Of a stretch of DNA of 64,000 nt, positions 1-64,000 are shown piece after piece. The notes under the pieces were generated by a model, which ran no database searches, had not been told where the DNA came from, and saw only the letters and a list, made by a program, of their open reading frames with translations. Made by a program: the position numbers and the translations under genes. This DNA is from Massospora cicadina (taxonomy: Eukaryota > Entomophthoromycota > Entomophthoromycetes > Entomophthorales > Entomophthoraceae): the NCBI GenBank assembly GCA_022478985.1, contig JAKSZP010000008.1, positions 186,001 through 250,000 of the forward strand, read 5' to 3'. Within the stretch, counting starts at the first letter, position 1; the number at the start of each line of letters is the position of its first letter.

Positions 1-1231
1 TTTAATAATCCTTGGCTGGAATTTCCTCATAAAATTGATTGGGCACGTCAAAAGTTGCTCCCAATATCTTAAGATGATCTATCATCTGTGAGGTAAACTT
101 TTACACCAGTGCTGATGTCATAGCATGATGCAGATTTGGTAGGGCCAAAGTGCCGTTGGTATTGTGATCTATGTATAAGACCTAATAAAATTTTAGCTCA
201 AGCCAGGATCTTTGACTCCTGGTAAAAATGATTAGTGAAAGAACCAGAGTTTTGTCCTTTCTGAATTGTATGTCCATAAACTCTTGTTTACAGTTGGCCA
301 TTCTGGTAAGGCTTTCAAAATATAGCATAATCGCTTCCTTTTGCTTCATAGTATGAACAATTGTATTGTTCAGGTGGTGCAGCACCAGGTTTTGGAATTT
401 AGTGTCAAGGCAATTCTTAGCAGTTACTGGTTTTTAGCAGTACAAGTAAAAGATTATTGCCATCTCAAAAAGATGGGAAAGCGCCAGTGCATTATCCATG
501 CAATATCTGGGCAATTTTAGCATATATCAAAGTTCAATGATCTCTTCATTAGCAGAAATCCCCTGACAGCCTGACTAATTTATATAACTTTGGGAGTGAT
601 CTCTGACATAACAAAGAATGTCCCTGTCATATGTCTTGATGGGGCTACCTTTTCAATTGGAATTTCAGGTTTAATGTCATTGGATTCGTTCACCATAAAT
701 GAGTGCAATCACACTGATGATTCTCTAATTCTTTTATATGCTTCCACATAGCGGCATGTCCTCTTGAACCTGGCTTAAGCATTCACTCTCCATATTAGAT
801 TCAGTTTTTAGAACTAAGATCTCCTTAATTAATTATCCCTACCTTCGCTTCAAGGAGGCAACTTCTTGCAGAGGTCACTATTGAATATTCCATTTTGTTC
901 AACCTCTTACTCATCTTTTATCACCTGTTCCCCCAAAGCATCAAGGTCAGCCCATGCCACCAAGATTTACCCATTCTGTTTGACAGTCTACAACTCCATC
1001 CAAAGTTTAAGTTCACTAAATACTGATAATTCCTTTTTGGTAAATTTGACATTTCTTGTTTTTTCCCTATTGTGATTTTAATTTTATTTTTTGGTTATTT
1101 TATTAGAAAACTACAACTACCCCTGTAGTAAGCACAAATATAAAAATTTGGGAGCTATGTACTTAATTCGCCCTTAGTAATTAGCATCAAATGTAACTCT
1201 CTGTGATGCTCGCTTTGGCTCCCACTTCTAC
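1..1231 (-). pseudogene. Internal remnant of a left-truncated LTR retrotransposon (gag side)
   Basis: This stretch lies directly downstream, on the minus strand, of the LTR at 1232-2068, so it should be the gag-proximal interior. The only readable piece is a 67-residue minus-strand frame (182-385) of Lys/Arg/Phe-rich character (MLYFESLTRM then FRKDKTLVLS), vaguely like the capsid part of fungal gypsy Gag. No zinc knuckle or protease is visible. A purine-rich tgggagccaaagcgag just inside the LTR edge (about 1212-1227, minus) could be a primer-binding site because it begins TGG, but I cannot name the tRNA. The element continues past the left edge. Gag identity is an inference from position. Confidence 0.35.
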
Positions 1232-2068
1232 TGCACAAGTTCTTGATAGTTGCGTTGATTGGTTTATATATTGACTGTTTTAGGGCAGTAAAACATGAGG
1301 ACTATTACTTAAGTTGAGTTTAAATAAATCAACGTTAATTGTGAAGTCCAACGCTAAGCTGGTGCACGCCCTTACTATCTTTGAAAGTTTCTCTGAAATG
1401 GAAGGTAACTCTTCCCTCCTCTCTACTAGATAATAGTAGGGAACTCTTCCCTATTCTCTTCACGCAGAGCATGGCACAGATATTGATAGCCAATTACCTT
1501 ATACAAATGATATCCTATTAAAACTCTTGTCATAAGAGATAACTTTACAACTAATGGTTAAAAGCCTGAATTACAAAAATAATTGCTAAAGCATCTACTT
1601 AATTTGATGTAAAACAAGGGTATTTATAGGAAAATTGGCACTTTCACTGTCTTATAGCACTGAAACCTTCTCAGGTTATCAATAAATGCTTCTCTGCATT
1701 AATTAATTAAACTGGAAGCTGATTTAGAAGCGACAGAACTTCAATAACTTCATAAACCACTCCTGTCAATTTTCAAAAAACCACAATTGACTCATATGAA
1801 AAATAAACAATATAAAAATCAACAACCTAACTACTCGCTTATTGTTAGGGGATCATCCCTGACAAGAATTAAGATATTCTGCATCTCAATCTGAGGGATC
1901 AATATTGGTGAATTACCTAATACTTCGTTAAGACAATTCTGCCAAACAATTCTTATCATACAAAAAATGATAACTCCCATATTCACTCTTGAGATAAATC
2001 CCCTAGTGAATAATGGCCTATTGTAATCTAAGCAGCTGGGTAATATGGGCATACCAAAAATCCCAACA
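1232..2068 (-). repeat. LTR of family C, probable 5' LTR of a truncated element
   Basis: On the minus strand it starts TGTTGGGATTTTTGG at 2068, the same start as the family-C LTRs at 45279 (plus) and 62290 (minus), and the first 80 bases can be aligned with them by eye with gaps (wording such as cccatatt, cccagc, tagattaca). The other end is placed at ...cttgtgca (1232-1237), matching the cctgtgca end of the 61185 copy. A TATA-like cctataaataccc sits near 1625 on the minus strand. The copy is shorter (837 bp versus about 1.1 kb), so it is divergent or internally deleted. The right end abuts host element I 17 bp away. Confidence 0.5.
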
Positions 2069-2085
2069 CCTGCAACCATAGTCCT

Positions 2086-2842
2086 TGTAGGGCTTCCATT
2101 TTAAGTTATAATGCTGTACCCAAGAAGCCTGACAGTCAAGACTTGAGGCTGATTATGTTTCATGAAAAGTATATTTTTCAAAAGGGTGCCAAGTCACCGC
2201 TTATGTCCCATCAGATAGAGTATTTGTACTATGGTAAGTATGGTTAAATAAACACTTTTAAGTCAATTACAAAAACTAGGTATAGAAATAATGACGTAAC
2301 TTTATTATATTATTAATCAGTGGTTTTTATGTGTTTCTGTTAACGATATAAACCCCAAAAAGAAAAGGTTTAATAGATTAATAGAGGGGAAAATCTTGAA
2401 GGGAGACTCTTGGTCAAAAGATATATTATAAATGTTATAATAGCTTTGTATCATATTTTTGATAAGGCAAAATTGGTGAATATAATACTCAAGTTGGATG
2501 AGACTGTGTCACATAGGTTAATCATTTGGTAACTTCTTAAATCCTACCCTTTTAGGGTTCATCTTAATATTCAGCCTTTAGAGATACTATAAGTAGTTGT
2601 CACCTGAACTTCAGATGATCCTTCATTTTGATAATGCAAGAATTATCTCAAGTACCTTAGGCTCTACATGGTTTGTCAGAGTTTTACTAGAGTTGACTAG
2701 AAATGCAATGACTATAGATTTCTCCAGGTAATTTAATGAGATAGCGTATTTAAACCCCTTCTTGGGTCATGACGTTGATTCAGCTGAGGCAGTTGAATGG
2801 TCAATATTCTTCCCATCATGTCTGATACCAGGATATACAACA
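2086..2842 (-). repeat. 3' LTR of host element I
   Basis: It aligns with 22221-22979. Both contain gtgccaagtcacc, an agtatttgtactatggtaa block, a run of taagccccaaa near the middle and cccatcatgt near the right end. The plus-strand ends are tgtagggc... and ...gatatacaaca, so a TG/CA pair survives here. Divergence from its partner is considerable, implying that the insertion is old. Confidence 0.8.
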
Positions 2843-2852
2843 TCACCCCCTC
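2843..2852 (-). other. Polypurine tract of host element I
   Basis: Reads tcaccccctc on the plus strand, that is gagggggtga on the minus strand, immediately inside the 3' LTR. This is where the plus-strand primer of reverse transcription should lie, and it supports the minus orientation. Confidence 0.6.
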
Positions 2853-3099
2853 AATAGTATTGGCAGGTAGGTATCAACGCAAGAATTGCTATGAATGCGG
2901 TTTATTGTTACTTCAGTTTCTAAAGACTTAATTGAGTATTTTTCTTTACGTTTGTATGTGATAGCATATGGCTCAAACCAGATGGAACCTAATTTCCTCT
3001 TCAGGGTTCTGTTCAATTGTGATAATATGGACTAGGTCTGAAAACTTAAAGGCGGGTTATTATTAGCAAGTAGCATTTGTTGTTAGGCCTTCCCTTGTA

Positions 3100-3890
3100 A
3101 CCATCTTGGCAAAATTTATATTTCCTCTTACTGAAGTCCTATGATCTTCCATGATTTTTCTTAGCGCTTTCTCAGGCTTTCAGTACCATCACTGGTAACT
3201 TCTCGAGCTAATAGAGCTGGTATTACAGGCTCTCTTCCACGTAAGGCTTTGAAGGGATTGTTTTCTAAATTTTAGTGGAAACTTATCAGGTAAGCCATCA
3301 ATGCACTTGGGAGGTATGAGCGCATAAAGTAAACAATTAGTAGTGGCCATCTTGCGTAGTATTAGGACTAATGTCCTATTTTCTCTTTCTACATTCCCAT
3401 TAGTTGATGGGTTGTAAGGCGCTAAAAATAAATGTTGAGCTCCCATTCTCGTAGCTAAGGTCTTCACAACTTTTTGAAATAAAATTCATCCGGCTATCAC
3501 TTAGTAGAACATGCGGGCATCCATGCTTAGTAAATACTTTTTAATATAAGAAATTAACAGTAGCTTTAGTGGTCTTTGCAAGAATGGCAATTGCTCTAAT
3601 CTACTACGTTGAATGATTAATCCCTACTAGGATGTATCAATTTCCTCCTGTAGATTCAGTTATCGGAACTACAACATCTAAACAGATGGTATGAAATTGC
3701 TGCAGAGGGGTCATAGGCTGATACTTGAACTTAGCCTTATGCGGCTTTTGCTTTTTATAAATGATGCAAGCATCTAAGACTTCCACTACAGGGTCCAGTA
3801 GGTCTTACCAATAGTAGTGATCCTTGATCCATTTTATAATTTTCTTGACTCTTCCATGGCCTAAATTATAGTGGGCTTCCATTATAACTA
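3100..3890 (-). pseudogene. Integrase remnant of host element I
   Basis: Minus-strand reading gives the retroviral-type integrase in broken form. An N-terminal zinc-binding part has the two His (HYNLGH) but has lost at least one of the Cys, the CxxC position reading CIIY. The core shows CLDVVV (first catalytic Asp), LLSDSR (second Asp) and NPSTNGNVERENR (catalytic Glu, in the clean frame 3189-3467). Several stops and at least one frameshift separate these parts. It would have inserted the cDNA of the element. The family is certain, and the gene is not functional. Confidence 0.8.
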
Positions 3891-4129
3891 GTACCCGTTT
3901 AGACGGTTGCAAGTAAGGTAGCCAGTTGATTCTAAATTTTGTAAAGTAATCTGTCAAGAACCTTCATATTAAAAAGCATGTCATCAAAGCATCTTCTGAA
4001 CTGGTTCATTTTTGTCCTTACAATAGTCTAGCTTCATTAGAAGGTCATGTAACCTTTCAGCTTTGCTATTATCAAGATATAGATGAAGCAGTCAGGTCAG
4101 TCCATCTACATTCATGTGTTTTGTTCCAT

Positions 4130-4460
4130 CTCAGTGTATGATATTCATGTCATAGTGTTGAAGCTTGAGAGCCCAGCTGGCTAGTCTTCCTGTCAGAACT
4201 TTCATGTTTTGCAATCACTTTAAGGAAGCTTGGTCTGTCACAACTGTAAATTTTGTACCATACAAGAAGGAACATAAATTTTTATTTGCCAGGAGAACAT
4301 CTAAGCACTTTTTCTCTGTGACTCTATAGTTTTGCTCAGCTTTGGAAAGCGTTTTGCTATAAGATGACACTGGGTGGTCAATGTTTTTCTCATCCAGTTG
4401 AGAAAGGATGGTGTCTACGTCTAAGTCAGAGGCGTCAGTGAACAGGATGAATGGCTTCCC
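4130..4460 (-). pseudogene. RNase H domain remnant of host element I
   Basis: The minus-strand reading carries the gypsy RNase H signature in order: TDASDLDVD (first Asp), SYSKTLSKAEQNY, the Glu in VTEKKCLDV, then VVTDQASL (Asp) and GRLASWALKLQHYD. At least one stop lies after TDQASL. The domain degrades the RNA strand of the RNA:DNA hybrid. It follows RT and precedes integrase as in canonical Ty3/gypsy pol order, which rules out copia organisation. Confidence 0.75.
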
Positions 4461-4599
4461 ATAGTCCAGATTTCATAAAATTAGTCGTCTTTCCAAAATT
4501 TTCTCATTGACTAAATGCAGTTCGTTTCTCTACTACTCATACAAAAAGGGCCTTTCTGAAAGGCAGTTGGACAAGAGGTTCAGGGAGTTGAGTGAAGTC

Positions 4600-5330
4600 A
4601 AGGATAAATTGATGGTAATATCACATCATTCCTAAGAAAACTTGTATGTCACAAAGGCTCTTTGACTCAGTCATCTACAAAATTGCTTCAACCTTACTGT
4701 ACAAGGGTTGAATTACTTCCTGCGATATATCATGTCCTAGAAATTCAAAGCCCTTCTGGAAAAAGGTACACTTCACATGTTTTAGTTTAATATGACACTC
4801 TCTCATTCATTTAAACAATGACTTGAGGTGGTCTAAAAATAGGTGAGGGTTTTGGAAAACACCATTATGTCATCTAGGTAAACGATCACACAGCTTAGTT
4901 TAAAATCTTGCATGATGTGAACCAGCATTATTTTAACAAGGCGGGAGCATTGCATAATCCCTGTGGGATCTGGGTAGACTAAAATAACCCTTCCATGCAT
5001 ATCAACGCGCATTTCTCTTGTTTTTCTGGAGCTAGAGCAGTCTTCCAATAACTGCTGACAAGGTCAATCGCAAAGAAGAAATTTGAAACAGAGATTTAGA
5101 CCATGCCATCGTCAATCCTTGAAATTGAATAGGTGTCCTTTTTGTGAGGTTGTTTAGCTTCCAGTAATCCATAAGTGTTCTGTGACCACCGTTTTTCTTC
5201 TTTATGAGTAACAGTGTTATGACCATAGACTCTGGGAGGGCACAAGTAGGCCAGAATCTATTAATTGCTTGGGCTCAGTCTTTGTATTGCTCCTCAGAAA
5301 TCAACTTTCTATATGACTTTGATCTGATAG
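4600..5330 (-). pseudogene. Reverse transcriptase remnant of host element I
   Basis: Two frames carry it. 5032-5226 has the fingers motif LLIKKKNGGHRTLMDYWKLN, and 4833-5048 has the palm motif VYLDDIMVFSKT with both catalytic Asp intact. They overlap in different frames, so at least one frameshift is present, and many stops follow in the thumb/connection part. The upstream boundary is ragged because element II is inserted at 5749/5750, separating RT from the upstream part of the host. Confidence 0.85.
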
Positions 5331-5749
5331 GGATAGAATCTAATACGTTGAAATTACGTGTCCAGTAAATCATGTGAACATAACCAAAATATAACTTGTA
5401 GAACACATCCTGATAACATTCAAGTAGCTGATGTATCTTTGAAAGTTACTCCTAATTTAACATATCGGATATTTGAAATTGAGGGATAGTGCAAATTAAA
5501 TTGTGGTGGGTAGGCCAAAATCAAGGTAAGTACCAAAAAAATGACCTTGTCAAAATTATCAATGTGACTTAATTGATCTTTCTCAATTTCTATATGATTC
5601 TTGACTAGAATATCATTGTTGGTTAAGTTTTCAAGTAACTGCTCAATAGGGCGCTGTTAAGCTGGATTGAGCATTCTGGCAAAAATCTTTTTTATAAAAC
5701 TACTTACTATATTGACACTAGTAATGTAGCAAGCAAATCAATGGAATAT

Positions 5750-7177
5750 TGTCATTAAATTGGCAGAAGAAGTTTAGACTAGCCTGCCAGTTGGTATGCG
5801 TAAGCACCCAAAAAGCAAAGCCAGAATGCCAGAGGCATTTCTGACTGAATGACTTGATATGGAGCCAGTATTGGGAAATGATGAATTGTTGGTGTAACAC
5901 AGCAGTGAGTATGATCCTGACAACAAACCACAATGAGCCCACTCCCAACCCAGGGGGCCTTGCTGCAGGGGGTGGGACCACAGAGATAGTTTCAATAAGT
6001 TCATCAGCAGATGGGGTCATTTCAACTGGGAAGGCAAGGAGGCGGATTCTCTCTTGCAATTGGTGGACATAAGGCCACAAGATTTCAGTGTATTGTTGTC
6101 AAAAGTTCATGATAACAGGGTTGAATAGCCAAAAATATTAGACTCGCTGAATTCAATCGATGATGGAGGGGGCCATAGTGGGCATAAGTACAGGTAGAGA
6201 CCATCTGGTATACAGACTGACAGGCCACCAGGAAAACGCCATCAGGAATGCAGTCAGAAGGAGTAGTACAATAGAAAAATTGTTTGGTTTTTTTGCAAAA
6301 TTTTTATTGAAGGAAAAGGAAGAAAAATGACCAACAATTTTCTCTTTGCTATGCAACTGATTAAATAGTGGTTGATTGGGGTAGTGACAAGCTTGGATTG
6401 GGACCCTCAATTTCGACCTACCGGCAAATTATTTGGGAATAGCGCGTTTGTTCCTTAGGAGCTGACATTGAAAAAATTGGTGGTGGACTGAGTCACTATC
6501 AGTTCGACCTCAAACATCTAAATGAGGCTTGGCTACATTTCCGATGGTTGGTGTGATGGTGTTTAGCCTGATGGGCGACAGGAATCACCCAAGGCCACCC
6601 CACATAGGGGCGGGTCCATTTGGTTGGAAACGGGTTTGGTACGCCCAACCTGCCTGCGCTCAGTTGCTGGACTGTTCATTCAGTTAGTGGCATCACATCA
6701 GCCGCAACGCCCAAATTGTCAACAGGGGAATTTGAACCCTCATCAATGGCATCTGATGCTATAGCCTGGCCATCGAGGATGATCCCCGGATGACTTTGGC
6801 AGGAATGTGATATGTTCAATAAATATTTTAATCAAATTTGGAGCCATTGGATTTTTGACCAATACCTCAGTCTTCATGCTTTTCTGCCATTTGAGATATG
6901 AGCGTTGGCCAGATTGCCACTCAAATTAGATCTGACTGATTTCTATTTGATAATCTTAGTGCAGACTTTGCTAATTACCCATAACAGTTCTTCTGAGGTG
7001 AGTGTGGGTCCTGGGGGTGGGATCCGAAGTGGAAGGGCTGTTACCCACCGCTCATCTACTACATGAGTGAGATCGGCCTGTTTAATGAGAGGTACTGCCA
7101 TCCTCTTTGGTGTCTTCTAACTCAGGAATGGGAAAATGGCCTGATCAACAGCCAGGGAATGTTCCCCAGGACTTACA
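5750..7177 (-). repeat. 3' LTR of element II
   Basis: It matches 11656-13083 from tgtcattaaattggc to gggacttaca. The first 60 bases after tggcagaagaag are identical in both copies. The minus-strand frames here (5718-6080, 5774-6004) recur in the other LTR and are incidental openings, not genes. A related but internally deleted LTR stands alone at 39399-40503. Confidence 0.92.
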
Positions 7178-7198
7178 TTGCTCTTTCCTTTTTCCTAA
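7178..7198 (-). other. Polypurine tract of element II
   Basis: The plus strand reads ttgctctttcctttttccta, so the minus strand is a purine run directly adjoining the 3' LTR. It defines the minus-strand polarity of element II. Confidence 0.75.
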
Positions 7199-7457
7199 AG
7201 AGGGGCACCCCCACCAGGAAACTGCACCAGAGCCACATTCCTTGTGCACCTCGGGTAACTTGATTGCCATAATCGTCACAACTTTTTTTGGGGGGGGGTG
7301 GGGAGCCTCGGGGTGGGATATGTGGAATGCTTTGACCAGGTCCATACAATTCGCGCAATCACGCGCCTTGACCTAACTATTTTTGTAGGCTGGATACCCT
7401 TTCCAGGCCACTAGATATTGGATGGAATGTTGTGACTTCTAGATGCCAGGATAGCCT

Positions 7458-8724
7458 CTACCTCAGCCTTTCCCCAGTATTGACAATGATCAGTTCCAGT
7501 TCCGTGGGAATTGCATCCTTGAATGATGACAGCTGGGAAACGTGGAAAACAGGATGCTGCTTCCAATGTGCAGGGAGCTTCTGTTGGAACGCCCCATTGC
7601 CCAATACCTCCTTTACTAAATGGGGACCAGAGCGTTTACTGGCGAATTTATGGGAAGGGGTCTGAATTCTTAAGTGATGGGTATCAAGCATGATGTAGGA
7701 ACCCACCATAAAATTGTGACTAAGAGATGCTTGTGATCCTTGAACTACTTGTAGTCATTGATGGCCTTGGTGAGGTGTTCCCGCACTAAGGCTTGAGTTG
7801 ATCTAATATGGGCAGTGTGGTCCACGGCAGCTTAAACCTCATGCTGCAAGCACGGTCCAACCAAAAATGAAGTATTATAACCCAACATTGCTTCGTAAGG
7901 GGAAAACCCCATGGATGCGTGGGTCCCATTATTGTAAGCGAATTGAGTGAGAGGCAAGTCACCAGCCCAAGTATCCTGCATGGCTGCAGCATAGCAAAGC
8001 AGGTACTGTTCGAGGACTTGATTGACCCACTCAGTCTATCTGTCAGACTGAGGATGATGTGCCGTGGAGCAACAGGGGGATATTTTTAGGATCAATAGGA
8101 GTTCACTCCAAAACCACGCGGTGAACTGTGAGCCCTAGTCACTAATGATCTCCTGGGGGAGACTGAACATCAAAAACACATGGTGTATGAAAAGACAGGC
8201 AGTTTCTTCAGATGTAATTGCAGAAGTACAAGGTATAAAAAGGGAAAATTTCGTTAAACATTCCACCACTACCATCATCTCTTTGAACCCATTAGAACAG
8301 GGGAGTTCAATGATAAAATCCACAGACACCGAGGTCCATGGGCCCTCCGCCTGCTGTAAGGGGTGCAGGAGGCCATTTTTGCTGGAGTGATCTGACTTGG
8401 CCCATGCAAAAGTAACACAATTGGCAATCCAAGCCGGGACCTCTTTTGTCAGACCCGCCCAATTGAAGGTTCTCTTAATCAAATCGATTCATTTCTTGTT
8501 ACCAGGATGTCTGACCGTGTGGGGATCATGATGTGCATGGAATACCTCCAATTGGAAGGAGGTGGGACCCAGATGCAAGACCAAAAGTAAGTGAGTCCCT
8601 CTTCTAAGGAGTATAGGGAGTGTTTGGGACTCGAATGAGCCAACTGCATGACCAACTGCATGCCCTCAGGCCAAGCCATTTGACTGGCTAAGACCTGAGC
8701 CACTAGTGGGGCGTTGGGAGCCAA
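7458..8724 (-). pseudogene. Integrase of element II (broken)
   Basis: Three minus-strand pieces are in order. 8479-8724 is the linker before integrase. 8135-8482 gives the zinc-binding end and core: FNWAGLTKEV, ANCVTFAWAKSDHSS (second Cys of the CxxC replaced by Phe), GPWTSVSVDFIIELP with the first catalytic Asp, and LPQEIISD with the second. 7458-7709 is the C-terminal SH3-like part (FASKRSGPHLVKEVL, HPVFHVSQLSSF). The Glu of the DDE triad lies in the unreadable gap 7710-8134. The frame changes between pieces. The family assignment is firm. Confidence 0.82.
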
Positions 8725-8919
8725 AGCGATGGAGGAAATGATGGGGGGAATGATTGACAGGATTTAAGCAGCAGGAATCACAGTATCGAGATCCACTTCC
8801 TCTGGTTCCAAGGGACAGTGGGCTGGACTGCGGCTCTAGAAATCAGGAAGTACATTGAGCGCACCTTTAATGAATTCATATTTAAAGTTAAAACTGCACA
8901 GGTCCCAATAGGTTCAGGC

Positions 8920-9240
8920 CTACCAATGAGCCAATATTTGGTGTTTGCTAAAATACAAAAGGACCTGGTGGTCCATGTGGACCATTAATTCATGGCGGTC
9001 ACCCTGCAACAGATACCGCAAATGAGTTAATGCCCGTGCAACAGCTGTCAATTCCTTGTCATATATGGCCCAGGACTGCTCCGTGGCTGTGAACTTCCAG
9101 GAAAAGTAAGTAACCAGTTGTTCTAAACTATTGTGCTCCTGAAGCAACACTGCTCCCACTGCTACCGATGAGGCATCACATGCAATAATATATGGTTTGT
9201 TGGGATTAGTGTGCTTCAAAATGGGCAGAGATGCAAACAC
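8920..9240 (-). pseudogene. RNase H domain of element II
   Basis: A 106-residue minus-strand frame with PYIIACDASSVAVGAVLLQ (Asp), IYDKELTAVARALTHLRYLL (Glu) and VHMDHQVLLYF (Asp). The three acidic positions of the domain are present. It is separated by a disrupted stretch from RT (9421 on) and followed by the integrase linker. Confidence 0.85.
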
Positions 9241-9420
9241 CTCCTTGATCGATTCAAATGCCTGCTGGCATTTGGGCGTCCAATAAAAAGGTACGTTTTT
9301 CCCAGTGAGGGGGGTGTAGCAGTGCGGCTAGCTGGGAAAGTGCCGGGGAAAACTTTTTCAGGAAAATGATTTTCTAAAGAAACTCCAAAGTTGTTTCTGA
9401 ATAGTCACTGTCAACCATTC

Positions 9421-10062
9421 TCAGATCGTATCTAACTTGTTGGAAGGGATCACATAGCCATCTTTGAGAACCAGGTTCCCGAGAAAAGTAACCTCCTTGT
9501 AAAACTCACACTTGGAAGGTTTGAGGAACAAACCTGCCTTATGAAAGGCGACCACCACCGCCTCCAAGTCAATAACATTTTTTTTGAGAGTCAGGGAGTG
9601 AACCAGGATATAATCAGTGTATGCAACTGCACAGGTAAACTGGAGGTCACCCAGTACATTGTTGATCATCCATTGAAACGTATCAGGAGCATTCTTCAGC
9701 CTGAAGGGCATTACACAAAATTGGAAAATTCCGCGCTTCGTCCAGATCGCTGTTAACCATTCCTGCCCTTCCATTACCCACATTTAGTTGAAGTTGTTCA
9801 CCAGATCCAACTCAGAGAACACATGGGATCTGGCGATTGCCTGGCAGATCGTCTGCTCCAGAGGCAAGGGGTAGGGATCAGAAACCATTATTTTATTCAA
9901 AAGACCGTAACCTATGCAGTGATGGAGAGAACCATCAGCTTTTTTGGCGAAGACAATGGGGGAAGTGATGGGTGAGGTCTCCTTGAACAGCCAACCCTTT
10001 TTCAACATATTTTCCAACCAGGTATTGAGTGCAACTTCTTCCTCCGCTGTATGGGGATACAA
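9421..10062 (-). pseudogene. Reverse transcriptase of element II, catalytic Asp lost
   Basis: 9784-10062 supplies the fingers: ENMLKKGWLFKETSPITSP, IVFAKKADGSLHHCIGYGLL, SELDLVNNF. After one stop the same domain continues in 9421-9783: GIFQFCVMPFRLKNAPDTF, then AYTDYILVHS where the family has Y-x-D-D, then PSKCEFYKEVTFLG. The second Asp of the palm motif is Tyr, a change expected to abolish polymerisation. The FRLKNAP segment is the usual F-G-L-x-N-A-P motif with Arg for Gly. Confidence 0.9.
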
Positions 10063-10262
10063 CGATCAGTTGATGTTCACCAACTCCATGGTCATTCAAA
10101 ACCCACAATTGAACCTGGTGTTCTTAGGCAGGTGATCTACCTTTTCCATGTCAAAGATTCTCTGATAGTGCATTAAGCTCTCAGGGAAATTTGCTGGGAT
10201 GCCATCAGAAGTGATTAGGGTAGTGATGGAACTGGTTTTTTATATGTTCTTGAGGGTGTCAA

Positions 10263-10620
10263 TCAAAGGGAAACTCCCTCCAGATGATCATTGGTAAATG
10301 ATAACATATTAGACTCTAAATGAATCTTGACATATGTTGACGCCACCAACCCACACCTAAGATCACCGGAAACACCAAGTTCAACATGGCTGAAAAATGA
10401 TCGAAGAAGCTGAACTGGTGTATTGAAAAAGGTAGCAGTCAGCAAATGACATATAAGGGCTGGGAAGAAGATGAGGCCACCATCACTGAGGGGCCTGCAT
10501 CCATTTCCAATTTTAATTGTTGCGCCAACTCGACACTCATGAAATTCCCAAACAGCTCCAGTATACACCTGGGCTTCAAAGGAGACATGATGCGAGCTGA
10601 CACTGATCTTCATAGGCAAT
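10263..10620 (-). pseudogene. Aspartic protease remnant of element II
   Basis: The minus-strand reading has FEAQVYTGAVWEFHE, which aligns with the D-T/S-G-A active-site loop of retropepsins. The catalytic Asp codon (10563-10565) now encodes Tyr. A one-base frameshift directly after it continues as FMSVELAQQLKLEMDAGPSV. Near the distal end VILGVGWWRQHMSRFI resembles the I-L-G-x-x-W-L segment that precedes RT. The assignment rests on these three points and on position between the gag side and RT. Confidence 0.6.
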
Positions 10621-10662
10621 AGGAAATAAGTGAAGTTTTGTTTATTGGAAGATTTGAACAAC

Positions 10663-11655
10663 TCACTTGTGACTGAAGAAATAACTGTCGTAAATGGGGG
10701 TAAGTTTGGGGTCCTTTGCCAGAGCAAAAATTGGAAGTACGAGGGTGGAGGGAATGACTTCCTCCATATGGGCTTGAACAGATTCATTAGTAGGTAGCTC
10801 TGTATCCACCAACTCAGTCTTGGGGGTTACAGCAAGATCAGTACCCAGATCTACCGCTAATTTGGAGATAGGCGCATCATCTACATCTACTTTGGGTAAC
10901 TTAATCAAGAAATTTGCCGTCTGATAATGGGTAACATGGTGGGGCAAGGCGTTGATTGTGGTTGCGGTGGCACATATTTGATTTACTGATCCTTGGACGG
11001 TGTACCAGACCTCATGATGAGCGGAACCTGAATTCAAGCCCAATCTAAATACTGCCTGAAGCATATCAATAGATAGACCCGACATGGGGGCTAGTTCATA
11101 AAAGGTAGAAATCAAAGAAACCAAGCCAGGGGATTCAGCCATGGCATAGATCATTCTGAATAGGTGGTCCAGTTGTGACACAGGGGGCTTCAGGGCAACC
11201 ACCATGACAGCCATCAGGGGAGTGGAGTCACCTGCTTATGAGGAAGAGCACAAAAGACCTCTCATCCAACGACGGGCATCCCCATCTACAGCATCTAACA
11301 ATATGAGCCACTTGTTGAGCATGGGATAACACGGAAGCGTTATTAAGCACACTTGGTGTAAACATTTGCACCTCAGCAAGCGCGTCAAGAACTTGGTTGG
11401 CAATCTCCCAGGAGGGGACACTCAAACTTCCCTCTGAGCTAGTGGAAGGGGGAGGATGTGCAATCCGCGCAACTTGGGTGTATTGAAGAAGATTTCCCAA
11501 GGTAGAGCGGATACTTCTCCCAAAATTGGAAGGAGACCAAACAAACAACAAACAGCAGACTACTGATTGAACATTCATTTGATAAAGGGTAACCACTGCA
11601 GCGCCCAGTTCGAAGAACAAGGCGGAAGTGGCTAGGAATAATGCTTGGTTGATTA
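10663..11655 (-). pseudogene. Gag-side coding region of element II
   Basis: A 183-residue minus-strand frame (10663-11214) and the internal part of a 227-residue frame (11228-11911, which starts inside the 5' LTR) occupy the position of Gag. I recognise no capsid motif or CCHC knuckle. Visible features are DLGTDLAVTPKTELVDTELP and an Ala/Leu-rich EIANQVLDALAEVQMF stretch. Gag is assigned by position only. The unbroken frame across the LTR border may be chance. Confidence 0.4.
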
Positions 11656-13083
11656 TGTCATGGAAATGGCAGAAGAAGTTTAGACTAGCCTGCCAGTTGG
11701 TATGCGTAAGCACCCAAAAAGCAAAGCCAGAATGCCAGAGGCATTTCTGAATGAATGACTTGATATGGAGCCAAGTATTGGGAAATGATGAATTGTTGGT
11801 GTAACACAGCAGTGAGTATGATCCTGACAACAAACCACAATGAGCCCACTCCCAACCCAGGGGGCCTTGCTGCAGGGGGTGGGACCACAGAGATAGTTTT
11901 AATAAGTTCATCAGCAGATGGGGTCATTTCAACCGGGAAGGCAAGGAGGCGGATTCTCTCTTGCAATTGGTGGACATAAGGCCACAAGATTTAAGTGTAT
12001 TGTTATCAAAAGTTCATGATAACAGGGTTGAATAGCCAAAAATATTGGACTCACTGAATCCAATCGATGATGGAGGGGGCAATAGTGGCCATAAGCACTG
12101 GTAGGGCCCATCTGATATACAGACTAACAGGCCACCAGGAAAACGCCATCAGGGATGCAGTCAGAAGGAGTAGTACAATAGAAAAATTGTTTGGTTTTTT
12201 TGCAAAATTTTTATTTAAGGAAAAGGAAGAAAAATGACCAACAATTTTCTCTTTGCTATGCAACTGATTAAATAGTGGTTGATTGGGGTAGTGACAAGCT
12301 TGGATTGGGACCCTCAATTTTGACCTACCATCAAATTATTTGGGAATAGGCGGGTTTGTTCCTTAGGAGCTGACATTGAAAACAACGGTGGTGAACTGAG
12401 TCACTGTCAGTTCGACCTCAAACATCTAAACTGAGGCTTGGCTACGTTTCAAATGGTTGGTGTGATGGTGTTTAGCCTGATGGGCGACAGGAATCACCAA
12501 AGGCCACCCCACATAGGGGCGGGTCCATTTGGTTGGAAACGGGTTTGGGACGCCCAACCTGCCTGCGCTCAGTTGCTGGACTGTTCATTCAGTCAGTGGC
12601 ATCACATCAGCCGCAACGCCCAAATTGTCAACAGGGGACTTCAAACCCTCATCAATGGCATCTGATGCTATAGCCTGGCCATCGAGGATGATCTCTGACG
12701 ACTTTGGCAGGAATGTGATATGTTCAATAAATATTTTAATCAAATTGGAGCCATTGGATTTTTGACCATTACCTCAGTCTTCATGCCTTTCCGGCCATTT
12801 GAGATCCAAGCGTTGGCCTGATTGTCACTCAAATTAGATTAACTGATTTCAATTTGACAAGCTCGGTGTAGACTTCGCTAATTCCCCATAACAGTTCTGC
12901 CAAGGTGAGTGTGGGTATTGGGGTGGGATCCAAAGTGGAAGAGCTGTTACCTACCGCTCATCTACTATTTGAGCGAGATTGCCCTGACTAATGAGAGGTA
13001 CTGCCATCCTCTTCAGTGTCTTCTTACTTGGGAATGGGAAAATGGCCCGATCAACAGCCAGGGGACATTCCCTGGGACTTATA
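11656..13083 (-). repeat. 5' LTR of element II
   Basis: Partner of 5750-7177 with identical length. The plus-strand right end reads gggacttata, where the other copy has ttaca, a C-to-T change of the terminal CA. The outer flank 13084-13088 is aatat. I could not identify a clear TGG-type primer-binding site just inside it (minus strand reads taatcaaccaagc). Confidence 0.9.
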
Positions 13084-13088
13084 AATAT

Positions 13089-13259
13089 GCAAGGTTAAGT
13101 TTGTAACCCCATTATTTGTTCTCTTGGATTAATTTTACCTTCCCTGGTGGCATAAAATGATATGCCACCTACTGCATCTAAAGAGTTGGGTAGATTTTTT
13201 TGTTTTTATTACAGAGGTTATTGCAAAAGTAAAGAAAAAACAGGGTACTCAACCAGAAA
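13089..13259 (-). other. Sliver of host element I between its two guests
   Basis: About 170 bp of AT-rich DNA lie between the AATAT duplication of element II and the start of the LINE-A duplication. By the nest geometry this is interior of host element I (gag-protease region). No motif is readable in it. Confidence 0.5.
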
Positions 13260-13362
13260 GAAGCGATTTCCTTTTAACTTTTCTACTAAGCATCACTTTT
13301 CAAAAATCAATTCAGCCTTGAAATTTAGCTCCACTAAAGAGATTTACGAAAACTATGAGCAA

Positions 13363-15750
13363 ATGTGGCGGGAAACCCCGCAAAAGAACCTGCGGGCTCG
13401 GCCAAATCGAGCCAGCACCACCCCAAATGAAGCAACCCCCGGTTACCCACCTCAGGGTCAACCAGAATCATTCGCTCTCAAGCAGCGCCGTGAAAGCAGG
13501 CACCACCCCCCCCAAACTGGAGCTACTTCAACTAGCGCCAGTTCACCTGATTGCACTTCTGCAACCTGAACGCCCAACAGCTCTGCGTGCGCTACATCCC
13601 ACCAAACCGCTGGGCTCCCTCCAACCAAGGAGGCCATCACCCACACTGTTTTAATGGCTTCTGCTCAGTTGAATGCAACTCAGCCCATCCAGGCATTCAC
13701 CTCCCCCATTGTGTCAGCTAATTCAGCCCCATCTATTATTGCTGACGCCATGTTTCTGGCTCCCCCCATGAGGGGCGATACCCAGCTACCTGGCCCCCAA
13801 ACCCTCAGATGTAAGGTTGGATTAGCCGCACATTCTGGTTCACTAAGCACCAAATTTGGATAATCTACTCTTCCCAATGGGGATTCAAATGGTTCGGATT
13901 TTGTAACCACACACCAGTTCCAATCTCACCCATCCCATTTAAACCCTGTAATTGGCACTTCTCAAGTCGGCACTTTATCTCCATATGCTGAAAACGACCA
14001 ATTCACCAATCAGCCAGTGAGTTTTGCCCACAAAACCACAGCAAATACTCGGGATGAATTTACCCAAATGGATTGGGATGGTGATGAAACATCGGCCTCC
14101 TCCCAATTGGCTGGAGTTAATTCCAATCTGGATGGGCCTCCCCAATTTAGCGAGGCCCAACAATCCGCCCCTCAATTCAATATGACGCCAGCAACTGCTG
14201 GAACATTCCAGCAACAGGGGAACTCCACAAACCTGTCCAAACCACCAGCTTGCATTCAACCCGCGATTGCAGCCCAAAGCAAACACAAACGTACCAAAGG
14301 AGCCACTGGGGCGTGGCAAAAACTTCTGGCACCAACGCTACCCAAAGCTGATCCTCGTGAAGTGGCGTTTATTGCTGATGTTAGGAAGAAATGGGCCGAA
14401 ACTAGAGCGCAAAAAGCTCTACCTCGATCAACCCTCTCCCACGTGATTCGCCTTTATTATGGGCATAACCTTGGTGTATTCTATACGGAGGATTACTTCT
14501 TATACTTTTCAGCGATCGCGTAAACATTCCCAATTAACACCACCATCCATGAATCAGTGGAGGGCCACTACATCGATGTGGGCTTCACTGAAGCTGCCCT
14601 TTCTGACCATACTGCCACCCTCCAGGTCATTATTCCGCGTGGATCTCTTCGCATCTCCCAAACAGCTCTCACCTGGAGAAAATTTCATGGGTTACTTTTT
14701 CCAACCTACCAACAACTGTTGATTCTGAGTCTCTTAAACCGGCGCTCCATCGTGGTTTAATAGAGTTTGGGTCTGTTCTTTCAGTGGACCTTAGCGTCCC
14801 CTCTTACTATGCTCCCACTTAAAGAGCTCGCACTGCTAGGGCGTCGTTCAACCCCTCCCCCACTGTATCCCGCAACATTGAGGTTATTCCTCATGTGGCG
14901 GTAGTTGGGGCATGCTCTGAGTTCTTTTTTGTCAAACTGATCAGGCGCGCCCCCGGTTGTTCATAGTGTTACGCCCTTGGACACCTGTATAGTGGCTGCA
15001 CAGCTCGAAAACAAGCCCTCTTAGCCACCACTCAGGGGCCTAAACCAGGCCAAAAACGATCCCACGTAGCTGCAGCAGCAATTCCACAAACCACACAATG
15101 GGTTCCCGTTCAAGACCTGTCCCCTGAGGCCTTACGCCTAGCAGTTGAAACAGCTAACCCCACTATTGGTATGGGATACCTCGCGCTCATGCCCCCCTTC
15201 CAGTGAGCACCCCCTCCAATCTCCAGAGTCAAATCCCTCTCTCACCAAGCGCAAGGCATCTCCCACAGGGCGCCCCTCGTCAGCCACCCCCACTCAGGGC
15301 TCCGCGGCACCCCCACCAACCTCCACCAGTGATTTATCGCATCAACCCTCAGCTCCCAATGGAGCTATGCCCACCAGCATGGACTGGCAACGCACGGCCT
15401 GCGGTAGAAGTGCCACCTCAGATAGTCCTACCCCAACCCCACAGTCCATTTCACGCAGCTCCTTTGCAGTGTTAAAGGAAGTGAATATGGACTCAGACTC
15501 ATCAAATGGGGACACCGCGGAGGTCGCCGTTGAGCACCCTCAGGTCCTTCCCCTGCAACGGAGCGGGGGCAGCATCCTAGGCTGGCTTACTGGGTCCTCC
15601 ACCCCCCCGCCCTCTCCTTCCCCTCAGATTCCTCGACGCTCCTCACGGATTATAGCTAATAGTCAAGCTAAAGGACTCAAAACTAGCCGCCTCACAGCAG
15701 CAGGTTTAAGCGCTGGCAACCCCCCAGGACATGGAGGGGAACAACTATGA
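13363..15750 (+). pseudogene. LINE-A ORF1 (nucleic-acid-binding, CCHC knuckle), broken
   Basis: One frame runs from a Met at 13363 to 14760 with stops at 13567, 13861 and 14521. It is rich in Pro, Ser, Thr and Gln and includes QMDWDGDETSASSQLAG. After an indel a second frame holds a retroviral-type zinc knuckle (14958-14999) reading C-S-stop-C-Y-A-L-G-H-L-Y-S-G-C, that is C-x2-C-x4-H-x4-C with a TAG at the third position. The frame changes again to 15145-15750, a basic Ser/Pro-rich tail (IPRRSSRIIANSQAKGL). The family role is to bind the LINE RNA. The final TGA overlaps the ORF2 start as ATGA (15747-15750). The start is a choice, since no upstream boundary is marked. Confidence 0.65.
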
Positions 15751-16605
15751 GTCCCCACGGCAGCACCCTGGCCCTGCAATCCAACAACGCGAATGGGTTG
15801 CAGGACTTTAAGCAGAGAGCCCGCCTCCTCCGCAACTTCAGGTCAGCACAAATTGACATCGCTGCTGTCCAGGAGCCCCATATCCTCCCCCACGAACAAT
15901 CTGCATGGAATGAACAGTTTTGGAGGCAACTCCTTCTGGAAAAACCATTCTGCCCTTATTGTTTTGAATCCCCGGGTTAAAACCCATTCTTTTTCTCAAT
16001 ATCTAGGTGGCCGCCTCATACTGGCTAAACTCACCGCTCCTGACTTCTCTTTCTTCGTTGCAAGCATCTACCTGCCTAATGCAGGTCAGGAGCAAAAAAG
16101 GCTCTTGAAAGAGCTCTTCCAACTCAATCTCCCACGGAATACAGTACTCTTGGGAGATTCTAACACAACCATAAGTCGCTTCCGTGACTCTTACCCCCCT
16201 GCAGCAAAGGAACGCCCTGAATCAAGTCGCGTCCAGGATTTCCTTCGCCTGAGTGGCTTTATGGATGCACTTTCACCCTCCGCGTCTGGCCTAGGTTGCA
16301 TGACTAGGATCCAGTATGATGGAGGAGCTTTCCAGTCAGCGTCACTCATAGATATGGCACTGATTGGCCCCCTGCTAATTGGCCACGTCTCCTCTCCCAT
16401 CTCTCGTGACAACCATCTGAGTGATCACAGGTCACTCACCGTTGTCCTCACCACCACACTTAGACCGTCGCGTAGGTTCTGGCCTAGGGTTGCCCCAGCT
16501 CTTCTCAACAACCCCTTCACTAAGGAGAAGCTGTCTATGACCATCCGGGAGACTCTCACCTCCCCCCACTCCACCTGCTTGACCACAAGGCTAGATGGGC
16601 GGTGA
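15747..16605 (+). pseudogene. LINE-A ORF2, APE-type endonuclease domain
   Basis: ORF2 opens with ATG at 15747 (LALQSNNANGLQDFKQRARL, then IAAVQEPHIL with the catalytic Glu region) and shifts frame around 15930-15980 into 15793-16605. There it shows FVASIYLPNAG, LLGDSNTT (G-D-x-N catalytic Asp/Asn), SLIDMALIGP and LSDHRSLTVVL with the S-D-H motif. The enzyme nicks target DNA to prime reverse transcription. All key APE motifs are visible, and the frameshift is the only clear lesion within the domain. Confidence 0.85.
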
Positions 16606-17102
16606 CCAAGGAGGACATCACCCGCGTTGCTTACAATTGTGCCAAAGCCCAAATGACCGCAGCTCGCGCCAGAGTCAAAAGGGCGGAAGCCAGAATCAGA
16701 CATATGGAGCGAAACTGCCAGCCTTCGCCCTCTCCCAGCTGGCTGGAAGACTGGGAAGCGGCGCAGGAAGAAATCCGCTTGGAGCTCACACTGCAGGAAG
16801 AACGGGCAGCAAACTTTACAACATCTCGTTACTATGCTCAATGAGAAAACCCCACCCGCTTCTCCTTTCAGAAAAAGAAAGCCTGGTCAACAGCGCAGGA
16901 TATTACTGCACTGAAGATTGGCACTACAACCACTTCGGATAAGGAGGAAATCACGCAGGAACTACACTGCTTCTACTCCAGCCTCTTCCATGCCACCCAG
17001 GTGGACCCGTCGGACATCCAAGACTTCCTGTGGTGAGCTCCTGAGCCGCTCATTGACCCACGGGCTGATGAAGCTCTACTGGCGCCTATTTCCATCCAGG
17101 AG
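16602..17102 (+). pseudogene. LINE-A ORF2, linker between endonuclease and RT
   Basis: The frame 16602-16844 is a charged, helical, coiled-coil-like stretch (AKAQMTAARARVKRAEARI) followed by WLEDWEAAQEEIRLELTLQE. Beyond its stop another frame reads RFSFQKKKAWSTAQDITALK and EEITQELHCFYSSLF, the usual lead-in to LINE reverse transcriptases. Frames change at about 16600 and 16844. Confidence 0.65.
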
Positions 17103-18519
17103 GTGATGGAAACCCTTTTGAAATCCCCATGGCTTAAAGCCCCAGTCCCAAACGGAATACCCTTTGAGGTGTACCTTCTGGAACCTGCGGTAATAGCCAG
17201 AACCCTCCGCGACCTCTTCGCAGCACTCTTGGTGAATGGCGAAATCCTCCCCAACTCCAGAGACTCAATCACGACCCTCATTTAAAAAGAAGTCAGATCG
17301 TGAGAACCTGGCAAACTGGCGCCCCATAGCGTTGATCAGCACAGACCACAAGCTCTTCACGAAGCTTCTGGCCAACCGCATCACCAAATGGGTGTCACCT
17401 CGCCTCACCCCATCCCAGCATGGTTTTATTCTGGGGAGGTCATTATGGGAAAACTATAACGACCTTCACGTGACTTTGACTGCTAACTCTCATAAGGTGA
17501 ATGGCTTTGTGGCTCTCCTGGATATGGAGAAAGCATATGATTGGGTGGCCTGGAAGTATATTGATGCTTCCCTCTCCCGCTTCCATCTTCCCCCTGCAGC
17601 TAGGCGCCGGATATCAACGCTCTATGACCAGCTCCACACCAGAGTTCTGGCGTCAATGGGTTTTACAGTGGCAGTATCAGTTGGACAAGGTCTCCGGCAA
17701 GGGGATCCTCTGAGCCCTATCCTTTTTAACATCACCCTCGACCCCCTCTTGGCCTCCTTACAGGACAAGCTAACAGGGATTCTGGTCCCAGGTAAAGCCC
17801 CCACCCGCACCATGGCATTTGCAGTTGACACCGCCATTGCATTTGGCTGCCCTGGGGATGTTGCCCTCGCTGCTGTGACCATTGAGAGGTACACCAAGGC
17901 GTCCAACGCCATGGTCAACACCTCCAAGACAACAGTTGTACAGGTCGGCTCCCCCACCTTCCCTCCACCATTTGGTAATGAACCTGTGCGCGGTACCTTC
18001 CGTCACCTGGGCGTTCTCACCAACCAACAAGGAGTTGCGCTAAAAGACAATGAGGACTTGCTCCTCGCAGCAGTTAACTCCAGGATTGCCAGCTGGAAAC
18101 GGCGGCACATCACTCTCCAGGGTCGAGCTCTGATGGCCAATGTGTTCCTCCTCTCCAAAGTCTGGTTCCTAGCGCACGTCTGCCCATTCACAGATGCCTT
18201 TTATAAGAGTCTCAATGTAATCCTCCGCTGTTGGATCTGGGGCTCAAACCATCCACCAATGGCCCTCTCAACCATCGCTCAACCCTGCAATGAAGGGGGC
18301 CTAGGGCTTCTGGACACGCGATCCCACGCCACCACAATCTTCCTGAAGTTCCTATGGCCGATTGTCTGCTGGGACGCGACCCCCATGCCCCAATGGGCGC
18401 CCGCCCTCCGCCAGTCAGTGTCAGCAGCTCTGGGTCTTCCTAGAGCATCTCTGACCTCATTAGGGGAGTGGATCACAAACTACCCAGGCCATCGCCTGAA
18501 ACCATCCTCATCCCCCTAA
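17103..18519 (+). pseudogene. LINE-A ORF2, reverse transcriptase with mutated FADD motif
   Basis: The RT starts in 17103-17285 (SPWLKAPVPNGIPFEVYLL) and continues, one frame over, in 17236-18519. Motifs include LANWRPIALISTDHKLFTKL, TPSQHGFILGRS, VALLDMEKAYDWVAW, GLRQGDPLSPILFN and LQGRALMANVFLLSKVWF. At the active site FAVDTAIAFG replaces F-A-D-D. Codon 17824-17826 is GTT (Val) where Asp is required for metal binding. This one substitution would inactivate the enzyme even if the frames were whole. It is the longest open frame in the window (427 residues). Confidence 0.93.
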
Positions 18520-19294
18520 GAAACCAGGCTCTCCTTGCCCTGAAACGAGTAGGCGCGCGGATCCACCATGCCTTCCCGTACAGAAGGGAAGGCCCTGGCC
18601 TCAGCCCCCATCGCCATGCAATTGTGCACAATGGACAAGTTGTCACAACTCGCCTCAACCCCCATGATCGTCCTCCCATCCGCCCAAGACTCCTTGAGCT
18701 CCTCCCTCTGTGAGTTTCGACCTTAAGGAATTGTGGTAGGACGTGTATCACCCCATCCTGTCAGCAAAGGTGTCCAACACCTTATGGAGGGTTCTCCACT
18801 GTTTATACAGGACAGGGTACCTGACTGGCCCTACCTTCCAGCACCAAAGCTGCCCCCGCTGTGTGAAGCCTATTGACTCCCACCTCCATCATTTTTTCAC
18901 CTGTCCAGGTGTCGCCACATTTTGTCCAAAAGCCCGCGCGCTCCTCCATGCTCAGCCCTGATCTGGACACCCTGTGCAAGACCTCATGTTTGAGCAGACG
19001 CTGCCTGGTTGCCATCAACCCCTCTGTGTCCTCACCTATGCCACAGCCATCTGGACCATCCATAACTCCTTCCTTCGTGCTGCCTTTGACCAGCAGGTGT
19101 GGACCCTTCCACACATGATCACCCACTTTCAGGTACACTTTGAGCTGGCCCTGAAGGTCTGCACTATGTCGCCAACCCTCCCCTCTCAGTTGTCACTGCA
19201 GCACAGCTCTGGCGCGCAAACCCCCTCCCTTTCTCGATGCCTCCTCCCTCCCCTTCCCTCGCCTCAGGCTCTTAGGAGCCTAGGCGTAATTTAA
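18520..19294 (+). pseudogene. LINE-A ORF2 C-terminus with RT-associated zinc motif
   Basis: The frame 18743-18961 contains VSNTLWRVLHCLYRTGYL and then CPRCVKPIDSHLHHFFTCPG, the C-x2-C...H...C pattern of the zinc-binding region found after RT in many LINEs. A further frame (18974-19294) has ATAIWTIHNSFLRAAFDQQV, which aligns with AIAMWTIHTIVLDD at the same place in LINE-B (37223-37474). It is broken into three frames. Confidence 0.7.
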
Positions 19295-19297
19295 TAA

Positions 19298-19344
19298 ACA
19301 TCGATGAATCCCCCTTGGGTTGGGACCATCCAGTACTAAAAAAA
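19298..19344 (+). other. LINE-A 3' terminal tail
   Basis: Ends ccatccagtactaaaaaaa preceded by a cccccttgggttggg block. The same terminal sequence occurs as isolated short insertions at 27812, 28829 and (minus strand) 55615, and in diverged form at 28911 and 55298, so it is the recognition end from which reverse transcription starts. Confidence 0.8.
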
Positions 19345-19357
19345 GAAGTGATTTCTT

Positions 19358-20391
19358 GATGGAATCTTTATTATCCAAGACAGGGGGAACAGCATAGTTG
19401 AGGAGTGATATTTATTCTTCTTTTCAAATTTAAAACCCCTTCAAAACATAAATTGCATCCTGATACTAAATCATATTGACTGTTGTCAAGGGCAATAACG
19501 GGAGCTGATAATACTTATTTGCCAACTTATATTAGAATAATTAGTATGCACTTATTGCATTGGTGTTGTTCAAATTGGCGTTAAAGTACCCTTGAGTGTA
19601 TTCAAGGTCTGGAGCGAGCTTGATCTTCTTGATGATTTGGGACAACAAAACGATGATAGGTGATCCTGTATTCAAGGTAGCAATAGCTCAGACCTTTTTA
19701 ACACCACTTACAATTAATATAGTTTATAAAAACTTCAGTGGAAGGGCCAACACCTCTTTGAGGCGGAACGTTGCATTAAGCTTTTGTAAAGTCTCAAGAT
19801 ACTTCTTCTCGATCTCCAACAGCTGTGGAAGCTCAATAATGGTTAGTCAACAAGACAAGGTACTGATCAGCATCGCTGATTGTATCAATTATCTGAGGGA
19901 ACCAATAATCTGTCTGTGGTAGTTGCCTTTGGGAACCTGAGTGTCATCAATATTTTCAGCATTCAAATGGTATGGAATGGATAGCTCAGCTGGTGAACTT
20001 AAAATGTAATGATCTCTATCCTCATAACCCCTTCAGAATCACATCATGTTCATTTTTAATATAAGCGAGGTGAGCAATTTGCAATGTTTCACTTTAAGGT
20101 ACTTTGGGTTGGTAAGCTTTAGAGGCAACTGACCCTAATCTGACCTTCTTTTTCCATGCTCAGCAAGGAAAGATTTCTTCTTGAAAACACATATCCTCAC
20201 TCTGGTTGTTCTTATAGTAGTTTTATATTGGCTTTTTCCCATTTTAGGCTTTGCTTCTTCAATTATATACACTCTAGGTTTCATAAAGGACTTTTGTGAG
20301 ATCTCTGGATTGTATATCAACTACGTCAAGTAGGTCCTCTTTAATCTACAATATATAATGAAGCTCCATTTAACAGATGTGATGTGCACAT
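19358..20391 (-). other. Unreadable interior of host element I (gag-protease gap)
   Basis: By position this links the Gag-like frame to the protease/RT part. I searched for an Asp-Ser/Thr-Gly loop and a CCHC knuckle in the minus frames and found none that I can defend. The plus-strand frame 19596-19922 is antisense to the element and treated as incidental. Confidence 0.35.
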
Positions 20392-20892
20392 CTAGGGTGG
20401 TGTTCTATGTAAACCAGCAATGACAGTGGCTATGGCATCGGCCAGAGCCATCATCTTTGAGGTTAACAGTGTTTGGGCTTTTATATAAAAGTGGTCACTG
20501 AATCTAGCAAGGGTTTCATTTTGGCGCAGTGCAATTCTCATAAAGGCCTGTTTCTTCATACTCAGGATCTGATTTGACCTAAATTTCTTGATGCTCGCCT
20601 CCTTAAATACTCTCCAAGTATGCAAGTCATTTATATAAAGAATCATAACCTCTTGAGCCATATGGCTTAAACAAGATATGATATGCTTAACCTTTTGATT
20701 ATCAGTTGCATCTTCCTTAATGACTTTATAGACATAAAAAAAAGATTTTCTCTTCATCAGGTGTAAAATTATCCTTGAACGTAGGCTTAAAGGTAGTGGC
20801 CTCCAATCCAGTATAACATGTACTCTGGGATCTTCAGATTTGTTAGTTTTAGTTTTTATGTCGCTCAGTTTGACTTGCCATTTGGTCAACAT
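20392..20892 (-). pseudogene. Gag-like capsid frame of host element I
   Basis: A 166-residue minus-strand frame. From residue 59 on, EDATDNQKVKHIISCLSH, AQEVMILYINDLHTWRVFKE and ETLARFSDHFYIKAQTLL resemble the retrotransposon Gag capsid pattern (conserved Leu, Ala, Trp-x2-F and Y/F-x2-F helices). It lies between the 5' LTR and pol, as Gag should. No zinc knuckle is in the frame. The function would be RNA packaging into virus-like particles. Confidence 0.6.
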
Positions 20893-21722
20893 ATTGGATC
20901 CTGTAGAAGTTTGAGATGTTGCTCCATTTCCTATAGGGTGAGTCTTGGCTTAACATCCAGTAGATTTGATCTTTTTTCAAGAATGACTTTATCATTCTCC
21001 AAGTATTTAATTCAGATGTCTAGATCAATAATTTTTGACGGGAAGATGAGTGGTACATTTGCAAACCTTATTCTCATTCTCCAATACTCCAATGCGCCAA
21101 TTCAAGTACTTTTTCACCCCATTACATTAAGTGCTCTAAGGAGGCTTATCAGTCATGGATTTGAACTATTCTGTGAGAGTATTCCAGCGTTTCTCAGCTT
21201 TAAGAGGTGACAATAGACTTGGTCAATGTCCTATTGACTGGGATATTTTCCTCTCAAGTTACCCTCTAATTTGTTGAGTTGCTCAATAAAGTAAATAATA
21301 GACTCCTTATTTGTACAATTTATTAGGTCCTGTTTAACTTAGCTACTAAAGATATGATATTTTGTAACTCTGAAGTCTTAGAGGTTTGATGAGTCTCCAG
21401 ATCATCAATTTGTCATAGTGCTTTCTCTTGCCAGGCCTTAAGGATGGAGATCTGTCCTTCCTCCCAGTGAAAGCTAGTAGAAGCTTAAGCTGCCATTTGC
21501 CATATGCTTTATTATCCTATCATAGGAGCTCTTCAGTAAAAGCATCAAGTAACTACTTGGTTATTTGTTTGACTACATGGTGTCTTTTCAAAGGAGCTTC
21601 ACAACTCCCTCCACATACTTGATAGCACCTGAATCAAAAGTCCCCATTAATTTTATTTTCCTTGATAGTGTAGGAATGGTTTTCTTTGATCAAACAGTGG
21701 ATTTACCCTATACTTTGTGATG

Positions 21723-22157
21723 CTAAATTAAATACCTGATCGTAAGCCATCTATAGGGCAGTTGGGTATTTATATTTTGGTGGAGTTCCTCATTATGGTC
21801 TCCTAGTAATTGAATGATATAATAGAGCGCAGGGTGTACAAATCCCATAATGATATAGATTCTTACTATATTCATATACCACTGGGACAGAACTGGTTTC
21901 ATACAGGTTCTTGAGAGATCTTTCCATGGAAAATGCCCTTTTGCGGGTGCCTCTTTCTTCTGGGTTAATGAATCCATGAAGTAATGCTTTAACACCTTCA
22001 TTAGTGATCTAATCAAGTAATGAGATTTGGGAATCTCCATAGGATTTTCTTGAGCTTTCTTACTCATAATGAGGGGTAGACTTCCCATTTGATCAACTTT
22101 TTCACCATTTCCGTTTTTTACCCTGTGGGTGACATGATCATTCCAGTTATCTTTCAT
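21723..22157 (-). pseudogene. Leader-proximal frame of host element I
   Basis: A 144-residue minus-strand frame just inside the 5' LTR. It is Lys-rich and shows no motif that I know (GHFPWKDLSRTCMKP, PYRWLTIRYLI). It may be the amino end of Gag or a decayed leader. Annotated by position only. Confidence 0.3.
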
Positions 22158-22220
22158 AATATATCAATTAGTTTCAGGTGTCTTTAAGCGTCATCTGAGA
22201 CCCTGTAATGAGCTCCATCC

Positions 22221-22979
22221 TCTAGGACTTCCATTTTTAAGCTCAAAGATGCTATGCCAAAGAAGCCTGGCAGTAAGTACATGAGGCTAAATAAGTCGCA
22301 CAACAAGTATAATTTTTATTTAAAAGCGTGCCAAGTCACCACTTATGCCTTGTAAGCTAGAGTATCTGTACTATGGTAATTATGACAAAATGTACTTATT
22401 GTATTTCAAGTACCAAATACAAGATATAGAAGTAAATAGTAACTTCATTTAGTATAAATAAGGGGTTTTTATATGTCAAATTAAAAATATAAGCCCCAAA
22501 GGTTAAAGGGTTAATAAATAAATAGAGGGATAAATCCAGAAGATATGTTCTTGGATAAGGTATACATTCCAGATGTTATAATGCCTTGTATCTTAAATTT
22601 TGATAAGGCAAAAATAGTGAATATAAAAACCAAGTTGGATGAGGCTGTGTGCCCCTAGGTTGACCATTCAGAAGCTTCTGTTTTCTACCCTTTTTGGGCT
22701 CATTATGATTTATGGCCTTGAGTGCCAGTACAAGTAGTTATCACCTGACCTTTGAATGATGCATTATTTTGATGAGGCAGGAATTCATTTCAGTATATTA
22801 GACTCATTTTTTTCAGAGTTTTTAATAGAGTTGACTAAAGATGTTTTGACTATCAATTTAATCAGTAATTTATCAAGGTAACAGATCTAAACCTCTTCTT
22901 GAACCTAAATGTTGATTCAGTTGAGGGACTTAAATGGGAAATATTCTTCCCATCATGTTTGATATCAGGATCTCTGACA
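22221..22979 (-). repeat. 5' LTR of host element I
   Basis: Partner of 2086-2842, matching from taggacttccatttt (22223) to atatcaggatctctgaca (22979). The plus-strand first base pair is tc where the other copy has tg. The outer flank gttct matches gtcct. Confidence 0.8.
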
Positions 22980-23115
22980 GTTCTCTTGGCCTCATCATGC
23001 CAAGACTAATCTTACAATATGTTCCTGCAATGATTTCATTTAACCATGAAACCTAATTGACCTGCTTAAAATAAATTTGTAATCTGGGCCTTATTATATG
23101 TCAAGTTACATCTAA

Positions 23116-23256
23116 AATAGGTATTTGAGGTGGGTCAACCTTGGGAAAATTATACCATGCTGAGTTTTATTAGCCTGTTCTGGTTTCTAACTTGTTTCAA
23201 ATTAAAATCCAACCCAGAGTGAAGCAGGAACAACCCTACTATGCTATCTATTCCAC
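23116..23256 (-). mobile_element. SINE-B copy 1 (tRNA-type, 141 bp)
   Basis: Flanked by a perfect 16-bp duplication gtcaagttacatctaa (23100-23115 and 23257-23272). Read on the minus strand it begins tggaatagatagcatag. The string tagcatagtagg fits the Pol III A box (TRGCNNARYNGG), and gttagaaacc about 40 bases on is a decayed B box. The tail ends ggttgacccacctcaaatac. It has no coding capacity and would be transcribed by RNA polymerase III and copied by a LINE RT in trans. Copy 2 is at 32772-32913. Confidence 0.8.
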
Positions 23257-23814
23257 GTCAAGTTACATCTAATGAAGCTAAATTATTATTGGGTTTTATT
23301 CATTTTTGAACCTTTGATTTGAAAAAATATAAGTTTTATGAGAATATAATTTTTACTATAAATTTGATCATAACATTTTTATTGATCAAAGGCATTACAC
23401 TAAAGATTTATATTAAAAAAGTATTACTTATAAATTTAATTTTTTTGATCACCTATATACCTAAAAATTATTGAATTAAAGAAACACAGCTTTTTAAACT
23501 TTGAGATGCGCTGTTTTAGGGTTTGTATGTATATCATTTATCAAATTTTTTAAATTGTAACATTTTAAGAATACAATTATGACAAAAACTAACTATAGAA
23601 ATTAATTAAATCATGTCATGAACAAAAATAAAATACCTTTCAGAAAACCTTTAATAGCTTTTTTGTCTCTCTTATACCATATTACCATAAAAGGCATATG
23701 ATAAGTAATTAGATTTTTATTAATAATCAATTATTAAAATACTTCAAAGGCTTCAAAAACACATTACTGCAACATAGTCAAATAAATAAAATTCTGGAAT
23801 TAAAAATTTATCTA

Positions 23815-25731
23815 GCCAAATATCATTCCACTTGGCGTAACTTTCCAAGCAAAATTACATAAATTAATAAAACAAATCCAAATAACCCATTGTAGTTTTG
23901 CTCCAATGCCCCTGGATTCTCCACCAGCTGCTCCAGCGTGGGGCAGCGGAGAAACTCCCCACACCATTTTCCATCCATCAGGATAACGCGCTAGGACTGG
24001 TTCACCCAGTCATTCCAAACCCATAATATTTTGTTCCTCCCAAGGACCTTGACGCCCACCTTGCTCATACCCAAGTGGTACCTCGCTGCCCCCTGGTGCT
24101 CCCCTGGAGCAACATGTGCTACAGCCTAAGGGTTGAATATGGGAAATTATTCCCATACCATGACCAAACCATTATCAAAATGGCACAGGCGGTTATGAGA
24201 CCTACCAGATTTATAGATTTCTGCCCCTACAAGGGGTATTTCAAGCTCAGCTTCACCTGCAAAGCTGACGCTGCCACTGAAGAACTGTGCCCCTAGTATT
24301 ACAGGGCACCCCTCTCCCCACAACTCAGACCTGGCTCGCAGATGACACCACTTTGGTGGTCCAGTTTGCTGGTTTGGCCACCCGCCTTCCCCCTGAAGTG
24401 CTCCACCAGGAGCTGATGGACGGTTTGGCAATCTATGGCTCCAACCCCTTCTTACAATTTGTGGTCCCAAATGGGGCCACATGACTCGCTGGGCCTTAGG
24501 CATATGCATGATCAGCCCTGAATTTAATAAAATTGCCATGTCACTTCCCCTTGCACCGTTATTCCCTCAACGCCCAACCATCCATTTTGGGCCCATGTTG
24601 AGGGCGGGCAGACAATCTGTCTGTCATGTTTCAAGTTGGACTACTCAAAATTCAAGTACCCCTCATTAGCCACTTCCAATGGATTGTATGACTCATCCAC
24701 TGATCTTAATCCACTGCCCACCCTGTACAAGTTCCAGTATGGGGCACAATCCTACCTCCACCACCCCCAAAACTGGAAGCTGCTGCTTCACCTGCAGCCA
24801 CCAATCAGCCTCCTCCTCGCCCCAATGCCACAAATAATTCCTAAATCAAGAATCAGATTAGATCCCAGTTTGATCCCATGATCCACAAATGAATCAATCA
24901 AACCTCAACCGTACACTGATTGTTCAATCAAATTCAACCAAAACTCATGGGAGTTATTAGCTGAAATTGACAAAACAGGTAAGCTCATTGAAGAACCATC
25001 TCTGAAAATTGAGCGGTTTGTTAATGCAGAATGGGATGCCAGATACCCCCCTCAACTATATACCCCACAGCCAAGTGCCAAATTGTTTGACCAGTGATCA
25101 CCAGCTTGCAATCAAAAATGCTGCAATACCAGATTGTTGTCTCCTTTGTAAAGCTGTCACCAAATCAGTGGGGATGCTCACAGGAGGAATTACACCTCCT
25201 GTTATTTCCTCAACCCTCACCCCAAAAAGTATAATCACAGCGGACCAGCTACACAAAAATGTTATGATGCTATCCAGAATGTGGCAACTATAACACAGAA
25301 CCTAAGGGCAAAAATTACCTGAACCAACATTGCCACGTTCATTAAACTCCCAGACGCCTGCATCAAAGCTGAAAAAGCTTTAATTGAATGTCAGTGCCAT
25401 TTACCTAGCTGGCAATTTCCATGAAATTCCAATTATTAGAGATATTTTATCACATGTCACAGATGCCCCAACGCCCTTACTGTCTGCCGTGACATGCACT
25501 CTACTATGGGAGAATCAAGCTGCTGCCAAAGATGATCCCCCAACCCCCCTCCCCTTCTGCCATTGAGGGATAAGAGGTTTTTGATACCTGGTTGGTTGTT
25601 TTTGAAGCATTTCACACAATCTGCTCATTTGGGTGTTTTGTTTTGCTTTAATTAATTAAGTTAGTTTTTAGTTTAGTTTTAGTTTTGGTATTGTCCATCC
25701 CCTGGTCAGCTTACCTCAATTAAATATAATA
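23815..25731 (+). mobile_element. ORF1-only retroposon, copy 1 (1917 bp)
   Basis: Bordered by a 14-bp duplication taaaaatt[t/g]atcta (23801-23814, 25732-25745; one mismatch). It aligns along its length with the minus-strand copy at 53418-55697, whose length after removing two later insertions is about 1.93 kb. It holds one decayed LINE-type ORF1 and no endonuclease or RT. The 3' tail (cccctggtcagcttacctca, 25699-25718) matches that of LINE-B. This looks like a half-LINE parasite that keeps the RNA-binding protein and borrows the rest. Confidence 0.8.
23906..25563 (+). pseudogene. ORF1 of ORF1-only retroposon, copy 1
   Basis: The start is ATG 23906 (MPLDSPPAAPAWGS), which aligns with MSLDSPLDAPVWGS in copy 2. 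Readable parts: 24075-24296 (RCPLVLPWSNMCYSLRVEY), 24287-24484 (DDTTLVVQFAGLATRLPP, HQELMDGLAIYGSN), and a zinc knuckle at 24618-24659 reading CLSCFKLDYSKFKYP, where the third and fourth ligands (His, Cys) are both Tyr, each explained by one transition. The C-terminal part around 24960-25560 has a helical, coiled-coil-like run (AIQNVATITQNLRAKI). Stops and frameshifts break it. The architecture matches LINE ORF1 proteins. Confidence 0.65.
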
Positions 25732-25779
25732 TAAAAATTGATCTAACTACACATTTATTTGATTTAATAATGAAAATAA

Positions 25780-25826
25780 GTTTTGGTAATGTCTGTCCCT
25801 TTATCTGCTTGCCTCAAATAAATAAA
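25780..25826 (+). repeat. Isolated second copy of the LINE-B-type tail
   Basis: About 45 bp (ttttggtaatgtctgtccct then tctgcttgcctcaaata) resembles the last 45 bp of the ORF1-only retroposon that ends 50 bp upstream. It is probably a severely 5'-truncated insertion. I could not fix its target duplication in the AT-rich flanks. Confidence 0.45.
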
Positions 25827-25831
25827 ATAAA

Positions 25832-26785
25832 GAGAATAAAAATTTGTTTTAATTTTTAGATATTTTTTTAAATTAGAAAGGATTGTTTTTGTAATTGGCT
25901 TTTTTTCTGCTATATACAATCCTTAATTGTATTGTTAAAAATACAGATACAGTCATGAGCAAATAATGATTATGCTGGACAAAATTTTTTGATTTTTGTT
26001 TATTATAAGAATGATAACAGCTAAACCTTAAAGGTTTTGATGCTGAATTCAAATATGTAAATGTTTTCTTTCTATTGGGCATAATTTTTTTGCAATTACA
26101 ATTTTTGAAGAATGTTTATCATACATAATGTACTTTCAACATACCTAAAATCTGCTTCATTTTGATTTTTTGCATAGTGTGTTATTGTGTTTAAATAATA
26201 AAATTATCTGTTGGATATTAATGAACTGAAAAAAACTAATAGATATACAGTTTAAATAACAACATAAATTTTGTAAAAAGTAAATTAATGTCATATATAT
26301 TGAACTTGCATAGTTTGTGCCCATGTACTTTCTAGAGAAGTAAGAAGGGCAATTACAAAAAAATTGAGGCCAATAGGGAATTTCTGACTTCATATTCAGA
26401 ATCAATGCTCAACTGTACATAAAGTTCAGAAAATATTAACCATGTAACAAAATCATTGTTGTCCAGTGTTATTAATCATAGTAGTGATCAAATATAATTA
26501 AAGATACTATTTGCACTTGAGTAGATTACATAATTGTTGTGACAACGTAAAAGTGATTTAGAAGCATTATAAAACTTGCCAAGAAGTTTATTAGTAGTGT
26601 TGGTCCTATGTCCCTCTTACCTCTAATAAACAAACCTAGAAATTCAACCTAGAAAATTGATCATCAGCGTTATTTAATTCAAGCTTATCAAATCACATTC
26701 TACTTTATAAAACACATTTACTGACTGATTAATGTACTGACTGACATCTCAAAATATTTGAGTCTGATACATAAATCAATTTTAG
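25832..26785. other. AT-rich spacer without recognised features
   Basis: Strongly AT-rich, low-complexity DNA. The minus-strand frames 25873-26082 and 26157-26405 (Phe/Tyr/Asn/Lys-rich) have the composition expected from AT-rich noise and show no family motif. I annotate nothing here. Confidence 0.4.
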
Positions 26786-26941
26786 GTGAGTGAGTGAGAA
26801 TTGGCATTTATTAACTAATAATTCACCAATTTGCTCACCCAAAACTAATTTAATTGATTATTATAAGTTAATTGTTTTGGGCGAGTGGGTGAGAATTAGT
26901 GAGTATATTGAATAACTCACCAAATTGATCACCCAAAACTA
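26786..26941. repeat. Direct and inverted repeat cluster, hairpin-forming
   Basis: Two units of about 75 bp repeat in tandem, each made of a gtgagtgagaattgg / gtgggtgagaattag half and an inverted ctcaccaa-ttg-tcacccaaaact half. The end halves (ctcaccaaattgatcaccca) are near-complementary to the starting halves, so each unit can fold back. It could be a small MITE-like element or part of a Helitron body. No target duplication was identified. Confidence 0.4.
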
Positions 26942-27081
26942 AACAAAAATCAGACATTTTGATTAGATTAAAAAAGTTAGGTAATCAGCTCACCAGCCAT
27001 TAAGGCAACAGTGAAGCTGTTATTCCAATTGGCTCAAGAATAGCGTTGGCACAGCCTATAGGCTGTCAGTGTGAGCTTATC

Positions 27082-27562
27082 ATCTGATAAACCATAAATA
27101 CCATACTAAGCATGGGTATCTGGATGTTTTGTATATATAGCTTTAAAAAACATTCCCAATTCCCCTAATTAATAAGATACTTTTGGTAAATTATATAGAA
27201 GTTGATTAGTAGTTTGTAAAACATATCACATAGACAATGACTAATTATGTAGAGAAGTTTTTGTGTAGCAGTTTGATGTATCTGATTGGTTCAATAGGTT
27301 TATTTTGTTTGGCCAAGTTGTTGATGGCTTTTGGTCAAATGAATAGGACGCAGTTTAGTTTTAAAGGTAATTAGTTATTGGTTGATTAGATAAGTTCAGT
27401 TATGTTTGGCTGAGTGGCTGGTGAGTTTTGGTTGATTTGATTAAGCAATTAGATTTTGATGAGTGGTTATTATTTATTTATAATAAAATAAAATCTAAAT
27501 TAATAAATACTAATATCTAGAATTCTATAGTCACCATAGTGAAGCATGGGTATTGAATGGCT
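27082..27562 (+). mobile_element. Helitron-like 3' ends, two in close succession
   Basis: Two copies of a terminal motif also seen at the end of the 29494-31284 Helitron: ccatactaagcatgggtatc near 27094-27114 and caccatagtgaagcatgggt (27532-27551) followed by attgaatgg and CTAG-T (27559-27563). Each can form the short GC hairpin followed by C-T-R-R that marks Helitron 3' ends. The DNA between them (27250-27480) has the same TTGG/GGTT-rich body as 30040-30260. I cannot place the 5' ends and see no Rep/helicase. Confidence 0.45.
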
Positions 27563-27811
27563 AGTTATAGCATAAATATTCTTAACTTGAGAAACAAAAC
27601 CTACTTCCTAATTTGTAAATTTGCTTTGAGATTTATAGGGTATGAGATGGTTAGCTTAAATCTATTATATTCAATAATACGATATCATATAATTGTATAA
27701 TTTTGTTAAGGTTTAAATTATTAAGAAATGTTATCCTATCTATACTAATTTGGATAATAGGGATAATAATAGTATAATTGATAAGAAGTTATGGAAGTAT
27801 TAAAATTATTA

Positions 27812-27857
27812 CTTCGATGAATCCCCCTTGGGTTGGGACCATCTAGTACTAAAAAAA
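27812..27857 (+). mobile_element. 46-bp LINE-A tail insertion with 18-bp duplication
   Basis: The 46 bases equal the LINE-A 3' end (19299-19344) with one C/T difference. They are bracketed by a perfect 18-bp duplication gaagtattaaaattatta at 27794-27811 and 27858-27875. Target-primed reverse transcription aborted after about 46 nt is the simplest explanation. Confidence 0.9.
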
Positions 27858-28828
27858 GAAGTATTAAAATTATTATTAAATCATATGGATATACAACTGA
27901 AGTATTAGCTTAATATTCTCGAATCATCTAGAAAAAATTATCACAATGGATTTACTCTTCCAGACTTTCATGCAGAATTATTTTGAAACTTGTAATGAAT
28001 AATATGATAAGGTTTCATCTAATGAAGCACTCTCATGCAAGTCAGACAGTTGGTCTAGGCCCTTATCTGTTTTTGGCTGTGGTAGGGTATATAAGCCATA
28101 ATTGTAACTAATCTCTTACCATTAAATCCAGGAGTAAAGTAGTTTCTGACTGAACATTGAGATTATTGCCATGGCAGTGCCAAGTATGCCCCCAATATTA
28201 TGCTTCAGTAAAAGCAGCGCCAATATCATAAAATCAGGGAAGTTTATGAAGGAGAGTGATCTGCCCATGCTTACCAACTTAGGATTGGTTTTTAGTTCCA
28301 GCATGCCTCAAAAGCAATAGTGGAATTTTACTTGAAACTAGTTTTTTGGTATTAACTATATCATACTCACATTATCTAAAATTGCCGGCTTGACTTGTTT
28401 ATATTGGAAAAGAAGCCTCTCATGAAACAATTGATCATAATTGTTGGTCCAACGGTTTACTGGAATGTCATTATTCATATCACTAGCATTCATCTTTTTA
28501 GTACCAAATGGTCTAACCTGATATAGCAAGCATGCATTGATAATTAATTTTTTTTTTTTACTTTTAAATGAATGTTGAACCCATTGTATTTCGACTCGCC
28601 TCCCCCATTTCCGTCTGGTATATAGACAAACTAAAATTATATTTGAGTTTAAGGCAAACTCAAATGAAGTCTGGGATTCATTGCTCTTTCAAGTCAAAAA
28701 CGTTAAATTAATTATTATTATAAATAAAATACTCTTATAAATATATCTATTAAGTATTTATTTATTGGTTTAGCAAGCTATTATATTTTTATAAAATCAT
28801 TTTATTGAATTTAAAGCTTACTAATGGT

Positions 28829-28842
28829 CTAGTACTAAAAAA
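28829..28842 (+). mobile_element. 14-bp LINE-A tail insertion with 16-bp duplication
   Basis: ctagtactaaaaaa is flanked by aaagcttactaatggt (28813-28828) and aaagcttaataatggt (28843-28858), 15 of 16 identical. The insert is only the terminal tagtacta plus adenines of LINE-A, shorter than its own duplication. Confidence 0.75.
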
Positions 28843-28910
28843 AAAGCTTAATAATGGTATTTGACTTTAGCGTATAAATACTTGGGAAATTGATGTATGG
28901 ACAGGTTGGT

Positions 28911-28955
28911 GAATTCCACTAGGGTTGAGACCACTTAGTGGTAAAAAATAAGGTG
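28911..28955 (+). repeat. Diverged LINE-A-like tail
   Basis: tgaattccactagggttgag then accacttagtggtaaaaaat follows the same layout as the LINE-A tail (tgaatcccccttgggttggg, accatccagtactaaaaaaa). It is diverged and I see no convincing duplication, so it may belong to a related subfamily or be old. Confidence 0.4.
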
Positions 28956-29511
28956 ATGTTTGAATTTATTTTTGCCCTCCAGTTTTAGTAATATATTATC
29001 AAACTAAATGTTAAGAGCTTTCCCTGATACATTGCAACTTAATTTTATGATTTATAACATATGCATTCTCATTGCATTATATTATATGTTAAATAAAGAA
29101 TTTGTAAGAATATTTTATTTTTTAGATGTATTTAGTCAGAAATTGAGGATGGTGGATTATTTTTGTTACACTTAAGCTCACTTACAGATTCATTTGCATA
29201 CCTTCTTTAAAATTATTTAGTAGCTTTCTTTTTATATAAAAAGATAAAGATTTTCATGGTTACTATAAAAATTATCGTTCCATATGAATGATGGAATCTT
29301 AATTTCTTTCTTATTTATTTATTATAATCAGTACTATATAAAGAAAGTTGATAAACGTTTTTTATATTATTTTTAGTTAAAAATTAATAGATCTTATTTA
29401 TATGATTTCTATTAACCAGAGACAAAATGGCTTTTATATAATACTATATTAGCTTAACTATAAATAAGAAACATTTATATTTCTAATATTGTATCTATAA
29501 TAATAAAAGCA

Positions 29512-29800
29512 GGGGATGATACCCCAGTGGTAGATTATGTACCTCTACTACTACCTCCCCAAGTTCAATCCTGGTAGATGAACTTTGAATTAGGGACAAT
29601 TATGTCAGTGTTGGCGTTGAAACCAATGCCCCAAACCAAGATAGCAAATAGCAAGGCGGTCCATGGAGTTCTAAGCCTATCATATGCCATGCATGGAGGT
29701 TCTCTAGGTTTTATCCTCCTTTCCATTAATTTGATTCCCCTTCATCCTTCATCAGTGCAGTATCATCCCAGGTTGGCCCACCTCATATAAAATTTAAGAA
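29512..29800 (+). mobile_element. SINE-A copy 1 (289 bp)
   Basis: A perfect 16-bp duplication tataataataaaagca (29496-29511, 29801-29816) borders it. The tRNA-like head ggggatgataccccagtggt carries an A-box-like segment, and aagttcaatcctgg is a good Pol III B box (GTTCRANNC). The tail is cccaggttggcccacctcat followed by AT-rich DNA. The duplicated target is the 5' terminus of the Helitron. The frame 29578-29790 is incidental. Confidence 0.85.
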
Positions 29801-30287
29801 TATAATAATAAAAGCAAGTGTGTGCACATGTGTGTGCTTGTGTGCAATGCTTAGCAAAAGCTACAGCATGTAGAGCTTTGAATTTTTGGCTATGGGTGGA
29901 TGGGAGGGGTCCATGTGCAACTCAAAGCCAAATCTTTAAGTTTTATAGAAAAAAATAAAGCTTTTATATGTAAGAAGTGAACAATTTATATAACTTTAAA
30001 GGAAATTAGTATGTTGTTACAGATGAGCATTTTAATATTTGATTGATTTGATAGTTTAAATGGTTTTGCCAAGTAGTTGGTGGTTTTGGGTTGATTAATA
30101 AGCTTTATTGTTTTAGCAAGCAGTTAGTAATTATTTTATTTGATAATTTAATTGGTTTTGATTGGGTTGTTGGTGGATCTTTGTTGTTGGTTTGATGGGC
30201 TCAATGGTTTCAGGTAAATGGTTAATGTTTTAGTTAACTTGATAAGTTTAATTGGTTTGGTTGTGTGGTTGGTTTTTATATTTACAT

Positions 30288-30582
30288 TAGTAAATTTAAA
30301 TTGTTAAATTTTATTTGAGGTGGGCTAACTTGGAGATGATACTGCACTGATCTATGAAATCAAAGAAATGGGAAATGAGGATGAAACCTTAAAAACCTCC
30401 ATGCACAGTGTATTCAGGCCAGGAACTCCATGGTACGCCTTTATATCTTCTATCTTGGTGGGATGCAATGGTGCAGAAAACCAACACAGTTATATATCCC
30501 CTACCCAAAGTTCATCTACCAGGATCAAACTCAGGTAGGCAGTGGTAGAAAGTTTATACTCTACCACTGGGGTATACTCCCC
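30288..30582 (-). mobile_element. SINE-A copy 2, inverted (about 295 bp)
   Basis: The reverse complement aligns with copies 1 and 3. The head reads ggggagtataccccagtggt, the B box gagtttgatcctgg (GTTCGATCC with one transition), and the tail gcccacctcaaataaaattt. The candidate duplication tggtttttatatttacat (30270-30287) / tggtaattttatattacat (30583-30601) is imperfect, so the ends are approximate. Confidence 0.75.
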
Positions 30583-31488
30583 TGGTAATTTTATATTACA
30601 TCAATATAATTTGATTTCTTAATTTTATTGGTAGCCATCTACTAATATAAAAAAGAATTGATTAGGATCATCTGGTAAGCTTTAAACCCACAAACAAATC
30701 TTTGTTAAATTGGGTATCAACAAGAACTAGCCTAAACTTTTCTTTACAACTAGTATCCTTCTGTTTATCTATTTATATAGGAGGTACAATCTCATGAACA
30801 AATAAAATCAAAAATCACTAAACTACAAGTACTTCAAAAAGTTTGGGGATAAGTATATACTATTTTTTAATGAAATCATATTAATTTAATGTCAGTTTTA
30901 TATAAGATCTAAACCTTATATGTTTCTAATTGTAATTATATAGCAATTTGGCTAAGCATTTTCATATTCATTTACTAAATAGTTTCAAAGGTTTTGATAA
31001 GTGGTTGGTAGCCTTTAGCTGTTTTTTAAATTCAACAATTGATTTTGCTGAGTAATAGTTCATTCTTAGGCTGATTCAATGGGCTCAATAGATTTAGTTA
31101 ATTGATTAGTTGTTTAGTTTATTTACAGGCTTAATTAATTTTGGCTAAGTTGTCTGAGATTAGAATCTTTAATATATATAATGGGTTCTGAACCTATTGA
31201 GGGCTACTAAAAAATAAGAACTAAATTAATTTAGAATAATCTGATAAATTATAAACACCATAGCAAAGCATGGGTATCCACTATTAAGGTATCTATTTTT
31301 AAAACACTATTTCAAAATTTGTGTGATTAGAGTAATATATATTAGGATAAAAATATATACAGCTAGATTTACCTGATAATACAAACAATGTAAGATGAGA
31401 TTTAACTGATAAAGTTTAAATTAGATAAAAACGTTTACAACCAGTCAATAAAAATTATTTATATCAGTATCCAATTGGATAACTTAGA

Positions 31489-31777
31489 GGGGAAGATACC
31501 CCAGTGGTAGATTATGGACCCCTCTACCACTTCCTCCCCAAGTTCAATCCTGGTAGATGAACTTTGGGTATGGGACAATTATGACTGTGTGTCATTGTGC
31601 ACCAATGCCCCAAACTGAGATAGCAAATAGAAAGGCAGTCCATGGAGTTCCTAGCCTATCATACACCATGCATGGAGGTTTTCCAGGTTCTATCCTCCTT
31701 TCCCATTTCTTCAATCCCTTAATAAGTGCATTATCATCCCCAGGTCGCCCACCTTTAATAAAATTGATAAATATTAA
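31489..31777 (+). mobile_element. SINE-A copy 3 (289 bp)
   Basis: It has the same length as copy 1 and the same tRNA-like head (gataccccagtggtagatta) and B box (aagttcaatcctgg). The tail is cccaggtcgcccacctttaa. The putative duplication ataacttaga (31479-31488) / ataatttaga (31778-31787) has one C/T difference. Confidence 0.8.
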
Positions 31778-31787
31778 ATAATTTAGA

Positions 31788-32757
31788 TTTTTTTTATCTC
31801 AATAGGATTGTACAGCCATGAATTTTTATAGATCTAATTGCTATAATGGTCAGGTTGAAATGATTGTTACATTTTGGCCAAGGTTTGTATTTACAAATCC
31901 TAAGTCAGAATGCTTTTGAAATTGAGGTCAAGGTTGGTCTTGGCGCTGGTCTGTGCCTCAAGCTATTCTTTAAGGTCTTATAGGCCTAAAGAATAGTGCA
32001 GGAGGGGATCCAAAGGGAGGGTGACCTTAAAGGTCAGGCCCTCATGATTTCTAAACTTTGATAGAATTCTCCACTCTTGGTTCACCCTTGTGTGGGTTTC
32101 TCTTGTGGCCTTGAGGCTGCCCTTACCTTGTACTACCTGGTTTTCATGACACAACAAGTTTTTGTTGCCTCAACAAAAACTTGAGTTTTCACGACTTTAT
32201 CTCATTGATTACTCTGTCTTTCTTGTATTTATGGTGTCAATTTATCAGGATTAAGTTCATTGCAGCTTTTTATGATTTATTAAATAAAATAAAGTTTTTG
32301 GGAGCCAAAACCTCTCTTAGCTGCTTTGACTTTTTCTTGATTTAAGGTTCCCTAAATCAAAGGTTAAATTTGTCAGTTTAAAAGGTACTAAAACTAACAT
32401 CAAAAGTTCAGCCTCATGTCAGACATTCTTTTTATCTTGAAGATTGGTGCCAATCCTAAGGCATGATGACATATAGAAACTAGATACTTCTTAACGTTAC
32501 AAGAGCTCTATAAAATTATTCTGGTCACTAGAGTAAACCCTTCCTATAAAGTTATTCAGTATAAATTTACTTATTAAATTACACTAATCAAATATTATGG
32601 ATCAACATCAAAAAAAGATGGTTATATTTTTTATATGTTATTGACTGTATTATAATTTTTTAAACTAAGATTATATCAATTATAGGTAGATTTTAGTTTA
32701 TTCATAGATACATTCTATAATAAAGTAGATCACAAGAAAGGCTAAATAAAAAAGATG
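31788..32757. other. Spacer without recognised genes
   Basis: Moderately AT-rich DNA. A palindromic-looking stretch acaacaagtttttgttgcct / caacaaaaacttgagttttc (about 32150-32195) is the only structure noticed. No long frame or family motif was seen. Confidence 0.35.
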
Positions 32758-32771
32758 AATTATCATATAGA

Positions 32772-32913
32772 AAAAAGTATTTGAGATGGGTCAACCTTGG
32801 AAGGAATATACCACTTCAAGTTTTTTCTGGCCAGTAAAGGTTTTGAACTTGTATTAAACAAAGCCTGCACTAGAGTGGAAGCAGGAATTACCCTGCTAGG
32901 CTAACCATCCAAA
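32772..32913 (-). mobile_element. SINE-B copy 2 (142 bp)
   Basis: The duplication aattatcat[a/g]taga (32758-32771, 32914-32927) differs by one transition. On the minus strand the A box tagcctagcagg fits TRGCNNARYNGG exactly and agttcaaaacc is the B box. The tail is ccaaggttgacccatctcaa. Its length agrees with copy 1 within one base, which supports both boundaries. Confidence 0.82.
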
Positions 32914-32927
32914 AATTATCATGTAGA

Positions 32928-34690
32928 CTTCATCTGTTTTTAGATTGTTTAGACAAAAGTTGCACTGATTAGTAATATTAACCTAAAAATATTCCCGTTT
33001 TTTATAAATATTATATTCCACTATAAAGCTCAAATGTACTTATTTAATAGAGAAAGTAAAAATTTTGATATAATCTATAGTGATAACATTTGTTTAGGCT
33101 ATAAAGATTATGGTGACAACATTTTTCTAGTTAAATTTCAGAATTAAAAGATTATACTAATATATATATATTATAGCACTAAAGAAAATACTTAATGAGC
33201 ATACTAATCTATGACTCTATTTAAATTCATAATTACATTATATCACTATACTTGCTTTATCATGTTGTAGAATAATATACTAGATAGGATCTTAAAAGCA
33301 GTATATGATCCTAAAAAACAATTTGTACAAGGGCATTAGATGATACTAATAAAATACAAATAGATGAAAATTGTTAGGGAAGTGACTAATAAAATTTTTT
33401 TGCTTAGATTATAGTCTGGGTTAACAAGGACTCAGTGTATTGGCCAGAAAGCCATATATGCATTCATTTAAGTGAGACTAAAATGAGGATTCTCTAAATA
33501 ACATGAAGGAATTTTTTACAACTGGAGTTAAAATAATGCATTTTAAGAACAGGTAAAGAAGGCACTCATAAGGTGTTACTGTATTAATACAAAATTTAAA
33601 AAGATAGCTTGTTAATTGGCAATCATATATTTTTTCTATTAAATATCGTCTATGGCTGCAATGTAGTATCAGCTAGTACTTCCAGTTTAAATGAAGATCC
33701 ACCATATTAACAATAATCTTTTTCAGAAGAAATAGTAGTATCATAATGTGTATAACAAAATTCTCCATTATTGCAATCTTCCCTCCTCAAATGTGCTGTG
33801 CGCTTTTTTACTACATACTCACTTGTATTCAGAAGTTTATCAGTTCAGTGTCATCTCTGTGGTACCTGATACTTCTAGGATCACCCCATTTTTATCCTAA
33901 CATGCTATCAGTCATGCCTATAGGGTTGGGTGTGCTACAGATTAGGAAGCAATAATATATCAGTCAGTACAGCTTTCTTGAAATAAGGGTCGAGATCAGA
34001 TCAAAATTTAGTAGTTATGATTGCAGCAGAATGATCCAAATTAATCTATATGAACCCATATTTGGAAGAATTTAGAATGGAACAAGAGTTGAGGGTGTAT
34101 AGGCAATGGTGGGTGAATTAAAATATAGATGGGTTGAAAAATATCTGATAGAGGATCAATAGAATTCAAATTAAAAAAAGGCAAGGGAAGCGGTGGCAAG
34201 CTCTATGTGAATATGCATTAAAGGTTAATCTCCTTTGATTAGTCAACGTCACTTCTAGAAACTCCCTACTTGACCAGGAATAAAGTGATCAACAATTTGC
34301 ATAGAAGTGGTAAACTGGTTATTGGAAATTAAAGGTCAATGCCACGGTCCCCTGTTAAAATTATTTTGGAAATTTGTCATTTACTTTGTTAATGAAATAT
34401 CTGTAGATAGAATAATTTAGAATATAGGTGTCCATTAACGTTTTCTCTATAATTTTAAAAGGAACCTTAATATGTGTTCTGGCTTGTTGGTCCTTATGAA
34501 ACCTTAAAAATTCATAAAAAAATAATCCTCTTTTCCACGTCATAATTAGAAAAGGAGTTTTAACTCTGGTTGTCATGCTCCCTGAATCTCATCTTATAGG
34601 AAAGCGCATTGAAGTAGGCTTCATTCTGCTTCTATAGTAATTTCCATTTGAGAATCTTGAGAAATTTCGTTAGAGCTCAAGTTCTCACCA
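32928..34690. other. Unassigned AT-rich region
   Basis: I see no coding family, SINE or LTR signature here. The plus frame 33746-33955 and the minus frame 34361-34576 have no recognisable motif. Part of it may be decayed LTR DNA belonging to the gypsy remnant that follows. Confidence 0.3.
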
Positions 34691-35340
34691 TGTATGCAGA
34701 AATACAAAGTTGGAGGAAAGTTGGCTGCCTTTCATGAAATAGTTGGAGCAGCAATCTCCCCATTGATGAATGAAATGCAATATCTATACAAAAACAGCTG
34801 AAGGTAGTAGGAGTTACAGCTGGATGGACAGCCTGACGCCAACTTCTGTAAAACGCTGATTAGGGTACATTGACATACTCTACCATGACATAGTGCCAGG
34901 AGCATATCTATAATTCTTGAGTTCCAGGAACAGTGGTGAGGGAAAGCCCTTACCACAACACAGGAGCAACCTTCTAACAAAAGGACAAACAGTGCACTGC
35001 AAAGGAGTATGGTGCCCAAAAAACCCAGTGACAGGTTGCACAAAATTGAGGATCTGAGAACCTAAGAGGTCAGCAAACAGCAGCAAACAAGTGCACATAA
35101 ACTAACTAGAACAAGTAGGTCTTTTATAAAACCAAGACGAGCAACAATGAAGGTTGGTCATGAAAATTCATTAATAAACATTTGGGGGAAAATCATTATC
35201 CACTGGGCGAGGTATTGCACCTAATCGAACCAATATATGCAATCATCCTTCCTTTGTCATGCTACAACTCAAGTAATCTTTCACTCAAGTGACGTGAATG
35301 AGGCTGCTTCTTCCCTGATTTAGCAATATTGTAAGTATAA
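34690..35340 (-). repeat. Probable 3' LTR of a gypsy remnant, related to 62650-63330
   Basis: Blocks such as gaaggttggtca...aaa-cat-ttgggggaaaatcatta-ccactgggcgag (about 35150-35210) resemble gaaggttggtct...catcaatt in 63120-63180, and both lie directly downstream of the same C-terminal coding tail on the minus strand. The ends could not be fixed. The overlapping minus frames 34732-35043 and 34880-35098 are treated as incidental. Confidence 0.4.
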
Positions 35341-35381
35341 ATGTCTTAAAACCTCATTCTCCCAAAACCCATAACAAACCA

Positions 35382-35633
35382 TCAGAATTTGTAGGGTAGC
35401 TGATGTGTTTTAATGCAGTATATATCGCTCAACGAACCATCATGTGCACTCCCAGGACCAGATTGTGCATATCTTGCATTTACCCAGCGTTGGTACAGGA
35501 TAATCTTCATGTCTGAGAGGCCCGCCAACTTTATCTTTTTGACCTCCTCAGGCCCAGACTTGTTCCTACAATCTTTACCATCAACTGTGTCATGCAACCA
35601 TGACACGTAGTTTCTGGGGTGATAAGGATTCAA
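35382..35633 (-). pseudogene. C-terminal tail of a gypsy polyprotein
   Basis: The frame reads SWLHDTVDGKDCRNKSGPEE, then SDMKIILYQRWVNARYAQSG. It matches the region after the chromodomain at the right end of the window (LWLHDVIEGMDFNDKTARQE, 63491-63718), in the same place relative to an LTR. The chromodomain itself is not readable upstream (35640 on). The function of this extension is unknown. Confidence 0.5.
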
Positions 35634-35639
35634 AAAACT

Positions 35640-37008
35640 CTACAAACCTCCATTAGCTAATAAAGCCTTGAAATCTCCTGGGTGAGAAATAAGGTTTCTT
35701 GTCATTCAAGATGAATTAGGGCACACATTAGAAAGATAATATTTTACATGATAAATTTTGCAGTTGTTGTGGCTCCCAAGTCAAGCTCAGTTTAGCCTCC
35801 ACCTGTAATAGTCAGTAACATCCCAGTTTACAATCATCATCTTACCTTATGTTTAACACAATTGATGCTGAATGTCCATCATGAGCTGGACTATTTAGGT
35901 AGTAAACCTCAGAAATAGGGATTTTCAAGCGAGACAAAGATGAAATAAGGATGTGAGGTTGCAAACCCCAGAAATAACCTTATTTTATTATTATCAAATA
36001 AAAAGTCGTGGACAAACAGGATCCTAATAATCTGATGCCAAGAGCACAGCAAGTAAAAGACAATATTTGAGGGAGATCAAGCCCCAAAATCTCAAGTTTT
36101 TGTTCACACAACAAAGGCTTGTTGTGTCGTGGACCATTAGGTAAGATAAGGTAAGGGTGGCCACAAGGCCACCAGAGAAACTCATGCAATAATGGGAATC
36201 AGGAGGAAAATAATTCAAGCAACGTTTGAAATTGTGAAGCCTTGACCTTAAAGTTGCCATTCTGGGGCCTCGTTTAAACCATTGATTAGGCTCTTGTGAG
36301 CCTAATCAATAATTCAGGCAAGGCACAACCAAGAGCCCAAATTCAAGAGAAACCAAAAACCTTTTAAATTAATAAAGTTGCATTCAAAAAATCTACCCTG
36401 GATCAAAATGCAAAAAGTGGATTAATTCCGTTTGTTACATCACACATTTGATTAGGTGGTCAATTTACACCACAATTTAGTAAACTGGACACTTCTAAAT
36501 GGCTGCAGCCCACTTTTTGATTAAGTTGTTGTGAAAAGCGAAATTGGGATAAACTAAATGATATGAGTGCTTTTGTGGTATGGGCTTCCAATAAGAAATT
36601 CCTTACAATATATGATGGCCTCATGAACGCTAAGTGCATCAACTCCCAATGGCTAATATTGTTTCAGATGTTTGAATGTCTTCTTTTTCCCGCCATGCCA
36701 CATGACCTTTGTGTTCACTGAGAATCAGGTCTATTATTTAATTATTCATGGTATCAGGTGTTTCTTAAGTTCTATTACCTTAAAAAGCTTCCCACCTCTT
36801 GTGATTGGTCTGTCTAACAATCTTTATAATTTTTTTATTTATTCATTATATTATTTAACCAATATGTTGACAGAAAGCATTGATTGGGTTAACCACAACA
36901 GTACTAATAAATGATATTACTATACTATAAATTACCTTTCCCTGTGAGCCATATTATTATATGTAGTTGCCAAATCATAGTATTTATTTTACTACTAGCT
37001 ACATCACC
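35640..37008. repeat. Left arm of repeat V (copy 1), plus unassigned DNA
   Basis: From about 36690 the plus strand resembles 57700-57970: ttatatgtagttgccaaatc ... tagtattta ... cctcagcgc versus ttatgtagtcaccaaattg ... tagtattaa ... cctcagcgc. LINE-B is inserted directly after this point and repeat V resumes at 43394. 35640-36690 contains no readable family. The frames 35980-36260 are unremarkable. Confidence 0.4.
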
Positions 37009-37222
37009 TCAGCGCATTTATTTATTTTTTTATTAAGGGAAGGCTGACCAGGGGATAGACACTTCTGATAAGACACTAAAAAATGAAACGAACTTCAGCG
37101 AGATGAGGGCACCCCAGAGAAGCAGATGCTATCTCCTGTTGCCAGTGGGAATGCCAAGAGAAGGAAGGGGGGTTACGTGTGCAGGGGCTTACGCCACTTT
37201 TGAGCACATATGTAGGAAGGGG

Positions 37223-37951
37223 TCAGAAACGATGAACCAAACCAGGAACCAGGATGAGACCATCTGGCGTCAACAGAGGTGGGAGGTACCCAAACATCCA
37301 CACTTGAAAGTGGACCACAAGGTGCGACTGGAACCGGTGTAGCGCTTCCTGGAGGGTGGGAGTGGAGCCTGAGATATCATCCAAGACAATCGTATGGATA
37401 GTCCACATAGCTATAGCAACTACTAAGGCGTGGAGGGAAGGTGGTAGAGGGGAAACCATAGATAAAGCAAACATGTCCTGAAACAGGCTGAAGGGATGTG
37501 CCTAATCCTAGCGAAATAGAGGTTGTACCTCACGCCATATTGCTTTTGATGGAGGGCACTCTATCAGGCGGTGAAACAACGTTCCATACTGGCCACACAC
37601 GACGCAAGATGAGTACAAAGCGTTAGAGCGCTTGGCAGTATGGTATACCCATCTCAAGCAGCGCCACACATGGGAACAAATATGAAGCTGCAGAAGAGGG
37701 TGGTGGGCATACTTCCATATGGCTTTCTGGGTATCTAGGGAGTAAGGATGTCCACCATGTCCAGGTAGTCCACCCTGGCTATGGTAGGGGACCTCATGGG
37801 TATCACTCCATTCAGAATGGGTAGTCCTTGTACTTCCTGGGTGAACTGAGAAGATGGGCACCCCTCTGGGCGGTGTGCCCACAGATGTGAATTCTCCACT
37901 CAGCGCTCTGTTTGGATAGAATGATTCATTTGAAGTGGGGCGACGTCCCAT
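37223..37951 (-). pseudogene. LINE-B ORF2 C-terminus with zinc motif
   Basis: The frame 37508-37951 contains AIWKYAHHPLLQLHICSHVW and CVVCGQYGTLFHRLIECPPS, a C-x2-C-x7-H-x4-C zinc-binding pattern of the kind that follows RT in LINEs. 37223-37474 continues with VVAIAMWTIHTIVLDDISGS, homologous to the LINE-A end. The frame between is broken by a stop. Confidence 0.78.
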
Positions 37952-38232
37952 GTGGGCCTGCAGCAGAAGGATGTGAGGCGAGATTTTTTAACGGAGAGTG
38001 GGGTGGGTAGGGTTGCTGAGGCCCAGGGCATGATAGAAGTTGGAGTGGGCCACGCAGGACCAGTGCTGGGCTAAGATCATAGGACTGGTGATGGCGGCGA
38101 TAAAGGTGACAAGGATTTTGGCATATGGGCCTCAAAGTTGAGCAGGCCCATACCACCACTATGGCGTGGGCCAAACAAGATATCCAGGCGCACCAGCAAT
38201 GGGCACAAAACAAAGCCACCCTGAAGAAGGGC

Positions 38233-39246
38233 TTATAATAACTTGAAGAAACAAGGGGAAAAAACGATGGCGTGGGCCCTAAACCAAACTTTAGAAAGGA
38301 GCATAGAGTTGGCTAGCACTATCCTGCCTGTAAGATAGTCTGGCGGGCTTTGATGGAAACTATGCGTTTTATAACGTTTTCTATCATATGGTTTTCCATC
38401 ACAGTTGAGGAGTACCCTCCCACCTCCAGCCACATCCCCAAATGGCGTACAGGGCCAACGGTGGTGTGTGGCACAAAGGGGAGCACAAGCGGGGAGGAGT
38501 GGGGTGGGCAGGGAAGGGCAAGCGATCCTGTGAGTTAGTTGATGAGGCAGGTAAAAAATGGGGTGCTGGGGCCCAGTGGGCTTAGTACCAACCAAGGAGA
38601 AAAATTTCGGTTTTGGAGGCGTTAAGTGCAGCATTATTTACCCTGGAGTAAACTTGGATAGTATCTTCAAGCGCGCGTGCATCATGATTGTTAGACACCC
38701 CAACCACACAATCATCAGCAAAAGCCAACATCTTGACTGGTGCTTGGCCTTGCACATGGACACCAGTAAGGCGAGCTATCACATTTTGAAGAAGTGGGTC
38801 AGGGCTGAGTGATACAAGAGTGGGCTAAGAGGGTCCCTTTGGCGTAGGCCCCTTTGAGGGCGGACTACATCCGTGAGGAAGCTAAGGCCACGCAAAGCCA
38901 TTGTGGTGGATTCGGTTAGCAACATCACACAATCAATGAAGTGAAGGGGGTGGCGGAACTTGTGGGAGGCTCTGAGGTATTTCCAGTTGACTCTATCATA
39001 GGCCTTCTGCTGGTCTAAAAAAACAAATGCTCCAGAAGCTGTGGATTGACATAAGTTGGCTACAGTGTTTATATTGTCCCAGATCGACCTTTTGGGGATG
39101 AAACCAAATTGTTCAGGGGAAATGAGAACATAGGCAACAACCCCTAGACGGCTAGCCATAATTGTAGTAATAAATTTTGTGTCTGTGTTAGTGAGTGAAA
39201 TGGGGCACCAGTTGGCCAAGTCCAGCTTATCCCCTTTCTTGTACAA
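38233..39246 (-). pseudogene. LINE-B ORF2 reverse transcriptase
   Basis: 38779-39246 shows DLANWCPISLTNTDTKFITT, FGFIPKRSIWDNINTV, FLDQQKAYDRVNWKYL and GLRQRDPLSPLLYHSAL. 38582-38782 carries KMLAFADDCVVGVSNN with both catalytic Asp intact, and 38233-38634 the thumb (TGRIVLANSMLLSKVWFRAH). Three frames are needed, so it cannot be translated as one protein. Unlike LINE-A, the active-site motif itself is undamaged. Motif A appears as FLDQQKAYD. Confidence 0.9.
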
Positions 39247-39398
39247 CGTTATTGTGAAGGCCTCTTACCCTCCAGTTAGTAGGCGCATTTCAATAAGGCA
39301 TTAGTTCAGAGAGGCAAGCAGCAAGGAGGAAAAATCTTGAATATTTCTTATAGAACTCATAAGGGATGCCATCTGGACATAAGCATTTCCTGTATGGT

Positions 39399-40503
39399 TG
39401 TCATGGAATTGGCAGAAAAGATTTAGACTGACCTTCCAGTCTGGATGTGTGAGTACCCAGAAAGGAAGCCAGAATGCCAGAGGCATTGCTGACTGTACGA
39501 CTTGATATGAAGCCAGGAAATATGATACTGTAAAGTGGTGGTACAACAACAAGGTGAGGATATCAAGAGAATTGGTAAAACCCACCCAGAGTGCGGGGTG
39601 ATGGGCCACCAGGGAAGTGCCATCTGGGATGCAGTCAGAAAGTGAAATAAAAATTTGGATTTCTTTTTGGTAAAATTTTATTGGGAAAAGAAAGTAAGAA
39701 AATCGACCAACAATTTCCTTAGTGCCATGCAACTGATTAAATAGTGGTCAATTAGGTAGTGACAGGATGGGGTCAGAATCCACAAATTCGACCTAACTGG
39801 AAAATTGTTCAGGAATGGGGGGTTTATTCTTTGGGAACTAACATCGCAAAATTTTGGCAGTGGGCCAGGTCTCTGTCAGTTCACCTCAACCATCCAAACC
39901 AGGGCTTAACTATGTTTCCGACGATTAGCATGATGGCATTTGGCCCAATGGGCGATGGGAATCCCCCAAGGCCATCCCTTATAGGGACTGGTCCATTTGT
40001 TTGGGAACAGGTTCAGGACAGCCAACCCGCCCGTGCTTGGTCATTTAACCATTCGTTCAGTCAACAGCAGCACATTGGGCGCAACGCCCAAATTACTATC
40101 CAAGGGCTTTGAACCCTCATTTAATGCACCCAATATTTGTTCAACTGGTTTGGGGATTGAATTGGAACCATCAGGCGATATAGCAGATATCTCATTCTTC
40201 ATGCTTTTACAGCCATTTAAATTTTTAGCATCAGCCAGATTGCCAGTCGAGTTAGATCCAACTGATTTCAATTTGGTAATTTTGGCACAGATTTCACTAA
40301 TTCCCCACAACAGTTCTGCTGAGGTAAGTGTGAGTATTGGGGGTGGGATCCAAAGCAGACGAGCTGTTACCCATCACTCATCTACTACATGAGCGAGGTC
40401 GCCCTGAGTGATGAGAGAGTAATGCCATCCTCTTCATGTCTTTTTATTTGGGAATGGGAAGATGACCTGATCAAGAGCCAAAGGATGTTCCCTGTGACTT
40501 ACA
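39399..40503 (-). mobile_element. Solo LTR of the element-II family inside LINE-B
   Basis: It begins tgtcatggaattggc and ends gtgacttaca, the same ends as the element-II LTRs, with about 320 bp missing internally (the segment corresponding to roughly 5950-6220). Flanks are atggt (39394-39398) and atgga (40504-40508), 4 of 5 identical. No internal region follows, so it is a solo LTR left by LTR-LTR recombination. It separates the endonuclease-RT linker of LINE-B from RT. Confidence 0.82.
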
Positions 40504-40554
40504 ATGGAGCACCACAAACAGCAGACCAGAGTTCATCCCGAGTAATCAGATTCA

Positions 40555-41265
40555 TTAACTCCAGAAAATGGGAAATGGTGCAGATATGTGCACTTTTGGG
40601 AAAATTATCCACTTTGGCTGGCAGAACTGGATCATATCAATATAATTTAAAGTATTAATTTTGTATTTCAATTGCCACTTCAGCCAGTGTATCCAAAATG
40701 GAGTGGTATGGATTTTGCACCTGTGTGCAGGCCAAGCTCTGGTGCGCTGCAAAAAATTTTGAAAAAAGTAAGTGGAACATGCATCACCCACTATTATAAG
40801 CTTTGCTTTATACTGAACACAAACCCGATGCTTGTGTTGTCTTACCAGTGCATTGAGGCAAGTGGACACTTCCGCCCTCTTGTGACCCCAAGCTAGGCTG
40901 TAGCCTGCAGTGGGGACATTAGACTCCAGGTAGTCCACTTCTGTCATCATATGCAAAATGACTTCTGAGGCAGCCCGCGAGCAACTGGAGGAGAGGTGGT
41001 GAGCCTGGCTTATTGTGTTCGCTTTGAAGGTTGACCAGGTGGAGATTGGGTCTGCACATAATGGTGTGGTAAACTCCAGAGCTGAGGTCACAGTTTTCAC
41101 CCACAAGGAAAATCTTGGCAATGTAATCTCAGTGGGGCAGAGTTTGCACCATTTTGGCGCCTGGGCCACTGGATTGGACAAATGGAAGGAAACTGATACC
41201 ATTCTGTGGTTAGATAAATTGATTATCGTTATGATAAAGTGGGAAATTTGGGATTGCAATTTCAA
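40555..41265 (-). pseudogene. LINE-B ORF2 linker between endonuclease and RT
   Basis: A 236-residue minus frame. AKLIIVGDACSTYFFQNFLQ matches the G-D-x-x-T-x-Y-F motif that typically precedes LINE RT. The remainder is low-similarity. The solo LTR lies directly downstream of this frame. Confidence 0.6.
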
Positions 41266-41300
41266 TGGCGCAAGAATAAGGTCAAAGCGGGTTATGGACC

Positions 41301-41910
41301 TTAGCTGCCATTGTGCAAATGGGGGTGAGATATTTTAGTGAGTAGCAGTGCATGATGTGGCAGAGTATCAAACAACCCTAGGGTGGCTTTGAGAACGCGA
41401 AGTTCAACATGCCCCTGTGGGGGTGTAGGCTTTAAGGGCCAGTGGTCTGTGGTTGGGTTTGTCCAGCGGTTTATGTCACCAACAACAAATGGGTCAGGGG
41501 GTAGTGGAAGGGAGGCGATGGCCAAGAAGAAGTCCCAATGATTTTGTGCACAGGTTGGGGCATATATGTTAACAACAGTGTGCACTTCATGGTCCCACAA
41601 AAAGGTGACTACAAGGATGCAGCCGTTAAGGTACAATTTTGTTGAAATAAATCTAAAACTATGGTTCAATTGAAAAAGCACCCCACAGTGCATAGACCAA
41701 AAGGAAGGGAAGGGAGGAGCATGGTTGCCCATGATTCCTCTTCACTGCACGGACAGTAAGTTTCCTTAATGGCCAGGATGTCCACAGGTAAATTATTTTT
41801 AAAAAACTCAGTTTCCTAGCCTGGGACAGTGAGGCCTTGAGTCCAGCAATGTTCAACGTCCCTAAAGTAAAGGCTCCCCCATTGCACCTTAGGTGCGAGG
41901 GGATGGGCAC
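41301..41910 (-). pseudogene. LINE-B ORF2 APE-type endonuclease
   Basis: The amino end is in 41659-41910 (AFTLGTLNIAGLKASLSQAR) and the rest in 41301-41732: FISTKLYLNGCILVV, VVNIYAPTCAQNHWDFFLAI, PFVVGDINRWTNPTTDHWPL with the G-D-x-N element. The overlapping frames show a frameshift between them. The terminal S-D-H motif is not visible because the frame ends early. Confidence 0.75.
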
Positions 41911-42230
41911 CCATGCCCTTCAGACTTCTCATTCTCAGCACGTCACTGCTTGGCAGCATGGGTAATCTGTGCTATGGAGTATGGTTTGGTATGGGAAGCT
42001 TTAGCTGTGAGGTTCGCGTTGGCTTTTGCCTTCTGCTTTTTCCCCACTGTGGGATGATTTTTGGCGTTGTGTGCACTTGTGATGCACCATCACATGAAGG
42101 TGGAATTTTGGCAGAATATTGCTGAGTAATTAGGTTCCAATCGATGCTTTGTAGCATTGGTTGGGTGAAATTGCTCACCCATTGGGTTTTCAGTTTGGGT
42201 GGCTTAGACAGATTGGGCGTCCCAATCTAT

Positions 42231-43340
42231 TTAGTGGAAGGATTTGTGAGCTGCTTCCACTGCAAATGTCTCGATCTCCTCCTGGAGCTGGCCTATTGGG
42301 ATCACAGATGTGGACTTAGCCGCCTCCTTGGTTGCCGCCTTGTGGGCCTGATTGGCCTTCTTATGCTCCCGTGGGGACACAGGTTTTACTTTAATGTAGC
42401 ATCCCTGCACTCCCCGCAGGAAGGCTGTGTCAGTGTCTACTGCCAGTCCATAGTGGGCATCTGCACCGCACATTGCTTCCAAGATTATTTCAGTTTGATT
42501 AATGCCCTCCTTGGTGGGGCAGGTTTGGTCCTTGTGGCCAAAAGCGCGACAGAAAGTGCAGATAGGAGGTACACTATTCATGGTGACTCTGAATGGGTGG
42601 GAGTCTTGCCCATTGATTTTGATAAAAGTGGTATATGGGATTTGGGTCAAATCTTCCACTATCCCCATGGACGGGATGAGAACAGCAATTTCTTTGCCTG
42701 TGCAAAGGCTTGGCATTAGCATAAAGCGCTGCATCTTGAAGGATTGGATTTCCCTATATTTGGCTAGCAAAGCCTTCAGGTGGTGCTCCATCATGTGCTC
42801 TTGACTGTAGTAGGTAGGAAGTCAAAAAATTACAAAACTTTGGTTTGATTTAGTCTATTGGGTGCACTTTGTTTTGACTAACCATTACCCATCAGGGAGT
42901 TCCACTACTACTCGCACTTTGCAGCTTCAAGACCACATCTTTGTTTTCAAATCTAAGATCCAGCCAACCATGAGGCATGGAGTGTGGTGTGACATACACC
43001 GAATTTGGGAAATGTGTGTGTACATCTCCACAAAACTTTTCTTAAAGAGCCTTTTGTTGAATATCCAGGAAAACATGCACCCTATGTTCCACCGATGATA
43101 GTGGTTGGGAGTGCGGCGTATTGATGAACTGGTTGCAGCACACTTTTCAGGCCAAAATTTCTGGGGAAATGGTAACCGCCAGTTTTTTACTATTAATTCT
43201 ATCTATTCCACCAGATTCGCCGGGGCGTTTATGAAACTTAAAGATGTGGGTCCTACACCTGTGCTCTTAACTTTACTCGCCCAACTGCTCCCCAACATTG
43301 GGTGCATACTAATCTCCTCGATGAGATTATAAAACTTACC
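42231..43340 (-). pseudogene. LINE-B ORF1 with CCHC knuckle
   Basis: 42231-42794 is an open 187-residue frame. LTQIPYTTFIKINGQDSHPF and VPPICTFCRAFGHKDQTCPT (C-x2-C-x4-H-x4-C, all four ligands present) are followed by an Ala/Lys-rich tail ending in QLQEEIETFAVEAAHKSF. Upstream, between 42800 and 43340, the reading is broken by several stops. The layout (basic domain, segment before the knuckle, knuckle) parallels the ORF1-only retroposons. Role: RNA binding in the LINE RNP. Confidence 0.75.
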
Positions 43341-43411
43341 TAAACTTGAATTAAATTAGTTGCAAAAGTGTTTTCAACGAGAAAGAAAAGTTTTCAGCGC
43401 ATTTGTTTACT

Positions 43412-45278
43412 GATAAAACTTATCAAAAATTGATCCCTTCAAGGCCACTGGTGAAGCTCTTGATTCCCTAATAAATTAATTATTTCGCCTGTGGGCCTAG
43501 TTTCTAAATCACCTACTATAATTTTTTAATTGCTCCTCTTCCCCACTTCAGAATGAAATCTTTAACAATAGGGTCTTATTACTATCTGTAGCCACCTGCC
43601 AGTGTTTTAGTTGAGATTGGTTAATGAATATTATTATGGAAATGCCCCTAAGCCCTAGGCATTTGTTTCCTAAACCTTTTTCGGATATTATGCATTTAAC
43701 CTGCACTTATATATGATGCTCAGTTAGCAATAGCTTGCACCATTGAGAACCCTAATAATCAGAAGCGCATGACTAGGAGGGATTGCCATTTAGTAGGGTA
43801 TCTTGTTTTTACAATAGTTTTTGAATTATTCAGCTAAAGATCATATATATCACCACAACCTCCACTCTTAGTGGATAAATAATAGTACAGTGCGATATCT
43901 TCATATTAAAATCTTAATGTGAATAATTTGGGATTTATTCCCTATTTCAAAAGCGACTGCTTTTTATACAGACTAATTGTTATTTATGTGAGTTTACGTG
44001 TTAATGCAATTGCTGCCAAAGTGGGGATTGCAACATTTTGGTGCTCACTACAAGGAATAATTTTGAATCCATGTTCATCTACTTATTACTATGTGTCATG
44101 ATAATAGGGGGACTCAGTTTACTCCCTCTCTGACCTCTATTATGAAATTGATACCTTGAAACACCTAATTTAAGACCTAGGACTGTTGCTTAATGACTTG
44201 TGTTATAGCCTTTGGTGCTTTAATCATAAATCTAAAGCAGGCTGAGAAAAACTTGAGGAAGAACGTTGCCAGATTATGGATCTGTTAGCCAAATATGTCA
44301 TCAAAGATGGCTCTTGTCAATGAAGTTAATCTCATGCTTGGATAAAACCTTGTCAGATTGTTATTTACTTTGGATACTGACCCCAATATGTTGAAACCTG
44401 ATGGCAATGAGGTGCCAATGGCGGCTTATTTTCCTACAATCTTTACTATAATTTAACCTTCTGATAGTTCCAATCTTATTAATATGTCTAAATCACAGTT
44501 CAGGCTATACTGGCATTTGTTCCTAGTGTTGCTCATGAATCTTCTACCAAAAATACCATGGCGGCCTTGACTAATGATGATTCCAACTCCTGCACTGCTA
44601 GTATTTACTCTTGGCCGAATCTTTTCTGACTAACTAGGAATCAGGATATCATTGAGGTGCCCGGATAACTCAGTGGGTGATGATTGGAAGGATTGAGCAC
44701 TTGCAATAAGGATATTTATCTGACTACTGGGTGCATCACAAAGCAACTTGGAGGGTTTACGTTTTAGGGTAACTGGGAATTTTATAGTGGTTTCAAGTGT
44801 GTCCAACCATGGTGAAGCCTCAGAATAATATTTAAAAATGGCTGCTCATATGTACACCAGAGCTCCTCTTAATCTCTGGTACAACAACAAGCTAAGTTAA
44901 ACCTTTAAAAATAAAGTAAACTATATTCTTGCTTTGCTAACACCAAATAAAACTGACTTTAAAAACAGATTGTGTGAAATGTTATTTTATTAAAAATATA
45001 GAAGATTATAAAGTGATTGTGGAATTTGAGATGCTTAAAGCAGTACTTAATCTAAACAAAGCATTCTCTTCTCACAAGGCGATTTTGCATTTGTAACTTA
45101 GTTTCAGAGTCACCAAAGTCTAATTACATAATTCTCTTGAATCTTCTGTGTTTCTTCAAAAGATTATACTGTGGATCCCTGGGATTCTTATGAATGCATG
45201 GCTGCTGTTCTGGGATCACCTGTGTCTCCTGTTGTTTTTCTGACCCTTGAGGCTCTTGCATCTACAAGGTTATCTTGG
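43412..45278 (+). repeat. Repeat V, copy 1, main part
   Basis: It aligns in the same orientation with copy 2: gccacctgccagtg...atgcccctaagccctaggcatttg (43590-43670) with gctatcttccagcg...atgccacaagccctatgcattt (58170-58245), and ggtttcaagtgtgtccaacca (44790) with tgtttcaagcgtgtataacca (60555). It is probably decayed LTR-retrotransposon DNA. A plus-strand stretch at 44180-44300 reads LKKNL/LEEE-like helical sequence but is full of stops. I cannot assign a gene. Confidence 0.5.
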
Positions 45279-46369
45279 TGTTGGTATTTTTGCTCATATT
45301 TCCAGCCAGATAGATTTCAGGGTTCGCTAATGGATAATTCCCTAATGTGAGGTGAATTTGATATTGGTTGACCCTGATTTCAGGGTAACTATGTTTTGGG
45401 GGTTTTAGGTTATTCACCTGGTTAATTCATTAGGGGATTTATCCAGACAAATGATTGAGATCTTGTTGGGCAGAGTTACTGAAGAAATTAGGACATCTGA
45501 TAGTTGATTAACTATCAGTTGTACTGATTAGGATTAGTTGGGTTTCATCACCAAAATGATTAGTAATTTAAGGAGTAAGTTTCGAGGTGAGTGATTCCAC
45601 CTGCAGCTAAAAATCAATCAGTTGGTTTGCAACCTGCCTTAATGGGTAACTTTTCCCAATACCTAATCAGGTCTCTTGCCAAATATGGTTGTTTTCTTGG
45701 ATTTAGAGGAAAACGTTAGGGACACATTTTCTGACTCATTCCATTTTAGGTCTTGAGGATGTCCAACGACAGAATCCTAGCCAGGATGGGGAAGACCATC
45801 GCTTCTGAGACAAGGATGGGTGATTCAATGGCAACTGCTGTCGTTTCATCAAGGAGGTGCCAACCAAGAGTTGGGCAAAAAATTCCCCACTATAAATTCC
45901 CTAGAATTCACTGATAAATAATACTAATTTGCCAGATCATAATTTACCATATCACAAAATATCACTTTTACTAAATTATTAGCTTGGTAAATTTTATCAG
46001 AATCCGTTTGGTCTTTTTTTCTTAGAGATATTATTGCTGTGTGAAATAATTGGGAGACTCTTTAAGATAAAGAGTAAGGATCTGAGCAGGGATCCAGAGA
46101 AGAAGCTGACTAAATTGAGTATTGCTGCTGACTCTGTGACAAACCAGAGAAACTCTAAACAAGGATCTAAGAGTAGATCAAGTTAGGTGGTACAAGGGAA
46201 CAAATCCTTATTTAAGACATCATAAGTATTTCAAGAGGAAATACTGGCTGAGCGCCAGACCAAAATCTAATACTTCCATTTAACTACAGATAATAGTTGC
46301 CATATATTATCAAATGATTATACAGCTACTATAAAACGTGGAAAATTGCACAAAACCCTAACCTGTTCA
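45279..46369 (+). repeat. Family-C LTR, plus orientation
   Basis: It starts tgttggtatttttgctcata and ends acctgttca. The reverse complement of 61185-62290 aligns throughout (for example tagttgattaactatcag / tagtgattaactatcag, gttgggtttcatcaccaa, ggaaatactggctgagcg). It is inserted within repeat V, which resumes at 46370. The flanks cttgg and agtaa do not match, so the ends or the insertion history are uncertain. Confidence 0.65.
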
Positions 46370-46901
46370 AGTAATATATTTATAGGGGATATTGGCTGAA
46401 AATAGACAATATCCTAAAAATTTTTACACTTGGTTATCTCAGTCAATGAAATTTTCTGGATTAAAATTTTCTTCAAATTTCATTAATATGATCATTGATC
46501 ATCTTTATACAAATTGAGAAACTATTTTTAGATGGGGTTTTAATAGTTTTCTTGTCATTGGAGGTAGAGCACAAATTTATAAATGAGGCTCATTTAAAAC
46601 TGCTTCTGTGACTTTGTGCACATACTCTTTTATAACAGTATTTATACCACTGCGTCCTCTGACATCATGATGTCCTTCTGTCAAACTATTGGTCAGAGTA
46701 TATAAATGCCCCATCATCATGTTTTTGATCAAATCAAGCCTATAAAAGGGGATTCATAATTTTGCAATTTTTTTAGATATCTGGATGAGTTGGTGAGACC
46801 CAATCTTTATTATGGACAACTATTATAATAGTATTAAAATATAAATTACTGGAATGGGGTTTTCTAAAGGGGTATTTCCATACTTTAAAAGATTGACCCT
46901 T
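46370..46901 (+). repeat. Repeat V, copy 1, segment before element III
   Basis: It aligns with 61025-61180 and 62300-62640 of copy 2 (ctgtgactttgtgcacatac versus ctgtgacatagtgcacatgg; cctataaaaggggattc versus the TATA-rich ggtataaaaaggggtta). Several TATAAA-like strings suggest LTR promoter DNA. No coding sequence is visible. Confidence 0.5.
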
Positions 46902-47969
46902 TGTTAGGATTTTGTAATGCCCACATCATCTGGCGTTACTAGATTGTTATGAATTATCTGTTTTTTACGCTGGGGTTCAATTTATAATAATTAATATCAG
47001 ATGTTAAAGTTATTAATTGGTAAATATTATTTGGGTCATTTCTTATAGAATACTATCTATTTTGCCATACTTGATTCTAAGAATAATTAAAGTTTTGTTG
47101 AAAATGATCCATAAGACTGTTTGTGAGTAGTTTGATTGTCAATACAATTATTAACAACTAAACAAATCTATAGATTAATTGAGGTTTGATGCCAATCAAT
47201 TAGGGTGTTTTTGCAGTTGCTGAAACGTTGACTACGCTAGTATTTGAAGTTCCTTGTGTTATCCTGAAGTAATGCAACATGCTATTAATAAATAAATGGT
47301 CCCATTACCTAAGTAGATTTCTAGTTTCATAAGGTTAATTCATTAGGATTGGATAAAGGCGTTGGTATATGATATATCCGAGTTTAACTCATAATATATT
47401 ATAACTAGTCAAAGTTGATACTGACTAGGTAGATGGATGAGCAGACGCATTATTCATTATTGTTGCAAATCATTATAGTTAAAGGTCATTAGCAACATAT
47501 GTAGTTCCCTTTGGGGTGCTAGTGAAAAAGTTGGGTGCCAAATTACCTACTATTCTAACACCTTGATTATTTTTAAAAAATATTATAAACATTTTGGAAA
47601 AAACATGTGATAATTGAATAAATTATATTATGCTCTTTTAATTAGAGTATAGGAGATAGTTTTCTTTTATCTTTTGTCTTGTGCTAACTCATAGGATTAT
47701 TGTTGAAAGGATTGTTTTCCCTAGTGCAATTTGTTCTCCAGTACACTTGTGGAAGAATTGAAAAAACCATTTCTTTGTCCAGAAGTGCCTTACATTTCCT
47801 TGAAGGAAAAGCGTCAGCAAACATTAGTGTGAAGATTAAACATATTGGTTGTGAAGAACTCAACTATGATTAAAGTTTTAACTCATTTATCACTGATAAA
47901 ATATACTGTTATCAAAATAACAAGAACTTAAGCACTTAAACCTGTGCAGTAAACTTCAAAAAGTTTACA
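46902..47969 (+). repeat. 5' LTR of element III
   Basis: Runs from tgttaggattttgtaatgcc to aagtttaca. Landmarks shared with the other LTR: ggggtttgatgccaatt / gaggtttgatgccaatc, ctgaagtaatgcaac, aatggtcccattacctaag, gttgggtgccaaattaccta and catttctttgtccagaagtg. Confidence 0.75.
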
Positions 47970-50751
47970 TCTGATGCTCACTACAATGATAGGTAAATTT
48001 TTGGTCAAATATTAGTTAGAGTTATCAGAAGTTTGTTTTACAAGAATGAACTTTAAAAGTTCTGGATGGAAATAAAGATGGTTAATGAGAATACACTAAA
48101 GTTGATGTCATAATATTATCTGATTACCTTGGAAGGATGAGTGATAATGTCATGGGAAGAAACAAAGCAGTTTGCTAAGGTCAACAATGATCTTCAAGGA
48201 AAAGTCACCTCCTTGGAGAAGAAGGATACTGAAGTGATTAAGGAATTGACGTTTCTGAAGGATTTTTGAATAGCAGGTAAATAATGATTCCGCCAAATTC
48301 AGGATGATATAATGCAAAACTTAAAGCAGTTAAAAATACTCAAAAATCTTAATTGTGATTACAGCCAGATGGAGGCAGATAGAGCTGACAACAATATAGA
48401 TCAAGAATTTTTTAGAAAGTACAGAGTTAGAGAAATATGCCTGGAACTTTCGCTGCTTTTTTGTAAATAACTTCAGAGATCACAACCCATCATTGGTAGG
48501 GTTACCAGGCAAGTACCTCCTCTCACAGTTGTGACAGATGAATTTTAGAATACTTTAAATATCATCCATTTTTCACAGGGATAACGCTCCAGCGTTTTTT
48601 ACCTATCCAAACTAAAAGTGTTTAGATACAGTGGCGCCAGAAATCAATAAAGTTGTAAACTGTTTATAAACATATTGTCAAAATTTGGTGTTACCCCATC
48701 TCTCAGGGATAAATGGACGAACCAAGAAACAAAAGAAGTAATCATAAATGAGATTTGCAGCCATGAACAGATGACTAGCTTCAAACAGGAGTTTAGGAAA
48801 CCAGTTTATGTAGGATGAAACCTTAGCAACTTTTTATTTTGTCTTCACCTAAAGCACAAATCCTGTCAGACGTAAAAGAGTTGTCATATTTTAATCCATG
48901 TATTACCATGCGAATGAAACTCCAGCCTTACAGAGACCTGCAGTGAGCCATGGTATAAGTAATGGCACCTCAGACTTTCACTTCACAGATGGTAATATAT
49001 GAAAATGCTAGGCTTGACATTCTATGCGCCTATTTGAACTCATAAAGATTTACTAGCTGATAAGGATAAGATTATGGTGGAATTCAAAGACAAGCATATA
49101 TGAAAATTTAAAGATTTTTAGAACTGAGTTTTGCAAGGGAGAAACCCAATGTGCAAAAAATGGACGGATAAATCTCAAACCTGCTTTTTTAAATGTGGTG
49201 CAACTGGATTATTCGCCATCCAATGTTAGGAGAAGTAGCTAAAGATAATGGGATTCTTGCATTGCCTCAAGAAAAAAACTGTTTAAGATTCAGGAAAAGA
49301 TTTAACAATCTAGATTTCACTCATAGCACTTTAATCAAAAACCGTTTCACCATATATCTTATCAGGTTTATTAGATATTTAGGGTTTGTTTGTAGAAGAA
49401 CCTGGAGAGGGTCCTCTGTATCAAGTCTTGACTCAAGGTAAAATTTTTGTCATTAGAGCTAAGGTGAGGAATATCAACCCAGTGATTTTGAAAGGGGTTT
49501 CTTGGCCTTACGCTCATCAGTTAATAGAAAATGCATGAAATTCTGAGAACAAAAACAAAGTTGATAGATCCAAAAAGACGATTCTAACGTTAGTATTCCA
49601 GTACAGACCAAAAGAGCATTTCCTGATATGTCATCATGATTAATTAAATGCTAGGCATGGCAAATAATGCTGACACTCAATTAATGAAGAAAAATGAACA
49701 TTATACTTGAAAAAAACTGACAATTAGCAATAGAGTTGCATATAATGATACCAGAGGTATTAATTGCCAGCTTCCAACGGATTAAATAAGAACTGAAATT
49801 ATCAATAAACTATTAATAAATGGGAACAAATAAAGCTTAGTCAGGTCCATTTTGAGACTATCACTAAGTCAGTGACAGGAGCCAATATACTGAAAAACTT
49901 TGCTGATGGCATTATATTGAATTAGTCCATAATATATACTTAAAGTTAAGGATCTAGGAGAAAACAGAAATAATATAACATAAAAAATAGAGAAAGTAAT
50001 GAAAAGATAAATTATATGAAAAAGTTATATATATTCATAGAGAAAGTCCCTCAAGAAATAAGAAAATAAATATTTAAATACAAAAATATCATCTTTATTT
50101 CTGCTACAAGTTTTTAAATTAAGTGGTGTCTCCATTCTGTTGTCATGGAGAGAATGAAATTAAACTAATATGGTAGTAAAGATGATCAAGCTAGCATGAA
50201 TGGTTTGCAGGACCAGCTCATTTTGAAAATGGGTCCACTGTGGAGAGGCTCAAGAAAAGAGACTTGAATATCCGAGTTTATTAAAATATGAACCCTGATC
50301 TGTGGGAAAAAATGCACTTAGGAATTCATTGGTGATATTGACTGAGTGATCCTGGTACAACTTGAAGCCATGAGAGCCCCAACCATGGGTAAAGGGGTTG
50401 TTGAAATTATCTTGAAATTGACCAAGTAATTCTTATATGTTGGTTACCAAGATCCATCCTAATTAGAACCCTAAACTGGGGGAAAACAAGCATTCAGGAG
50501 TTCATCATCACCAAGATCAACTGAGTGACCCCGGAGAACTGCACTTGTATGAGGCAAAAGTGATATGAGAAGAGAGAGGGAGATAGCTGCACTGCCAATA
50601 ATGGTCATGAGAAGATGCATTAAAAAGGGAGAAAAAGATCTAACTCTGATAAATCATTTTTAACCATGCTGGCTGACTCAGGCCATATAATGAAGAAAAA
50701 TCTAACGCTGAAATTCTAACTTTTTTTTATAGTCTGACAAAGCAGGGAATG
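47970..50751 (+). pseudogene. Gag remnant of element III
   Basis: Plus-strand reading begins with a helical, charged stretch near 48150-48260 (FAKVNNDLQGKVTSLEKKDT), typical of a Gag coiled coil. A zinc knuckle at 49182-49226 reads C-F-F-K-C-G-A-T-G-L-F-A-I-Q-C, with one extra residue and Leu in place of the His. 1.5 kb of stop-ridden DNA follow to the 3' LTR, with no pol motif. The tract acaaagcagggaatg (50737-50751) is the likely polypurine tract. The element would need pol proteins from a relative. Confidence 0.55.
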
Positions 50752-50919
50752 TGTTAGGATTTTGGAATGCCCACATCAACCAGCGTTAATAGATTAGAAT
50801 GAAATGTCCATTTTAACCCGCTGAGGTTCTGTTTATAATAAAAAATCTATATTACATCCAAGAGTTATCACTAAATGGTAACTATTATTTGGGTTATTTT
50901 CCTATAGAGTATTTGTAAT

Positions 50920-52902
50920 TGTTGATGATTGTACATGGATCTTGTAAGTTTGGGAACTATGAGATTTGGGTATTTTGATGGTTGCAATTCTGTTATTCTG
51001 ATTTGGTTTCCTAATCAGGTCAGTAGCTGGATAATTGCTTAAATATATACATAAGTGCTGTCCGCTTTTTGGAGGCTTACCCTATTTGCAACAAGCTTCC
51101 AGGACACCGCTAATTCTGGAGGTTTTTATGCGCCTCAAGACTGACAACGCATTTAGTCTTTTAAGGTCTCATTACAAAGTGAGGTTGCTCCCAATGGACC
51201 TCACTTTGAAATTCCATTCCATACTTCAAGTTCACTTCAAATAAAGGCCACTATCACTAGCCTGGTACATTTTGATATACTTTATTATTGTATTTTATTT
51301 ATTTGAGAAGGTTGTTTTGGTGCAAATGGTGGTGCAATAGGAAGTGAGTAAGGGGGTGGACGTCCCGAGACTTTTTGGGGTGGTGATGCCCTAGTAGAGT
51401 GAAATACCCTACCCAGTGGAGGTTGTCTGGGGGAGCTTGTTAAAAGCTGTGGCGTAGGTGACCAGAGGCCAGCAGGACATTGATGTCTGCCACACCTCAG
51501 CCTGTGCCCATCCCTTTGGGATGGTGGTTACCAGAGTGGCCCTGAGGCAACAGAGGTCGGTGTGCTGCACCACAGCACGGTGTGCCAAGTGAGGCCACCA
51601 ATCCAGATAGGAGTCTTGGGGGTTTGGTACAGCTATTTTTCTTTCCCTAATGGGTGTGACACCCATCTGGGGGTTTGGGTTCAAAGCTGGTTGTGGGCTG
51701 GGCCTTGGGAGCCCTATCCCTTACATTATTCCAAAGTCAACCTTACCTTGGCGTGCTGTGGTTCCAGTCAGCCAAACTGCAAGATGGCCGTGGTCAATGT
51801 CTTAAATATCGCCATGGTCATTGAACCTTTTTGTTGGTTTGGAGAGCCCTTCCAACAAAGGGGATGGGGAGCTTGGGGGGTGGGCCAGACTGCTGGTGGT
51901 TGATGGACTCTTGTGCCCATTAGTAGACCCTCAGGGAACCCATTGAATTGATCTGGGGGCTCCGGATTTCCATCTGACTTCCCCATGATGCCCATAGAAA
52001 AAGGTCCCCTGTCAAAAAGTCATTGGTCACTGCACGCCTGCCTTGACAATCCAGGTTTGGATCCACTGGGATTCTCAATTCAAGGGTGTGATGCAGTGGT
52101 TGATGATCATACATAGATCTTGTAATTTTGGAAATTATGTGATTTGGGTATGTTGATTATTGCAATTCCGTTATTCTGATGCAATTTTACTAATTGGGTT
52201 AATAGCAGGATAATTATTTAAATATATAATCAAGTGGTTGTCCATTTTTGGAGGTTTTCCCATTCACTAATGAGTTATTGGGAATCCATTAATTCTGGAG
52301 GCTTTTATGCGCCTTATGACCAACAATGCATTTAGCCTCTTTATAATTATTTCAAAGTATGGTTGCTCCTGATAGACCTCACTTTGGAATTAAATTCTGA
52401 CCAACTTCAGCTTAAATAAAGGCCACTATTCGCTAGACCTGTTACATATAATATAATTTATTATTGTATTTTATTTATTTGAGCAGGTTGTTTTGGTGCA
52501 GATGGTGGTTCAATAGGAAGTGAGGAAGGGGGTGGACGTACTGAGATATTTTTGGGGTGGCGATGTCCTATCAGAGTGGAATACTCTGGCCCAGTGGAGG
52601 TTGGCTGAGGAGCTTGTCAAAAGCTGTAGTGAGGGTGACCAAAGGCTGGCAGGACATTAATGTCTTCCACACCTCAGCATGTGCCTATCCCTTTGGGAAG
52701 GCAGTTGCCAGAGTGGCCCCAAGGTGACAGAGGCTGGTGCGTCACACCTCAGCCTAGGTTGCCCAGTGAGGCCGCCTGTCAAGATAGGAGTCTTGGGGGT
52801 TTGGTTTAGCTATTTTCCTTTCCCAAATGGGAGTGACCCCCATCTGGGGGTTTGGGTTCATGGCCAGTGGCGGGCTGGGCCTTGGGAGCCCCTTCTATTA
52901 CA
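50920..52902 (+). mobile_element. Short non-coding LTR element (TRIM-like) with 806/805-bp LTRs
   Basis: Direct repeats 50920-51725 and 52098-52902 match over their full length (aatagcaggataatt/gctggataattgctt region, ttttatgcgcct, aataaaggccactat, ggaggttg, tcccttaca/tctattaca ends) around a 372-bp interior with no coding capacity. The LTR contains taaatatata followed 200 bp later by aataaa, consistent with plus-strand promoter and polyadenylation signals. It interrupts the 3' LTR of element III. The flanks gtaat / gttta do not give a clear duplication. The open frames inside are incidental. Confidence 0.75.
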
Positions 52903-53589
52903 GTTTAATCTATTTCACCATATTGTATTTTGATGGAATAATTAATGTCTTGTTGGGGGTGATCAGTGAAAATACTTTTAAGTAGTTTGCTCTTATTACA
53001 ATTATTAACAATTAAACTATTTTTATAAATTTATTGGGGTTTGATGCCAATTAATTAGTGTATTTCAGTTACTGAAACATTGAAAACGCTTGTATGAAGT
53101 TCCTTGTGGTTAGCCTGAAGTAATGCAACCTGCTACTAATGAATAAATGGTCCCATTACCTAAGCAGAATGCAAATTTCATAAGGTTAATCCGCTAGGGT
53201 TGGATAAAGGAATTGGTACATGATATATCTGATTCCAACTCATAACATATTATAACTAGTCAGAGGTGGATACTGACTGGGTAGATTAATGAGCAAGTGC
53301 ATTATACATTATTGGTGCAACTCGTTAAGTTTAAAATATATTAGCAACAGATGATATTCACATTGTAGTGCTAATGAAAATGTAGATGGAAAAATTTCCT
53401 ACTATCTAAACACCTTTTTATATTTATTTGAAGTAAGCATACCAGGGAACGGACATTACCAGAACTAAAACTTAAAACTAAATTCTAATACAAAAAACGG
53501 TTCAGACAAAAACGCCCAAGTGAGTTGATTGAATAAAACGCTTTGAAAATTCCAACCAACCAGGTGGGCAGCGGAAACTGCTTATCCCT

Positions 53590-55255
53590 TCATGGCAGAA
53601 GGGGAGGGGGATCAGGGGGCGCATCTTCAACAGCAGCTTTCTCCTCCCAGACTAGGGTATTTGTCAAGGTGGATAGTAAGGGCTCGGGGCATCAGCGGCT
53701 TGTGGTTCAATATCACTAATTATTGGTATTTCATGGAAATTGCCAGCTAGGAAAATGGCACTGATATATTTGGCTAAAGCTATTTCAGCTTTCATGTGGG
53801 TGTATGGGAGTTTAATGAACGTGGTGATATTGGTTCAGGTAATTTTAGCTTTAGGATTTTATGCTACCATTTTTACATTCTGGATAGCTTGTTTAAATTT
53901 TTGTGTAACTGATTCATTGTGGTTTTACTTTTTGGAGTAAGGGTTGAGGGGATCACAGGAGGGGAAATAACTCCTGTGAGCATCGCCACTGATCTGGTGA
54001 CAGCTTTGTGGAGGGGACAGCAATCTGTTGTTGCAGCTGCTTTGACTGCAAGCTTGGTGGTCACTGCAACATGATACGTCATTTGGCTGTGGAGTACATA
54101 GACAAGGGGGGTATTTGGCGTCCCAATCTGCATTAAAAAATCGCTCAATTTGCAGAGTTAGTTCTTCAATGAGCTTACCTGATTCATCGATTTCAGCCAA
54201 TAACTCCCATAGGTTCTGGTTAAATTGAATTGGATAATTGGTGTATGGTTGAGGTTTGGGTGATTCGTTGGGGGAAGCATGGGATCAAACTGGGGTCCAA
54301 GCTAATTCTTGATTGGAGGAATCATGTGTGTCACTAGGGCGAGGAGGAGGCTGATTGGTGGCTGCAGGTGCAGCTGCAACCTCAGGTTTTGGGGGAGGGG
54401 GAGGTAGGATCATACCCAATGCCAGAATTTGTGCAGGGTGGGAAGTGGATTGGAAGTCAGCGGATGAGAAATCTGATCCGTTGGAAGTGGCTAAGGAGGG
54501 GCACTTGTGTTTTGAGTGGTCTTACTTAAAACAGGATGGACAAATTGTCCACCCATCCTTGACGCGGGCCCAAAACAGATGGTCAGGGGCTGAAGGAATA
54601 ACAGCATGAAGGGGAATTGACACGTCAATTTTATTAAATTCAGGGCTGATCATGCATACTCCTAAGGCCTAGAGAGTCATGTGGCCCCATTTAGGACCAC
54701 AAATTGTAAGATGGAGTTGGAGCCATAGACTGCCAAGCCGTCCATCAGCTCCTGGTGAAGCACTACAGGGGGGAGGTGGGTGGGCAAGCCAGCAAACTGG
54801 ACCACCAAAGTGGTGTCTGCTGGGAGCCATGTCCGAGTTTTGGGAAGAGGTGTACCCTGGAATACCAGGGGCACAGTTGCTACAGTGGTGGTGTCAGCTT
54901 CACTGGTGAAGATGAGGTTAAAATACCCCTTACAGGGTGGAAATCTATATGATATGGAGAGTGTCATCACCAACTGTGTCATTTTGATAATGGCTTGGTC
55001 GTAGTATGGGAAGAGTTTCTCATATTTGACCTTTAGGCAATAGTGCATGTTGCTCCAGGGAAGCACCAGGGGGCAGCGAGGTACCGCTTGGGTGTGGGCA
55101 AGATGGGCGTCAAGATCCTTGGGAGGAAAAATCGTTCCATGGGTTTGGAATGACTGGGAGAGCCAGTCTGAGCATCTTTTCCTGCTGGACAGAAAATGGC
55201 GGGGTAGTTTCACGCTGCCCCACACTGGAGCATCCAGCGGAGAATCCAAGGACAT
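53590..55255 (-). pseudogene. ORF1 of ORF1-only retroposon, copy 2
   Basis: The best frame is 54677-55255 (192 residues): MSLDSPLDAPVWGSVKLPRH, LPWSNMHYCLKVKYEKLFPY, DTTLVVQFAGLPTHLPPVVL, LAVYGSNSILQFVVLNGA. After a stop the zinc knuckle follows at 54501-54542: C-P-S-C-F-K-stop-D-H-S-K-H-K-C, with all four ligands kept but an internal TAA. The C-terminal helical region is in frames between 53873 and 54200. The damage is complementary to copy 1, which lost the ligands but has no stop there. Confidence 0.7.
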
Positions 55256-55297
55256 TGGAGCAAAACTACAACATGCGATTGAATTTTACTTTCTTTT

Positions 55298-55590
55298 TTC
55301 AGTACTAGTGGTGACCGACCCAAAAAAGGGGGAGCCACACGCATCTTTATTTGTAAATGTGCCAAACAAAGGGATTGATATAAATTAAAAAAATTTCCTA
55401 ATATAGCCCCTAGGTTATCAGCCTAGGAAGCCATATCAGATGGCGAGGAGGCTTTGGGGAAACTTTTTTATGAAGCCTGCTTTAGCTGGAGGACCATGGC
55501 AGACAGCATTGAGGTGATAGCATCAGCGACATGGGGCATAAGGAGGTATAGTTGGGGGTTTACTTGGTTAATGAGGCCGCAGTGTCCAAG
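55298..55590 (-). mobile_element. 293-bp LINE-A-like 3' fragment
   Basis: On the minus strand it ends gtcaccactagtactgaaaa, a variant of the LINE-A tail, and its upstream part shows C-terminal ORF2-like reading (ITSMLSAMVLQLKQAS then stop). A 23-bp duplication (55275-55297 and 55591-55613, one mismatch, starting gcgattgaa) brackets it. It is a 5'-truncated insertion from a LINE-A subfamily, not the same copy lineage as 13273-19344. Confidence 0.75.
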
Positions 55591-55614
55591 GCGATTGAAA
55601 TTTACTTTCTTTTT

Positions 55615-55633
55615 TTTTAGTACTAGATGGTCA
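55615..55633 (-). mobile_element. 19-bp LINE-A tail insertion at the same target
   Basis: The minus strand reads tgaccatctagtactaaaa, flanked by the perfect 17-bp duplication aaatttactttcttttt (55598-55614, 55634-55650). Its left duplication is itself the right-hand duplication of the 293-bp insertion, so the two events hit one site in succession. Confidence 0.8.
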
Positions 55634-56119
55634 AAATTTACTTTCTTTTTAATTTGTGTAATTTTCTCAGAAAAGTTATTCCAAGTGGAAAGAGAGTACT
55701 ATATTAACACCTTTAATAACTTAAAAAAGATATTATAAACTTTTTCTAAAACCATTTAAATAGTTATACAAACTTTATCTGCACTTTTGATTAGTGTGGT
55801 AGAAATAGGTTTACCTTATATATTTGTCTTTGCTAACACTTGGAATTATAGTTAAGGTGATTGTTTTCAATTTTCCAACTTGTTCTTCAGTACCCTAGTA
55901 AAAGAATTGAAAGGATCATTTCTTTGTCCAGAAGTGCCTTCCATTTATCAAAAAAAGTGAGCGTCAGTATCTATATAGCTTTGATATTAAACAAATTGGC
56001 TGTGAAGAACTTAATAAGATAAGGTTTTTATTCATCTATAACTGTATTCATATTATTATTATTTTAACAATAACCCAATCACACGTAAAAAACTGTGTAG
56101 TAAACCTTGAAAGATTACA

Positions 56120-57600
56120 TCCATACAGTTGAGCCTTTCTCAACACAGGATTAACACCTATCATCAACTTAATCCTTTAAATTGGTCTAGATTTGATAAT
56201 AAGGGTAATATTCAAACCTTAATGTGTATATTAAAATTTTATGTGGAAGAAGAATGTCCAGGCCAAGCAAGATAATTTAATTGGACTTGGTGAACCCTGT
56301 TAGTTAAGATCTAATGCTGCTAAATATCTTTAAAGCTGGCATAAGTTATCATCTTAAAAAGGTTTTTGTGAGCCAGATGTGGTAAAACTTATAGGCCAAA
56401 ACTAGAATCATTTCAAATACCTTTTAAATCAAGTGAAGAAGTTTTAGCTTTTGCTTTCCGTTTTAACTAGTCTCAGGTATTGTATGGGGTGAAGGTTTTG
56501 AATTACTATGGCGATCAGATTTATTTTTCGCAATGCCTTTAAATCTTACATGAAATTATTGTGTCATGGTATTCTTTTTAGATACTAAAAGCACCATAAA
56601 GGAATGGGAATTTACTTCCTCTTCTGCATCCTTACTTTTGACATGACTAATAAATAAATATTCTTAGAAAGAACATAATATTCAATAGTGTGACATCTTC
56701 AGCGGATAATGATATAGAAGAGACTGTGCAGAATAGAAATGAGATATTCTACCTCCACTGACATTAAGATTACAATCAAATAATCAGAATATTAAATAGC
56801 GACTCCTCTATCATGTTTACCAGGAGCCAGGATGCTTCAGCTTAAATTTTCATAAAGTAATACAGAATCATGTGTTAGGTATGCCCTGGATCTCCCAGCA
56901 GAGTATTGAATTTCCCATCAACCAAAGCCATGATGACACAAAAGATAGTATATTACAGATCATCTAAGACTACAATGATTATTCCATATAATTTCATTAA
57001 TCCTGATGACATAAATAAATAATAGAATGAGGCTCCATTCTCAGTTTTGTACCTTATACTTGTTAAAGATGTATACACTGTTCCTCTGAAGCTCCATATG
57101 GAGGAAGTTGAATAATTCTCCTAACCAGAGCCCAAATCTGAACCATTTTTATTGTTAATTCTATCAAAAAGGATTGGCATCATTCACTCATATATCAAAA
57201 ATGCTATAGAGCCCTTAATTTGCCAAACAGATTTCAGATCTAATGTAATTATGTTAAAATCTGGATGTTGCTTTAATATGACTTCTGGACATCAAGACTT
57301 TACACGATTGGATATTATCTATAAATATTAGGGTCAATATGATAAAATTCTTATCCTTTTTATTGATAAAAATTGTATCTCATCACTGTCTCTGTGATAT
57401 TTATCCTTACCAGGGGAGAAAATTAAGGTGTTTTGATGAATACATACTCTTATCCAGTCAACTTGAAAAGGCATCAACTTATTGTCTTTTCTTATGGGCT
57501 GCTAGTGGCTAAGGTAGTAACTAGAAACAAATTGTTCCTGTTAGTGTGAGGGCAAACTTATAAAGTGTGTTAGAATTTCTATCACCAAAAACCCTCTTAG
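56120..57600 (+). pseudogene. Protease-RT junction remnant of a plus-strand gypsy element
   Basis: At 56581 the plus strand reads FLDTKSTIKEWE, aligning with the D-T-G-S active-site loop of retropepsins (Gly replaced by Lys via G-to-A changes). At 56877-56910 VLGMPWISQQSIEFPINQ matches the (I/V)-L-G-M-P-W-L segment at the protease/RT border. Beyond 57000 only weak RT-like reading remains. It may be the pol of the element whose upstream part is repeat V copy 1, separated by element III. That link is an inference. Confidence 0.5.
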
Positions 57601-57699
57601 CTCAATCCACCAGTCCCTGTATTACTGGTCATATCATAAACAAATGGGTTAAATAAAAAGGGTTGACAAGTAAGTACTGGTTTTATGGCCCCAGCTTCT

Positions 57700-58590
57700 A
57701 AATAATTTATCTCCAACTCCACACTCATTTTTGTTCTCTGATGTTTAATCAAGTGATGAGAAATAGTGAGTGGTCTGACCAACCACCTTTTATAACTAGC
57801 CTATTTTTTACTTATTAATTATCTAATTAGTATATACACAATAATCTACAATTGGCTTGTGTTATACTAATACTAATCTATATGATTGATCCATTATGGA
57901 TTACCACGTGCTCCCACTTTCTTTTATGTAGTCACCAAATTGTAGTATTAAATTACTTTTTGCTAACTAGCCTCAGCGCCTTTAATTAATACTATTTATG
58001 AAAATTGAGTCCTTAATCCCCACTGATGCAACTCTCAATTCCCTAAGACCTCAAATACCTTGCCTCATAAGCTACTTTTTTATTACTTGATATATTGTAT
58101 TTTATTGTTTACTTCTTTGCCACCAAGATGATGTAAAATCATCGTCATTAGGTTTATACTATTAGCTACGGCTATCTTCCAGCGTCTCATTTGCATTTTC
58201 TTATGACTATCAATATCAAAATGCCACAAGCCCTATGCATTTTTTTCCTATAAAGTATTCTTAATACAAGGCATTTAACCAGAAATTTTAAATGCTGCTA
58301 GATTAACATTAGCTTGTCAGATTGAGAGCTCATGGGAATTAGAAGAGCATATCTAGGAGGGATTGCCATTTGGAAGGTGAAATTGTCATTACAGTAGCTA
58401 CAGAAGTTTACATCTACAAAGACCATACTGCTTTCTCCTCAACAATGTAATTATTTATTACTACCATATATTATTTTATATTTAAAATTTTATTATGGTC
58501 AATTTAGGACTTACTTTCTATCTTTCAGAAATTTGTTTTAATCTAAATTTCTTGTTAATTTGTTAAAATTTACCTGTGTGAAAAGCATTC
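57700..58590 (+). repeat. Repeat V, copy 2, left part
   Basis: Same-strand match to 36690-37026 and 43412-43990 (tagtcaccaaattgtagtat, cctcagcgcctttaatt, catttaaccagaaattttaa, aggagggattgccatttgg versus aggagggattgccatttag). It contains the target of LINE-B in empty form (cctcagcgcctttaattaat), which confirms the insertion point in copy 1. Confidence 0.55.
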
Positions 58591-58679
58591 AGTGCTAAGT
58601 TGAAATTTCAAACTGTCAACGATGACGAAACTCTTCTTAAGTCACTCCAAAGCATGTTGGCCTACCTCCTACAATTCTT

Positions 58680-60000
58680 TGTCATATTGTAGGTTCAACG
58701 TCTTAGTGTAAAGGCTATCTCCCATGTTGGAATTCAGTGCTAAAGTGGGAAGTCTGGATAGTCTGTCAGCACTCTAGTGACTCATGCCATGTAAAAATTA
58801 AATTTCATAATCATAAGATTGCACTTTTAATGCCCAACGGCTAATTAGCCCTTTGATACTTTGGTTTTTTGCAACCATATTAATGAAAAGTGATCAGTTA
58901 CAAATTTAAACTTTACCTAATGAACAAAGACCATTGAATTGTTTGCATGCATTGATTACTGCTAGGCACTCTTATTTGCATGGTGTGATTTTTTCTATTA
59001 AATTATAGAGTTTAACTACAGTTGGCGAAGAGGTGCTCTACTCACTTGTAATTAAGTTAGGATAGCATGGCCTAATGAGGTGAGGGATGTTTATCATTTG
59101 AATAATAGATGTTTTATATTAATTTTGTATATTAATGCTGGTGCAGAGGCAAAGCAAGTCTGCAGCTTGTCAAAAGCCAGTTGGCAGTTAGTTGTCCATT
59201 CAAGTTGTGTCCTGTTTAACAAAAAGTATATAAAAATGGTTGTCCTATTATTAAAGTTTTTGACAAACTTTTGGTACTTGACCATCACTAAGAAGACTTG
59301 CACATCCTACTTATTGGTTGGTCGCTCCCTCATTTTAATGGCCCTTGCTTTAGCAGGTTGAGGCCGTAAGCCCTGCTTATCAATAACAAATCCTAGATGC
59401 TTGAGTTGTTCTTAGAAGAGCTTCACTTTTTTTGGTCTAATCTCGAGACTAGTGGCGGTTAACAGGTGTACAATTCTAAGAGCTGAAAGTTTTTGTTAAA
59501 TTTTATCAAGAAGCCTATGTCATTTAAGTACACTTTGACACATGAAATTTAGATAACCCAAGATGCTGTCCTTACCCTGTTAGATGGTAGCGAGGGAATT
59601 GCATAACCCCTGCAGCATCCAAGTGGGTTGGTATAGAACTTGGGTCATTATATTAGCGCACTTCTTCTGCTCCTCAATCTGAATCTCAATCTTCCAGTAC
59701 CAGTAGATTAGGTCCATAGCATAGAAGTATTTTCTCTGACTAACTGATCATGAACTTATTGGGTTAAAGTAGAGGTGTGAATCATTTTTAAATCTTTTTT
59801 TGAGCCTTCAATAGTTTATAATCACCCAAATAGAGACATTTTTGCATTATACAATTAGAACAAGCAACACTCATGGGCTCTATGATGGTAAAAGTCATTT
59901 TTTAGGATTGCCGTTTTTTTCCTATTAAAATTTGTCTAATTCCTTGGACCAATGGAAGGATAAAGAAGACTGGTGGATGTTTTACAGTGTCATTATTATA
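58680..60000 (-). pseudogene. RT-RNase H remnant of a minus-strand gypsy element
   Basis: The minus-strand reading shows, in order, FYAMDLIYWYW (59690-59730, motif with the first RT Asp), LPQG-like WMLQGLCNSLATI, RPKKVKLF-x-EQLKHLGFVI and DKQGLRPQPAKARAI (59330-59440), then 59094-59303 KFVKNFNNRTTIF and LEWTTNCQLAFDKLQTCF, and RNase H VINACKQFNGL, KFVTDHFSLIWLQKTK (58860-58960). Stops are frequent. Integrase and LTRs are not recognisable adjacent to it, so it is a fragment within or beside repeat V copy 2. Confidence 0.7.
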
Positions 60001-60409
60001 GAGCGAGTCCTGTGCGCACCCCATATAAAAACCATGTGATGAAAAGTTTGTCTAATATATCTTGAGCAGGGACATTATCCGTTTTTGCTTCCATATGTTC
60101 AGGTAGGCTCTCACTAAGTATCAGATAAAAGAAGGCCTTATAGAACTCAAATGCTAACCCAAACTCCTCCAGGGTTCCAAACTTGCGTATCTTCTTACCT
60201 CTTTAGATGGATGAAAATGAACAAATGCAATGATTTGATGTCAACTAATGCGAATTGGGTAGGGGTGAATATTAGCCATTAATACATAAAATTTCTCATG
60301 ATCTGGCAAGATAAGCTCAGGCGAGGCAACAAGTTCTTTGTCTAATTAATGGAATAGCGTGAATACTTTAACAAATAAACCTGATAGTATTTAAACTTAA
60401 TTTCCGTGT

Positions 60410-61184
60410 TCACTATTAGTAAAGTAGCTCGCTTACTCAAGAAGTGTTGACTTTTGGGGTTAATCCAACGACAATAAATTATTTGTTTAACAGGATGCAC
60501 CAACAGGTGAATCAGATGGTCTATTCAATGTTCATAGGACTTTTTCTATTGTTTCAAGCGTGTATAACCAGGTTGAACCTTAAATTTTTCATACCAGGGT
60601 ACTTATGAAAACACCGGAACTCTCTCAACCTGCAGAAAATGGATAGTCTATGTTTTGCCTTATTTTAATATCTATTTTGGCGTTATAAGCACAAATAAAA
60701 TTTGACTATAATTGAGGCTGATTCTGTGAAAGATGTTACTTTATTGATAGAACATTAAAGTAGATAGAGTATTTGGGAAAAGGGTTTTTCAAAGAAGTTC
60801 TTGATTTTATAACAAATCCAGTTTTTTACCATGGAATTATGCATTGCTGCTTGGTTTCAGGCTCAGTAAAATTTAATTTCTTTGATAATCTGAGATTTTC
60901 TGAGCTTCTTTCTTAAAATTAATGCAGCACTGACTTTTTTGTGACTGCGTGGTCTTCTCTGTTTTCTCTTGGTATTCTTGTGACCCTTGTGGCTGTTGTG
61001 GCTGCTTGAGTACATTAGTAGTCTTAATTTTTGGAGTACAAAAAATTAATCTGCATCCTATTTTATTAAAATTGGCATCGCTTAGCTTTGTACAAATGAA
61101 GAACTCTCTTCAGACAGATTCTGATAAATCTCCTGTAAAAATTTCTAAATTATTATCAGCAAGCAACCTTAGTAACCTTTTTAC
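60410..61184 (+). repeat. Repeat V, copy 2, right part
   Basis: Same-strand match to 44680-45278 and 46370-46550 (gttactttattgatagaaca versus gttattttattaaaaatata; tggtttcaggctcagtaaaa; cttgtgacccttgtggctg versus ttctgacccttgaggctc). The frame 60949-61227 carries no family motif and is regarded as incidental. Confidence 0.5.
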
Positions 61185-62290
61185 TGCACAGGTTCATTTT
61201 CCACATGCACTTCGTCACATTGTATAGTAGAATATTGATCAAGAATAGTATGAAGACTATTATCCGTAGTTGAGTATGAATTCTTATATTTTGGCTCAAC
61301 GCTCAGCCAGTATTTCTCAATTAAATACTTGGGATGTTGTACTCATAGGGTTTTATTCACTTGCCCTGTTCAACCTGATCTTCGCTGAGATACCCAAGTG
61401 ACAGTCTGTTCAGTCCAACACACAGTTGGCAGCTATCGCCAATTGTGACTCCTTCTTCTCTAGATCCCCACTCAGATCTTTACTCTTTTCTATAAGATTC
61501 TTCCAATTATTGCACACAGCAATAATATTCTTGAGACAGAACAGCACAATGGAAGCTATTGATAGTTTACTCATTAAATTAAATCCTGAATGGATAACAA
61601 AGAACTAAATAACTATTATTATCTGTTATTATCTCCTGTATTATCTGTTTTTTATTATAGTGAACCCTAGGGAATTTATAGTGGGGATTCAGTCGTCTAA
61701 CCCTCAGTTGACACCTCTTTGATGAAATGGCAGACGTTGCCATTAAATCACCCAAGCTTTTCTTGGCAGTGATGGTCTTCCCCACCCTGGCTAGGATTCC
61801 ATCATTACACACCTCGAGACCTCAAACAGATTGAGTTGGAAGACGTGTCCCTAATGTTTTCCTCTCAATCCAAGTGAACCAACCATATTTGGCTAACGAC
61901 CTGCTTAGGTAATGGGACTTATTACCCATTAAGGCAGGTCACGCACCAACTGATCGATTTGCTAGTTGCAGGTGGCATCACTCGCCTTAAAACTTGCTAT
62001 TCATTCACAATCAGTTGGTGATGAAACCCAACCAATCCCAAATGGTACACCTGATAGTTAATCACTAACAGATGCCCTATTTCATCGGCAACTCTGCCCA
62101 ATGAGATCTTAAGTATTTGTCCAGATCAATCCCTGATGGATACAACCAGGAAAATATCCCAAAATCCCCTGAACTGTAGTTACTCCAAAACTCAGGCCAA
62201 CCGAGTTCCAATTCACTTCGCCTTAGGGATTTTTCCCCTAGCGGTTCCATGTAATCTAGCAGGCTGGGAATATGGGCAAAAATCCCAACA
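61185..62290 (-). repeat. Solo LTR of family C, minus orientation
   Basis: Reverse complement of the 45279-46369 type. On the minus strand it starts tgttgggatttttgccca at 62290 and ends gaacctgtgca at 61185. Flanks tttac (61180-61184) and tttcc (62291-62295) agree at 4 of 5 positions. Repeat V continues on both sides, so this is an insertion into V. The frames 61579-61812 and 62077-62301 are LTR-internal openings. Confidence 0.72.
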
Positions 62291-62640
62291 TTTCCCATCA
62301 TCAGCAGTCAAACTTAAGGGTATAAAAAGGGGTTACTTCAAGATGTCTCTGTGACATAGTGCACATGGTCATCTGACGGGTATTTAAACCTTCAGGACCA
62401 CTGATGTCAAGATGACCATCTTTGAACTTATTTTTGTGGACAGGGGTATATAATGGCCTCCATTGAAAAAATCCTCAGGCCAAAGAAGTTCATAAAAGGG
62501 CTTTGTATTGTGATAAACATTTTTATTACTGCTCATGTTAGGTTGAACTCAATCTTCATTCTGGTTGGCTAAATCATTAATATGAATATTTCTATTACTT
62601 TGGGGATCTAAAGGGTGTTACTTCCAAAGGTCAAGGAAAT
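62291..62640 (+). repeat. Repeat V, copy 2, distal segment
   Basis: It aligns with 46590-46895 (catcatgatgtcc / tgatgtcaagatgacc region, gagacccaatctttatt versus gaactcaatcttcatt). It contains ggtataaaaaggggtt and ggggtatataatgg, both TATA-like, consistent with LTR promoter DNA. Confidence 0.45.
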
Positions 62641-62649
62641 AGCGCCTAT

Positions 62650-63330
62650 AGTTGGGCGTTTCCCAATGTTACCCTTCCACAAGATGAGATTGTCAAGGGA
62701 GTGTCTGTAACTCTCTCGTTCCCAGAGAGGTGGTGCAGGATGCACAACATAAGCCACGGAACTAAACATTAGCATTATGGGAAACATGGCACCGCGGAGT
62801 GACAGAGCAGAAGGGACCCAGGGCAATGGTATACAACGCAGTATACCGGATTAGATAGCCAATAAACAACAAAGCTTGATTAGATCCCAATTGTGAATCT
62901 ATGATTGAGTGGAAACCGGTGCTAGGGCGCTTGGGTGCCTCGATCTAGAGGGGACCATGGCGGACCAGTGGTGCAATGGGTACTGTAATTAATTTGGATA
63001 AAATAAACTGGCCAACGTTGTTGGTGACCTCCTCAAAGAGGTCCACACACAGGTTCGCTTAAGGAACCATATTTTCAAAAAAACGTAGAATAACGGAAAA
63101 TTGTTTATTAGGGAGTTGACCAACGAGGAAGGTTGGTCTCATTAAAACATAATTAAGCAATGGGGGGCGAGTCATCAATTGGCAGAAGTGGTGCTAAGCC
63201 TAAGTGCGCTAATAGGCGTATGCTACCATTAGTCAGGTAATGTAACTCGAAATTGGCAAACTTTGAATTAGGAATTGTAATTGGACTCAACCCAATCTGG
63301 TATTTAAATTATTTGAACAGGTTTTGAACC
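62650..63330 (-). repeat. Probable 3' LTR of the chromodomain gypsy element
   Basis: It lies directly downstream, on the minus strand, of the polyprotein end. Parts resemble 34690-35340 in the same relative place. Exact ends, and hence the TG/CA pair and duplication, could not be set. The minus frame 62608-62826 has no known motif. Confidence 0.4.
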
Positions 63331-63349
63331 CCTTTTATCCAGCAACCCT

Positions 63350-64000
63350 AATGAACCGTCAGGATTGACAATGTATCTGGTGCTTTTAAACTCCCTGGCT
63401 GTAAATCAGGGCCAGGATTCACGCACATTCTATGGACCAACTTGGGCATATCTTGCCTATACCCAGAGTTCTTCTAGGGTATTTTTTAAGTCAGGGAGGT
63501 CTTACAACTTGACCTTTTTTGGCCTCCTGACGTGCAGTTTTGTCATTAAAATCCATGCCCTCAATTACGTCATGGAGCCATAACATTACCATCTCGTTCT
63601 TTTGTGGCTCCACCCCCATCCAGGGGCTTTTGCCAAGGAAAAGTTTTTGTGGGCTGGGGCCAGCTTCAGGGCAGCGACGGTTTGCTTTGACTTGAGTCCT
63701 GCAGCCTTCTGGAAACACCCATGAAAAGCTTTGATCTGACCTTGGGCATGGGTACAGTCACATGCTGGTACCCAACTTTTTTCCACTGTGTCAAATCCCT
63801 TCCAGGATACTAGGTACTTAAGCCTTCTTCTTACTATGCGGGAGGCTAAAATATCCTCCACTCCCCACTCTGGTGCCCCATCCACGAGATAAGCCTCCGT
63901 GGTCTCTGGTGGGGGGCCCTCAAACATTGTCAGCTTAATTTATGGCATACTGAAAAGATCCAAAACGATAGGGGAGATCTAACTGGTATGAGGAGTGGCC
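63350..64000 (-). pseudogene. C-terminus of a gypsy polyprotein with chromodomain (runs off the window)
   Basis: The minus frame 63586-63927 has a chromodomain at about residues 17-60: EWGVEDILASRIVRRRLKYL, VSWKGFDTVEKSWVPACD, with the aromatic Y..W..F pattern. Chromodomains at the integrase C-terminus steer chromoviruses to methylated histone H3. A Lys-rich extension follows, continued in 63491-63718 (VMLWLHDVIEGMDFNDKTAR) after a frameshift, and is shared with 35382-35633. Integrase, RT and Gag would lie beyond 64000. Confidence 0.82.

What the first reader, a model, noticed from the sequence alone, without database searches (positions are those of the whole stretch)
23815..55697. A family of ORF1-only LINE relatives (half-LINEs) with two dated copies
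23815-25731 (+) and 53418-55697 (-) are the same 1.9-kb element. Each has its own 14-17-bp target duplication, a LINE-type ORF1 with CCHC knuckle, a LINE tail, and neither endonuclease nor RT. The lengths agree within about 10 bp once later insertions are removed, so the missing ORF2 is a feature of the family, not an accident of one copy. It parallels mammalian HAL1 (half-L1) but in what is probably a fungus. A retroposon that keeps the RNA-binding protein while borrowing the polymerase may compete with or assist its LINE.
Basis: partly seen in the sequence, partly recalled or inferred. Interest (0 to 1): 0.82.

Follow-up and report, generated by a model that had tools for sequence, protein, structure and literature searches.

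The report
ORF1-only LINE family in cicada fungus
In the giant genome of what is almost certainly the cicada fungus Massospora cicadina, an abundant family of jumping elements keeps only the RNA-binding protein of a LINE, lacks the enzyme that copies it, and ends in a small RNA hairpin shared with the genome's complete LINEs, so it probably borrows their enzyme.

Summary
The finding holds. Both window copies are decayed 1.9-kb elements with target duplications, in a 1.47-Gb assembly that is almost certainly Massospora cicadina. Of 76 best-scoring copies read, 72 reach the same 3' tail, 73 the same 5' end, and none was seen to lead into its own ORF2. Of 69 copies testable for target duplications, 44 beat the null 99th percentile, all 44 different. 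The common frame (about 560 codons, CCHC knuckle) was under purifying selection while the family spread: variants seen once have nonsynonymous/synonymous 3.6, variants in at least 7 of 70 copies 0.70; the signal is phase-specific and gone in the 3' UTR. The last ~45 nt are shared with ORF2-bearing LINEs (20 of 20 tails read); a 29-nt hairpin keeps its loop while two stem pairs have swapped both bases. Best reading: an ORF1-only LINE parasite that makes its own ORF1 protein and borrows ORF2 protein through this hairpin. HAL1 and HeT-A are the nearest known cases; new are the fungal host, the structured tail, the lineage-level selection signal and an ORF1 unlike that of LINE2. Expression, mobility and competition are untested; no copy examined has a stop-free frame.

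The parts
23819..25732 (+). half-LINE copy A (ORF1-only element, decayed)
   Evidence: non-CpG terminal branch 0.059
23802..23818 (+). target-site duplication of A, 5' copy (17 bp, 3 mismatches to the 3' copy)
   Evidence: sequence; scored
25733..25749 (+). target-site duplication of A, 3' copy
   Evidence: sequence; scored
23906..25575 (+). degraded ORF1 reading frame of A, approximate end (stops and frameshifts; frame and extent inferred from the 70-copy alignment)
24618..24659 (+). remnant CCHC knuckle in A (H and last C mutated to Y)
25687..25715 (+). 29-nt 3' hairpin of A (half-type stem), followed by A-rich tail
25778..25826 (+). solo tail of about 50 bp: probably a very short insertion of a LINE or half-LINE with the same 3' end
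53418..55696 (-). half-LINE copy B, interrupted by later insertions at about 55275-55650
   Evidence: non-CpG terminal branch 0.086
55697..55714 (-). target-site duplication of B, 5' copy (18 bp, 2 mismatches; read by eye, not scored)
   Evidence: sequence
53400..53417 (-). target-site duplication of B, 3' copy
   Evidence: sequence
54680..55285 (-). longest open stretch of ORF1 in B (202 aa), up to the start of the RRM-like region
54501..54542 (-). CCHC knuckle in B (all four ligands kept, one internal stop)
53432..53460 (-). 29-nt 3' hairpin of B
37018..43394 (-). LINE2: L1-like LINE with CCHC ORF1, RT and zf-RVT region, ending in the same tail (37027-37080, E=3e-6); carries a ~1.1-kb insertion

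Best explanation
The two copies belong to an abundant family of ORF1-only LINE relatives. A 1.92-kb unit has a ~75-nt 5' UTR, one reading frame of about 560 codons for a LINE-type ORF1 protein (RRM-like region, CCHC knuckle, long C-terminal part), and a 3' UTR ending in a structured, A-rich tail. SHOWN by sequence: fixed ends, target duplications, absence of ORF2 in the copies read, purifying selection on the ORF1 of the source lineages, and a tail hairpin shared by compensatory change with ORF2-bearing LINEs of the same genome. INFERRED: its RNA is bound, preferentially in cis, by its own ORF1 protein, which is why ORF1 stayed under selection; ORF2 protein of an L1-like LINE (LINE2 type or the younger L033 type) recognises the shared hairpin in trans and inserts the copy by target-primed reverse transcription.
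For: Own-genome searches: 35 of 45 listed matches to A (A itself included) and 33 of 41 to another copy (itself included) are full length (40 of 13248 and 40 of 11887 candidates scored). 72 of 76 distinct copies reach the same tail, 73 of 76 the same 5' end; of the 47 found by a protein query covering only the first ~200 codons, 43 reach it. Four copies whose match stopped early end in the same tail, no RT. TSDs: 44 of 69 above null 99th percentile, all different, 35 of 44 beginning with A. Selection with CpG-suspect columns removed: singletons N598/S159 (stops counted in N), codon positions 257/269/231; shared by >=7 copies N50/S69, positions 27/20/72; Fisher p=1.7e-15; in the two wrong phases shared variants are N106/S15 and N100/S16. 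It holds in the 28 DNA-selected copies (single 425/133; shared>=3 52/46, p=6.8e-6; shared>=5 11/29, p=6.7e-10) and is absent in columns 1763-1913. Tail: 20 of 20 LINE2-type 3' ends read carry it. Stem pairs 3 and 5 pair in 93.5% of cells in 69 half-LINE tails and 95.2% in 21 LINE2-type tails, but 2.2% when half-LINE 5' arms face LINE2 3' arms (44% the other way). A natural 394-aa frame carries an intact CCHC. ORF1 profiles of half-LINE and LINE2 align in register through the knuckle (hhalign probability 69.8, E=4e-5). The RTs of both window LINEs match human LINE-1 ORF2p entries at or next to the top among solved structures.
Against: None of 70 copies has a stop-free ORF1 in the common frame (minimum 1 stop, indels ignored), so no presently active copy is shown. 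Copies are the best-scoring ones, not a random sample, and 19 of them (L060-L078) were picked by me with a preference for long open frames. Pfam recognises no family in ORF1 above cut-off, and the structure model is too poor to use (mean pLDDT 35.6). The link to LINE2 ORF1 is weak: plain BLASTP E=0.029, profile probability 69.8 from few sequences. Half-LINE and LINE2 share no other DNA than the tail, so which LINE supplies ORF2 is inferred. The outer stem pair is weak (65% and 48% paired), sliding the LINE2 partner by one column still gives 69% pairing, and only two or three independent stem changes support the hairpin. Early-stopping matches not read downstream: C3659 and C3409, C3857, C10329 and C12733.
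Confidence: 0.82

Rival explanations
1. The copies are repeatedly formed spliced or internally deleted products (SpIRE-like) of a full-length LINE that carries the same ORF1; the selection seen is that of the parent LINE.
For: The ends are those of a LINE; spliced L1 copies are known in humans (PMC5860796, passages read). The ORF1 of the L033-type LINE, the closest tail-sharer, was not read.
Against: No ORF2-bearing element with this ORF1 among 76 copies or 4 suspicious ones. LINE2-type elements with ORF2 have a different 5' end and share only a 34-nt tail match with the half-LINE at the DNA level. Copies up to 30% apart have the same 1.9-kb structure, so the structure is probably older than the subfamilies.
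Confidence: 0.1
2. The elements move as coding passengers: the tail alone suffices and ORF1 is only a relic, as in a long SINE or processed pseudogene.
For: Only the tail is clearly shared with the ORF2-bearing LINEs; the copies read are decayed.
Against: Third-position bias and low N/S of shared variants, absent from singletons, off-phase readings and the 3' UTR.
Confidence: 0.07
3. ORF1 selection was for supply in trans: half-LINE ORF1 protein helps or blocks the autonomous LINE (helper or competitor) rather than acting mainly on its own RNA.
For: Both share a tail hairpin, so they probably compete for one ORF2 protein.
Against: Nothing tested here separates cis from trans; the ORF1 proteins of half-LINE and LINE2 are far apart. 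For HeT-A Gag, cis preference is reported (PMC6114517, passages).
Confidence: 0.15

Closest known systems
HAL1 (half-L1), mammals
   Same: Non-autonomous L1 derivative that encodes only ORF1p and likely uses L1 machinery (PMC5753468 and PMC4161310, passages read).
   Different: Fungal host; structured hairpin tail; ORF1 only distantly like that of LINE2, whereas HAL1 derives from mammalian L1. Bao and Jurka 2010 was not held, so HAL1's own selection history is not compared.
HeT-A (Drosophila telomeric LINE), with TART/TAHRE as likely RT source
   Same: LINE with a Gag/ORF1 protein that likely depends on RT from TART and TAHRE and is the most abundant of the three (PMC6114517, passages; that HeT-A has no RT of its own is recalled).
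   Different: The half-LINE is dispersed with short target duplications, not in telomeric arrays; no host role is known.
L1-clade LINE/SINE pairs of the stringent type (plants, green algae)
   Same: A non-autonomous element shares a conserved 3' end with an L1-clade LINE; in maize and sorghum it forms a hairpin with compensatory stem changes (PMC3747384, passages).
   Different: The non-autonomous partner here codes for an ORF1 protein; SINEs do not code.
SpIREs (spliced L1 copies)
   Same: LINE copies lacking internal parts.
   Different: SpIREs are described as generally dead on arrival, with deletions in 5' UTR/ORF1 (PMC5860796, passages); the half-LINE is a lineage with its own subfamilies and keeps ORF1.

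Membership tests
HAL1 | encodes ORF1 only, no ORF2 | tested here: met
HAL1 | derived from mammalian L1 | tested here: not met
   fungal genome; ORF1 relatives found only in Massospora cicadina in two protein searches
HAL1 | tail is poly(A), recognised in the relaxed manner | tested here: not met
   conserved 29-nt hairpin plus short A-rich tail shared with local LINEs; that mammalian L1 recognition is poly(A)-based is from PMC3747384, that HAL1 follows it is recalled
HeT-A type telomeric LINE | Gag/ORF1 only, RT in trans | tested here: inconclusive
   ORF1 only: met; supply in trans inferred from the tail, not shown
HeT-A type telomeric LINE | head-to-tail arrays at chromosome ends | tested here: not met
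   dispersed copies with distinct target duplications; a few loci hold several copies
SpIRE / deletion derivatives | full-length parent with near-identical ORF1 | tested here: not met
   none among 76 copies plus 4 early-stopping ones; search not exhaustive
SINE of the stringent type | 3' tail shared with a LINE of the same genome | tested here: met
   20 of 20 LINE2-type tails read; compensatory stem
SINE of the stringent type | non-coding | tested here: not met
   about 560-codon frame under selection
SINE of the stringent type | small-RNA-derived head with pol III promoter | not tested
   no tRNA or Rfam search was run
LINE-type ORF1 protein | CCHC knuckle after an RRM-like region | tested here: inconclusive
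   intact CX2CX4HX4C in a natural frame; RRM inferred from position and weak profile match; no Pfam family above cut-off; structure model unusable
TPRT retrotransposon | short variable-length target duplications, A-rich 3' end, 5'-truncated copies | tested here: met
   TSD 11-25 bp in 44 of 69 copies; solo and truncated tails

The most novel reading that the evidence does not exclude
A long-lived ORF1-only LINE lineage, a few percent of a 1.5-Gb fungal genome by a crude estimate, kept its own ORF1 protein under selection and kept a tail hairpin able to capture ORF2 protein from LINEs whose ORF1 (in LINE2; that of the L033 type is unread) is now very different. That would make it a protein-coding parasite of LINEs with cis-acting ORF1 and trans-acting RT, and a natural separation of the two functions of a LINE in a stringent (hairpin-recognising) system.
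Probability: 0.55. Interest if true: 0.75.

Novelty: new variant of a known kind. Interest (0 to 1): 0.63.

Why it matters
Why LINEs need ORF1 when SINEs move without it is an open question. A family that keeps ORF1 under selection while living without ORF2 suggests that ORF1 serves the RNA that encodes it, independently of having ORF2 on that RNA. With a well-defined tail hairpin in two stem versions, the requirement can be tested directly. It also extends hairpin-recognising L1-like LINEs and ORF1-only LINEs to an early-diverging fungus and may explain part of the 6.3% L1 content reported for M. cicadina (PMC11105155, passages).

Tried and rejected
Structure prediction of the 202-aa stretch of B with five homologues: mean pLDDT 35.6, not used. 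First profile comparison of ORF1s discarded because one row, P0002, is a fused gene model that contains half-LINE sequence; repeated without it. BLASTP of half-LINE ORF1 against LINE2 ORF1 alone gives only the knuckle, E=0.029. The first selection count included CpG sites; recurrent CGA to TGA/CAA decay makes independent changes look shared, so it was redone with those columns removed. A 3-sequence tail alignment used wrong coordinates for one row and was dropped. In one search the row of B was set wrongly because of its insertions, and one search leaves B out. I considered that the recurrent in-frame TGA might be readthrough. At the five sites CAA, the other product of CpG decay of CGA, is found in 15-26 copies against 22-44 with TGA, and over all sites the two decay products are about equal, so decay is the likelier cause; at columns 1055 and 1505, where TGA is at least twice as common and CGA is nearly gone, a source copy with TGA is not excluded. 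A shared 5' end with LINE2 was looked for and not found. A sample of the genome for copy number could not be fetched; the flank-based figure (4473 of 106128 flank bases) is crude because the flanks adjoin known copies and about 1.2 kb of it belongs to two of the same copies (L040, L055). The upstream part of a young L033-type LINE was not obtained.
Full report
WHAT IS THERE. Copy A (23819-25732, +) and copy B (53418-55696, -) are the same 1.9-kb element at 79-80% identity. A carries a 17-bp target duplication with 3 mismatches, B an 18-bp one with 2 (sequence; A's scored, B's read by eye). B's extra length is two later insertions near 55275-55650 that end in a different, LINE1-type tail. Both copies are old and broken: the longest stop-free stretch on the ORF1 strand is 202 aa in B and 116 aa in A. 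On a 70-copy tree without CpG-suspect columns, terminal branches are 0.059 (A), 0.086 (B) and 0.040 (median) substitutions per site.

HOST. The window is contig 8, 186001-250000, of a 1.47-Gb, 16968-contig assembly. A protein search with B's 202-aa stretch gave six hits, all Massospora cicadina; one of them, P0006, lies on a contig of 77115 bases, the same length as a contig of this assembly. A second search with a 394-aa frame (7993 best candidates scored) gave two hits, both already in the first list. Published facts fit: a 1.5-Gb genome, 92% transposable elements (PMC9584336, passages), and 6.3% L1 LINEs, said to be unique among the entomophthoralean genomes compared (PMC11105155, passages).

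FAMILY AND ENDS. With A as DNA query, 45 matches were listed (40 of 13248 candidates scored); 35, A included, start at positions 1-24 and end at 1902-1917. With another copy as query, 33 of 41, itself included, are full length (40 of 11887 scored). I read 77 loci with a main copy, 76 after removing one duplicate and with A and B among them: 73 start within 25 nt of the same 5' end and 72 reach the same 3' tail. Of these, 47 were found with a protein query covering only the first ~200 codons (150 of 68190 candidates scored), so the 3' end could not influence their finding; 43 of 47 reach the tail. I picked 19 of the 47 with a preference for long open frames. The four that do not reach the tail (L033, L035, L049, L058) are interrupted: L033 by an inserted LINE, the others by sequence without tblastx similarity to LINE1 or LINE2. 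In one search seven matches stopped early at the 3' side; four were fetched (L101-L104) and all end in the same tail without LINE-protein similarity in the 0.5-0.6 kb beyond, a fifth is the copy in L068, already seen to reach the tail, and two (C3659, C3409) were not read. In one search three early-stopping matches (C3857, C10329, C12733) were not read. Lengths of 70 aligned copies are 1848-1954 bp. Target duplications were testable in 69 copies: 44 exceed the 99th percentile of mismatched flank pairs, all 44 are different, 11-25 bp long, mean identity 0.97, 35 of 44 starting with A (an earlier run gave 19 of 29). The other 25 copies do not pass that bar.

ORF1. In the 70-copy alignment one phase is open from an ATG at column 83 (66 of 70 copies) up to a stop in the tail at column 1913 (61 of 64). 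The only codons inside with stops in 30% or more of copies are CGA codons that decay to TGA and CAA; over 63 CpG sites the counts are CG 1522, TG 1272, CA 1183, TA 72, i.e. CpG decay without strand bias overall, though TGA exceeds CAA at four of those five codons. One natural copy has a 394-aa open frame with an intact CX2CX4HX4C knuckle. Of eight open half-LINE frames of 270-394 aa, Pfam gives nothing for seven and two zinc-finger matches far below cut-off (E=0.12) for one. A profile of nine half-LINE ORF1 sequences (seven locus frames, B's stretch, P0001) aligns with three LINE2-type ORF1 frames over 143 columns, knuckle in register (probability 69.8, E=4e-5), so the two ORF1s are probably distant relatives.

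SELECTION. Variants seen in one copy arose mostly after insertion; variants shared by many copies arose mostly in source lineages. With 350 of 1677 CpG-suspect columns removed, and counting codons one step from the commonest codon where that codon holds at least 40% of copies, singletons are N569+29 stops/S159 with positions 257/269/231; variants in at least 7 copies are N48+2 stops/S69 with positions 27/20/72; Fisher p=1.7e-15; N/S falls steadily with frequency (3.58, 2.31, 1.20, 0.97, 0.44); in the two wrong phases shared variants are N106/S15 and N100/S16. It holds in the 28 copies found by DNA alone (p=6.8e-6 at three or more copies, 6.7e-10 at five or more) and in the 42 found by protein (p=4.3e-14 at four or more). 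In windows along the element the third-position excess runs to column 1763, is weakest at 923-1133 (14/15/19, proline-rich stretch after the knuckle), and is gone at 1763-1913 (16/12/6), which serves as an internal control although that frame also stays open. Limits: best-scoring copies, no explicit tree model, recombination not tested.

TAIL. A profile of the last ~85 columns finds, besides half-LINEs, the end of LINE2 in the window (37027-37080, E=3e-6) and ends of other elements in flanks; upstream of the hits in L033, L047 and L052 lies LINE2-like ORF2. One search listed 151 LINE2-type ORF2 places (150 of 75612 candidates scored); I read 501-bp pieces beyond 20 of them, preferring long open frames, and 20 of 20 carry the tail (E 1e-10 to 1.5e-5). 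The 29-nt core folds as a 5-bp stem around a 19-nt loop. The half-LINE stem and the LINE2 stem differ at pairs 3 and 5 on both sides, yet those pairs form in 93.5% and 95.2% of cells (69 and 21 tails); pairing half-LINE 5' arms with LINE2 3' arms gives 2.2%, the reverse 44% (G-U). Over all five pairs 88% and 85% form; partners slid by one column give 34% for half-LINEs but 69% for LINE2, and the outermost pair forms in only 65% and 48%. The loop is nearly identical in both. Other elements show further stem versions. Outside the tail, half-LINE and LINE2 share no DNA at E 1e-3, and a 5'-end profile finds nothing better than E=1.8 in four LINE sequences. The LINE fragment in L033 shares about 60 nt of 3' end with half-LINEs at up to 85%, has a LINE2-like ORF2 C-terminus, and belongs to a young family: 39 other copies at 93-95% identity listed (40 of 2081 candidates scored). 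It is the best candidate for the enzyme source; only its last 303 bp were read. The RTs in the window match LINE-1 ORF2p entries among solved structures: for LINE2 the top hit, for LINE1 second to an entry named only RNA-directed DNA polymerase.

READING. It works like HAL1 and HeT-A but is a member of neither. The shared, compensating hairpin points to hairpin-guided recognition by the LINE enzyme, the 'stringent' mode described for some plant L1-clade LINEs and their SINEs (PMC3747384, passages). Not shown: expression, mobility, cis preference, any present activity. Literature: no paper held Massospora, LINE and ORF1 together; the listings on half-L1/HAL1 (7 of 7 and 12 of 42 papers shown) and on ORF1-only, non-autonomous or fungal LINEs (12 of 1586, 10 of 247 and 8 of 488 shown) show no title or abstract start describing such a family in a fungus; subscription papers are mostly outside that library.

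Noticed in passing
half-LINE copies genome-wide (L001-L078): Strong CpG decay, symmetric between strands overall (CG 1522, TG 1272, CA 1183, TA 72 over 63 sites), suggesting CpG methylation of repeats in this fungus rather than RIP.
   Followed up: partly
L033:3292-3594 (-): A young LINE family (39 other copies at 93-95% identity listed) whose 3' end is the closest match to the half-LINE tail among the ORF2-bearing elements seen; only its last 303 bp were read.
   Followed up: partly
window 13256-19365: LINE1, a second L1-like LINE with a 6-kb body, a target duplication and a different tail type (GACCATC.AGTACTAAAA).
   Followed up: partly
window 55275-55650; also 27837, 28828, 19324: Two successive insertions ending in the LINE1-type tail hit the same target inside copy B; the ~0.3-kb one may be a SINE or a truncated LINE. 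The same tail occurs elsewhere in the window.
   Followed up: partly
window 39399-40504 within LINE2; also 5867-7175 and 11774-13081: A ~1.1-kb segment absent from two LINE2 relatives (L099, L100) interrupts LINE2 and is related to a pair of direct repeats 5.9 kb apart (84-99% alike in parts), possibly LTRs.
   Followed up: no
P0002 and P0006 (Massospora cicadina gene models): Public gene models absorb half-LINE ORF1 pieces: P0002 seems to fuse half-LINE and LINE2 ORF1; P0006 joins a PF03665 gene to a half-LINE fragment.
   Followed up: partly
tails named L004_928_957, L016_2664_2700 and L066_402_430: A possible third tail version (GTATCRTCCCCAGGTC.GCCCACC) on unidentified elements; weak profile matches (E 0.011, 0.068, 0.56).
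   Followed up: no
half-LINE alignment columns 1763-1913: The ORF1 phase stays open through the 3' UTR and hairpin to a stop in the tail (61 of 64 copies), without a selection signal there; whether translation runs that far is unknown.
   Followed up: partly
window 20392-20949 (-): 185-aa open frame with a weak Retrotrans_gag match (PF03732, E=0.0022, below cut-off).
   Followed up: no
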